Source: Xestospongia bergquistia (taxonomy: Eukaryota; Porifera; Demospongiae; Haplosclerida; Petrosiidae). From it: DNA of 64,000 nt. Under the pieces are notes generated by a model. The model searched no databases. It saw only the letters and a list, made by a program, of their open reading frames with translations, and was not told where the DNA came from. Made by a program: the position numbers and the translations under genes. The stretch covers positions 2,862,001 to 2,926,000 of the forward strand of contig OZ014413.1 in the NCBI GenBank assembly GCA_963965975.1, in the 5' to 3' direction. Positions 1 through 64,000 of the stretch are shown piece after piece. Each line of letters begins with the position of its first letter. Position 1 is the stretch's first letter.

Positions 1-488
1 CCTGCAAATGGATTACTGTTCCAGATCCTAGTGGTATCTGTAAAGAATGTAAAAAGTGCTAAGGAAATATTTATACACTCACAGCAGTACACAGTAGCAT
101 CACAAGAGTCAGTATTATAACATTCACTATTAATGTCTGTAGAAAATGAACACTGAAATATAGTGAGGTAGTTTCTATTAGAACAATTGAGTTTATCCAT
201 CTTCATTGACAGAGTGTCAGTCCCATAACTAAACAGAGTTATTTAAAACTTGACTTACTAGTACGATTATAAATTCTAACCTCACTAATCCAGCTCTAGA
301 GTAACTTGATGCTCCAGTATATCCCAATTGATGACAGATGACATTAGCTTCAGTAGAATTGTAGTGGTAATCGTCACAGATGTTACCCCATTCGTTATTG
401 TAATAGACTCTCACAATACCATAGTAATAAGATGATGAGGCATACCCATCACGATATAAAATTATAGCACCATTTTGAGCAAAATCAG
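1..488 (-). CDS. G1 module 12, cut by window edge
   Basis: Exons: B 281-488 and 83-228, complete; A first exon 1-37 only, reading [13 protein letters not shown]. The gene continues to the left of the window. Confidence 0.88.
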
Positions 489-3400
489 CTAAATGATAAA
501 AGATTATCATAAGCTACTTGCTAAATTGAAGGATTATTGTATACAATTACTGGTCACCACATGTTTAACAATATCACAACAATAACCTAACATAATGATA
601 TAATTACTTACAAATTAAGCCAGAACAAGTAGTTTTTGAATTAGAAGGCCTTGATTGTGAACTGCTGTAAACTAAAGAATAAAATAATCATAATAAGTAG
701 ACCTAAGTCATTAGATCATTTAACAAAGTATGCAAATTTCTTGATATAACAACTTACTACATGTAACAGTAACATCCTCAGAGTGGTTACAACTAGTTAT
801 TGATGTTGATGGACAGGAATTTCTAGTACCATAACATGTGTCAGAGGAAGAACTAGACATGTTTGTACTCCAAATTGGTTGACTGGAATTACCAGACCTG
901 AATAATAGTCAAATATTATTGATTGTTGTATACAACAATAGAATAAAATGATATAAGTGGACATATAAACATGATCCAAAAGGACTGACTGGCAAACAAA
1001 CGAAAAACAAGTTTATTGAAAATGATAAAAAGTTTCATACTTAAACAAAAATTATTTTAGCTAGTTACTTGCATTTACAATACTTACAGACTTAAGTGAT
1101 TGTATTTGTGGTAATAATTATATCCTAGTTGTTTACAGAAAGTTCTAGCATCAGTAGAATCAAATCCATTATCACATATTGTTCCCCACTCTCCATTACA
1201 ATAGACCTCTACACGTCCCTCATTCGAATAATTTCCTCCCTGAAGACGTATCATACCTGAAAATGGATTACTGTTCCAGATCCTAGTGGTATCTGTAAAG
1301 AATGTAAAAAGTGCTAAGGAAATATTTATACACTTACAGCAGTACACAGTAGCATCACAAGAGTCAGTATTATAACATTCACTATTAATGTCAGTAGAAA
1401 ATGAACACTGAAATATAGTGAGGTAGTTTCTATTAGAACAATTGAGTTTATCCATCTTCATTGACAGAGTGTCAGTCCCATAACTAAAGAGAGTTATGTA
1501 AAACCTGACTTACTAGTACGATTATAAATTCTAACCTCACTAATCCAGCTCTAGAGTAACTTGATGCTTCAGTATATCCCAATTGATGACAGATGACATT
1601 AGCTTCAGTAGAATTGTAGTGGTAATCGTCGCCGATGTTACCCCATTCGTTATTATAATAGACTCTCACAATACCATAGTAATAAGATGATGAGGCATAC
1701 CCATCACGATATAAAATTATAGCACCATTTTGAGCAAAATCAGCTAAATGATAAAAGATTATCATAAGCTACTAATAAGATTATCATAAGATTATTATAA
1801 ACTGCTACTTGGTAAATTGAATTATTATCATATATAGTTATTTGTCAACACACCTGTTCAACACTCTTATAACAATGGCCTAATACAATAATATAATTAC
1901 TTACAAATTAATCCAGAACAAGAAGTTTTTGAATTAGAAGGCTTTGGATATGAACTGTTGTAAACTAAAGAATCAAATTGTGATAATGAGTAAACTTAAG
2001 TAATTAGATCATTTAACAAAGTATGCATATTGTTCTGTATAAGAACTTACTACAAGTGACAGTAATATCTTCATAGTGGTTACAACTAGTTATTGAAGTT
2101 GATGGACAGGAGTTTATAGTACCATAACATGTGTCAGAGGAAGAACTAGACATGTATGTACTCCAAATTGGTTGACTAGAATTACCAGACCTGAATAATA
2201 GCCAAAGAACTTAATATAAAAAGAGAATAAAATGATTCAAGTAGAGATATATTTTATTGAAGTATCTAAACAGTGTCATACTTAAACAATATTTACTGTA
2301 GCTAGTTACTTTGTTTATAATACTTACAGACTTAAATGATCATATTTGTGGTAATAATTATATCCTAGTTGTTTACAGATAGTTCGAGCATCAGTAGAAC
2401 CAAATCCATTATCACATATTGTTCCCCACTGTCCATTACAGTAGACCTCAACACGTCCCTCATTCGAATAATTTCCTCCCTGAAGACGTATCATACCAGA
2501 GAAAGGATTACTGTTCCAGATCCTAGTGGTATCTGTAAAGAATGTAAAAAGTGCTAAGCAAATATTTATACACTCACAGCAGTACACAGTAGCATCACAA
2601 GAGTCAGTATTACTACATTCACTATTAATGTCTGTAGAAAATGAACACTGAAATATAGTGAGGTAGTTTCTATTAGAACAATTGAGTTTATCCATCTTTA
2701 TTGACAGAGTGTCAGTCCCATAACTAAAGAGAGTTATTTAAAACCTGACTTACTAGTACGATTATAAATTCTAACCTCACTAATCCAGCTCTAGAGTAAC
2801 TTGATGCTCCAGTATATCCCAATTGATGACAGATGACATTAGCTTCAGTAGAATTGTAGTGGTAATCGTCACAGATGTTACCCCATTCGTTATTGTAATA
2901 GACTCTCACAATACCATAGTAATAAGATGATGAGGCATACCCATCACGATATAAAATTATAGCACCATTTTGAACAAAATCAGCTAAATGATAAAAGATT
3001 ATCATAAGCTACTAATAAGATTATCATAAGATTATTATAAACTGCTACTTGGTAAATTGAATTATTATCATATATAGTTATTTGTCAACACACCTGTTCA
3101 ACACTCTTATAACAATGGCCTAATACAATAATATAATTACTTACAAATTAATCCAGAACAAGAAGTTTTTGAATTAGAAGGCTTTGGATATGAACTGTTG
3201 TAAACTAAAGAATCAAATTGTGATAATGAGTAAACTTAAGTAATTAGATCATTTAACAAAGTATGCATATTGTTCTGTATAAGAACTTACTACAAGTGAC
3301 AGTAATATCTTCATAGTGGTTACAACTAGTTATTGAAGTTGATGGACAGGAGTTTATAGTACCATAACATGTGTCAGAGGAAGAACTAGACATGTATGTA

Positions 3401-6400
3401 CTCCAAATTGGTTGACTAGAATTACCAGACCTGAATAATAGTCAAATAACTTAATATAAAAAGAGAATAAAATGATTCAAGTAGACATATATTTTATTGA
3501 AGTATCTAAACAGTGTCATACTTAAACAATATTTACTGTAGCTAGTTACTTTGTTTATAATACTTACAGACTTAAATGATCATATTTGTGGTAATAATTA
3601 TATCCTAGTTGTTTACAGATAGTTTGAGCATCAGTAGAACCAAATCCATTATCACATATTGTTCCCCACTGTCCATTACAGTAGACCTCAACACGTCCCT
3701 CATTCGAATAATTTCCTCCCTGAAGACGTATCATACCTGCAAATGGATTGCTGTTCCAGATCCTAGTGGTATCTGTAAATAATGTAAAAAGTGCTAAGGA
3801 AATATTTATACACTCACAGCAGTACACAGTAGCATCATAAGAGTCAGTGTTAGTACATCCACTATCAATGTATGTAGAGAATGAACACTGAAATATGGTA
3901 AGGTAGTTGCTACTATCACAGTTGAGGTCATCCATTTTCATAGACAGAGTGTCAGTTCCATAACTAAACAGAGATATTTAAAATCTGACTTACATGCATG
4001 ATTATAATTTCTAACCTCACTAATCCAGCTCTAGAGTAACTAGAGGCTGCAGTATATCCCAATTGACGACAGATGACATCAGCTTCAGTAGAATTGTAGT
4101 TGGCATCATCACAGATATTACCCCATCCATTATTGTAATAGACCCTCACAGTACCATAGTAATAAAATGATGAGGCAGACCCATTACGAGATAAAATTAT
4201 AGCACCATTTTGAGCAACGTTAGCTAAGTATTAAAAGATATCATACATTAATTGCTAACTGAAAGGATTATGATGTATAGTCAATAGACATGCTTTACAA
4301 GCATAATATAATAATGTAATTACTTACAAATTAATCCAGAACAAGTAGTTTTTGAATTAGAAGGCTTTGAATATGAACTGCTGTAAACTAAAGAGTAAAA
4401 TAATGATAATATGTAAACCTAAGTCATTATATGTTTTAACAAAGTTTGAAAATTGCTTGATATAACAACTTACTACATGTAACAGTAACATCCTCAGAGT
4501 GAAAACAACTAGTTATTGAAGTTGATGGACAGGAATTTCTAGTACCATAACATGTATCAGAGGAAGAACTAGACATGTATGTACTCCAAATTGGTTGACT
4601 GGAATTACCAGACCTGAATAATTGTCAAATAATTATGATTATTGTATGCAACAATTGAATAAAATGAAACAAGTGGACAAATAGATACATGATCTAAAAC
4701 AATTATTGAATAAGGTGAGTACCAAAGAAAGATAAATATAATTTTATTGAAATAAACATACATTTTCATAATTCAAACAAAAAATATTTTAGATAGGTAC
4801 ATTGATTAATAGTACTTACAGACTTAAGTGATCATATCTATGGTAATAATTATATCCCAGTTGTTTACAGATAGTTCTAGCATCAGTAGAACTAAATCCA
4901 TCATCACATATTGTTCCCCATTGTCCATTACAGTAGACCTCAACACGTCCCTCATTCGAATAATTTCCTCCCTGAAGACGTATCATACCAGAGAAAGGAT
5001 TACTGTTCCAGATCCTAGTGGTATCTGTAAAGAATGTAAAAAGTGCGAAGGAAATATTTATACACTCACAGCAGTACACAGTAGCATCATAAGAGTTAGT
5101 ATTGTTACATCCACTATCAATGTATGTAGAGAATGAACACTGAAATATAGTGAGGTAGTTGCGAGTAGCACAGTTGAGGTCATCTATCTTCATAGATAAA
5201 GTGTCAGTGCCATAACTAAACAAATATAATGCAAAGAGTGATTTTTAGATAGTTCTAACCTTGCTAATCCAGCTCTAGTGTAACTAGATGCTCCCGTATA
5301 CCCCAATTGATGACAGATGACATTAGCTTCAGCAGAATTGTAATAATAATCATCACAGATGTTACCCCATCCATTGTAATAGACCCTCACAATACCATAG
5401 TAATAAGATGATGAGGCAAACCCATTACGGAATAAAATAATAGCACCATTTGTAGCTAGATAGAAATAGATCAATATACTTATAATAACCATCTAACAAA
5501 ATAAAGACATATTCATAATCATTATACATATCATTATAATTAGTACAATCAAGTGAATGAATGTTTTTTAAGTAAAGCTAGAAATATTTTCACAATCTCA
5601 GACTTCAAAATATATATTGAATGCAATTATGTAGATTATCAAAGCTTTAGCTAAAGTTTATTGAATTAAGAAATTAGAAAAGTGAAAGGAAGGAGCATAA
5701 ATTTTAATTATTATTATATGTCACTTACAAATTAGTCCAGAACATGTAGCTTTTAAATTAGAAGGCTTTGCATATGAACTGCTATAAACTAGAGAATAAA
5801 TATAAAATATGATTAAACCTAAGCAATTACATCATTTAACAAAAGCTTGATATAACAACTTACTACATGTGACAGTAACATCCTCAGAGTGAAAACAACT
5901 AGTTATTGATGTTGATGGACAGGAATTTCTAGTACCGTAACATGTGTCAGAGGAAAAACTATACATGTATCTACTCCAAATTGGTTGACTGGAACCACCA
6001 TATCTATTATAGTGATTAAATGATCTATTTAATCCAAATTATTTATTTATAAACTATGTTTTATGTATGAAATCAATGTCTGTAGAATTACTAGTTCGTA
6101 ATTTTGTTCATTGGTACTCACCTTATTGAATAAGGTGAGTACCAATGAACAAAAAGTATAATTTTAATGAAATAAACAAACATTTTTATAACTCAAACAA
6201 TATTTTAGATAGTTACATTAATTAATAGTACTTACAGACTGAGGTGATCATATTTATAGTAATTGTTATATCCCAGTTGTTTACAAATAGTACGAGCATC
6301 AGTAGAACCAAATCCATCATCACATATTGTTCCCCACTGTCCATTACAATAGACTTCCACTCGACCTTGATTAGGATAATGACCTCCTTGAAGACGTATC

Positions 6401-9400
6401 ATACCAGAGAATGGATTACTGTTCCAGATTCTAGTGGTATCTTTAACAAACACAATAAGTGCTTTAAAATATATTGACACACTCACAGCAGTAGACAGTA
6501 GCATCATAAGAGTTAGTATTAGTACATCCACTATCAATGTATGTAGAGAATGAACACTGAAATATAGTGAGATAGTTGCTACTAGCACAGTTGAGGTCAT
6601 CCATTTTCATAGACAGAGTGTCAGTCCCATAACTAAACAGAAATATTTAAAACCTGATTTATATGTATGATTATAAGTTCTAACCTCACTAATCCAGCTC
6701 TAGAGTAACTAGAGGCTCCAGTATATCCCAATTGATGACAGATGACATTAGCTTCAGTAGAACTGTAGTGGTAATCGTCACAGATATTACCCCATCCATT
6801 ATTGTAATAGACCCTCACAATACCATAGTAATAAGATGATGAGGTATATCCATAACGAGATAAAATAATAGCACTATTTGTAGCTAGATAGGTATAGATC
6901 AATATATTCATCAAAGTACAGTAACAAAAATAAAGGCATATTTATAATCATAACACATATTACTATAATTTGTACAAACAAAAATTAATTTTTTTCAAAG
7001 CAAAGCTAGAAATATCATTACAATTTCAGGCTTCAGTATAGATATTGAACATATTTATGTAGATTCTTAAAGCTTTAAGTAAAATCTTAGTTAATTATGA
7101 AAGTAGTAAAGTGAAGTGAAGGAGCATAAAAATCTAGACTGAAAAGCTCAGCTTCAGTGGAACTAAGCCAAATGCCAATAAATATAGTATGGGATTTCAG
7201 TAGATGATAAATGTAAGTAGAGTAATCTTGTTAGCGAGGTAGAGTTGCTATTAATAACAAATAAGTTAATAATATAATTAAAATCATAAATTAAATTTAA
7301 TATTAGATATTACTTACAAATTAGTCCAGAACAAGTTGTCTTTGTATTAAATGATTTGGAATAAGAGGTGCTATAAGCTAAAGGAAACAAGATCTCTTTT
7401 TATTAATAAATTGCAAGTATTATACTAAGAATATTTTAAAGAAGGTAGCAAGTGGATGAAATTTATCACAATGATGGTATATTGATTGAATTGAAATTTT
7501 TGATGTAAATACGTAACAGTAATTGTATAAATAATATAGCTTTAGACATTTTGTTAATCAAAAACATCAATTATGCATAAAATACAGAATTAAAACAATT
7601 GTTAACCTTTAGGCTACTAAAACTGCATTTACAGTTATTTCTTAAGTATTAATACTACTGTAGTTACCATTGTTAATAGTTACAGAAGAATTATTAAGTT
7701 ACAGTAAATTTTAAAACAATATCATTTGGTTTTCAAAAGACTAATTCTGATAAGATTATTATTGTTTAATGTAGGCTTGGGCTTAAAATACAAAATGTTA
7801 TGTCAATAAGGAAATAACATTTCTCTTTATCTTAATAACACAAAATGAGAGTTAATTGATATTATTACTTACTACATTCCACAGTAACATCTTCATAGTG
7901 GAAACAACCACTGACTGAACTTGATGGACAAGAATTACGAGTACCATAACATTTGTCAGAGGAAGAACTAGACATGTATCTACTCCAAATAGGTTGACTG
8001 GAATTACCAGATCTATTATAGTGAAACAATTCTGTCATTTATAAACCACAACTGTTTTATGCATTCATTAATGTTTGCATAATTACTATTTTCTACACAT
8101 ACAGACTAAGATAATTACTACTTCCTATACTTACAGACTGAGGTGATCATAATTATAGTAATTGTTATACCCCAGTTGTTTACAAATAGTCCGAGCATCA
8201 GTAGAACCAAATCCATCATCACATATTGTTCCCCACTGTCCATTACAATAGACTTCCACTCGACCTTGATTAGGATAACTACCTCCTTGAAGACGTATCA
8301 TACCAGAGAATGGATTGCTGTTCCAGACCCTTGTGGTATCTGTAACAAACACAACAAGTGCTTAGAAAATTATAGACAGACTTACAGCAGTACACAGTGG
8401 CATCATAAGAGTTAATGTTAGTACATCCACTATCAATGAAAGTAGAGAATGAACACTGAAATATAGTGATGTAGTTGCTACTGGCACAGTTGAGGTCATC
8501 CATCTTCATTAATAGAGTGTCAGTCCCATAACTAAAAAGAGATATTTAAAACCTGACTTACATGTATGATTATAAGTTCTAACTTCATTAATCCAGCTCT
8601 AGAGTAACTTGATGCTCCAGTATATCCCAATTGATGACAGATGACATTAGCTTCAGCAAAACTGTAGTGGTAATCGTCACAGATATTACCCCATCCATTG
8701 TAGTAGACTCTCACAATACCATAGTAATAGGATGATGAGACATACCCATTACGAGATAAAATAATAGCACCATTTGTAGCTAGATAGAAATATTTTAATG
8801 TACTCATAATAATCAATTAACAATAATAATTATAAACATATTCATAATCATTATATGTATTAGTATAATTAGTATAAACAAGTGAATGAATGTTTTTAAG
8901 CAAAGCTAGAAATATTATGAGTATTCAGTAGATGATTAATGCAAATATTGAAAACTTGTTGACAATGTAGAGTTGCTATAAATGGCAACTAAGTTAATAA
9001 TATAATTGAAATCATAAGTTATAATTATCATTAGATGTCACTTACAAATTAGTCCAGAACAAGTAGTCTTTGTATTAGATGATTTGGAATAAGAGGTGCT
9101 GTAAGCTAAAGGAAATGAGGTTTATATATTGCAAATATTATACTAAGAATATTATAAAGATGGTAACAAATATTGAAAGTAGAGAGTTAATTGATATTTT
9201 ACTTACTACATTCCACAGTAACATCTTCATAGTGGAAACAACCACTGACTGAACTTGATGGACAAAAATTACTAGTACCATAGCATTTGTCAGAAGAAGA
9301 AGTAGACATGTATCTACTCCAAATAGGTTGACTGGAACTACCAGATCTATTATAGCGAAGCAATTTTGTTTAATCCAAAATTATCATTAATAAACTGCAA

Positions 9401-12400
9401 CTATTTTGTATATAAATTTATGTCTGTATAAGTACTAGTTCTTAAACTTACAGACTGAGGTGATCATATTTATAATAATTGTTATATCCCAGTTGTTTAC
9501 AAATAGTCCGAGCATCAGTAGAATCAAATCCATCATCACATATTGTTCCCCATTGTCCATTACAATAAACTTCCACACGACCTTGATTAGGATAACTACC
9601 TCCTTGAAGACGTATCATACCAGAGAATGGATTACTGTTCCAAATCCTAGTGGTATCTGTAACAAACACAACAAGTGCTTATGAAGATATCGATATGCTT
9701 ACAGCAGTACACAGTAGCATCATAAGAGTTAGTATTAGTACATCCACTATCAATGAAAGTAGAGAATGAACACTGAAATATAGTGAGATAGTTGCTACTA
9801 GCACAGTTGAGGTCATCCATCTTTATTAATAGAGTGTCAGTCCCATAACTAAAAAGAGGTATTTAAAACCTGACTTACATGTATGATTATAAGTTCTAAC
9901 CTCTTTAATCCAGCTCTAGAGTAACTTGATGCTCCAGTATATCCCAATTGATGACAGATGACATTAGCTTCAGCAAAACTGTAATGGTAATCGTCACAGA
10001 TGTTACCCCATTCGTTATTGTAATAGACCCTCACAATACCATAGTAATAGGATGATGAGGCATACCCATTACGATATAAAATTATAGCACCATTTTGAGC
10101 AACATCCGCTAAATAATAAAAGATTATCATATACTAATTGCTAACTGAAAGGATTATCATATACAGTCATTACACATGCCCTACAAACATCATATAATAA
10201 TGTAATAACTAACAAATTAATCCAGCACAAGTAGTTTTTGAATTAGAAGGCTTTGAATGTGAACTGCTATAAACTAAAGAATACAATAACAATAATGAGT
10301 AACCCTAAGTAAGTACATCACATAACAAAGTATGCAAATTATTCAATATAACAACTTACTACATGTAACAGTAACATCCTCAGAGTGAAAACAACTAGTT
10401 ATTGAAGTTGATGGACAAGAATTATTAGTACCATAACATTTGTCAGAGAAAGAACTAGACATGTATCTACTCCAAATAGGTTGACTGGAACTACCAGATC
10501 TATTATAGTGAAACAATTCTGTTTAATCCAAATCTGTCATTTATAAACTGCAACTATTTTATATATTAATTTATGTCTGTATAAGTACTAGTTCATAAAC
10601 TTACAGACTGAGGTGATCATATTTATAATAATTGTTATATCCCAGTTGTTTACAAATAGTCCGAGCATCAGTAGAACTGAATCCATCATCACATATTGTT
10701 CCCCACTGTCCATTACAATAGACTTCCACACGACCTTCATTAGGATAACTACCTCCTTGAAGACGTATCATACCAGAGAATGGATTACTGTTCCAGATCC
10801 TAGTGGTATCTGTAACAAACACAACAAGTGCTTATGAAAATACTGATACACTTACAGCAGTACACAGTAGCGTCATAAGAGTTAGTATTAGTGCATCCAC
10901 TATCAATGTATGTAGAGAATGAACACTGAAATATAGTGAGGTAGTTGCTACTAGCACAGTTAAGGTCATCCATCTTCATAGACAGAGTGTCAGTTCCATA
11001 ACTAAACAGAGATATTTAAAATCTGACTTACATGTATGATTATAAGTTATAACCTTACTAATCCAGCTCTAGAGTAACTAGAGGCTCCAGTATATCCTAA
11101 TTGATGACAGATGACATTAGCTTCAACAGAATTGTAGGAGAAGTCATCACAGATATTACCCCATCCATTATTGTAATAGACCCTCACAATACCATAGTAA
11201 TAGGATAATGAGGCATATCCATAACGAGATAGAATAATAGCACTATTTGTAGCTAGATAGAAATAGATCAATATACTTTTAAGTATTAACTACTAATAGT
11301 AAATACATATTCACGATCATTACACACATTTCTACAATTAGTATAAACAACTAAATTAAAGTTTTTCAAGCAAACCTAGAAATATTATCACAATCTTAGA
11401 CTTCAATATATATATTGAACATAATTATGTAGATTATTAAAGCTTTAACTAAAAATTTTAGGAAATTCAGAAATTAGAAAAGTGAAGTGAAGGGCATAAA
11501 GATTTAGATTGAAAGCTCAGCTTTAATAGAACTAAGCTGAACGCTAGTAAATATAACATAAGTTTAAGTAGATTATTAATGCAAGTAGTGCAATCTTGCT
11601 AACAAGATGGAGTTGCTATAATGGCAACTAAGTTAATGATATAATTAAAATCATAAAAATAATTATCATTAAATGTCACGTACAAATTAGTCCAGAACAA
11701 GTAGTTTTTGTGTTAGATGATTTAGAATAAGAGGTACTGTAAGCTAAAGTAAATGAGATCTTTTTATAATGATATTACAAATATTATGATAAGAATATTT
11801 TAAAGATGGTAGCAAATATTATGATTTGGATGAAATTTATTATGATGATATATAGACATTGAATTGATATGTTTGATGAAAATACATAACAGTAATTGTA
11901 TAGATCATATCGCTTTTGACACTTTATCAAATAATAAAATCAAGTTTGTATAGAATACAGTATTAGATTAGTTGTTGACTTTAGGCTACTAAAGCTACAT
12001 TTACAGTTATTTCTTTAAAATTAAACAACTTGTTGGTATTATTGCTGATAGTTATAGAAGAATTATGAAGAACAGTAAAATATAACAAATTATAATTTGG
12101 TATTACAAAACAATCATTCCCATAAATATTTTTTCGTTTTTTTATATGGGTATTGGTGAAAAAGTTATTTGCAAAATGTTATGTCAATATAGCAATCTCA
12201 AACTTTAATACAAATTTAGATTTAATTGATACTATCACTTACTACATTCCACAGTAACATCTTCAGAATGAAAACAACTACTGACTGAATTTGATGGACA
12301 GGAATTACGAGTACCATAACATTTGTCAGAGGAAGAACTAGACATGTATCTACTCCAAATAGGTTGACTGGAATTACCAGATCTATTATAGTGAAACAAT

Positions 12401-15400
12401 TCTGTTTAATCCAAATCTGTCATTTATAAACTGCAACTATTTTGTATATTAATTTATATTTGTATAATTACTAGTTCTTAAACTTACAGACTGAGGTGAT
12501 CATATTTATAATAATTGTTATATCCCAGTTGTTTACAAATAGTCCGAGCATCAGTAGAACTGAATCCATCATCACATATTGTTCCCCATTGTCCATTACA
12601 ATAGACTTCCACACGACCTTGATTAGAATAATTACCTCCCTGAAGACGTATCATACCAGAGAATGGATTACTGTTCCAGATCCTAGTGGTATCTGTAACA
12701 AACACAACAAGTGCTTATGAAAATATTGATACACATACAGCAGTACACAGTAGCATCATAAGAGTTAGTATTAGTGCATCCACTATCAATGTATGTAGAG
12801 AATGAACACTGAAATATAGTGAGATAGTTGCTACTAGCACAGTTGAGGTCATCTATTTTCATTAATAGAGTGTCAGTCCCATAACTAAAAGAGATATTTA
12901 AAACCTGCTTACATGTATGATTATAAGTTCTAACCTCACTAATCCAGCTCTAGAGTAACTAAAGGCTCCAGTATATCCTAATTGATGACAGATGACATTG
13001 GCTTCAAAAGAACTGTAGTAGTAGTCATCACAGATATTACCCCATCCATTATTGTAATAGACCCTCACAATACCATAGTAATAAGATGATGAGGCATACC
13101 CATTACGAGATAGAATAATAGCAATATTTGTAGCTAGATAGAAGTAGATCAATATACTTTTAAGTATTAACTACTAATAGTAAATACATATTCACAATCT
13201 TTATACACATTTCTACAATTAATATAAAACAACTAAATTAAAGTTTTTCAAGCAAACCTAGAAATATTATCACAATCTTAGACTTCAATATATATATTGA
13301 ACATAATTATGTAGATTATTAAAGCTTTAACTAAAAATTTTAGGAAATTCAGAAATTAGTAAAGTGAAGTGAAGGGCATAAAGATTTAGATTAAAAGCTC
13401 AGCTTTAATAGAACTAAGCTGAACGCTAGTAAATATAACATAAGTTTAAGTAGATTATTAATGCAAGTAGTGCAATCTTGTTAACAAGATAGAGTTGCTA
13501 TAATGGCAACCATAGGGGTAGGAAGATAGTAGGGATTAGGGGGGCTAAAATGTTATCAGTAGTAATAACTGTTCCATGAGCAGGGGGTTGCATTCCCAGT
13601 AGTTTTTAATTTGAAACCTTGTAAAATTATGTTAAATGATAACAGATGATTATGACTGAATTAAAGAAATGGCATATATACACATGACCTAATCATAGGC
13701 GTATCTAGGTCTCTAATAGTACTAGGGCTTATTAATTGTTCATCATTATTAATTAGTAGTTATTAATAGTTATTAATAATTTTAAACCTTTACTCATGTA
13801 CATGTACATTAATTTCTGGTATTGTGGGTATATCACTAAACCCCTGTGGACTCTCTAGATCAATACCATCACCATCTGTATCTGTACAGTACAAGAAAAG
13901 TAGAAAGAATAATTTCAAACTACTTTGTTTTTAGATTCGCACCTATCCACCTTGATCATTTAATCCTCTAATTTCTCTGTCAATTTCTACATTGCTGTCA
14001 TTTCCACTGTCATCTTCCTCACTCTCTGGAACATTGTATGCTTTTTTGATGGACCTACACCACTACTGCTACTATTACTAGAAGCCCAAAAGTCTTTAAG
14101 AGTTCTTTTCAAATTGGCACTCAGCCTGACTCAGATCACAGTTCACAAAGTGTTCAAAACTCACTCAAAAGAAACTATAAGGCAAAACTCTACAATACAG
14201 GTGCTAATTGCTAACTGTGAAGTCATACACATGGACTGGTATGTGTTAGTGGTTAATCTTCGTGTAAATAAACAGATTATGAATTTCATTTTGGTTAAAG
14301 CAATGAATTTATTTTTTGAAAAAATATAATTAATTTTGGTCTGAGCAAGTTTAGATACGCCTATGGACCTATTAAAATATGTTAATAATGTCCAAAATAG
14401 TTTACATGTCTCTCGTTGCTGGTTACAAAATCCTTTGTGATACTTAATAAATTAATGATTATTTTTTTAAAAATAGAGTAACTTTACTTTGTTAACAATA
14501 TTAGGGGGGCTAAGCCCCCCTTTAATCAACATTAGGGGGGCTAAAGCCCCCCTAGCCCCCCTGGTTCCTACCCCTATGATGGCAACTAAGTTAATGATAT
14601 AATTAAAATCATAAATATAATTATCATTAAATGTCACGTACAAATTAGTCCAGAACAAGTAGTTTTTGTGTTAGATGATTTAGAATAAGAGGTACTGTAA
14701 GCTAAAGTAAGTGAGATCTTTTTATAAAAACATTACAAATATTATGATAAGAATATTTTAAAGATGGTAGCAAATATTATGATTTGGATGAAATTTATTA
14801 TGATGATATATAGACATTGAATTGATATGTTTGATGAAAATACATAACAGTAATTGTATAGATCATATCGCTTTTGACACTTTATCAAACAATAAAATCA
14901 AGTTTGTATAGAATACAGTATTAGATTAGTTGTTGACTTTAGGCTACTAAAGCTACATTTACAGTTATTTCTTTAAAATTAAACAACTTGTTGTTATTAT
15001 TGATGATATTTATAGAAGAAGTATCTATAACAGTAAAACATAACAAATTATAATTTGGTATTACAAAAAACTCATTCCCATAAATATTTTTTCGTTTTTT
15101 ATATGGGTATTGGCGAAAAAGTTATTTGCAAAATGTTATGTCAATATAGCAATCTCAAACTTTAATACAAATTTAGATTTAATTGATACTATCACTTACT
15201 ACATTCCACAGTAACATCTTCAGAGTGAATACAATTACTGACTGAACTTGATGGACAGGAATTACGAGTACCATAACATTTGTCAGAGGAAGAACTAGAC
15301 ATGTATCTACTCCAAATAGGTTGACTGGAATTACCAGATCTATTATAGTGAAACAATTCTGTTTAATCCAAATCTGTCATTTATAAACTGCAACTATTTT

Positions 15401-18400
15401 GTATATTAATTTATATTTGTATAATTACTAGTTCTTAAACTTACAGACTGAGATGATCATATTTATAATAATTGTTATATCCCAGTTGTTTACAAATAGT
15501 CCGAGCATCAGTAGAACTGAATCCATCATCACATATTGTTCCCCACTGTCCATTACAATAGACTTCCACACGACCTTGATTAGAATAATTACCTCCCTGA
15601 AGACGTATCATACCAGAGAATGGATTACTGTTCCAGACCCTAGTGGTATCTGTAACAAACACAACAAGTGTTTATGAAAATACTGATACACTTACAGCAG
15701 TACACAGTAGCATCATAAGAGTTAGTATTAGTGCATCCACTATCAATGTATGTAGAGAATGAACACTGAAATATAGTGAGATAGTTGCTACTAGCACAGT
15801 TGAGGTCATCTATTTTCATTAATAGAGTGTCAGTCCCATAGCTAAAAAGAGATATTTAAACCCTGCTTACATGTATGATTATAAGTTCTAACCTCACTAA
15901 TCCAGCTCTAGAGTAACTAAAGGCTCCAGTATATCCTAATTGATGACAGATGACATTGGCTTCAAAAGAACTGTAGTAGTAATCATCACAGATATTACCC
16001 CATCCATTATTGTAATAGACCCTCACAATACCATAGTAATAAGATGATGAGGCATACCCATTACGAGATAGAATAATAGCAATATTTGTAGCTAGATAGA
16101 AATAGATCAATATACTTTTAAGTATTAACTACTAATAGTAAATACATATTCACGATCATTATACACATTTCTACAATTAGTATAAACAACTAAATTAAAG
16201 TTTTTCAAGCAAACCTAGAAATATTATCACAATCTTAGACTTCAATATAAATATTGAACATAATTATGTAGATTATTAAAGCTTTAGCTAAAAATTCTAG
16301 GAAATTCAGAAATTAGTAAAGTGAAGTGAAGGGCATAAAGATTTAGATTAAAAGCTCAGCTTTAATAGAACTAAGCTGAACGCTAGTAAATATAACATAA
16401 GTTTAAGTAGAGTATTAATGCAAGTAGTGCAATCTTGTTAACAAGATGGAGTTGCTATAAATGGCAACTAAGTTAATGATATAATTAAAAACATAAGTAT
16501 AATTATCATTAAATGTCACGTACAAATTAGTCCAGAACAAGTAGTTTTTGTGTTAGATGATTTAGAATAAGAGGTATTGTAAGCTAAAGTAAATGAGATC
16601 TTTTTATAAAAATATTACAAATATTATGATAAGAATATTTTAAAGATGGTAGCAAATATTATGATTTGGATGAAATTTATTATGATGATATATAGACATT
16701 GAATTGATATGTTTGATGAAAATACATAACAGTAATTGTATAGATCATATCGCTTTTGACACTTTATCAAACAATAAAATCAAGTTTGTATAGAATACAG
16801 TATTAAATTAGTTGTTGACTTTAGGCTACTAAAACTACATTTACAGTTATTTTTTAGAATTAAACAACTTGTTGGTATTATTCCTGATAGTTATAGAAGA
16901 ATTATGAAGAACAGTAAAATATAACAAATTATAATTTGGTATTACAAAAAACTCATTCCCATAAATATTTTTTCGTTTTTTATACGGGTATTGGCGAAAA
17001 AGTTATTTGCAAAATGTTATGTCAATATAGCAATCTCAAATTTTTATACAAATTTAGATTTAATTGATAATATCACTTACTACATTCCACAGTAACATCT
17101 TCAGAGTGAATACAACTAGTTATTGAAGTTGATGGACAGGAATTACGAGTACCGTAACATTTGTCATAGGAAGAACTAGACATGTATCTACTCCAAATAG
17201 GTTGACTGGAATTACCAGATCTATTATAGTGAAACAATTCTGTTTAATCCAAATCTGTCATTTATAAACTGCAACTATTTTGTATATTAATTTATATTTG
17301 TATAATTACTAGTTCTTAAACTTACAGACTGAGGTGATCATATTTATAATAATTGTTATATCCCAGTTGTTTACAAATAGTCCGAGCATCAGTAGAACTG
17401 AATCCATCATCACATATTGTTCCCCACTGTCCATTACAATAGACTTCCACACGACCTTCATTAGGATAACTACCTTCCTGAAGGCGTACCATACCAGAAA
17501 ATGGATTACTGTTCCAGATCCTTGTGGTATCTGTAACAAACACAACAAGTGCTAATGAAAATATCAATATGCTTACAGCAGTACACAGTAGCGTCATAAG
17601 AGTTAGTATTAGTGCATCCACTATCAATGTATGTAGAGAATGAACACTGAAATATAGTGAGGTAGTTGCTACTAGCACAGTTGAGGTCATCCATTTTCAT
17701 TAATAGAGTGTCAGTCCCATAGCTAAAAAGAGATATTTCAAACCTGACTTACATGTATGATTATAAGTTCTAACCTCACTAATCCAGCTCTAGAGTAACT
17801 AGATGCTCCAGTATATCCCAACTGATGACAGACAACATTAGCTTCAGTAGAACTGTAGTAGTAATCATCACAGATATTACCCCATCCATTATTGTAATAG
17901 ACCCTCACAATACCATAATAGAATGATGATGATGTATACCCATTACGAAACAACCTTATGGCTCCATTTGTTAAAGCTAAAATGTAATAAAAGTATTGAA
18001 TTTCTCCAAGATTTTATACTTTACTTTACACTAACCATATTGTTTACCTAGAGTGTAATAAAAAGGGTACATGAGTATATAGATATGAGTATTTTAGTCC
18101 TGGAAGATAAACAAGAGCTGTATTAGTCTTTTAACATGGTATAATTTTTATTATACTTTTAAAAACAATGTGATGCTCAATAGCTTAAAAAAGCTGATAC
18201 AAAAAGCAAGTAGATGAACGTTAAATTAAATAAGTTATTAATGAATAATGAATAAAAAAGAATAAGAGAAAAAATGACTTATTAATATTAATAACTCGTT
18301 TTTTCTCTTATTCTGTTTTATGAATCATAACTATAGCCAATAGTGATAATTTGAAAGTGGAGACAAGATTTATTAAGAGATTTAATAGAGAGAGAAAGAG

Positions 18401-21400
18401 ACCTCAAATACGGTGATACTAGGGAAGAGAGAATTGAAATAAGTTGAAGATTTTCAAACCATACACTCAGATTGAGAGGATGTGAAAACGTAAATTATAT
18501 TACTTTCAAGCAAATGGGATAACGGATGAAAACAAGAAAAGGTCTATATTTTTGGTCGTAATAGGACCGGCATCTCTTAAGCTGCTGCGTAACTTGGTAT
18601 CACAAAATAAACCACACGAGAAGACACTGCAACAGCTGATAACTGTATTGAAGCAACACTACGACCCTACACCCTCGGTTATCGTTCAAAGATTCAAGTT
18701 CCATAGGAAACCGTCAGAGTCAATTGCAACATTTATGTAGGTCTATTGCGGAATTTTGTAACTTCGGGAATACGTTAGACAATATGCTAAGAGATGGGCT
18801 GGTATGTGGCATTGCAGACAACGTTAATCAGAAAAGGCTACTCGCGGAAGATTCTCTAGAGATCGCTAAAGGGATGGAATCGGCAGCAAAAAATTCGGCT
18901 ACTCTCAATCCAGATCATCAAAGTATCGGTGCCCAAGGGCCAGTACATCAGGTTCAAAAATCGTCCACAGCAACAAGCTGCTATCGTTGCGGTAGACAAG
19001 GTCACCACCCGAGAGCATGTAAATTCAAGGAAGCTAAGTGTTTTTCAGGCGGTAAGATTGGACATTTAAAAAAGTATCTCGGCAAAAGACAATAGTTCAG
19101 AGTAGACGACAACTACAGGCAACCCTGAGACAACAGAAAATTGTTAAACGTGTTATGGAACAAGATGATCCAGAAAATGAAGGAGAAACTGAATATTCAC
19201 TGTATGGTATGGGATTAACGACAAACCCATTGATAGTTGATATTACTATAGATGGTATTCAAGTGCCAATAGAGATAGATACAGGTGTATCAGTATCTTT
19301 AATCTCAGAGAAAACATTTCAACAAAATTGGATAGAAAAAGAATTGAAGGCCTCATCAGTACTGTTACGGACATATACTGAACATACGCTGGAAGTGAAA
19401 GATTATATTGAAGTAAATGTTAAGTATCAGAGTCAAGAGAAGCAATCACCACTATTAGTTGTAGCTGGTGAAGAACTAAATCTGTTAGGACGCGATTGGT
19501 TAGCACACATTAAATTAGACTGATCTTCTTTGCACAAGGTCCAAAATGAAAGCGTCGAGCAGTTGTTAGAAAAACACAAAGCACTCTTCAGTGAGGGCTT
19601 AGGTACACTCAATGATTATGAAGCAACATTTCAAATTGATGACACAGTCAGACCTAAGTACTGTAAGGCAAGACCAGTACCCTATGCTATGAAGTCGTTA
19701 GTAGAAGCAGAACTTAAAAGATTATGTAAAGAAGGAATTATTGAACCAGTGTCATTCTCTGAGTGGGCAGCTCCAATTGCACCTATATTAAAACCAGACA
19801 GGAAGTCAATCAGAATTTGTGGAGATTTCAAATTAACAACAAATCAAGCTTCAAAATTGGATCGCTATCCAATTCCTAAGGTAGAGGATCTCCTAGCAAC
19901 ATTTGCAGGTGGACAAAAAATCACCAAATTGGACCTTAGTCAAGCTTACCAGCAAGTATGTCTGGCAGAACAAGCCAAGCAGTATGTCGTAGTTAACACG
20001 CATAAAGGATTTAGATATACCCGCTTGCCATATGGAGTTGCATCTGCCCCTGGCATCTTCAAGAGAGTAATGGAGAACGTCCTCCAAGGTTTATCACACA
20101 CAGTAGTATACTCAGATGACATCCAGATAACTGGTAATTATAATGTCACCCACTTGAAAAATTTAAAAGAAATACTCTTCCGACTAGAAAAAGCAGGCCT
20201 CAAACTAAGGAAAGACAAATGTTCATTTATGGTACCGTCAGTTACATACCTAGGACACAAAAAGACGCAGAGGTGTACACCCAGTACAATATAAAGTTAA
20301 AGAAATTCAAGAGGCTCCAGCTCCTAAAAACGTCCATGAATTAAAAGCATACCTAGGATTATTAAATTACTACCACAAGTTTTTAACAAATATGTCTTCA
20401 GAAGTAGCACCATTATATGCTCTACTAAGGAAATACTGTAAATGCAAATGGACTAAACTAGAGAAAGAAGCCTTTTAGACTTCAAAAGATATTTTATTGC
20501 CATCACAACTATTGGTACATTTTGACCGAACTAAAGAACTCATTTTAGCTTGTGATGCATTGAGATATGGATAGGTGCTGTTCTAGCTCACAGAATGCCT
20601 GATAACTCAGAAAAGCCAATCGGATATGTTTCAAGAACATTATCTACAGCTGAAAAGAACTATTTGCAAATGAAAAGAAGCCCTGGAGTCAAAAGATTTC
20701 ACTCATACTTACTAGGTCATCCCTTCAATTAGTGACTGACCACAAACCACTCCTCAGTCTGCTAAATAGCAAGAAGGCAGTCCCAGCATAAGCCTCAGCA
20801 AGGATTCAGAGGTGGGCCTTGACCCTTAGCTATGTATGAATACACTTTAGTTTTTAAAAATACCAATCAGCTTTGCAATGCAGAAGACTTCCTCTTAAAG
20901 ACACACTTGATGCACCACTCCCTCAAGAAACAGTTTTACTATTAAAGTTTTTCAAATTCGTACTTGGACACGTAGAGATCCTGTATTGTCCAAAGTAATG
21001 AAGTACATCCAGACCAAATGGCCAGATAGAGAAGATGATGTCAACAGGAAACCATATTTTTTAGGAAAATGGAACTCTCATTGCAAAGTGGCTGTATTCT
21101 TTGGGGAAACAGAGTTGTGGTACCTCATCAAGCTTCATGAAGCTCACCCTGGTATATCATGTATGAAAAGTTTGGCAAGACTATATATGGTGGCCAAGAT
21201 TAGATCAAGACATAGAATGGTTAGGTCAAAATTGTCATGTTTGTCAAGTTAACAGTAATACACCCCCGTTAGCACCACTTCAGCCATGGCAATGGCCAAG
21301 TAAACCATGGACTTCTATTCATGTGGACTTTGCATTTCCAATACATGTTGTTAGTTATTATAGATGCCCATTCTAAATGGATGGAAGTACATGTGATGAC

Positions 21401-24268
21401 ATCATCATCAGCTAAAGAAACCATAGAAAATCTGCAAATTACATTTTCACAACTAGGACTTCCAACCACAGTAGTAAGTGATAATGGACCTTGTTTTGGT
21501 AAGGAAGAATTCAAACAGTTTCTAAAATGGTATAAACCATGGCACTTCATCACTTTACCACCCAGCCTCAAATGGCTTAGCCGAGCGAGCTGTTCAAACC
21601 GCAAAGCAAGCCCTAAAGAAGCAACACTTGGGCTCTATCAAACATAAAGTGGCTCGATTCTTATTTACATGCAGAAACACCCCACAAACTACAACAGGTC
21701 AAACACCAGCTGAACTAATTTTTGGACATCCATTAAGAACTAGATTGAGTAATGTTAAACCAGGCATGGAGGAGAGAGTGCAAAAGAAACAAGAAAGTCA
21801 GAAAAAAAACTATGATTGTAAAGCAAAGGGCAGATATTTCAAGGTTTGAGACAAAGTTTATGTAAAAAACTATAGACCCAGACCAGTGTGGGTAGCAGAT
21901 AAAAATATTGAAGGAACGAGGATCCGTCTTGTTTGAAGTCAAAGTGTTATATGAAATGGTCTGGCATAGACATGTAAATCAGATTCGAAGACGTTGTTGT
22001 GATCCATTTTGATGAAATGTAACAAACTATAACAATTTTATACTTTACTTTATCCTAACCATGTTGTTTACCTATTATGTAACAGAAATAGCTATAAGAG
22101 TATATAGACATGAGTATTTTTGAACTGTTAGTCCTTTAAGACAAACAAGAGCTGTATTAATCTTTTTAACATAGTATATTCTTTAAACACTGTGCATTCC
22201 TTAGTTTCATTGACTAGTATTTACACATAAACTATACTACTCTATATATATATATATATATATATATATGGCCTGATTTGCAATAAGGGACCACTTCCAT
22301 GAAAACATTTGTACTTGTTTAGTGAATAGGACTACTGTTAAAAAAACATCTAAAAATAGTTGTTATATATGCACAACCATTCTATACATAACTTTTCCGA
22401 GATGTTTTAACAAAAAAGATAAAGTATATTCAATATGTCATTCTGTTAGATGATGTATTTATATATATATCTGTTAAATTATAATTCATAGAGCAGATAA
22501 AGTACAGTAAAAAATGCGGTTAATATAATTATGGATATTGATTTATTGTAATAACATGACTAAGATCACAAAGATTAAAAGCATAGTAACAAACAGATGA
22601 TGATCTCTTTAACTGCTTTGTAATCTGACTCAATGCAGCTGTGCAGTTAGATAAAAATACATTAACAAAACAGTACTATATCTTACTACAAATTACTATG
22701 AATTGTAGTAATTAAATGATGGTAGCATGATTCTAATACCATAGTGGGAGCCACATTTATAATCTTAGATTTGATAGTGCACAATAGTAATAGTTTAAAG
22801 ATAAAAGGTGTGGTTAATGTAATTATAATATGAATATTATAAAGAGAACATACTTAAGCACAACAGCATAATTATGATATTGTGTTGCTATTAAAAACAG
22901 AATAACTCAATAGAATTGCAAGAAGAGACAAAAAAAGAGCTGCTGCTTTTAGTCATTACTGCCACTAAGTGAGACTGCGAGACTAATGTGCAACATGACG
23001 TCATATAAGAATCATTTATAAGTTATGAATGTTTATCAAATGAGACAAATTTTGTGTCATTGCTGGGAGCTCTTGCATGGCAGTTATATAATTCTTGAGC
23101 AAGAACTCAAGATAGTTGTAAAGACTGTTGCAGCTGCGCATATATTTATGATACACACATTATGGAAGCTTTCAAGCAACAGTATAATTGACTTTAGGCT
23201 TATTAACTACCTACTTTTTAAAGACAATGGAATGCTCAATAGGTTAAAAAAGCTACTACAAAAAGCAAATACATGAACGTTAAGTTATTGATGAATATTG
23301 AATAAAACAGAATAAGAACATGGTATGATTTGAAAGCACAACAGCATAATTATGAAATTGTTTTGCTATTAATAACCGTCATAAAGTCAATTAATTTTTG
23401 ACCAATACATATATCTTCTTAAACAAATAAAGTTATCTCATTGATTTGCTATTAATAACAGACATAATATCAATTTGTTTTTAATCAATACATATCTTTT
23501 GTTAAACAAATATCCTTATCATGCTGATAGTTAATAAACAAAACAAAATCTTTTACATTAGTTTAATATACCATTGTTCATTATACTGATTTATTATAAT
23601 AATATGACTATGATCACAATGATTGAAAGCATACTATAGAAAATCTAATATAGTAGTTGTATAAACAAGCAAATGGAAATATTTAACTACTTTGTAGTCT
23701 TACTCAATGCAGCTGTGTGATTAGATAACAATGTATTAACAAAACAATACTATATCTTACTACAAATCAATGATAATGATAATATGGTGGCAGCATGATC
23801 CTATTGCTCATAATGTGAGTCATATTTATAATTTTATATATATATAGTGTATATAATTACTTAAAAAACTACATTGGAATAATAAATTCTTTTTTCATGT
23901 CTTAAGAGAAATTTCTTTAGTAACGTCTTTCAGTATGGTACGATTTTTGTTGAATACCTCAGTGGAACCAGGATGTAATCACTTATACTAAAAGGCTATC
24001 ATCCTGCCAGAAGTCCCTCTAGTCTGCAGAAATCCTCCTAGCTAGCAAATAACTAAGCAATTTACTATAGTCTTTAAAATACCACATATAAAATTAGACA
24101 TTACACAATGATCATTTACCAACTTGTCACTAAAGTAAAAGTATTGATGCTGTCACTACTGAGACAGTAAGTTGGAAGATTTGTACACTTACCATATGAA
24201 GAGTAAACTGAATAAGTCAACAAAATTGCAAGAAGGAAGAAAGCAGAGTACTGCTGCTCTTCAGCCAT
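1..24268 (-). CDS. G1: giant multi-SRCR receptor-like gene, 3' end outside window
   Basis: The gene runs leftwards from the signal exon at 24193-24268 to the window edge, with 12 B+A modules recognised (11 complete). At least 23 complete SRCR domains are encoded here. Every exon has the length expected for its class, every splice site is GT-AG, and no stop or frameshift was seen. SRCR hallmarks are visible throughout: WGTICD or WGNICDD near the first Cys, CKQLGY or CHQLGY near the second, and an EDVTVTC-type end. By analogy with G2 the product should be a type I surface receptor with a stalk, one membrane helix and a PPxY tail, which lie left of the window. Ligand and partners are unknown. 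SRCR proteins elsewhere bind microbes or mediate adhesion, and the Geodia aggregation receptor is an SRCR protein; function here is inference. Its 6.2-kb first intron hosts several mobile elements. Confidence 0.88.
612..1743 (-). CDS. G1 module 11 (SRCR B + A + linker), one Cys lost
   Basis: Exons: B 1536-1743 and 1338-1483; A 1088-1292 and 758-897; linker 612-671. In the B domain the first conserved Cys is replaced by Gly (WGNIGDD near 1630), which should leave its partner unpaired. The neighbouring copies keep this Cys. Confidence 0.88.
1905..2983 (-). CDS. G1 module 10 (SRCR B + A + linker)
   Basis: Exons: B 2776-2983 and 2578-2723; A 2328-2532 and 2051-2190; linker 1905-1964. The A first exon lies exactly 1240 bp from those of modules 9 and 11, and introns match closely too, so these are recent tandem copies. 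Confidence 0.9.
3145..4223 (-). CDS. G1 module 9 (SRCR B + A + linker)
   Basis: Exons: B 4016-4223 and 3818-3963; A 3568-3772 and 3291-3430; linker 3145-3204. The A domain and linker are copy 3 of the 1240-bp series. The A intron at 3431-3567 is identical by eye to 51496-51645 in G3 over its shared length. Confidence 0.9.
4328..5455 (-). CDS. G1 module 8 (SRCR B + A + linker)
   Basis: Exons: B 5260-5455 and 5070-5215; A 4820-5024 and 4474-4613; linker 4328-4387. The B first exon is the 196-nt STNGAIIL form. The intron inside A, near 4705-4727, carries a single-arm version of the sequence that is palindromic in module 7. Confidence 0.9.
5729..6883 (-). CDS. G1 module 7 (SRCR B + A + linker)
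   Basis: Exons: B 6685-6883 and 6487-6632; A 6236-6440 and 5864-6003; linker 5729-5788. The intron inside the A domain contains a perfect 53-bp palindrome at 6102-6154. Upstream of the B exon, 6884-7317 is intronic with no other content recognised. Confidence 0.9.
6102..6154. repeat. Perfect 53-bp palindrome
   Basis: Arms of 26 bp around a central base at 6128; one arm begins TTTTGTTCATTGGTACTCAC. It lies in the intron inside the A domain of G1 module 7. Each strand contains AAGGTGAGTA, a good splice-donor match. The homologous intron near 4705 has one arm only. Confidence 0.95.
7318..8779 (-). CDS. G1 module 6 (SRCR B + A + linker)
   Basis: Exons: B 8584-8779 and 8386-8531; A 8135-8339 and 7873-8012; linker 7318-7377. 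The B first exon is the 196-nt form (STNGAIIL start, single N before GWGNICDD). The linker peptide is the [15 protein letters not shown] type. The 495-bp intron at 7378-7872 is AT-rich and shares sequence with the homologous introns of modules 1-3. Confidence 0.9.
9046..10108 (-). CDS. G1 module 5 (SRCR B + A + linker)
   Basis: Exons: B 9901-10108 and 9703-9848; A 9452-9656 and 9207-9346; linker 9046-9105. The B first exon has the 208-nt form with the [10 protein letters not shown] start and the [10 protein letters not shown] motif. All expected Cys are present in both domains. Confidence 0.9.
10214..11252 (-). CDS. G1 module 4 (SRCR B + A + linker)
   Basis: Exons: B 11054-11252 and 10856-11001; A 10605-10809 and 10360-10499; linker 10214-10273. 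The B half and its upstream intron belong to the 1.88-kb repeat family, whereas the A second exon and linker resemble modules 5 and 8-12. It therefore marks a boundary between two repeat subfamilies. The linker donor is GTTAGT. Confidence 0.9.
11684..13133 (-). CDS. G1 module 3 (SRCR B + A + linker)
   Basis: Exons: B 12935-13133 and 12739-12884; A 12488-12692 and 12243-12382; linker 11684-11743. The intron between this module and the module 2 linker carries the hAT-type insertion at 13511-14578. The B second exon has a GTATGT donor and the linker a GTACGT donor. Long introns at 11744-12242 and 11253-11683 hold only AT-rich sequence shared with modules 1, 2 and 4. Confidence 0.9.
13511..14578. 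mobile_element. hAT-type non-autonomous DNA transposon, 1068 bp
   Basis: The ends are inverted repeats starting CATAGGGGTAGGAA (14 bp perfect). They are flanked by an 8-bp direct repeat ATGGCAAC at 13503-13510 and 14579-14586. Eight-base target duplications and CA-starting termini fit the hAT superfamily. Subterminal GGGGGGCTAAG/CTTAGCCCCCC-like inverted blocks lie at the right end and weakly at the left. The uninterrupted site is seen in paralogous introns near 11625-11640 and 16450-16475. A short stretch read leftwards near 14030-14110 (TLKDFWASS) may be a transposase N-terminal remnant, but this is weak. Confidence 0.85.
14642..16091 (-). CDS. G1 module 2 (SRCR B + A + linker)
   Basis: Exons: B 15893-16091 and 15696-15841; A 15445-15649 and 15200-15339; linker 14642-14701. 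It is one copy of the 1.88-kb tandem series and differs little from module 3, including in its introns. The B exon starts STNIAIIL instead of the usual NGAIIL, a feature shared with module 3. Confidence 0.9.
16524..17976 (-). CDS. G1 module 1 (first SRCR pair plus linker)
   Basis: Exons in transcription order: B 17775-17976 and 17577-17722; A 17326-17530 and 17081-17220; linker 16524-16583. The B domain opens [14 protein letters not shown], the form also used directly after the signal peptide in G2 (GLTNGAIRL), so the first module is a conserved N-terminal type. The linker donor is GTACGT rather than GTAAGT. The introns on each side of the linker are 430-500 bp, AT-rich, with nothing else recognised. 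Confidence 0.9.
18252..18321. repeat. 70-bp imperfect palindrome
   Basis: The centre is between 18286 and 18287, in a 16-bp perfect core TTATTAATATTAATAA. Outer arms include AGAATAAGAGAAAAAA and its complement. About three position pairs mismatch. It lies between the end of the host-like block and the retroelement, so it may mark a rearrangement junction. Confidence 0.8.
18480..19094 (+). pseudogene. gag remnant of the Gypsy element
   Basis: It encodes a capsid-like region (18500-18740) and continues in another frame from 18737 to 19094, ending in zinc knuckles. The first knuckle is intact ([14 protein letters not shown], 18979-19020). The second is degraded, with a Gly where a Cys is expected. 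A frameshift near 18735 and stops upstream of 18550 break it. Confidence 0.82.
19155..20292 (+). pseudogene. Protease and reverse transcriptase part of pol
   Basis: The protease section (19155-19523) carries the aspartyl motif DTGVS at 19278-19292. One in-frame TGA at 19521-19523 separates it from the RT section (19530-20292). The RT has the active-site motif YSDD at 20109-20120. Frame is lost around 20265, where small deletions occur shortly after the YLGH motif. Confidence 0.88.
20293..20940 (+). pseudogene. RT connection and RNase H remnant
   Basis: RT thumb and connection similarity ([14 protein letters not shown], about 20340-20382) is readable in one frame. RNase H similarity follows (LACDA near 20550; VTDHKPLL near 20730-20755) with several stops and frame changes. 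Confidence 0.75.
20941..21970 (+). pseudogene. Integrase part of pol, frameshifted
   Basis: An HHCC-type zinc-binding region (HEAHPG near 21140; CHVCQ near 21235 in a shifted frame) precedes the catalytic core. The core has IIDAHSKW near 21357-21380, VVSDNGP near 21472-21492 and NGLAERAVQ near 21570-21597. The three acidic residues survive but in different frames. A C-terminal segment reads to 21849. Confidence 0.83.
22242..22269. repeat. (TA)n microsatellite
   Basis: About 14 uninterrupted TA units lie in G1 intron 1, directly left of the foldback-element arm. Confidence 0.95.
22270..22430. mobile_element. Partial foldback MITE in G1 intron 1
   Basis: The left terminal arm matches the complete element at 35401-35632 in G2 (shared GATTTGCAATAAGGGACCAC). 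A short piece near 22400-22415 resembles the inner part of the other arm, but the right end is missing. Its position in intron 1 equals that in G2, so the insertion probably predates the gene duplication. Confidence 0.7.
22893..22956 (-). pseudogene. Dead extra copy of the signal-peptide exon
   Basis: An ATG at 22954-22956 is followed by sequence close to the signal exons of G1 and G2 (shared CTTCTTGCAATTCT and GAGTTATTC). The reading frame is shifted relative to the hydrophobic frame, and the GTAAGT donor is gone. A promoter-like block follows upstream (22996-23165). It represents a duplicated 5' end left inside G1 intron 1. Confidence 0.75.
22996..23003. promoter_or_regulatory. CRE-like site before the dead signal exon
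   Basis: Perfect palindrome TGACGTCA, 39 bp upstream of the dead ATG, in the same relative position as in G1. The conserved upstream block continues to about 23165. Confidence 0.55.
24193..24268 (-). CDS. G1 exon 1: start codon and signal peptide
   Basis: ATG is at 24266-24268 (read on the minus strand). The 25 codons begin [13 protein letters not shown] and continue hydrophobic ([10 protein letters not shown]), a clear signal peptide. The exon ends one base into a codon before GTAAGT, so the intron is phase 1 and joins the first SRCR exon at 17976. The G2 homologue has the same length and start position. This supports the start choice over any upstream ATG. Confidence 0.9.
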
Positions 24269-24303
24269 GGATCTTTGCCTCTAAGAGAGACTGCGCTGTA
24301 GTG

Positions 24304-24311
24304 TGACGTCA
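24304..24311. promoter_or_regulatory. CRE-like site of the G1 promoter
   Basis: Perfect TGACGTCA palindrome, the consensus for CREB/ATF-type bZIP factors, 35 bp upstream of the G1 start codon. Binding is inferred from the motif and its conservation beside paralogous starts. Confidence 0.6.
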
Positions 24312-24500
24312 TATAGGAAGGAGTCGTAATATTTAGTTGTAAATATTTATCAAATTGTAGCTGATAAGAAAATTTTGTGTCGACGTCAATGGCAGGAACT
24401 CTTCCATAGTAACTCTAATTCTTGTGTAAGAATTCAAGATATTTGTAAAGACTTTTCCAGCTACGTACATATTCATGATACACACACTATGATACTTATA
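24312..24500 (-). promoter_or_regulatory. Conserved upstream block of G1
   Basis: This stretch aligns by eye with 23004-23165 (dead copy), 26318-26484 (stray copy), and 36429-36598 (G2). Shared pieces include TTCTTG.G.AAGAA.TCAAGAT and GCTACGTA.ATATTCATGATA. Conservation at the start of each gene suggests promoter or 5' UTR function. Confidence 0.55.
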
Positions 24501-24633
24501 AATAACAGTTTATATAAGTACTTGTCACGAAAAAATTTGTCCCCCGAAAATTTTTGTCCTAGGACAAAATAATTAAACGTATCTGCTGAAATTTTTTGGC
24601 CACTGTTGTAAATTTTTGTCCTACCAGATCAAA

Positions 24634-25340
24634 ATGGCTGATTCCAATCGTGCTAACCTAGAAGAATGCAATAAACTGACGAACTATACTTATGCTAACT
24701 CAAAGAATGCAGTAAAATGTGAAAAAAGGCTGTTGACCTTCAGTAACATGTTACTTTTTGAAAAGAGAGCTGAGAAGTATAGCAGAGAGAGATGATTTTG
24801 ATCAATTAGATGAAGTTTACCTCTATATTGTGGAAAAAAGATATTCTAAAGAATGCACTGCTACTAGAAAAAGACAAATAAGAAAAAAAGCAGAGAAGTT
24901 TGTTGTAAATGATGGTGAATTGTTTTATTTATCAAGGAAAGATAAGCAGGTTAGTTGTATTATTTTTTGTTAAAATTGTTACCAATACATTTACTATTTA
25001 ACAGATGGTGAAATATTTACAGAACAGAGCAGAACAGATTAGAGTGGCTAATGGTTGCCATATTGATGTCACATCTGGGCACTTAGGAATTGCTAAAACA
25101 GTTGCGAGAATAAAGGAGAGATTTATGTGGAAGGGAGTTATAAAAGATGTAAAAGAAATGGTGAGTTAAGGAACACAAACAAAATTGTTTTTAGCTACTA
25201 ACACTATAGATTGCAACTTGTGACATTTTCCAAAGAGTAGCCTCTGACATCAATTATATCCAATTCCAGTTCATTCTCCATGCATGAATCCATGTTGGTA
25301 TTGACTTCATTGGACCCATAAACCTAGCCTCAAAGAATGG
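24634..25340 (+). pseudogene. Integrase-like transposase remnant of the Ginger-type element
   Basis: It starts with ATG at 24634 and shifts frame before 24790. The segment with KRQIRKKAEKF and DGELFYL resembles the N-terminal region of Gypsy and Ginger integrases. An intron at 24950-25004 (GT-AG) leads to the H2C2 zinc region (HLGIAKTVARIKERF, about 25078-25122). A second GT-AG intron at 25161-25209 leads to TCDIFQRVASD and GIDFIGP, the start of the DDE core. The rest of the core is missing or broken by stops. Confidence 0.75.
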
Positions 25341-25479
25341 CAATAGATACATTCTACTGCTCTAATTGAGAGTCTTAAAAGACAAATATCTGCTATTTTG
25401 TATCTTCCAATACAAAAGAAAGAAGTCACTCTCAAGTATGAACATTTGCACAGTTACTTATTATTAATTTTGTTGTTTA

Positions 25480-25864
25480 CTTATGTAGGTACTGTCATTG
25501 TCAATCGCAAGCTGGATCAGCTGATTGTGGGCTTTTTCTCTTGCATTTATCTCAATTCTAGCCAAGGAGATGATCCTAGTAGATACATCTTTGACCAAAC
25601 GAAAATGAGAAGTCATTTACATTTATGTCTGACTGAAGGCAGATTTAAAGACATTCCAACTAGAAGGATTGGAAGAAAAATCACTAAAGCCTCGGCTACA
25701 TTTATATATTCCATATACTGTTTGTGCAGAATGCCTTAAATAAGAGAAATGATCAAATGTGATGCATACAAAAAGTGGTATCATATAGATTTATGTGTGA
25801 ATGTACCAGATGTAGTGCGTGACAATAAAGCTGCACGTTGGTATTGCAACAGTTGCAACCCTTA
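25480..25864 (+). pseudogene. Ulp1-protease-like and PHD-like C-terminal remnant
   Basis: The catalytic-Cys motif of C48 (Ulp1) peptidases is visible as QSQAGSADCGLF, with DCGLF at 25523-25537. The following DDPSRYIFDQTKMRSHL is in another frame and is typical of the same transposon-borne family. A Cys/His cluster from about 25720 (CLCRMP, then MIKCDAYKKWYH, then WYCNSCNP) fits a PHD-type finger. It is broken by a TAA at 25737-25739. The final stop is at 25862-25864. Confidence 0.7.
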
Positions 25865-26019
25865 ATTTTTTGTCCTAGTTATTTTTAAATAGTTTCTGTA
25901 GACTTTATTTTCTTTGTTATTTTTGTAATAGTTGTGTGTTACTACTTTAGACAAAATGTATTCAGAATATCTTCTTAACTTAAGAAAAATTTACATTGTT
26001 CGACTACAATAGTTATCTT

Positions 26020-26290
26020 GAGAGATTTTATCCTAGGATAAAAAGTATTATGAGAAATTTTATCTTAGGATAAAAATATCTTGAGAAATTTTATCCTAGG
26101 ATAAAAAATATCTTGAGAAATTTATCCTAGGATAAAAAATTGGCATTAAGCTATTTATGCCCTAGGATAATTTTTTTGTCAGTAGGATAAAAATTTTCTG
26201 ATATTTCTTGTCCTAGGATAAAAATTATTTGATAAATTTTATCCCATAGGATAAAATATAACAGCTAATTTTTATCCTAGGACAAATTTT
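26020..26290. repeat. Array of CCTAGG-centred palindromes at the right end of the Ginger-type element
   Basis: About eight copies of a palindrome related to TTTTATCCTAGGATAAAA recur every 25-50 bp (near 26028, 26064, 26091, 26121, 26155, 26206, 26236, 26270). One related copy (GTCCTAGGAC) lies near the left end at 24556. Such subterminal arrays often bind transposase; that role is inference. Confidence 0.85.
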
Positions 26291-26315
26291 CAGTAGGACA
26301 AAATTTCTATGACAG

Positions 26316-26560
26316 AGTCTTAACGTTTAGTTATGAATATTTACCAAAATGTAGTTGATAAGACATTTTTCTTGTTAATGCAGGGAGCTCTTGCAAGGTA
26401 ATTCTGTAATTCTTGAGCAAGAAGTCAACATGTTTTTAAAGACTGTTGCAGCTACGTATATATTCATGATAAATACATTATGATTCTTTTAAATAACAGA
26501 CTCATAAATCTATATAAGTGCCTATATAAGTGCCTACTTGCCATCATCGAGTTTTTCACA
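26316..26560 (-). promoter_or_regulatory. Stray copy of the SRCR-gene upstream block
   Basis: It aligns with the promoter blocks of G1 (24312-24500) and G2 (36429-36598) and continues into the sequence that follows the block in G2. No signal exon or CRE-like site remains beside it, because the Ginger-type element abuts it on the left. It is probably a non-functional leftover of a duplicated gene start. Confidence 0.6.
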
Positions 26561-26889
26561 GCTAGTAATACTTGCCATAACGTTAGAAAGTGTTGGCAAA
26601 TCCGAATTGTTCTTTCAAATTCATTTTTTTGTGAATTTTATCTCACCAAAAACATAATTACTATTATTACTTATTAATTGTTCATTACGTTAATACTAAT
26701 TTGAAAATGGTGATAAGTACTATGTCACAAAAATAGAGAAAAGGTAAGTATTAGATAAGTATATTATAATAGTAAGAGTATGGTTAATCCATAACAAAGT
26801 TAAATTTCTAAATTGCCTATATGTTAGTGTGTGTAGCCATACTAGAAACATTTTCAGACAGTTATTTCCAAATCTATTAATATATTTTT

Positions 26890-27640
26890 AAGTTCTTCAG
26901 TCTTTCTGTCTTTTTATTGATCTTAAGGTCCTTCTTCATGCTGGATGATTTTGCTCCTGTTGATAACACTGTAGAGATGTTTTTGTTGATTATTGTCTCT
27001 GGTTTTCTGACAACACTTTTTAATCTATTATGCCACACCTCTAAACAATTGTTAGTCTATGGCCCATCTGTGTTATAGTTATAGAGACATTCCACTCAGC
27101 CTTAGGTAAGTATCCAACAACCCAGACATATTTAAGTCCCAAAATATCATCTTGATATTGTAATTGAAAAACTATTGTTTGTATTTTGTATGTATAATAG
27201 CTGGACATGATAGTAGCACCTCTAAATTGTGTATTTGGAAAAGTTAACTGCACTGCTTGCTTTGTGGCTAGCTCAAAATCAGTAACGACTGTTTGAGGTT
27301 TTGAAGTTAGTTATAGTGCATCAGTCTTCTGTTTAGTTAGGCTCATAGTACTCTCATATGTACTTAGTTTATTTGAAAGGAAGGCATAGACTAAAGGGTG
27401 CTGTTTATCCTACTTGATGCATGTATAATGAATATTTGGTAAAATAATTTAAGACAAGTTTGAAATATACCATCTATTTAAATCATATCTGACACACATA
27501 ATGGTTCAGAATTCTTGTCTGTTCCAAATATTATCAGCTTTCATCTCTATCTTCATCCTTAGACATAAAGAAAGGCTACAAATCCACCTAGGTACAATTA
27601 ACAACCTTTGTTTTAACTGTGTTCTTCCTCCAAGTACTTT
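26890..27640 (-). pseudogene. MULE transposase-like remnant, copy 1
   Basis: Read leftwards, the segment shows the MULE transposase pattern: TCLKLFYQIF near 27455-27430, PLVYAFL, then VTDFELATKQAV near 27285-27250, TFPNTQFRGATI, and after about 30 residues a YLPKAEWNVS-type segment near 27115-27085. Stops and frame changes occur, so it is dead. It lies in a roughly 2-kb block repeated at 36.5-38.4 kb. Confidence 0.7.
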
Positions 27641-28678
27641 GTGCTCTTGTTCATTACTGGAAAAGGTGGAAAAGATGAAAGCTGTCCTGTCAAGGATCCT
27701 TATTTACAGCTGGAGTATTATTAGTATCACCTTATTAATAATTATTATTAAAACTGAGCATTCTTCAATTGATATTGTTCAAAAAAGAGTGGAAAGAAGT
27801 AATGCAAAACATTATAAAGAATGAAAAAAGATGTAGGGATGATGATGCCAAAAATAAAAGAAACAAGGTAGGGATGAACACCACACAATATCTGTACATA
27901 AATAGTCACGCCATTAAAATAAATGAAGAACTGTTAGCTACAACTTGAAAATTAAATATGAATATATGGAACTTTCAGTGGCATATATCTGGATTGAATA
28001 AAAAGTCTAAGTCAATTGATACCATTTGGCTACTTATGTTTAGATTTTGTATGAATCAATGTATTGTTTCTGTTTGGCATTGCCATCCCTACATCTTTTC
28101 GCATTTTTACAATGTCTTTCCTTACATGCATAATTATAATTATAAAATAGATAATCATGTTGTCTTAACTAAGTAATAAGACTCTTATACACATGTTTTT
28201 GTGATTTTTATGTAAAAATTTCAAGCTGCAATCCATATGCTATTAATATGTTGAGTGTGACAGTAGTGGAGTTAGTTAAAACTGGTATTCCTGACTGTCA
28301 TACTAGCTATAGTCTTCCTTTTAAACATAGTGTAATAGTTGATTAAGCATAAAAAAATGCCAGGCATAAAAAAGCAGACACCTTCTCCCAATTTTCAAAT
28401 AACACATGAAAAGCTCTTGAAACTGTAGCAAACACTCCAACTATGTTGTTCATATAATCAGCAGATTACATCATAATTATTTTTAGTAGAAACAGCTGAC
28501 AGATAACTGAGGAAATCATTACTTACAATCAGTCTAATAAAATACTTTCCAAAAACCTTGAAAATTACAATTAGAGCAAAAAGCAATTAAGTCATAAAAA
28601 AACAGAAAAAGATCTAAAGGTATTAAATTAAAATATGTAATAAAATAGCAACAACAATTTTGATGTAGTATAAGTATT
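27641..28678. other. Intergenic stretch right of MULE copy 1 and G2 3' flank
   Basis: 27641-28350 is the continuation of the duplicated block (matches 37740-38370). 28380-28678 is the downstream flank of G2 and aligns with the flank of G4 at 60030-60344. No further gene is supported. Confidence 0.6.
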
Positions 28679-29478
28679 TCACTTTTCAAAAAGGTCAGTG
28701 TAGCTTGGAGGAGGAGGAGTCCTTACTTTTTTTACATCCTCATAGGATTCCTCCACATTATCATAATCAGACCCACCATGAACAGCACCTACAAACTCAT
28801 AAGCTGGATTAAATTGTATATCAGAAGGAGCTTCCCAATTGCCTGTATTGGAGCCATGCTGTCTAGATGCCTGCACAAAGGGATTTTGAGTGGGAAGGGT
28901 TGCAAAAGAGGTCAGTGCCACTGATGTATTGGGTTGTCTGCCTTGATTCATCTCAAGAGTGTTAAATGCATGAGTTTCATATGGATATGGAGGAGCTGAT
29001 GGTTGTGGTGAGTTCAAAAATGGTGGTTGATGTGTCAGATGATCACTTGCTTGCTGTTGATAAGGAGCTGGTTGTTGCTGTGGATAAGGAGCCAAGTATG
29101 GATAAGGCACAACAGCTGGTGCTTCATGTGGTCCAATTCTATTACTACTTTCATTGTAAGGTGGTGGAGGTCTATGATTAGCTTCTGGATAATGTACTGA
29201 TTCTGGTTCATAATCAGGATATTGGTTCTGTCTTTGTGGTATAGTATTCAAAGTGGTATTGGGAAGTGGTCTAGATGGACCTGTTTGAGTTGTTCTTTGA
29301 GTAGTTTCAGTAGATCTAATTGTCTGTAACTCAACTTTTTGGGTGTTGTAACTTCTAACATTTTGTATCTTGCCTTTTTTTCGAATAACAACAATAGTTA
29401 TACAGCAAACAATAGACACAATAATTAGTACCAAAATAGAACCAATTGTACCACCAACTAGCCCAGCTATGTTTGATG
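28679..29478 (-). CDS. G2 terminal exon: transmembrane helix and PPxY tail
   Basis: The exon starts after CTAG and encodes [20 protein letters not shown] and further hydrophobic residues, then RKKGK, a stop-transfer signal. The tail of about 235 residues is rich in Pro, Gln and Asn. It has PPPPYNESS near residue 75 of the tail and ends [12 protein letters not shown] before TGA (28679-28681). Both contain PPxY, the WW-domain ligand. A conserved juxtamembrane stretch NVRSYNTQ is shared with G3 and G4. Confidence 0.93.
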
Positions 29479-32400
29479 CTAGAAAACAACAAGTAATCTT
29501 AACTATGAATAATATAGAGTTATAGCATTACTCTGATAAAGGAACTAATCAATATAATAATACTTATTTACTAATATCATATTTTAGTATTGACTTACAG
29601 GCAGTGGTAGGAAGAGCAGAAGTAATATTGTGACATGTAGTTCTTAATGTTGATACTGGTGACAAACTCCTTGGATTACCTACAAATGTAATGTGACCTC
29701 GTTAGAACATGAAATATGTACAGTTATGTTGTCTTATTTAGGTGTGTCCTCATCCCATAAAAATACATGTGGATACTATAAATATCTTAGACATGTTTTT
29801 TAACTACAAAATGAACTAATGTAAGAGGCATTCATAATCAAAATTATACTTAGCTTGTATTTTGATTATTTTTATTGGAAAGAGTTGACTAGTTTTAATA
29901 ACATGTGTATTTCCAACTTACTACATTGAATTGTCACATCTTCAGAATGACTACATCCTTGATAAGAATTAGTAGGACAACTCTGACATGAACCCAAACA
30001 AGTAAAACTACTACTACAAGCTAAGTTACTCATCCAAATATGTTGAGATGAACTACCAGACCTATAACAAATATAGTAGACTTCCAATATAGTCTATTGT
30101 ACTAAACATACAAAGAAAGATGATTATATCTTGTATAGTTTGAATATCCCAATTGTTTACAGACAACAAGTGCATCATTAGAATCAAATCCATCATTGCA
30201 TATTGTTCCCCATTGTCCATTACAGTAGACCTCAACACGTCCTTCATTAGAATAATTTCCTCCCTGAAGACGTATCATACCAGGGTAAGGATTACTGTTC
30301 CAGATCCTTGTAGAATCTAAATCACAATAAATGTAGATGTTATACTATATTAATACTATTAACACTCACAACAGGACACAGTACCATCATAAGAGTTAGT
30401 TATAGTACATCCACTATCAATGATAGTAGAGTAGGAACATTGTAGGATAGTGAGATAGGTGTTGTTAGTACAGTTGACATCATCCAGTACCATTGGGCTG
30501 TAGTCAGTGCCATAACTGAAATATTTACAAATAATTCATGATTTTTTAAAAGACAGTTTTTATGAGCCTAACCTTGCTAATCCAGATCTAGAGTAACTTG
30601 AAGCTCCAGTACACCCCAACTGATGACAGATGACATCAGCTTCATATTGACTGTAGTAGGTATCATCACAGATATTACCCCATTGTCCATTGATATAGAT
30701 CTGTACTATACCAGAATAATAGGAGGATAAGGTGTATCCATTACGATAAAGACGTGTAGTACCAAAACTAATATGGCTAGAAGAATCTATATCAACATAA
30801 TAACAAAACTGATATTGCTAATGAGGTAATTAAATTCAAGTTCTAAGACAATAAGACATCCAAAAACATATATAACATATAACACAATATAACAGAATTA
30901 CTTACAAATTAATCCAGAACAAGTAGTTTTTGAATTAGATGGCTTTGAATATGAACTGCTATATACTAAAGAATAAAATAATAATAATTAAAAATAATAG
31001 ATTATTTATAAAAAAATTAATTTTTTTAAACATAACATCTTACTACACGTGACAGTGATATCTTCATAGTGAGTACAACTAGTTATTGAAGTTGATGGAC
31101 AGGAATTTCTAGTACCATAGCATGTGTCAGAAGATAAACTAGACATGTATGTACTCCAAATTGGTTGACTGGAAGTACCAGACCTAAATAATAGACAAAT
31201 AACTTCAGATAAGTTGTTAGAGATGTTATTGTGACAGTCACATTGAAGATACTTGACCAATTGTTAAACTTTTTAAAATAACCTTTAATGGTTTTGATGA
31301 TAGTAAAACTGTACAAGGCTAAGTGGTCAACCAGCCTTGAAACTCAATTTGTGAAAAGCATTATGGCAAGGTTCACAGTAGTGTCCAAGTGAAATTAATG
31401 ATTGTTGTATGTGTTGGCAGTGAAGGATGTGGTAAATGTTTGAAATTGTTGCATATAACAATAGAATAAAATGATACAAGTGGACAAATAAACATAACAC
31501 ATGATCCAAAACAATTATACGATTGTAAAACAGAAACAATTTCATTGTAGTAAATAAACTGTTTCATAGTTAAACAATTGCTACAGATTAGTACTTTGAT
31601 TAATAGTACTTACAGACTTAAGTGATCATATCTGTGGTAATAATTATATCCCAGTTGTTTACAGATAGTTTGAGCATCAGTAGAACTAAATCCATTATCA
31701 CATATTGTTCCCCACTGTCCATTACAATAGACCTCAACACGTCCTTCATTAGAATAATTTCCTCCCTGAAGACGTATCATACCAGAGAAAGGATTACTAT
31801 TCCAGATCCTAGTGCTATCTGTAAGAAATGTAGGAATTTATTAAGGTAATATTTATAGACTTACAGCAGTACACAGTAGCATCATAAGAGTTAGTATTAG
31901 TACATCCACTATCAATGTATGTAGAGAATGAACACTGAAATATAGTAAGGTAGTTACTACTATCACAGTTGAGGTCATCCATCTTCATAGACAGAGTATC
32001 AGTCCCATAACTAAACAGAAATGATGTAGACCATGATTATTAGATACTTCTAACCTCACTAATCCAGCTCTAGAGTAACTAGAAGCTCCAGTATATCCCA
32101 ATTGATGACAGATGACATTAGCTTCAGTAAAACTGTAGTAGTAATCATCACAGATATTTCCCCATCCATTGTAATAGACTTTCACAATACCATAGTAATA
32201 GGATGATGAGGTATACCCATTACGGTATAAAGTTATAGCACCATTTTGAGCAACATCAGCTAAAATATAAAAGATTATCATACTCTAATTTCTAACTGAA
32301 AGGATTAGAATATATAGCCAGTACATATGCATGTGTATTGACTATATATGGTAATCCTAGTCAATAAACTTATTAAACAAGCTTATAACAATCTCCTAAC

Positions 32401-35400
32401 ATGATAATATTTTACTTACAAATTAATCCAGAACAAGTAGTTTTTGAATTAGAAGGCTTTGAATATGAACTACTATATACTAAAGAATAAAATAATGAGA
32501 GTAAGTAAACCCTAATATATTGCATTATTTCCAATAAAATTATTTTTTTTTAAAAAATAACTTACTACATGTGACAGTAATATCTTCATTGTGGTTACAA
32601 GTAGTTATTGAAGTTGATGGACAGGAATTTCTAGTACCATAACATGTGTCAAAGGAAGTACTATACATATATGTACTCCAAATTGGTTGACTGGAATTAC
32701 CATATCTGAAATAATGCTAACATTGAAACATCTTTTTGCTCATCAATAACATTACTAACAAGTAATTGAGATGATCATAATTATAGTAATTGTTATATCC
32801 CAGTTGTTTACAAATAGTTCGAGCATCAGTAGAACTAAATCCATCATCACATATTGTTCCCCACTGCCCATTACAGTAGATTTCAACACGCCCTTGATTA
32901 GGATAACTACCTCCCTGAAGACGTATCATACCAGGGAATGGACTACTGTTCCAGATCCTATTGGTATCTGTAACCATAGTGACAAGTATTAAGGAAATAC
33001 TTATACACTTACAGCAGTACACAGTGGCATCATAAGAGCTAGAGTTAACACATCCACTATCAATGGTAGTAGAGAAAGAACACTGAAATATAGTCAGGTA
33101 GCTACTACTGCCACAGTTGAGATCATCCATCTTCATAGATAGATGATCAGTGCCATAGCTAGACATAAAAATGAAACTATGATCAAAACTAGTTAATTCT
33201 AACCTCACTAATCCAGCTCTAGAATAACTATAGGCTCCAGTATATCCCAATTGATGACAGATGACATTAGCTTCAGTAGAACTGTAGTAGTAATCATCAC
33301 AGATATTACCCCATCCATTATTATAATATACCCTCACAATACCATAGTAATAGGATGATGAGGTATACCCATTACGATGTAGAATAATGGCACCATTTCT
33401 AGCAATATCATCTAGATGAAAACAGATTAACATTCTCTAGCTACAAACTAATTACAATGCTTTAGTTGATATACATACTATTACTATTGTCTTTGCAAAC
33501 TAATGGATTAATTATTCAAGCAGAGCTAGAAACTAATTCATAATTTCCAGATACACATATATTATACCTTCAACAATGTACAAGTAGGAAAACTATGTAG
33601 CTTGTAATATAATTGAAATCATAATAATATAGTCATGACTATGTTGTGATAACTTACAAGTTAGTCCAGAACAAGTAGTCTTTGTATTAGATGATTTGGA
33701 ATAAGAAGTGCTGTAAGCTAAGGGAAATATTATGCGTATATTTACATATTTATAGAGTTTTATCTATTAAAACACAAAACATTATTACATAATAGTCAGT
33801 CTAAAAATATATTTTAGATGATGTTAAAGTAGTAAATGTTGTGTTGTGTCTAAAATTGATGATGTCATACAGATTGAAAATATATGCTTGTTATAAATGC
33901 ATCACAGCAATTGTACTAGTGTTGAAAGCATTTAAGTAAACAACAAAGTCATGATTGAACAGGCCCCCAAACTATTAATAAATATAATATTAATTTTATG
34001 TCAATGAGGTAATAACACTACTCTCCATCTTTAAACATTGCAATAATACAAATTAACAGTCATTAGATACTTACTACATTCTACAGTAATATCTTCATAG
34101 TGGTAACAACTAGTCACTGAAGTTGATGGACAGGAATTTCTAGTACCATAACATGTGTCAGAGGAAGAACTAGACATGTATGTACTCCAAATAGGTTGAC
34201 TAGAACTACCAGATCTATTATAGTAATACAATAGCTTATAATCCTGATATATCATTTATAATAATACTTAATAGTATTATACACTAATGTCTGATTAACT
34301 ATTACTTTTTCAATGTCTTTCACTTACAGACTGAGGTGATCATAATTATAGTAACTGTTATATCCCAGTTGTTTACAGATAGTCCAAGCATCAGTAGAAC
34401 CAAATCCATCATCACATATTGTTCCCCAATGTCCATTACAGTAGACTTCCACACGCCCTTGATTAGAATAACTACCTCCCTGAAGACGTATCATACCAGA
34501 GAATGGATTACTGTTCCAGATCCTAGTGGTATCTGTAACAAAAATCATTACTATTAAGTAAATATTGATACTCACAGCAGTACACAGTAGCATCATAAGA
34601 GTTAGTATTAGTACATCCACTATCAATGTATGTAGAGAACGAACACTGAAATATAGTAAGGTAGCTACTACTAGAACAGTTGAGATCATCCATCTTCATA
34701 GATAAAGTGTCAGTGCCATAACTAGATAAAGATAATGTAGAGCTTGATTATTTTATAATTCTAACCTAACTAATCCAGCTCTAGAGTAACTTGATGCTCC
34801 AGTATATCCCAATTGATGACAAATGACATTAGCTTCAGTAGAACTGTAGTGGTAATCATCACAGATATTACCCCATCCATTATTGTAATAGACCCTCACA
34901 ATACCATAGTAATAAGATGATGAGGTATACCCATTACGAGACAGCCTTATAGCACCATTTGTTAAACCTATGTAGTATAATAAAAACATTAAATTTGGTC
35001 TTCCATAGGGATTTTTATAATTTACTCAACCTTAACCACATTGTTTACCTGGTGACTAACTGGAATAGTGCTAAGACATAAACATGAGTATATTTGTGCT
35101 CTTAGTGTAGGAAGTATTACATTAGTCTTTTTAGTTAACATAACATAGTCTTTGAACACTGTTTATGGATTTCATAGTTTCAGTGACCAGTATTCACACA
35201 AATACTTTGTTATTATGTGTACTACTTAGTAAAATATTAACAAACATAGCTTTTAGTACAAGAACAGTTTTAAATTATTGGGTCAAGCCTGAGTGAGGCC
35301 AAAGTAGAGCAGTCTATGGTATATATTTGCTGGTAATGTGTTTATCCCTCCCGTGTTCCAAGATCCTTAATATAAATGACCTTTATTTATTTTTATAAAT

Positions 35401-36389
35401 GTGACCTGATTTGCAATAAGGGACCACTTCCATCAAAACAGTTGTGATGTGATTTACGAAAAAAGACCATTGTTAAAACATCTCAAAAACAATTTTTATA
35501 CATACAGCTATTCATGGTAACTGCATATATGTATGCAAAACTATTTTAAAGGTGTTTTAACAATGGTTCTTTTTCATAAATCATGCAACAAATGTTTTTA
35601 AAGATGTGGTGCCTTATTGCAAATTAGGTCACAAATATTAGGACAAATTCATTTAATAAACTGTTATTTCAGTAACTACTTTACAGACAGCATGATTCAA
35701 CAGCTATCTTTAGTTTCAAACTAGTATATATGGGGCGCCGTTTGTGTCAAAATTGAATGCATTCAATGGTACAGTTAACATGTTATGATTTAACATGTTA
35801 CTTTTTAATGCTCATTATTTGTTAAATAACTTTGATTTACTAAATAATGTATTATTTTTGAAATAAATAGGTATGGCTTGAAGAGTGCTTGATATCTTTA
35901 ACTATATATATGTAGCTATTATTCACAGGACTGTGTAGCAATATAATTCTATCCTCTATTAGGCCAGTTGTGTAAAAAGGATTTGTTTGGGCTACATTAG
36001 TGTATAATATTTCTTCCTAACAAAGTGATGCAATAGCCACACTGTAAACTAAGTGATATATATCACGACAGACAAAAATTGACATAACTATATATACTTC
36101 TTAGACTACAACGTGTGTAGTATATATACAGTAGGAAATGGATATAGAATAGTAGAATACATTATTAAAACAAAAAGGGAATTTACAACTATACATACGA
36201 GTCGGTCATTGAAGACCGACTAACTTGTCACTAAGCTAACAGTATTTACGATGTCACTACTGAGGCAGCAAGTTGTATGAGGTGATTACAGGGGAATATA
36301 TCTATATACTTACCAAATATAGAGTAAACTGAATAACTCAAGAGAATTGTAAGAAGAAAGAGAACAGAGAGTTGCTGCTCTTCGACCAT
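28679..36389 (-). CDS. G2: complete SRCR receptor-like gene, 8 SRCR domains
   Basis: Twenty-two coding exons join in frame to 3933 nt, 1310 residues plus stop. The order is signal peptide, four B+A modules separated by three linkers, stalk, transmembrane helix, cytoplasmic tail. All introns are GT-AG; phase 1 between domains, phase 2 within domains. The product is predicted to be a type I plasma-membrane protein with an ectodomain of about 1020 residues and a tail of about 235. Two PPxY motifs in the tail predict binding to WW domains, for example of NEDD4-type ubiquitin ligases, hence regulated trafficking or turnover. The extracellular ligand is unknown. Immune recognition or self/non-self adhesion are plausible by analogy only. 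Confidence 0.93.
29599..30786 (-). CDS. G2 membrane-proximal SRCR pair and stalk
   Basis: Exons: B' 30573-30786 and 30370-30515; A' 30112-30316 and 29922-30061; stalk 29599-29679. B' has the long 214-nt first exon and an extra Cys (HQLGC). A' has six Cys in its second exon (LAC, FTC, GSC, QSC, QGC, IQC) against four in ordinary A domains. The stalk reads SNPRSLSPV, then [14 protein letters not shown]; it is Ser/Thr-rich with one Cys and a possible N-glycosylation site (NIT). The same special pair sits next to the membrane in G3 and G4. Confidence 0.92.
30906..32259 (-). CDS. G2 module 3 (SRCR B + A + linker)
   Basis: Exons: B 32055-32259 and 31865-32010; A 31614-31818 and 31044-31183; linker 30906-30965. 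The 430-bp intron inside A (31184-31613) is AT-rich and has no other recognised feature. Confidence 0.92.
32420..33411 (-). CDS. G2 module 2 (SRCR B + A + linker)
   Basis: Exons: B 33204-33411 and 33013-33158; A 32760-32967 and 32566-32705; linker 32420-32479. The A first exon is 208 nt, one codon longer than usual, and ends DHLNYL with a GTTAGT donor. The same variant occurs at 47391 and 49959 in G3. The introns between the B and A exons here are short and happen to stay open in frame. Confidence 0.92.
33658..34967 (-). CDS. G2 module 1 (SRCR B + A + linker)
   Basis: Exons: B 34766-34967 and 34576-34721; A 34328-34532 and 34075-34214; linker 33658-33717. The B domain starts [14 protein letters not shown] directly after the signal peptide. 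All expected Cys are present. Confidence 0.93.
34968..36313 (-). other. G2 intron 1
   Basis: A phase-1 intron of 1346 bp. 34975-35220 matches the intron-1 sequence of G1 (17980-18150 and 22018-22230) and G3 (57460-57700). A foldback element lies at 35401-35632. The remainder is AT-rich; 35740-35810 has two TAACATGTTA palindromes. No coding potential was recognised. Confidence 0.7.
35401..35632. mobile_element. Foldback MITE, 232 bp
   Basis: Long imperfect terminal inverted repeats of about 80 bp begin GTGACCTGATTTGCAATAAG at left and GTGACCTAATTTGCAATAAG (reverse complement) at right. The outer sequence AAAT occurs directly on both sides and may be a 4-bp target duplication. There is no coding capacity. 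Confidence 0.8.
36314..36389 (-). CDS. G2 exon 1: start codon and signal peptide
   Basis: ATG is at 36387-36389. The 25 codons begin [17 protein letters not shown] and end SVYSIF, followed by one base of a split codon and GTAAG. It matches the G1 signal exon in length, start and phase. Confidence 0.93.
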
Positions 36390-36420
36390 CACTGCTACTA
36401 AGCGAGACAATGCTGTAGTA

Positions 36421-36428
36421 TGATGTCA
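36421..36428. promoter_or_regulatory. CRE-like site of the G2 promoter
   Basis: TGATGTCA, one mismatch from TGACGTCA, 31 bp upstream of the G2 start codon at the position of the perfect site in G1. The conserved upstream block continues to about 36598. Confidence 0.45.
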
Positions 36429-36599
36429 TTCAGGAAAATTATTAATATTTAGTAATGAATATTTAGTTATTGACAAGACATTTTGTTCGTCTTAGTTCAG
36501 GAAGCTCTTGCATGGTAACTCTTTAATTCTTGAGCAAGAAATCAAGACATTTTTAAAGACTGTTACAGCTAAGTATATATTCATGATATACACACTACA

Positions 36600-37000
36600 G
36601 TTTAAATTGACTTATAGGACTGATAAGCGTCTGATTGTCATCATCGAGTTTTTCACAACTAGTAAGACTTATTGTCATACCGTTAAAAAGTGTTGTTAAA
36701 AATGGAAAACTGGAAACTAATAAACATCGAAATTGTTCTTTTTGATTCTTTTTTACACTAAACATAAATGTTACTTATAATTTATTGAATATTCATTACT
36801 TAAATATTAATTTGAAAATGGTGGTAAATACTATATCACGAAATAGAGAAAAGGTAAGATTAGTTAAGTATATTATAATAGTAAGAGTATATTAATGCAT
36901 GAAAATTGTTTAAGTTTCTAAATTGCCTATATGTTACTAACTTAGTGTGTGTAGCCCTACCAGAAACATAGACAGTTATATATTTGCAAATCTATTCTTA
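36600..37000. other. Intergenic stretch upstream of G2
   Basis: AT-rich sequence that matches 26530-26900, the same part of the duplicated block. No gene was recognised. Confidence 0.6.
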
Positions 37001-37740
37001 AGTTCTTCAATCTTTCTGTATTTTTTTGTTAACCTTAAGGTCATTCTGGGTGGTTTTGCTTCTGTTGATAACTCTGTAGAGATAATTTTGTTGATGTTTG
37101 TTCTCTTTGATTTTCTGACAACACTTTTAATCTATTATGCCATACCTCTAAACAACTGTTAGTCTATGGCCCATCTGTGTTATAGTTATAGAGACATTCC
37201 ACTCAGCTTTAGGTAAGTGCCCAATATACCAAACATATTTAAGTCCCAAGGTATCATCTTGATATTGTACTTGAAATATATTGTTTGTATTTTATGTATA
37301 TAATGGCTTGACATGATAGTAGCACCTCTAAAATTATGTATTTGGAAAAGTTTACTGCACTGCTTGCTTTATGGCTAGCTCAAAACCAGTAATGACTGTT
37401 TGAGGGTTTAAAGTTAGTTATAGTGCATCAGTCTTCTATCTAGTTAGATTCATAATCCTCTCATATGTACTTAGTTTACTTGGAAGGAAGCCATAGATTA
37501 AAGGGTGCTGCTTATCATAATTGAAGCATACATAGTGAATATTTGGTAAAACAGTCTAGGGCAAGTTTGAAATGTATCATCTACATAAATTGTATCTGAT
37601 TCATGTAATAACTCAGTGTTCTTGTCTGTTTCAAATATAATCAGTTTTTCATCTCCATCCTTAGCAATATGGAAAGGCTACAGTCCCATAGTTACAATAT
37701 CAACCTGTGTTTTAGCAGTGTTCTTTGAAGTAGTTTGTGC
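37000..37740 (-). pseudogene. MULE transposase-like remnant, copy 2
   Basis: Homologous to 26890-27640. Read leftwards it shows KLIIFETDKNTE, then DDTFQTCPRLFYQIFTM near 37585-37535, ITGFELAIKQAV near 37405-37370 and a FRGATI segment. The catalytic Asp of the TDFE motif is Gly here. Stops and frame changes show it is dead. It preserves some parts better than copy 1, so the two cover different portions of the ancestral domain. Confidence 0.7.
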
Positions 37741-39259
37741 TCTGGTTCACTATTGGAAAAGGGACTGCAGCTGCTGCAATAACTTGGAGATGAGCTTTTC
37801 TGTCAAGGATCCTTATTTACAGCTGGAAATTATTAGTGTTATCTTGTTGATGATTATTATTAAAACTGAGTATTCTTCAATTGATAATGCTTAGAAAAGA
37901 GGGGAATCTAATCTAATCCACACAAAATCTGTACATAAATGCACATGCAATTGAAATAAATGAAGAACTGTTAGCTAAAATTGAATATTAAATATTACAA
38001 TATTCAATTTGCAGTGGTATGTGTCTGGATTGAATAAAGCTCATAAGTTGACAGATACCAATTAGCTATTTATGTACATATTTTGTATGGATTAGTGTAT
38101 TCATTCCTTACTTTGTTTCTTTTTTCCTATCCCTGTATCTTTTCTCATTTTTACAATGTTTTTTTGTTACTTGCATAATTATAATTATAAAATAGATAAT
38201 CATGTTGTCTTAACTATAACACATAAGACTTTTATACATGTTTTTATTTTTATGTAGAAATTTTAAGCTGCAGTCCATATGTTGTTAATATGTTGAGTGT
38301 GACAGTAGTGGAGTTAATTCAAACTGGTATCCCTGTCTGTCATACTAGCTATAGTCTTTCTTCTCAACATAGTGTACCATAATATCATTAATAATAGTAA
38401 TTTCATGTTAACTAGTCTTACATAACCAGTATTTCCTCTAACTGGTATGAAGAATACATGATGAGGCAAGGAGCACTAATCACTCACATATAAATGTGAT
38501 GATTCGAAGGCACCAGATGTGTACTATATAATCTGAGTTATTGTTATTAACAATATACCTAAAGGATTACTATATACAATACAACTGGATATTGTAGCTA
38601 TTAAAGGTTTATACTTTGTCCTATAGTGATATTGATGTAGAGACTCATGGGACCAGTATGAGTACCAGATCTATATAGTGACACCAGTATTGATGATGTA
38701 GGTCATACTCTAACATATGTACTTGTTTTATATTAAAATAATATTGTAGTAACAGTTATATATGCTGACAATACATACTAATCTTTTTTTAAGATTTTAC
38801 ACATTCATTTCCCAATTAACACATACTGTTACTAACAACTCAATACTACCTCAATGCAAACCACCAATTAATTCATTTTTTGAATATCAAGACTGCATAA
38901 GGTGTAATATAATTATTCCTTATCTAAAAAGTAAGGAAGCCGTACATGTCATAGTTTGTTATAAGGATCTATTAACATTTTGAGCATGTAATAGTGCTGG
39001 TATTACTGCAAATGCACATTAACTCAGTAATACATCACCAATGATATTAGTTATATAAAATAAGGTTGGTAGGGATTCAATTAAGACAGTATTGATGTCA
39101 GTTCCATTAAAAAAAGATAAAAGGAGATTAGAATTACAAATATCAAAGTTAATTATTGAATGCCCTCATATGCAGCTATGCTAAAAATATTTTATAGAAC
39201 TATATAGATTGTATAGTCGTTAACACAGACAACAAAGAACAAGTAGATTTGGTTTGTTT
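37741..39259. other. Intergenic stretch between MULE copy 2 and the G3 3' end
   Basis: 37741-38370 matches the block at 27641-28350. 38371-39259 is unique AT-rich sequence. It lacks the 3' flank that G2 and G4 share. No gene was recognised. Confidence 0.6.
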
Positions 39260-39785
39260 TCATTTTTTAAAAAGGTCGGCATAACTTGGAGGAGCAGGAG
39301 TCCTCAATGTTTTTACTTTCTCATAGGGTTCTTCCAGAGCAGGTGGTTGTAGTGAGTTTAAAGATGGTGATTGGTGTTTCAGATCATAGCTTGCTTGGTG
39401 TTGATAAGGAGCTGGCATTAGTTGTGGATTAGGAGCCAGGTATGCACAAGGCACAACAGTTGGTTCTTCATGTGGTCCAGTTGTATTACTACTTTCATTA
39501 TAGGGTGGTGGAGGTCTACAATTGGCTACTGGGTAATGTGCTGAGTCTGTAGTATTCTGCATAGTATTAGGAAGTGGCATAGATGGGCCTGTTAGATTTG
39601 TTGTTTGAGTTGTTTCAGGAGATCTAATTGTTTGTAACTCAACTTGTTGAGTGTTGTAACTTCTAACATTTTGTCTCTTGTGTTTTTTCGAATAACAACA
39701 ACAGCTATACAGCAAATAATAGACACAATAACTAGTACCAAAATAGAACCAATTGTACCACCAACTGGTCCAGCTATGTTTGATG
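39260..39785 (-). pseudogene. G3 terminal exon with frameshift after the membrane helix
   Basis: The helix frame reads [20 protein letters not shown] and runs into RKN, then out of frame, because the A run after the Arg codon is one base short compared with G2 and G4 (near 39685-39691). The true tail frame resumes [14 protein letters not shown] and ends PPSYADLFKK before TGA (39260-39262). The tail is shorter than in G2 (about 145 residues), having lost a central segment. Both PPxY motifs survive in the tail frame. Confidence 0.85.
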
Positions 39786-39900
39786 CTAGAAAACAATAAG
39801 TAATCATAAAATGATGTAGAGTTATAGCATTGTTCTACTAAAGGATCTAATCAATATACATGTAGCACACATCTGTATTTATACTTTAGCATTGACTTAC

Positions 39901-41101
39901 AGGCAGTGGTAGGAGAAGCAGGAGTAACACCATGACATGTGGTCCTTAGTGTTGATACTGATGACAAATTCTTTGAATTACCTAAAAATTAAATTTGACA
40001 TGATTACAATGTCAAATATGTACAGTTATGTTATGTTATCAGAGCATGTCCTTTATCCTATAAAAATACATTTGGATACTTTTATAAGTATTAATTTCTG
40101 TAGACATATTCTTTAACTAAACCATGAACTAATGTAAGAGCCATTCATAATATCTTTAATTAAAGTAATACCATAATTTTGATTGCTTTTACTAATAAGA
40201 GTTGACTAGTTTTAACAATACGTGTCATTCCAACTTACTACATTGAATTGTGATATCTTCAGAATGACTACATCCTTGATAAGAATTATTAGGACAACTC
40301 TGACATGAACCCAAACAAGTAAAACTACTACTACAAGCTAAGTTACTCATCCAAATATGTTGAGATGAACTACCAGACCTATAACAAATATAGTATACTT
40401 CCAGTATAGACTATTGTACTAAACATACAAAGGAAGATGATTATAACATGTATAGTTTGAATATCCCAATTGTTTACATAGAACAAGAGCATCATTAGAA
40501 TCAAATCCATCATCACATATTGTACCCCACTGTCCATTACAATAGACCTCAACACGTCCTTCATTAGAATAATTTCCTCCCTGAAGACGTATCATACCAG
40601 AGAAAGGATTACTGTTCCAGATCCTTGTAGAATCTAAATCACAATAAATGTAGATGTTATACTATATTAATACTATTAATACTCACAACAGGACACAGTA
40701 GCATCATAATAGTTAGTGTTGGTACATCCACTATCAATGATAGTAGAGTGGGAACATTGTAGGATAGTGAGATAGTCATTGTTAGGACAGTTGACATCAT
40801 CCAGTAACACTGGACTGTAGTCAGTGCCATAACTGAAATATTAACAAATAATTACTCTTTCTTAAACGACAATTTTAAGAAACTAACTTAACAAATCCAG
40901 CTCTAGAGTAACTTGATGCTCCAGTATATCCCAATTGATGACAGATGACATTAGCTTCAGGTTGACCATAGTAGGTATCATCACAGATATTGCCCCATTG
41001 TCCATTGATATAGATCTGTACTATACCATAGTAATAGGAAGATAAGGTATATCCATTACGATAAAGACGTATAGTACCAAAACCATTATAACTAGAAGCC
41101 A
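39901..41101 (-). CDS. G3 membrane-proximal SRCR pair and stalk, acceptor lost
   Basis: Exons: B' 40888-41101 (high end placed by homology) and 40687-40832; A' 40429-40633 and 40238-40377; stalk 39901-39981. G2 and G4 have AG before the B' exon (ATAG then ATTCTTC); G3 has AATG then TGGCTTC. The next AG lies inside the exon and is out of frame. Skipping both B' exons would keep the frame. Confidence 0.8.
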
Positions 41102-41222
41102 CATTGATAAAATAAGAAAACAACTATGTTACTAATAAGATAATTACAGTCAAGTGCTTGAAATTATAGATCTTGAGATATATTTGTAAACAATTCAAAA
41201 TAATAATAATATAGTTACTAAC

Positions 41223-42521
41223 AAATTAATCCAGAACAATCATTCTTTAAATTAGAGAGTTTTGAATATGAATTGTTGTAAACTAAAGAATGCAATAATG
41301 ATAATGAGTAAACCTAAGTAATTATAACAACTCACTACATGTGACAGATACATCCTCATAGTGGGTACAACTAGTTATTGAGGTTGATGGACAGGAATTC
41401 CTAGTACCATAACATGTATCAGAGGAAAAACTAGACATATATGTACTCCAAATTGGTTGACTGGAATTACCAGATCTAAATAATAGACAAATAACTTCAG
41501 ATAAGTTGTTAGTGATGGTATTGTGATTTTGATATTGTAAGTACTAGACCACTTGTTCAGTGTTAAAAAATGGTTTTGAAGATAGAGTAACTACAGAATG
41601 CTAAAAGGCAAACCAGTCTTGAGAATCAATTAATGATAACCATTATGGCAGGGCTTACAGTAGTGGTAAAGTGAAATTAATGTTGTATGGAATGGTAGTG
41701 AAGTATGTGATTTGATTTTGGTGTATACAACAACAAAATAAATGACAATAGTGGAACTAAAAACATAAAACATGATCCAAAACAGTTATAAGGTTGAATT
41801 TTATTGAAGTAAAATAAACAGCTTCACACTTAAAAAAATATTGCAGATAGTTTCTTTGGTTTACAGTACTTACAGACTTAAGTGATCATATTTGTGGTAA
41901 TAATTATATCCAAGTTGTTTACAGATAGTTAGAGCATCAGCAGAACTAAATCCATTATCACATATTGTTCCCCACTGTCCATTACAATAGACCTCAACAC
42001 GTCCTTCATTAGAAAAATTTCCTCCTTGAAGACGTATCATACCAGAGAAAGGATTACTGTTCCAGATCCTAGTGGTATCTGTAAAAAATGTAACAAACGA
42101 TAAGAACATTTATATAGACTTACAGCAGTAAACAGTAGCATCATAAGAGTTAGTATTAGTACATCCACTATCAATGATAGTAGAGAATGAACACTGAAAT
42201 ATAGTGAGGTAGTTCCTGCTAGCACAGTTGAGGTCATCCATTTTCATAGATAAAGTATCAGTGCCATAACTAAACAGTGATAATGTAGAGCTTGATTATT
42301 TGATAATTCTAACCTCACTAATCCTGCTCTAGAATAACTTGATGCTCCAATATATCCCAATTGATGACAGATTACATTAGCTTCAGTAGAACTGTAGTAG
42401 GAATCATCACAGATATTACCCCATCCTTTAATGTAATAGACCCTCACAATACCATAGTAATAGGATGATGAGGTATACCCATTACGATATAAAGTTATAG
42501 AACCATTTTGAGCAACATCAG
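41223..42521 (-). CDS. G3 module 12 (SRCR B + A + linker), duplicated
   Basis: Exons: B 42314-42521 and 42124-42269; A 41874-42078 and 41336-41475; linker 41223-41282. The linker has the divergent peptide YSKLSNLKNDCSGLI and a GTTAGT donor. It is the left-hand twin of module 10. Confidence 0.88.
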
Positions 42522-42760
42522 CTAAGTTATAAAAGATTATCATACTCTAATTTCTAACTGAAACGATTAGTCAATAAACATGCATGTGTATTGACTATAT
42601 ATGGTAATCCTAGTCAATAAACATATTTAACAAGCTTATAACAGTCACCCAACATGATAATATATTACTTTCAAATTAAATGAAAGGATTATCATATATA
42701 GTCAATACACATGTTTAACAATCTTATAACATTGATATAATACATAATATAATTACTTAC

Positions 42761-44271
42761 AAATTAATCCAAAACAAGTAGTTTTGTAAGTAGAAGACTT
42801 AGAATATGAACTGGAATAAACTAAAGAATATAACAATGATAATAAGCAAGCCTAAGTAAATAAAATTATTTAATATAACATAACAACTTACTACAAGTGA
42901 TAGTAATATCTTCAGAGTGAGTACAGTTTGTTATTGAAGTTAATGGACAGGAATTTCTAGTACCATAACATGTGTCAGAGGAAGAGCTAGACATGTATGT
43001 ATTCCAAATTGGTTGACTGGAACTACCTGGGCTGAATTAATGACAAAAAATGTAACAAAAACCAAAGTAAACAAAAAATAGAAATTTATCTTAAAATGAA
43101 TACAAAAATAATGTATAGATGACATTTGCTTCTTACACACTAAGGTGATCATAATTATAGTAATAGTTATATCCGAGTTGTTTGCAAATAGTTTGAGCAT
43201 CAGTAGAACCAAATCCATCATCACATATTGTTCCCCAATGTCCATTACAATAGACCTCAACACGTCCTTCATTAGAATAATTTCCTCCCTGAAGACGTAC
43301 CATACCAGAGAAAGGATTACTGTTCCAGATCCTAGTGGTATCTGCAACAAATGTAAAAAATGGTAAGGGAATAGTTGTACTCACAGCCAATGTCTACTTC
43401 CAACTTACTACATTGAATTGTGACATCTTCAGAATGACTACATCCTTGATAAGAACTAGTAGGACAACTCTGACATGAACCCAAACAAGAAAAACTACTA
43501 CTACAAGCTAAGTTACTCATCCAAATATGTTGAGATGAACTACCAGACCTATAACAAATATAGTATACTTCCAGTATAGACTATTGTACTAAACATACAA
43601 AGGAAGATGATTATAACATGTATAGTTTGAATATCCCAATTGTTTACATAGAACAAGAGCATCATTAGAATCAAATCCATCATCACATATTGTACCCCAC
43701 TGTCCATTACAATAGACCTCAACACGTCCTTCATTAGAATAATTTCCTCCCTGAAGACGTATCATACCAGAGAAAGGATTACTGTTCCAGATCCTTGTAG
43801 AATCTAAATCACAATAAATGTAGATGTTATACTATATTAATACTATTAATACTCACAACAGGACACAGTAGCATCATAATAGTTAGTGTTGGTACATCCA
43901 CTATCAATGATAGTAGAGTGGGAACATTGTAGGATAGTGAGATAGTCATTGTTAGGACAGTTGACATCATCCAGTAACACTGGACTGTAGTCAGTGCCAT
44001 AACTGAAATATTAACAAATAATTACTCTTTCTTAAACGACAATTTTAAGAAACTAACTTAACAAATCCAGCTCTAGAGTAACTTGATGCTCCAGTATATC
44101 CCAATTGATGACAGATGACATTAGCTTCAGGTTGACCATAGTAGGTATCATCACAGATATTGCCCCATTGTCCATTGATATAGATCTGTACTATACCATA
44201 GTAATAGGAAGATAAGGTATATCCATTACGATAAAGACGTATAGTACCAAAACCATTATAACTAGAAGCCA
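42761..44271 (-). CDS. G3 module 11: B'' + A'' joined directly to a further A
   Basis: Exons: B'' 44058-44271 and 43857-44002; A'' 43599-43803 and 43408-43547; then A 43137-43341 and 42892-43031; linker 42761-42820. B'' and A'' are copies of the membrane-proximal pair, now internal. A'' is followed by an A domain with no linker between. Phase 1 to phase 1 keeps the frame. The B'' first exon has no AG acceptor at the expected place (44271/44272 reads TG). Confidence 0.8.
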
Positions 44272-44392
44272 CATTGATAAAATAAGAAAACAACTATGTT
44301 ACTAATAAGATAATTACAGTCAAGTGCTTGAAATTATAGATCTTGAGATATATTTGTAAACAATTCAAAATAATAATAATATAGTTACTAAC

Positions 44393-45691
44393 AAATTAAT
44401 CCAGAACAATCATTCTTTAAATTAGAGAGTTTTGAATATGAATTGTTGTAAACTAAAGAATGCAATAATGATAATGAGTAAACCTAAGTAATTATAACAA
44501 CTCACTACATGTGACAGATACATCCTCATAGTGGGTACAACTAGTTATTGAGGTTGATGGACAGGAATTCCTAGTACCATAACATGTATCAGAGGAAAAA
44601 CTAGACATATATGTACTCCAAATTGGTTGACTGGAATTACCAGATCTAAATAATAGACAAATAACTTCAGATAAGTTGTTAGTGATGGTATTGTGATTTT
44701 GATATTGTAAGTACTAGACCACTTGTTCAGTGTTAAAAAATGGTTTTGAAGATAGAGTAACTACAGAATGCTAAAAGGCAAACCAGTCTTGAGAATCAAT
44801 TAATGATAACCATTATGGCAGGGCTTACAGTAGTGGTAAAGTGAAATTAATGTTGTATGGAATGGTAGTGAAGTATGTGATTTGATTTTGGTGTATACAA
44901 CAACAAAATAAATGACAATAGTGGAACTAAAAACATAAAACATGATCCAAAACAGTTATAAGGTTGAATTTTATTGAAGTAAAATAAACAGCTTCACACT
45001 TAAAAAAATATTGCAGATAGTTTCTTTGGTTTACAGTACTTACAGACTTAAGTGATCATATTTGTGGTAATAATTATATCCAAGTTGTTTACAGATAGTT
45101 AGAGCATCAGCAGAACTAAATCCATTATCACATATTGTTCCCCACTGTCCATTACAATAGACCTCAACACGTCCTTCATTAGAAAAATTTCCTCCTTGAA
45201 GACGTATCATACCAGAGAAAGGATTACTGTTCCAGATCCTAGTGGTATCTGTAAAAAATGTAACAAACGATAAGAACATTTATATAGACTTACAGCAGTA
45301 AACAGTAGCATCATAAGAGTTAGTATTAGTACATCCACTATCAATGATAGTAGAGAATGAACACTGAAATATAGTGAGGTAGTTCCTGCTAGCACAGTTG
45401 AGGTCATCCATTTTCATAGATAAAGTATCAGTGCCATAACTAAACAGTGATAATGTAGAGCTTGATTATTTGATAATTCTAACCTCACTAATCCTGCTCT
45501 AGAATAACTTGATGCTCCAATATATCCCAATTGATGACAGATTACATTAGCTTCAGTAGAACTGTAGTAGGAATCATCACAGATATTACCCCATCCTTTA
45601 ATGTAATAGACCCTCACAATACCATAGTAATAGGATGATGAGGTATACCCATTACGATATAAAGTTATAGAACCATTTTGAGCAACATCAG
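44393..45691 (-). CDS. G3 module 10 (SRCR B + A + linker), duplicated
   Basis: Exons: B 45484-45691 and 45294-45439; A 45044-45248 and 44506-44645; linker 44393-44452. It is the right-hand twin of module 12, 3170 bp away, and appears identical to it. Confidence 0.88.
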
Positions 45692-45930
45692 CTAAGTTAT
45701 AAAAGATTATCATACTCTAATTTCTAACTGAAACGATTAGTCAATAAACATGCATGTGTATTGACTATATATGGTAATCCTAGTCAATAAACATATTTAA
45801 CAAGCTTATAACAGTCACCCAACATGATAATATATTACTTTCAAATTAAATGAAAGGATTATCATATATAGTCAATACACATGTTTAACAATCTTATAAC
45901 ATTGATATAATACATAATATAATTACTTAC

Positions 45931-46948
45931 AAATTAATCCAAAACAAGTAGTTTTGTAAGTAGAAGACTTAGAATATGAACTGGAATAAACTAAAGAATA
46001 TAACAATGATAATAAGCAAGCCTAAGTAAATAAAATTATTTAATATAACATAACAACTTACTACAAGTGATAGTAATATCTTCAGAGTGAGTACAGTTTG
46101 TTATTGAAGTTAATGGACAGGAATTTCTAGTACCATAACATGTGTCAGAGGAAGAGCTAGACATGTATGTATTCCAAATTGGTTGACTGGAACTACCTGG
46201 GCTGAATTAATGACAAAAAATGTAACAAAAACCAAAGTAAACAAAAAATAGAAATTTTTCTTAAAATGAATACAAAAATAATGTATAGATGACATTTGCT
46301 TCTTACACACTAAGGTGATCATAATTATAGTAATAGTTATATCCGAGTTGTTTGCAAATAGTTTGAGCATCAGTAGAACCAAATCCATCATCACATATTG
46401 TTCCCCAATGTCCATTACAATAGACCTCAACACGTCCTTCATTAGAATAATTTCCTCCCTGAAGACGTACCATACCAGAGAAAGGATTACTGTTCCAGAT
46501 CCTAGTGGTATCTGCAACAAATGTAAAAAATGGTAAGGGAATAGTTGTACTCACAGCAATACACAGTAGCATCATAAGAGTTAGTATTAGTACATCCACT
46601 ATCAATGTATGTAGAGAATGAACACTGAAATATACTAAGGTAGTCACTACTAAAACAGCTGAGGTCATCCATCTTCATAGATAAAGTATCAGTGCCATAA
46701 CTAGACTGTGATAATATAGAGGTTGATATTATATAATTCTAACCTCACTAATCCAGCTCTAGAGTAACTAGAAGCTCCAGTATATCCCAATTGATGACAG
46801 ATGACATTAGCTTCAGTAAAACTGTAGTAGTAATCATCACAGATATTTCCCCATCCATTGTAATAGACTTTCACAATACCATAGTAATAGGATGTTGAGG
46901 TATACCCATTACGAGATAAAATTAGAGCACCATTTTGTGCAATGTCAG
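45931..46948 (-). CDS. G3 module 9 (SRCR B + A + linker)
   Basis: Exons: B 46744-46948 and 46555-46700; A 46307-46511 and 46062-46201; linker 45931-45990. The A domain and linker belong to the right copy of the 3170-bp duplication, whereas the B domain lies just outside it. Confidence 0.88.
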
Positions 46949-47063
46949 CTAAATGATTGAAGATAATCATACTTTAATTGATAACTGATAGGAATATCAT
47001 ATTTAGTCAATACACAAGTTTAATAATAATGTAACATTGACTTAATATAATATAATTACTTAC

Positions 47064-47606
47064 AAATTAATCCAGAACAAGTAGTCTTTGAATTAGAAGG
47101 CTTTGAATATGAACTGCTGTAAACTAAAGAATTCAATCATGACAATGAGTAAACCTAAACAATTATATCATATAACAAATTAATATAATAACTTACTACA
47201 TGTGACAGTAATATCTTCAAAGTGGTAACAACTACTTATTGAAGTTGATGGACAGGAATTTCTAGTACCATAACATGTGTCAGAGTAAGTACTATCCATA
47301 TATGTACTCCAAATTGGTTGACTGGAATTAATAGACCTGAAATAAGACAAAAGTTATAATATCTATTTTGCTATTCATAGTTTTACTCACAAATAATTGT
47401 GATGATCATAATTATAGTAACTATTATATCCCAGTTGTTTACAAACAGTCTGAGCATCAGTAGAACTAAATCCATTATCACATATTGTTCCCCACTGTCC
47501 ATTACAATAGACCTCAACACGTCCTTCATTAGAATAACTACCTCCTTGAAGATGTATCATGCCAGGGAAAGGATTACTGTACCAGATCCTAGTGGTATCT
47601 GTAACA

Positions 47607-47645
<39 letters not shown>

Positions 47646-48062
47646 AAACATTGCACTCACAGCAGTACACAGTAGCATCATAAGAGTTAGTATTATTACA
47701 TCCACTATCAATGTATGTATCAAAAGAACACTGAAATATAGTGAGATAGCTACTGCTGATACAGTTAAGGTCATCAATGTTTATAGATAGACTATCAGTG
47801 CCATAACTAGACATAAAAATAAAACTAAATCAGATTAAAACTAGTTATATCTAACCTCAGTAATCCAGCTCTAGAGTAACTTGATGCTCCAGTATATCCC
47901 AATTGATGACAGATAACATCTGCTTCATATTGACTGTAGTAGTAATCATCACAGATATTACCCCATCCATTATTGTAATAGACCCTTACAATACCATAGT
48001 AATAGGATGATGAGGTATATCCTTACGATATAGAATAATAGCACCATTTCTAGCAATGTCAT
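47064..48062 (-). pseudogene. G3 module 8, 1-nt deletion in B
   Basis: Exons: B 47856-48062 and 47661-47806; A 47391-47598 and 47197-47336; linker 47064-47123. The B first exon lacks one base near 48021 (ATATCCTTACG instead of ATATCCATTACG). The A first exon is the 208-nt form. The B-to-A intron (47599-47660) is mostly a TA microsatellite. Confidence 0.82.
47609..47642. repeat. (TA)n microsatellite in a 62-bp intron
   Basis: A run of about 16 TA units between the B second exon and the A first exon of G3 module 8. It fills more than half of the intron, so length change could affect splicing. Confidence 0.93.
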
Positions 48063-48314
48063 CTAGATGAAAATAAATCAACATTTATTAATACAAACTA
48101 AAGAAAACTAATTACAATATTTCAGTATACATATTAATATTTTCTGTTAAAACTAATGGATAAATTATTCAAACAAAGCTAAAACAATTTAATAATCTGA
48201 AGAACACATCTGTTATGCCTCAAAGAAGGTACAATAAATAAAACTATGTAGCTTGTATAATTATTTAATTGAAATCATATATAATAATGTCATAACTATG
48301 TTTTGATAACTTAC

Positions 48315-49498
48315 AAATTAATCCTAAGCAAGTAGTCTGTGTATTAGAAGATTTGGAGTTAGAAGTTTTATAAGCTAAAGGAAATATTATTTATATATTT
48401 ACATAATTTATTTAGTTTTATCTATTAAAACATAAAAATTATGATACACTGTATACTAATATATTTTAGATGATGTTAAGGTAGCAAAAGTTGTGATGAG
48501 TATATAATTTATAATAGTATATAGATTGAATTTAAACATTTGCTAAAAATGCACCACAGTAACTGTCCTGCTGTAATACAAAATACTATCACTTACTACA
48601 TGTGACAGTAATATCTTCATATGGAGAACAACTAGTTATTGAAGTCGATGGACAGGAATTTCTAGTACCATAACATGTGTCAGAGGAAGAACTAGACATG
48701 TATGTACTCCAAATAGGTTGACTATAATTACGAGATCTATTATAGTAATATGATAACCTGTAATCCTGATATATCATTTATAATTGCACTTAATAGTATT
48801 ATATTATTAGTAGTATATAGTAATATACTTCAATAATATCTTTACACTTACCGGCTGAAGTGATCATAATGATAGTAACTGTTATATCCCAGTTGTTTAC
48901 AAATAGTTTGAGCATCAGTAGAATTAAATCCTTTAAAACATATTGTTCCCCACTGTCCATAACAATAGACCTCAACATGCCCTTCATTAGAATAATTTCC
49001 TCCTTGAAGACGTATCATACCAGAGAATGGATTACTGTTCCAGATCCTAGTTGTATCTGTAACAAATAAAATAAGTGCTTAGAAAAGTATTGATACACTT
49101 ACAGCAGTAGACAGTAGCATCATAAGAGTTAGTATTAGTACATCTACTATCAATGTATGTAGAGAATGAACACTGAAATATAGTAAGATAGTTGCCACTA
49201 GAACAGTTGAGGTCATCCATCTTCATAGGGAAAGTGTCAGTGCCATAGCTAAACAGAGATATTTAAAACCGTGTGATTATAACTTCTAACCTCAGTAATC
49301 CAGCTCTAGAGTAACTTGATGCTCCAGTATATCCCAATTGATGACAGATGACATTAGCTTCAGTAGAACTGTAGTAGTAATCATCACAGATATTACCCCA
49401 TCCATTATCGTAATAGACCCTTACAATACCATAGTAATAAGATGATGAGGCAATTCCATTACGATATAAAGTTATAGCACCATTTTTAGCAACATCAG
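48315..49498 (-). CDS. G3 module 7 (SRCR B + A + linker)
   Basis: Exons: B 49291-49498 and 49103-49248; A 48852-49056 and 48597-48736; linker 48315-48374. The A first exon has GTICFKGF where other copies have GTICDDGF or GTICDNGF, so the acidic residue after the Cys is lost. Confidence 0.85.
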
Positions 49499-49615
49499 CT
49501 AAATGATAAAAGATTATCACACTCTAATTGCTAACTGAAAGGATTATCATATATATTTAATACATATGTTTAACAATGTTTTAGCATTTACATATTACAA
49601 TATGTAAATACTAAC

Positions 49616-50612
49616 TAATTAATCCAGAACAAGTTGTTTTTGAATTAGAAGATTTTGAATAGAAACTGCTGTAAACTAAAGAATGCAATAACGATAATGA
49701 GTAAAAGTTAGTAATTATAATTATCACTTAACAAGTATGCAAATTACATGATATAACATCTTACTACATGTGACAGTAATATCTCCATAGTGGTTACAAC
49801 TAGTTATTGAAGTTGATGGACAGGAATTTCTAGTACCATAACATGTGTCAGAGGAAGAACTAGACATGTATGCACTCCAAATTGGTTGACTGGAAGTACC
49901 ATATCTGAAATGATGCAAATATCAAAACATCTATTTGCATATCGATAACATTACTCACAAATAAGAAAGGGGATCATAATTATAGTAATAATTATATCCC
50001 AGTTGTTTACAAATAGTTTGAGCATCAGTAGAACTAAATCCATTATCACATATTGTTCCCCACTGTCCATTACAATAGACCTCAACACGTCCTTGATTAG
50101 GATAACTACCTCCCTGAAGACGTATCATACCAGAGAAAGGATTACTGTCCCAGGTCCTAGTAGTATCTGTTACAAAAATTGTAAATATTAAGGAAATCTT
50201 TTATACTTACAGCAGTACACAGTAGGATCATAAGAGTTATTATTAGTACATCCACTATTAATGTATGTAGAAAATGAACACTGAAAGATAGTCAGGTAGC
50301 TACTATTGCCACAGTTGAGGTCATTTATTTTCATTGATAGACAATCAGTGCCATAACTAAAAAGAAAACAAAGTCTAAATATGGTTAAAGCAGTTAAATC
50401 TAACCTCAGTAATCCAGCTCTAGAGTAACGTGATGCTCCAGTATATCCCAATTGATGACAGATGACATTAGCTTCAGTAGAACTGTAGTAGTAATCATCA
50501 CAGATATTACCCCATTCATTATTGTAATAGACCCTTACAATACCATAGTAATAGGATGTTGAGGTATATCCATTACAATATAGAATAATAGCACCATTTT
50601 TAGCAATATCAG
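49616..50612 (-). CDS. G3 module 6 (SRCR B + A + linker)
   Basis: Exons: B 50405-50612 and 50211-50356; A 49959-50166 and 49765-49904; linker 49616-49675. The A first exon is the 208-nt form, ending DPLSYF with a GTGAGT donor. Introns at 50613-50966 and 51027-51355 are AT-rich with nothing recognised. Confidence 0.85.
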
Positions 50613-50966
50613 CTAATTGATAAAAGATTGTCAAATTCTAGTTAATGATTGAAAGGATTTTTATGTATTGTACATATTTAAGAAAATTGTATCATTGACC
50701 TAACACAATAACATATTACTAATTATTAAAATAGACCTGCATTCTCTAACTACAAACTAAATGACTAAGTACAAATTTGAGTCAATAGTCATATTACTAT
50801 TGTCTACACAAACGTACTGGATGAAATGTAAAGATTAAAAAAATTTCATTGTTTCAAGATACTCATCAACAATGCTTCAAAGAAGGTACAATAAGGAAAA
50901 CTATGTAGCTTATAATATAATTTATGTCATATATATTATAGTCATAACTATGTTGTGATAACTTAC

Positions 50967-51495
50967 TAATTAATCCTAAACAAGTAGTATATGTATTAGA
51001 AGGTTTGGAGTTTGAAGTGCTATATGCTGAAGGAAATATTATATTTATATGTTGAAACACAAAACATTATTACACAGTAGTCAGTCTAAGAATATATTTA
51101 AAATGATGTTAAAGTAGTAAATGCTATGATGTGTTTACAATTGATGATAGATACAGACTGAAATACCTACAAATACATCACAGTAATTAGTTCATGTTTA
51201 AAGAACTCCAGTAGTCAATAAAGTCAAGATTGAGCAGACCTCCAATTTATTATAAACGTTATATTACTTTTATTTTAAGGAGGTAATAACACATCTCTCC
51301 ATTTTTAAAAAATTATAATAATACAAGCTAACAGATAGTTGAAACTATTACTTACTACATGTGACAGTAATATCTTCATTGTGGTTACAACTAGTTATTG
51401 AAGTTGATGGACAGGAATTTATAGTACCATAACATGTGTCAGAGGAAGAACTAGACATGTATGCACTCCAAATTGGTTGACTAGAATTACCAGAC
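50967..51495 (-). pseudogene. G3 module 5 remnant: half A domain and linker
   Basis: Only the A second exon 51356-51495 and linker 50967-51026 remain. The B domain and the A first exon are missing; just the last 15 or so bases of the A first exon and its donor survive (51634-51645). Splicing the previous linker (phase 1 end) to this exon (phase 2 start) would break the frame. Confidence 0.8.
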
Positions 51496-51742
51496 CTGAA
51501 TAATAGTCAAATAACTTAATATAAAAAGAGAATAAAATGATTCAAGTAGACATATATTTTATTGAAGTATCTAAACAGTGTCATACTTAAACAATATTTA
51601 CTGTAGCTAGTTACTTTGTTTATAATACTTACAGACTTAAATGATAAAATATTATCTTACACTAATTGCTAAATGAAATAATTATCACAATATAGTCAAT
51701 ACACATGTTTAAGAAAATTAATACATAGTCGTAATTACTCAC

Positions 51743-52799
51743 AAATTAATCTGGAACAAGTGGTCTTTGAATTAGAAGGTTTTGAATATGAACTGTTGTA
51801 ATCTAAAATTAAAATAATAAAAACGAATAAACCTAAGTAATTATATCATTTAACAAATTGTGCAAGTTGATTCATATAACAACTTACTACATGTAACAGT
51901 TACATCCTCAGAGTGGCCATAACTAGTTATTGAAGTAGATGGACAGGAATTTCTAGTACCATAACATGTGTCAGAGGAAGAACTGTACATGTTTGTCTTC
52001 CAAATTGGTTGATTGGAATTACCAGATCTATTATAGTAATACAAAACCATGTAATCCTGATATATCATTAATGATATATCAGGATTATAAATATTGAATA
52101 TTTAACAGTGTTATGCATTTAGTCTCTGAAATGTTATTACTTCTTTACACTTACAGGCTGAGGTGATCATAATTATAATAACTATTATATCCCAGTTGTT
52201 TACAGATAGTTTGGGCATCAGTAGAACTAAATCCATTATCACATATTGTTCCCCATTGTCCATTACAATAGACCTCTACACATCCTTCATTTGGATAACT
52301 ACCTCCCTGAAGACGTATCATACCAGAGAAAGGATTGCTGTCCCAGATTCTAGTGGTATCTGCAACAAAATGATAAGTAATAAGGAAATATTTTTACTCA
52401 CAGCAGTACACAGTAGCATCATAAGAGTTAGTGTTATTACATCCACTATCAATGTATGTATCAAAAGAACACTGAAATATAGTAAGGTAGTTGCTATTAG
52501 AACAGTTGAGGTCATCCATCTTCATAGACAAAGTGTCAGTGCCATAACTAGATAAAGATAATGTAGAGCATGATTATTAGATAATTCTAACTTCACTAAT
52601 CCAGCTCTAGAGTAACTTGATGCTCCAGTATATCCCAATTGATGACAAATGACATTAACTTCAGTAGAACTGTAGTAGTAATCATCACAGATATTACCCC
52701 ATCCATTATTGTAATAGACCCTCACAATACCAAAGTAATATGTTGACGAAGTATACCCATTACGGTATAGAATAATAGCACCATTTTGAGCAACATCAG
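51743..52799 (-). CDS. G3 module 4 (SRCR B + A + linker)
   Basis: Exons: B 52592-52799 and 52402-52547; A 52155-52359 and 51888-52027; linker 51743-51802. Exon lengths are normal. One A Cys is Tyr (TSYGHSEDV). The A second exon, linker and flanking introns (51646-51900) are almost identical to G4 63630-63900. A perfect 36-bp palindrome lies in the A intron at 52052-52087. Confidence 0.82.
52052..52087. repeat. Perfect 36-bp palindrome
   Basis: Both arms are TAATCCTGATATATCATT. It lies in the intron inside the A domain of G3 module 4. Other modules have one arm only (for example near 34240 and 48765), so it arose by a local inverted duplication. Confidence 0.93.
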
Positions 52800-53134
52800 C
52801 TAAATGATAAAAACTTATAAAATTCTAATTAATGATTGAAAGCATTTTTATGTATTGTACATATTTAAGAAAATTGTATCATTGACCTAACACAATAACA
52901 TATTACTAATTATTAAAATAAACCTGGAATAACTAACTATAAACTAAATGACTAAGTACAAATTTGAGTCAATAGTCATATTACTATTGTCTACACAAAC
53001 GTACTGGATGAAAAGATAAAATTTCATTGTTTCATTAAACCCATCTTCAAAGAAGGTACAATGAAGAAAATTGTACTTTGTAATATAATTTATGTCAGAT
53101 ATATTATAGTCATAACTATGTTGTGATAACTTAC

Positions 53135-54457
53135 TAATTAATCCTAAACAAGTAGTATGTTTATTAGAAGGTTTTGAGTTTGAAGTGCTATAAGCTGAAG
53201 GAAATATTATACATATATTTATCTGTTGAAACACAAAACATTATTACATAGTAGACAGTCTAAGTATATATTTTAGATGATGTTAAAGTAGTAAATGCTA
53301 TGATGTGTCTACAATTGATGATAGATACAGATTGAATGAAATGCTAGTTATAAATACATCACAGTAATTAATTCATGTTTAAAGAACTCAAGCAGTTGAT
53401 AAAGTTCAAGACTGAACCCAATATATTATTTTGAATCCAATTTATTATAATAGTTATACTAATTTTATTTTAAGGAGGTATTAACACCTCTCTCCTTCTT
53501 TAAAAATTATAATAATACAAGCTACCAGATAGCTGAAACTATTACTTACTACATGTGATAGTAATATCTTGATAGTGGTTACAACTAGTTATTGAAGTCG
53601 ACGGACAGGAATTTCTAGTACCATAACATGTGTCAGAGAAAGAACTGTACATGTCTTCCAAATTGGTTGATTGGAATTACCAGATCTATTATAGTAATAC
53701 AAAACCATGTATATCAGAATAATATTTATAATATTATAGGATTATAAATATTTAATACGTAATAGAGTTATGCATTAGTGTCTGAAATGTTATTAATTCT
53801 TTACACTTACAAGCTGAGGTGATCATATTTGTGGTAATAATTATATCCCTGTTGTTTACAGACAGTTTGGGCATCAGTAGAATCAAATCCATCATCACAT
53901 ATTGTTCCCCACTGTCCATTACAGTAGACTTCAACATGTCCTTCATTTGAATATCTACCTCCCTGAAGACGTATCATACCAGAGAAGGCATTACTGTTCC
54001 AGATTCTAGTAGTATCTTAAAACAAAAATGATAAGTATTAAGGAAATATTTTTACTCACAGCAGTACACAGTAGCATCATAAGAGTTAGTGTTATTACAT
54101 CCACTATCAATGTATGTATCAAAAGAACACTGAAATATAGTAAGGTAGTTGCTGTTAGAACAGTTGAGGTCATCCATCTTCATAGATAAAGTATCAGTGC
54201 CATAGCTAAACAGAGATCATGTAGAGTATGATTATTAGATAATTCTAACCTCACTAATCCAGCTCTAGAGTAACTAGAAGCTCCAGTATATCCCAATTGA
54301 TGACAGATGACATTAGCTTCAGTAGAACTGTAGTAGTAATCATCACAGATATTACCCCATCCATTATTGTAATAGACTCTCACAATACCATAGTAATAGG
54401 ATGTTGAGACAATTCCATTACGAGATAGAACTATAGCACCATTTTGAGCAACATCAG
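53135..54457 (-). pseudogene. G3 module 3, 4-nt deletion
   Basis: Exons: B 54250-54457 and 54060-54205; A 53811-54015 and 53550-53685; linker 53135-53194. The A second exon is 136 nt instead of 140. Comparison with 51980-52020 shows a missing TTTG-type tetranucleotide after ACATG, near 53653. Confidence 0.82.
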
Positions 54458-54569
54458 CTAAATGACAAAAGATAATATAATTGTTAACTGAGAGGATTAC
54501 TGTATATAGTCAAAACACATGTTTAACAAGCTTATAAGATTTACTTAATTTAATAACATAATTACTTAC

Positions 54570-55603
54570 AAATTAATCCATCACAAGTTGTCTTTGAATT
54601 ATAAGTGTTTGAATATGAACTACTGTAGACTAAAGAATATTACAATGATAATGAGTAAACCTAAGATATTAATTCACTTAACAACTTACTACATGTGATA
54701 GTAACATCCTCAGAGTGGGTACAACTAGTAATTGAAGTTGATGGACAGGAATTTCTAGTACCATAACATATATGATAGTAAAAACTAGACATGTATGTAC
54801 TCCAAATAGGTTGATTGGAAGTACTCGGCCTGAATTAATGACAAATAATGTTAAAATATGTTCTCAATGCATGATAACCAAATTAAATAAAAAATAGATA
54901 GTTTAATATTATAAAATGACTACAAGTTTTAAGTATAATTATATGTAATTTGTCTCTTACACACTAAGGTGATCAAAATTATAGTAATAGTTATATCCGA
55001 GTTGTTTACAGATAGTTTGAGCATCAGTAGAACCAAATCCATTATCACATATTGTTCCCTATTGTCCATTACAATAGACCTCAACACGTCCTTCATTAGA
55101 ATAATTTCCTCCCTGAAGACGTATCATACCAGAGAATGGATTACTGTTCCAGATCCTAGTGATATCTATAACAAATGTAGAAATTTACTAAGTAAATATT
55201 TATGCACTTACAGCAGTAGACAGTAGCATCATAAGAGTTAGTATTAGTACATCCATTATCAATGTATGTAGAGAATGAACACTGAAATATAGTAAAGTAG
55301 TTGCTACTAGCACAGTTGAGGTCATCCATCTTCATAGATAAAGTATCAGTGCCATAACTAAACAGAGATAATGTAGACCTTGATTATTAGATAATTCTAA
55401 CCTCACTAATCCAGCTCTAGAGTAAGTTGATGTTCCAGTATATCCCAATTGATGAGAGATTACATTAGCTTCAGTAGAATTGTAGTAGAAATCATCACAG
55501 ATATTACCCCATCCATTGTAAAAAACCCTCACAATACCATAGTAATAAGATAATGAGTCATACCAATTACGAAATAAAATTATAGCACCATTACTTGGAG
55601 TAG
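54570..55603 (-). pseudogene. G3 module 2, premature stop and Cys loss
   Basis: Exons: B 55402-55603 and 55212-55357; A 54961-55165 and 54690-54829; linker 54570-54629. In A the Trp of GQWGTIC is TAG (near 55058-55060). In B the second conserved Cys is Ser (VISHQLGY). The B exon starts STPSNGAIIL. Confidence 0.82.
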
Positions 55604-55992
55604 CTAGATAGAAATAGATCAGTATACTCTAACTACCAACTAATAAAAGTAAATAAATACATGTTTATAATTATTATACATATTATTATTATTATTACAT
55701 GCTTAAGTGAATTAATTTTATTCAAATAAAACTAGAAATAACCTGACAATCTCAGTCTTCAATATATAATTGAACAAAATTATGTAACTTGTAAAAATTA
55801 GTAAAGTGAATTGAAGGAGCATAAAAAATTGCACTCTTAAGATGTTGTTTAAGATAACATGGGTTTTCTATAGATGATTAATGTAAGCAATGCAAGCTTG
55901 TTAGTCAGGTAGAGAGTCACTATTAATAACAATTATTAAGTTAATAATATAACCGAGATCATAATTTATAATTATAATTAGATATCACTTAC

Positions 55993-57451
55993 AAATTAGT
56001 CCAGAACAAGTACTCTTTCTATTAGTTGATTTGGAATAAGATGTGCTGTAAACTAAAGGAAATATTTTACATATATCAAAATATTTAGGAGATTCTTTAC
56101 ATTATGATAACAAAATATATCATAATTATCATCCTAAGAATATTTTAAAGTAATGTGGCTGCAATTTATCTTGATGATGGTATATAGATTGAAACACTTT
56201 TGTAAATACATCACTATAATTCAATAGATATAAATAGCTCCTATCACTTGGTTGAACAATAGAGTCAAGATTGAATAGAATACAGTATTTGATTACTTGT
56301 TAACCTACCTATATTCATAATTATATCTTTAGAATTAATAATTCTAGTAGCTACCATTGTTGATAGTTACAGAAAGATTATAAAGAACAATAAACTTTAA
56401 AATATTATCATGTGGTATTTCAAAGAACTCATTCTGATAAGCTTTTTAGATTTTTTACAGATCCATGCCTCAAACCTATTTAGAAAATGTTATTATAATG
56501 AGGTAATAACACTTCTCTTCATCATAATAATTCAAATTAGGAGTTAGTTAATATATGCATTATCACTTACTATATTCCACAGTAACATCTTCAGAGTGGG
56601 AACAACCACTAACTGAACTTGATGGACAGGAATTACTAGTACCATAACAAGAGGAAGAACTAGACATGTTTGCACTCCAAATTGGTTGATTAGAATTACC
56701 AGATCTATTATAGTAATACAATAACCAGTTTAATCCTCATTTATTATTTATAAACCACAACTGTTTAATGCATTAACTAATATCTATATAATTACCACTT
56801 CTCACACTTACAAATTGAGGTGATCATAATTATAGTAGCCATTATATCCTAGTTGTTTACAAACAGTCTGAGCATCATTAGAACTAAATCCATTATTACA
56901 CATTGTTCCCCACTCTCCGTTACAGTAGACTTCCACACGACCATGATTAGAATAATTAGCTCCATGAAGACGTATCATACCAGAGAAAGGATTACTGTTC
57001 CAGATCCTAGTGGTGTCTGTCACAAAAATCATATTGGTATTAAGATATTTTATACTCACAGCAGTACACAGTGGCATCATAAGAGTTAGTATTATTACAT
57101 CTACTATCAATGTATGTATCAAAAAAACACTGAAATATAGTGAGGTAGTTACTACTGGCACAGTTGAGATCATCAATCTTAATAGATAAAGTATCAGTGC
57201 CATAGCTAGACAATGATAATGTAAAACACGGATTATTAGATATTTCTAACCTCACTAAACCAGCTCTAGAGTAACTTGATGCTCCAGTATATCCCAAGTG
57301 ATGACAGATGACATTAGCTTCAGTAGAACTGTAGTAGGAATCATCACAGATATTACCCCATCCATTATTATAATAGACCCTCACAATGCCATAGTAGTAA
57401 GATGACGAGGTATACCCATTCGATACACCATTATGGCGCCGTTTGTTAAAG
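55993..57451 (-). pseudogene. G3 module 1, frameshift and Cys loss
   Basis: Exons: B 57251-57451 and 57060-57205; A 56812-57016 and 56571-56704; linker 55993-56052. One base is missing at 57420/57421 (CCATTCGAT instead of CCATTACGA). The A second exon lacks six bases in frame, and its last Cys codon is TAT (Tyr) just before the donor. Confidence 0.8.
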
Positions 57452-58554
57452 CTTTATTAAACAAAAATATAATATTTGATTATAAACATGGATTTTATAA
57501 TTTACTCTACCCTAACCACATTGTTTATGTAGTGAAAAAATAGAATAATGCTAAGAATATTAACATGAGTATGTTTACATTCTTTATGTGGAAAGACAAA
57601 CAAGAATTGTATTAATCTTTTTAATGAACACAGCATAGTCTTAGAACAGTCGATGCATTTTGTAGTTTCAGTAATCAGTATTCACACAAAAACGTTGATA
57701 CCATTGATATTACATATCTTTTTCTATTAAGAATTTTATATTATTAATATATACTTAAATTTCAATTCATACAGCGAACAAAAATATATAGTTTTGCTAC
57801 AATAGTAACAGTTATAGCAAAAGTTGAAGTTAATGTAATTATGGATATGAAATCATGAGTGAACACAATATGACTTTAGAGCACAACAACATAATTATGA
57901 TAACATTTTGCTATTAATAATAGACAGAAATCAATTATTTTTTGATCAATTCCAATCTTCTGTTATTACATTGATATGTAATAACAAACTCTTTTATATT
58001 AGTTTAATGTACAAATGTTTATTATACTGATTTATTATAATAATATGAATAATATCACAAAGATTAAACTCGTACTATAGAAAATATTATAATCATAATT
58101 GTATTACAATAAACAGATGGAAATGATATAACTGATTTATAATCTCACTCAATGTAGTTTTGTGATTTTAATTAATAATACATTAACAAAACAATATTAC
58201 ATTATACTATAAATCAATCTGAAATCCAATAATAATACTACAGTGGTAGCATGATCCTATTCCTCATGGGGTCAGTCACATTTATAATTACTTAAAAGCT
58301 ATAATGCAATATTAAAATTGCTTTGTCATATCCGGTCCAAATGGAAATTTCTGTTAGTATTGTATGCTTTGATGTGTTTTTATTTGAATAACCTTAGTGC
58401 ACCCAGGATGTAATCTGTTGTTTATGTGAAATTTATATATATACAGTCATTCAAGACCAACTTACTTGTCACCAAGCTAACAGTATTTATGCTGTCATTA
58501 CCGAGGCAGCAAGCTGTATGAGGGGATTATGGGGATATATATATATACACTTAC
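57452..58554 (-). other. G3 intron 1
   Basis: 57460-57700 matches intron-1 sequence of G1 and G2. 57790-58300 has AT-rich sequence similar to 22500-22870 and 23400-23800 in G1 intron 1. Neither the foldback element nor the retroelement is present. Confidence 0.65.
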
Positions 58555-58629
58555 CATATGTAGAGTAAACCAAATAACTCAACAGAATTGCAAGAAGGAA
58601 GAAAACAGAGAACTGCTGCCTTCGGCCAT
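58555..58629 (-). pseudogene. G3 exon 1: signal-peptide exon with a 1-nt deletion
   Basis: The ATG is at 58627-58629. Compared with G1 and G2, one base is missing after the third codon, so translation from the ATG stops at FLQFC. The hydrophobic frame ([19 protein letters not shown]) is still open to the GTAAGT donor but has no upstream in-frame ATG before a TGA. Confidence 0.8.
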
Positions 58630-58635
58630 CAGGGT

Positions 58636-58643
58636 TGTCGTCA
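58636..58643. promoter_or_regulatory. Degenerate CRE-like site of G3
   Basis: TGTCGTCA, one mismatch from the G1 site, lies just upstream of the G3 start. The neighbouring upstream block (to about 58740) is shortened compared with G1 and G2. Confidence 0.3.
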
Positions 58644-60344
58644 TACAGGAAATAGTCTTGACAATGCCGGAAGCTTTGGTAACAAAGAATTCAAGATGGC
58701 GTATTTTATTTATAAAGACTTTGTAAAGACTTTTTTTACTTCTTATACTCGTTCGAAAAGATGTACGTAGCATTACTGAAACTCTTTTTTCTGTATATAA
58801 ATAGATACCTTGACAAGATCATGTGGAAAATATTTTTAAAATTGCCTAACCACCTCACTAATGTTCTAGTTGTTTCAAATCTGGAAGATATTTGATTATC
58901 CTCAGCTTTTAGTTAAACACTAAGGCAAATCTTCTAACTAAAATATTCACTATCCATAGGTTAAAGGATATATGAGATGTATTATCTAGGAACTTGGTAC
59001 ACATGTTCTCACAGTTGTCCCATGAACAGAGATAAGGGATACTTATCCTCAATTTTCAACTCTCTCAACACTCACTCTCATCTTATCATCAGTTCTGTTT
59101 TTTATATATTTTATTTAGGATTTTCTTTAAAATATTTTTTGAATTTTTTATTTTCTATATAATTTATTTCTGTATGCACTCAAATTAATAAAATGGTTAT
59201 ATATTTTTTTCAACAAACAATAGTCAGAATGAGGAGTTCTTATCAATCCAAACATCTTGTATGCAGAGGTTTTCTTTAATGAAATAAAAATAAGTACAGT
59301 AACAATGACCACACAACTTATATATAGGATAAAGACCAAACATCAATGCATCTATTGATAGACATGACAAAAAGTCAGTATATTTAGTGCCTATCTAAAT
59401 TGCTAAAATAAAGAATACAGGAGCTATTACCTCAAGTTTTGATCACGTTTGGTACATTCACATGTGTATTATATGGATATAATACAAATTTTAAGGTCAC
59501 AGAGAGAATGCCCAAACGTCACGAGTGACAAATAAGTGACTAAAACAACATTGTGATATATATATTTACAGTATTAGGACAAAAATCGATCACGCCCACT
59601 AGACTACAGCCATCTTCTAGTTGATTTTCTGCTGGACCAGCAGGTATTTTGTTCTATTTTCAATTATCAAAAACAACACTTTTTAAAAACTGTAGAATAT
59701 AATGTAATGGGAGAGCATGTAAAGCAAACTAACAGCACATATCAACAGAATAATCTTAAAAGTAAACAATGAACTAAAGGCAAATGTTTAAATTTTTCTT
59801 AGAAAAGAAGGGTCCGTGATTCATTTAAGGGAAACCGCCATGTTTTGAGAATTATTGTCTTGAGATTCTTTATCTAGCATGGATTTCTAACTCCAACTGG
59901 TATGTAGATCATAAGATGCCTCTTGATTATCAACATTGACAAAGTGTTATATGATGATTCAAACTTATTATGACCAAATGATCAGTTGAACAAGCATGCA
60001 AAATTATTAGCCATTTAAAACCTGAGAGCTTTTATTCTTTTTCCATTTCAAACAACACGTAAAAAACGTTTAAAAGTGTAGTGAATAGTCCAACCATAAG
60101 TAGCAAATTATGTCAAAATTATTTTTAATAGAAGTAGTTGGCAGGCAGATAGATGTAGCTGGCAGGTAATTAAGGAAAGTTATATTAATATGGTTTAATT
60201 ACATTACTTACGGTCAGTTTAATAAAATATTTTCTAATAGCCTTGAAAATTACAATAAGAGCACAAAGACATTAAGTAGCATAAAAATAGCTGTTTTGTT
60301 ATTGAAATTAACATATGTAACAAATTGTTTCTCAATGTATGTTT
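58644..60344. other. Intergenic stretch between G3 start and G4 end
   Basis: 58644-58740 is the shortened upstream block of G3. 58741-60030 is AT-rich sequence with no recognised gene. 60031-60344 is the G4 downstream flank, which aligns with that of G2. A minus-strand AATAAA at 60031-60036, about 310 bp after the stop, is a possible polyadenylation signal. Confidence 0.55.
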
Positions 60345-61075
60345 TCACTTTTTAAAGAGGTCAGTGTATCTTGGAGGAGGACCAGTCCTCTCTGGTTTTA
60401 CTTCATCATAGATTTCCTCTATTTTATAATAATCATACTCACTATGAACATCATCTAAACATTCATAAATTGGATTACCAAAAGCAGCTTGTACATGAGA
60501 AGGAGCTTGCCAATTGTTAGAGCTTTGCTGCTTAGATTCCTGTACAATGGGATTATGAGCAGGAAGTGTTGCCAAAGAAGTCAATGCAGCTGATCTGTTG
60601 AGTTTTCTGCCTTGATTTAGCTTCTTATTGTTAACTGATTGTTGTTGAAATGGAAGATGACCTGCTTGATGTTTATAAGGAGCTGATAGTTGTTGTGGAT
60701 GATGCAATTTAATTTGTGCTTCATGTTGTCCAATTGCATTACTACTTTCATTGCAGGGTTGAAGAGGTCTACGATTAAATATCGAGTAATGTATTGGTGG
60801 TATTACATAATCAGAGTATAGGTTCTCTCCTTGTGGTATAGTATTCAAGGTTGTATTAGCAAGTGATTTAGATTGATCAGTTTCAGGTGTTCTTTCGGTA
60901 TTTTCAAGAGATCCAATATTCTGTAATTCAATTTGTTGGGTGTTGCTACTTCTAACATTTTGTCTTTTCCGTTTTTTCCAAATAGCAACAACAGTTATAC
61001 AGCAAAGAAAACCCACAATAATTATTACAAAAACAGAGCCAATTGTACCACCAATTAGTAGAAGTATGTTTAATG
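60345..61075 (-). CDS. G4 terminal exon: transmembrane helix and tail with one PPxY
   Basis: The helix reads [20 protein letters not shown] and continues hydrophobic, then [14 protein letters not shown]. The tail ends [11 protein letters not shown] before TGA (60345-60347), which keeps the C-terminal PPxY. The upstream PPPPYNESS of G2 is [10 protein letters not shown] here, so that motif is lost. The tail is about 210 residues. Confidence 0.92.
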
Positions 61076-64000
61076 CTAGAAAACAATAAGTAATCATAAC
61101 TATGATAATAGAGTTATAGTATTGCTCTGATAAAGGATCTAATCAATATATATAGTTATTTACTAATATCATTATTATAGTTTATACTTTAGTATTGACT
61201 TACAGACAGTGGTAGGAAGAGCAGAAGTAACATTGCGACATGTAGTTCTTAATGTTGTTACTGATGACAAACTCCTTGGATTACCTACAAATGTGATTTT
61301 GTTAGAACATGAAATATGTACAGTCATCTCAAGGTATATCAGAATGTGTCCTTATCCCATAACAATTTATGCGGATACTGTGAAGTTCTTAGACTTATGC
61401 AATAGCTAAACATCATTAAATAATATTAGAGGCATTCACAATGTCTTTACTTGAATTGATACTATACTTTTCTACTTTTACAAGGAAAAATTGGAAAGTT
61501 TTACCAATGTCTACTTCCAACTTACTACATTGAATTGTGACATCTTCAGAATGACTACATCCTTGATAAGAACTAGTAGGACAACTCTGACATGAACCCA
61601 AACAAGAAAAACTACTACTACAAGCTAAGTTACTCATCCAAATATGTTGAGATGAACTACCAGACCTATAACAAATATAATATACTTCCAGTATAGACTA
61701 TTGTACTAAACATACAAAGAAAGATGATTATATCTTGTATAGTTTGAATATCCCAATTGTTTACAGACAACAAGTGCATCATTAGAATCAAATCCATCAT
61801 CACATATTGTTCCCCACTGTCCATTACAATAGACCTCAACACGTCCTTCATTAGAATAATTTCCTCCCCGAAGACGTATCATACCAGGAAAAGGATTGCT
61901 GTTCCAGATCCTTGTAGAATCTATATTGACAATAAATGTAGATGTTATACTATAATAAAACTATTAATACTCACAACAGAACACAGTAGCATCATAAGAG
62001 TTAGTGTTAGCACATCCACTATCAATGATAGTAGAGTAGGAGCATTGTAGGATAGTGAGATAGTCATTGTTAGAACAGTTCACATTATTCAGTAGCAATG
62101 GGCTGTAGTCAGTGCCATAACTAAAATATTAACAAATAAATACTCAACGAGAAGAATAAATTTAAGAAACTAACCTCACTAATTCAGCTCTAGAGTAACT
62201 TGAAGCTCCAGTATATCCCAATTGATGACAGATAACATCAGCTTCATATTGACTGTAGTAGGTATCACCACAGATATTACCCCATTGTCCAGTGATATAG
62301 ATCTGTACTATACCATAGTAATTGGAGGATAAGGTATATCCATTACGATAAAGACGTGTAGTACCAAAACCAATATCGCTAGAAGAATCTATATCAACAT
62401 AATAACAAAACTGATATTGCTAATGAGGTAATTAAATTCAAGTTCTAAGACAATAAAACGTCCAAAACATATATATATAACATATAACTCAATATAACAG
62501 AATTACTTACAAATTAATCCAGAACAAGTAGTTTTTGAATTAGATGGCTTTGAATATGAACTGCTATATACTAAAGAATAAAATAATGATAATTAGAAAT
62601 AATAGATTATTTATAAAAAATTATTTTTTTTAAATATAACATCTTACTACATGTGACAGTGATATCTTCATAGTGAGTACAACTAGATATTGAAGTTGAT
62701 GGACAGAAGTTTCTAGTACCATAACATGTGTCAGAGGATGAACTAGACATGTATGTACTCCAAATTGGTTGACTGGAATTACCAGATCTAAATAATAGTC
62801 AAGTAACTATGATTGTTGTATACAACAATAGAATAAAAAATGGACTGTAAACATAAAACAAACTGTCAAACAAAGAAAAAACAATTTATTGAAGTAGATA
62901 ATACAGTTTCATACTTAAACAATAATCACTGCAAAGAGTGACATTGGTTTACAGTACTTACAGACTTAAGTGATCATATTTGTGGTAATAATTATATCCC
63001 AGTTGTTTACAGATAGTTTGAGCATTAGTAGAATTAAATCCCATATCACATATTGTTCCCCACTGTCCATTACAATAGACCTCAACACGTCCCTCGTTAG
63101 AGTAATTTCCTCCTTGAAGACGTATCATGCCAGGGAAAGGATTACTGTTCCAGATCTTAGTGGTATCTGTAACAAACACAGCAAGTGCTTATGAAAATAT
63201 ATTGCTACACTCACAGCAGTAGACAGTAGCATCATAAGAGTTAGTATTAGTACATCCACTATCAATGTATGTAGAGAATGAACACTGAAATATAGTGAGA
63301 TAGTTGCTACTAGCACAGTCGAGATCATCCATCTTTATAGATAGAGTGTCAGTGCCATAACTAATCAGAGATATTGAAAACCTGATTTACATATATGATT
63401 GTAAGTTCTAACCTCACTAATCCAGCTCTAGAGTAACTTGATGCTCCAGTATATCCCAATTGATGACAGATGACATTAGCTTCAGCAGAATCATAGGAGT
63501 AGTCATCACAGATATTACCCCATCCATTATTATAATAGACCCTCACAATACCATAGTAATAAGACAATGAGTCATACCCATTACGAGATAAAATTATAGC
63601 ACCATTTTGAGCAAAATCAGCTAAATGATAAAATATTATCTTACACTAATTGCTAACTGAAATAATTATCACAATATAGTCAATACACATGTTTAAGAAA
63701 CTTAATACATAGTCGTAATTACTCACAAATTAATCTGGAACAAGTGGTCTTTGAATTAGAAGGTTTTGAATATGAACTGTTGTAATCTAAAATTATAATA
63801 ATAAAAACGAATAAACCTAAGTAATTATATCATTTAACAAATTGTGCAAGTTGCTTCACATAACAACTTACTACATGTAACAGTTACATCCTCAGAGTGG
63901 CTACAACTAGTTATTGAAGTTGATGGACAGGAGTTTCTAGTACCATAACATGTGTCAGAGGATGAACTAGACATGTATGTACTCCAAATTGGTTGACTGA
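60345..64000 (-). CDS. G4: multi-SRCR receptor-like gene, 5' end outside window
   Basis: The 3' part holds four complete SRCR domains (two B+A pairs), part of a fifth, the stalk and the terminal exon. All exon lengths are normal and splice sites are GT-AG, so this part looks intact. Architecture matches G2 exon for exon. The gene continues to the right of the window. Confidence 0.9.
61204..62388 (-). CDS. G4 membrane-proximal SRCR pair and stalk
   Basis: Exons: B' 62175-62388 and 61975-62120; A' 61716-61920 and 61526-61665; stalk 61204-61284. The stalk peptide includes [14 protein letters not shown]. In B' an Asp after the first Cys is Gly (NICGD). The A' second exon has six Cys, as in G2. 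Confidence 0.92.
62511..63620 (-). CDS. G4 penultimate module (SRCR B + A + linker)
   Basis: Exons: B 63413-63620 and 63215-63360; A 62962-63166 and 62648-62787; linker 62511-62570. The A first exon has WGTICDMGF. The B exon starts [11 protein letters not shown]. Confidence 0.92.
63727..64000 (-). CDS. G4 linker and part of an A second exon
   Basis: Linker 63727-63786. The A second exon begins at 63872 (its 3' end) and runs off the window at 64000, about 11 bases short of its full 140. The sequence here is the closest relative of 51646-51900 in G3. Confidence 0.9.

Follow-up and report, generated by a model that had tools for sequence, protein, structure and literature searches.

The window, a stretch of 64,000 nucleotides from the sponge Xestospongia bergquistia (C3:2862001-2926000), lies in a tandem cluster of eight genes made of alternating SRCR domains of two types, A and B, and neighboring genes carry very different numbers of these modules. 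The predicted products have the plan of a type I receptor: a signal peptide, (SRCR-A, SRCR-B)n, a short Ser/Thr-rich stalk, one membrane helix, and a probably unstructured tail. From what is known of the SRCR family, we infer that these are probably scavenger or adhesion receptors whose binding is multivalent and depends on cations, with tails that serve endocytosis or recruit ubiquitin ligases, and that unequal crossing-over makes their valency drift, in a way resembling human DMBT1. A tandem family of SRCR receptors with a membrane helix and tail had been proposed in an earlier note on this DNA, and our analysis supports it, with a type I membrane plan. Genome-wide matches reported below were drawn from 146,460,797 bases in 21 contigs.

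All SRCR matches in the region were on the same strand. We built HMMs of the SRCR half-exons from the window, ran them over the window and 150 kb of flanks (214 kb in total), and found 380 matches on the minus strand and 0 on the plus strand, counting one broken G3 exon twice and including one match cut at the edge of the fetched DNA. The A1 and B1 profiles overlap, and a few first-half exons were labeled either way in the first scans. Read 5' to 3' on the minus strand, the eight genes are G7, G6, G5, G4, G3, G2, G1, and Ga. The number of A-B units was 3 in G7, 5 in G6, 8 in G5, 21 in G4, 4 in G2, 30 in G1, and 11 in Ga, corresponding to 60 domains in G1, 42 in G4, 22 in Ga, and 8 in G2; G3 has about 25. 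Genes with all SRCR exons intact had from 6 to 60 domains, and the four that also had a long tail (G2, Ga, G4, and G1) had from 8 to 60. Twenty-three domains of G1 and 4 complete domains of G4 are inside the window. The earlier description of four neighboring paralogues on one plan, with 8 domains in G2, at least 23 in G1, and about 25 in G3, and with a large spread in module number, thus holds. As one set of receptors, the four paralogues do share the plan, but G3 is broken, which had been missed. The gene anatomy, as read from the sequence, is solid, and the features in the window are listed below (Table 1).

Table 1. Positions in the window of the receptor gene parts and of an element in a G1 intron.
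Feature	Position	Strand	Remarks
G1 SRCR array, 5' part, 23 complete domains	1..17959	-	60 in whole gene; continues left to C3:2839274
Degraded Ty3/gypsy-like element in G1 intron 1, antisense	18486..21846	+	RVT_1 8.5e-23, rve 1.3e-10
G1 signal-peptide exon, phase-1 end	24193..24268	-	
G2 exon for membrane helix and cytoplasmic tail; two PPxY, FNPAY, YEDV	28682..29478	-	
G2 Ser/Thr-rich stalk exon	29599..29679	-	
G2 SRCR array, 8 domains (4 A-B units), 16/16 exons intact	29923..34950	-	
G2 signal-peptide exon	36314..36389	-	
G3 membrane/tail exon, frameshift between helix and tail	39263..39785	-	
G3 stalk exon	39901..39981	-	
G3 SRCR array, pseudogene, about 25 domains	40240..57423	-	frameshifts and stop
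G3 signal-peptide exon relic, frameshift after ATG	58555..58629 (approximate limits)	-	
G4 membrane/tail exon; one PPxY, FGNPIY, YDEV	60348..61075	-	
G4 stalk exon	61204..61284	-	
G4 SRCR array, 3' end	61527..64000	-	42 domains in whole gene; continues right to C3:2957250

The exons of the arrays were regular and mostly intact. Each domain is encoded by two exons, a first half and a second half separated by a phase-2 intron, with phase-1 introns at both borders of the domain, and both splice sites were present for 373 of the 380 half-exon matches. The repeat unit A1-A2-B1-B2 was followed without exception in G1, G2, G4, G6, G7, and Ga. In these six genes every SRCR exon was open and had its splice sites (120/120 in G1, 84/84 in G4, 44/44 in Ga, 16/16 in G2, 20/20 in G6, and 12/12 in G7), and we found no lesions in the 296 exons. 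Exons were flagged in the other two genes: 1 of 31 in G5, which is missing one A2 exon, and 7 of 52 rows in G3.

The exons that mark the ends of a receptor gene were found at the ends of the arrays and not within them. A conserved signal-peptide exon ending in phase 1 is upstream of seven of the eight genes (as a relic in G3), and there is none for G5. Inside the arrays there was no good signal-peptide exon; the two weak matches (47% identity, E 0.82) were both in G3. A short Ser/Thr-rich stalk exon was found in six of the eight genes, G5 and G7 being the exceptions, and no good stalk exon was found inside any array; the genes end with an exon for the membrane helix and tail. With one signal exon in seven of the eight genes and no good one inside the arrays, we therefore conclude that these are long genes. 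It is extremely improbable that the arrays are sets of separate small genes, given that signal and stalk exons of good quality were absent within arrays and present at their ends, and that splice phases were compatible throughout the intact genes. Genome-wide, the signal-peptide exon matched 27 places at E<=1 (15 on C3, 9 on C12, 2 on C1, and 1 on C14). Two 6-kb segments on C3 that are 97.4% alike, C3:2796181-2802239 (L009-L010) and C3:2824595-2830640 (L012), each contain a signal exon of neighboring genes.

The window also contains sequences of other kinds. The Ty3/gypsy-like element in intron 1 of G1 consists of reverse transcriptase and integrase pieces with broken frames and does not belong to the receptor, and a MULE transposase-like fragment at 27044-27310 (minus strand) scored 19.4 bits, below the Pfam cut-off of 27.6. 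There is a tandem array of 31/63-bp units at 26014-26290 with the palindrome TTATCCTAGGATAA inside it, and a 31-bp unit is present twice at 14492-14553, in a G1 intron, with the hairpin GGGGGGCTAAAGCCCCCC.

G3 is a pseudogene with six lesions. The reading frame shifts after the start codon in the signal exon and again within the first A1 exon. At 54.96-55.15 kb a stop interrupts a B1 exon. The frame is also shifted at 53.5 kb, in a B2 exon, and at 47.9 kb, in an A1 exon, and a final frameshift separates the membrane helix from the tail. Some of the missing-acceptor flags in this gene may reflect the +/-18-base limit of the search for splice sites, and we base the classification as a pseudogene on the frameshifts and the stop. 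Nineteen of the approximately 25 domains had both splice sites and no stop. G3 also has a tandem duplication of 3168 bp with 99.75% identity (40223-46560), which is either very recent or an assembly error.

Some of the other genes had short or incomplete ends. A long unbroken frame of helix plus tail was found only in G1, G2, G4, and Ga; apart from the frameshifted G3, the frame in G5 is open and without a helix, that in G6 has an early stop, and G7 has a match of 24 residues. Because G5 has no in-frame helix, G6 a short tail, and G7 a very short tail match, and because no stalk exon was found for G5 and G7, part of the cluster may be decaying. We considered whether the expansion as a whole might be mostly decaying or neutral, a product of replication or recombination error with little function. 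This is very unlikely. The six lesions of G3, the loss from G5 of the signal exon, one A2 exon, and an in-frame helix, the short tails of G6 and G7, and the tendency of repeats to slip are all in its favor, but six genes retain 296 SRCR exons in which no lesion was found, and the ratio of nonsynonymous to synonymous change (dN/dS) was 0.28.

Module number has grown recently in intact genes. We compared each array with itself, introns included, and found that G4 matched itself at an offset of 4052 bp with 98.2% identity over 17.5 kb. In G1, an offset of 1247 bp gave 92.8% identity over 17.5 kb, and one of 11,280 bp gave 98.1% over 7.4 kb. Near-identical repeats of this kind could partly be assembly error, although the G4 copies differ by about 2%. 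Variation in module number and recent tandem duplication in intact genes, at 98% identity with introns counted, are both supported.

The arrays appear to have grown above a fixed base next to the membrane. Modules in the middle of the arrays were best matched within their own gene in 53 of 73 cases for A and 56 of 76 for B. The membrane-proximal unit, by comparison, was closer to its counterparts in other genes than to its own neighbors (0.767 vs 0.692 for A and 0.805 vs 0.687 for B). At the N-terminal end, identity to counterparts versus own neighbors was 0.910 vs 0.856 for A and 0.826 vs 0.836 for B, and on the values for this first B module we did not uphold a conserved N-terminal unit. The simplest reading is array growth above a fixed membrane-proximal base. 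Array length would change by unequal crossing-over of the A-B unit of approximately 1.2 kb, or multiples of it, and the phase-1 borders would keep each gain or loss of a unit in frame. A further array of the same SRCR family is at C3:5612000-5646500. Its units follow each other at intervals of about 1.14 kb, a signal exon lies at 5646420, and, because many of its exons score equally, it has probably expanded recently.

The two domain types are SRCR domains and differ in their cysteines. One spliced example of each type was compared with Pfam PF00530 (cut-off 26.1 bits), and A scored 59.2 bits (5.3e-16) and B 67.2 bits (1.7e-18). Relatives in the PDB included CD163, CD5L, MARCO, DMBT1, and CD6, the first four being among the closest; the best stretch was mostly the B domain. 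We used 181 models of domains whose splice sites were found (89 A and 92 B, 19 of them from G3). The A-type has six cysteine columns, each occupied in 88 or 89 of 89 models, and two exons, and belongs to SRCR group A. The B-type has seven, each occupied in 91 or 92 of 92, which places it outside the six-cysteine group A and agrees in cysteine number with the seven-cysteine 'group C' of PMC10855680; its extra cysteine lies in the motif VEVYC (column 31). Neither type fits group B, which has eight cysteines and a single exon, as against six or seven columns and two exons here. Twelve of the 89 A domains have a seventh cysteine, in place of tyrosine at column 113, and versions reading DSCDATVYC are present in G1 frames.

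The modules were conserved in sequence. Mean pairwise amino-acid identity of A domains was 0.84 across genes and 0.87 within genes; for B domains the corresponding values were 0.81 and 0.85. Pooled dN/dS between genes, leaving out G3, was 0.28 for both types, and values within single genes ranged from 0.19 to 0.42, the highest being that of the G3 B domains. Between genes (dS > 0.05, without G3), dN/dS exceeded 1 in none of 2495 A pairs and none of 2500 B pairs; it was above 1 in 1 of 891 B pairs involving G3. On these values we rejected positive selection for the domain taken as a whole. Individual columns did vary non-synonymously above the mean synonymous rate (12 of 119 in A and 7 of 115 in B). 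Several of them are close to cation residues (A 42, 43, and 47; B 44, 49, 102, 103, and 106), which is suggestive, but these columns were chosen post hoc. The earlier note had proposed a diversifying recognition system. At the level of sequence this was not borne out: the domains are under purifying selection and mean module identity is 81-87%. Sequence diversification is therefore not the main trait of the family, and since the modules are conserved, the feature that varies is module number.

These results also bear on the idea that the receptors serve individual or self recognition, with allelic differences in module number read as identity. Recent unit duplications make length polymorphism likely, and in the sponge Halichondria panicea, for which the reference transcriptome is reported to contain >600 SRCR genes, expression of pattern-recognition receptor genes is described as individual-specific for the largest share of them (PMC8242945). 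However, the module sequence is conserved rather than hypervariable, and length alone would be a weak identity code, and we consider this role highly doubtful.

The residues of the SRCR cation site appeared to be divided between the two domain types. In SRCR8 of DMBT1, site 2 consists of D1019, D1020, and E1086, and site 3 of D1020, D1058, D1059, and N1081; change of either D1019 or D1020 (the CDD aspartates) is reported to abolish binding (PMC7043408). We placed the corresponding residues by anchoring on the flanking cysteines, so that the following counts reflect sequence alignment and not structure. In A domains, the Asp pair after the WGxIC cysteine was present in 84 of 89, and 68 of 89 had the 'site 3' acidic pair (DD) ahead of the LxC cysteine; the site-2 glutamate was present in 0 of 89, its place being taken by Tyr (75), Cys (12), or Asn (2). 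In B domains, the site-2 glutamate was present in 89 of 92, with D-D-E in 47 of 92 and D-[DN]-E in 78 of 92 (Asn was at the second Asp in 40 of 92). Residues of the IWST/IWSR type were at the place of the acidic pair in B, and none of the 91 of 92 domains listed had an acidic pair there. As a rule, neither A nor B keeps the whole dual cation site.

The loss of site residues was not peculiar to this family. Judged by eye, among the five best other SRCR matches of the genome, L001 retains the glutamate as well as both aspartate pairs; the cation residues are partly kept in L002 and L003, L004 keeps little, and L005 keeps none. Because L002 to L005 lose these residues as well, what is peculiar to the cluster is the complementary pattern in A and B. 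One speculative and rather unlikely reading is that the alternation is a division of labor, in which the dual cation site has been split between paralogous domains. Each A-B junction would then provide a composite binding site, of which one receptor could hold as many as 30; the spare cysteine may serve as a cross-link, and unequal crossing-over would set the valency.

The tails had motifs expected to bind endocytic adaptors and ubiquitin ligases, and these differed among genes. A search for similar tails gave 82 matching pieces; we took the 20 best loci, of which 15 had an unbroken frame from helix to stop, and dropped the other five as broken (L025, L036, L037, which is G3, L041, and L042, which is G5). 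The dropped G5 tail contains PPPSY and FGNPVY. PPxY was present in 10 of the 15 unbroken tails, at 22 sites, compared with a mean of 2.3 and a maximum of 7 in 500 shuffles; as for all of the tail motif counts, the sequences are related and the counts are not independent. PPxY was missing from G1 and Ga. Either PPxY or LPxY was present in 14 of 15 tails, the exception being G1, the longest receptor. An NPxY-like motif was at a homologous place in 5 of 15 tails (G1, G2, G4, Ga, and L043, by eye), the plain NPxY pattern was in 7 of 15, and Y[DE][DE][VI] was in 7 of 15. YxxPhi was present in all 15, and its 43 sites were hardly above the shuffles (mean 25.2, maximum 42). Compared with known PPxY-tailed membrane proteins, the G2 tail scored below the Pfam cut-offs for WBP-1 (17.8 bits, cut-off 28.1) and Commissureless (Comm; 13.1 bits, cut-off 27).

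The earlier note had given the family one conserved helix with a PPxY tail and had counted four tails in the window. There are three in the window (G2, G3, and G4), the tail of G1 being 23.3-23.8 kb to the left. The helix with a PPxY tail holds for part of the family, because the G1 tail is without PPxY and the G3 tail is frameshifted. PPxY is a frequent, non-defining feature of these tails. The motifs suggest that the tails may recruit WW-type ubiquitin ligases and PTB adaptors. Our literature search found no paper with SRCR and PPxY together.

Several features of the cluster have been described in other animals. Expansion of SRCR genes in tandem has already been published for a sponge, as have duplication in units of two domains and domains with 7 cysteines, and the long SRCR receptor is a kind known from sponges, sea urchins, and humans; the arrays here are unusually long. 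Amphimedon queenslandica has 296 SRCR genes, 158 of them in tandem arrays with one- and two-domain duplication units, and the 7-cysteine type is common there; it shares with our cluster the tandem expansion, signal peptide, SRCR array, membrane helix, and 7-cysteine type (PMC10855680). However, genes of the example cluster given in that source have 2 to 6 domains and mostly three exons per domain, in contrast to the two exons per domain, the 6-Cys/7-Cys alternation, and the 6 to 60 domains found here. Reference transcriptomes of two other sponges are reported to have >250 SRCR genes, and one SRCR gene of Aplysina responds to microbial signals (PMC6208332). In a preprint, single proteins of the sea cucumber Holothuria glaberrima are described with 1 to 51 SRCR domains and lengths reaching approximately 5,981 aa; most of these domains, and perhaps all, belong to the 6-cysteine type, and varied other domains accompany them (PMC13228809), compared with the 60 domains of G1, in pairs of two types and with about 6,970 SRCR residues.

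Human DMBT1/SALSA is a parallel for a variable number of modules within a gene. Like the cluster genes, it has a tandem SRCR array of variable length, with 7 to 20 domains per molecule (PMC4851238, PMC5435793, PMC7043408), and a mutation rate of 0.7-2.7% per generation has been reported at one repeat (PMC4851238). Its binding of bacteria scales with SRCR number, such that alleles with fewer domains bind fewer bacteria (PMC5435793), and its site is cation-dependent (PMC7043408). Unlike the products predicted here, DMBT1/SALSA is described as a secreted protein that also has SID, CUB, and ZP domains. The motif VEVLxxxxW, through which it binds bacteria, was only approached in our domains: none contained it, and VEVxxxxxW was present in 86 of 92 B and 0 of 89 A domains.

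The rods might instead work primarily in adhesion. The aggregation receptor of the sponge Geodia cydonium has 14 SRCR domains together with SCR modules and, like the predicted products of this cluster, is a membrane protein with a long SRCR array. By analogy, homogeneous rods would bridge cells and bind aggregation factor or matrix, their length setting their reach and not what they recognize. Homogeneous modules under purifying selection, a membrane-proximal unit conserved between genes, and a type I layout in which a signal exon, a stalk, and a helix are present all agree with this, as does the published SRCR-rich Geodia protein (PMC4491621, PMC4704026). However, no match to the SCR/Sushi modules (PF00084) of the Geodia receptor was found in the cluster, or anywhere on C3, among the best 150 of 408 genome candidates. 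We regard a primarily adhesive role as unlikely, with an appreciable chance of being right. A large Sushi-domain cluster is present elsewhere in the genome (C9:6839000-7016500), with equal-scoring matches repeated about 6.0 and 5.4 kb apart.

CD163 and MARCO, both among the PDB relatives of the module, are scavenger receptors, with 9 SRCR domains and 1, respectively. For the scavenger or adhesion receptors that we favor, the ectodomain would be a long multivalent rod in which cation sites bind polyanionic or glycan ligands on microbes, debris, matrix, or neighboring cells, with affinity coming from repetition. PPxY or LPxY in most tails would engage WW domains, including those of Nedd4-type ubiquitin ligases, and NPxY, carried by some of the genes, would engage PTB adaptors for endocytosis. 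Because the tails carry these motifs, the receptors would be expected to cluster and to be taken up and turned over together with their cargo. Several results weigh against this reading: neither domain type generally has a complete dual cation site, PPxY is missing from G1 and Ga, NPxY at the homologous place is limited to 5 of 15 tails, YxxPhi hardly exceeds the shuffles, and part of the cluster may be decaying.

If expressed at full length, the 60 domains of G1 would be among the longest SRCR arrays known, the largest that we met in the literature being the 51 of the preprint. The newest lead from this work is that A and B seem to share out the dual cation site between them, and the alternating A-B cassette gives a testable idea of how neighboring domains might each hold part of an SRCR cation site. 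Since the units are equivalent in-frame cassettes, we believe that the family lends itself to asking whether the binding of innate receptors is tuned through the number of repeats and not through their sequence, an issue that work on human DMBT1 has addressed.
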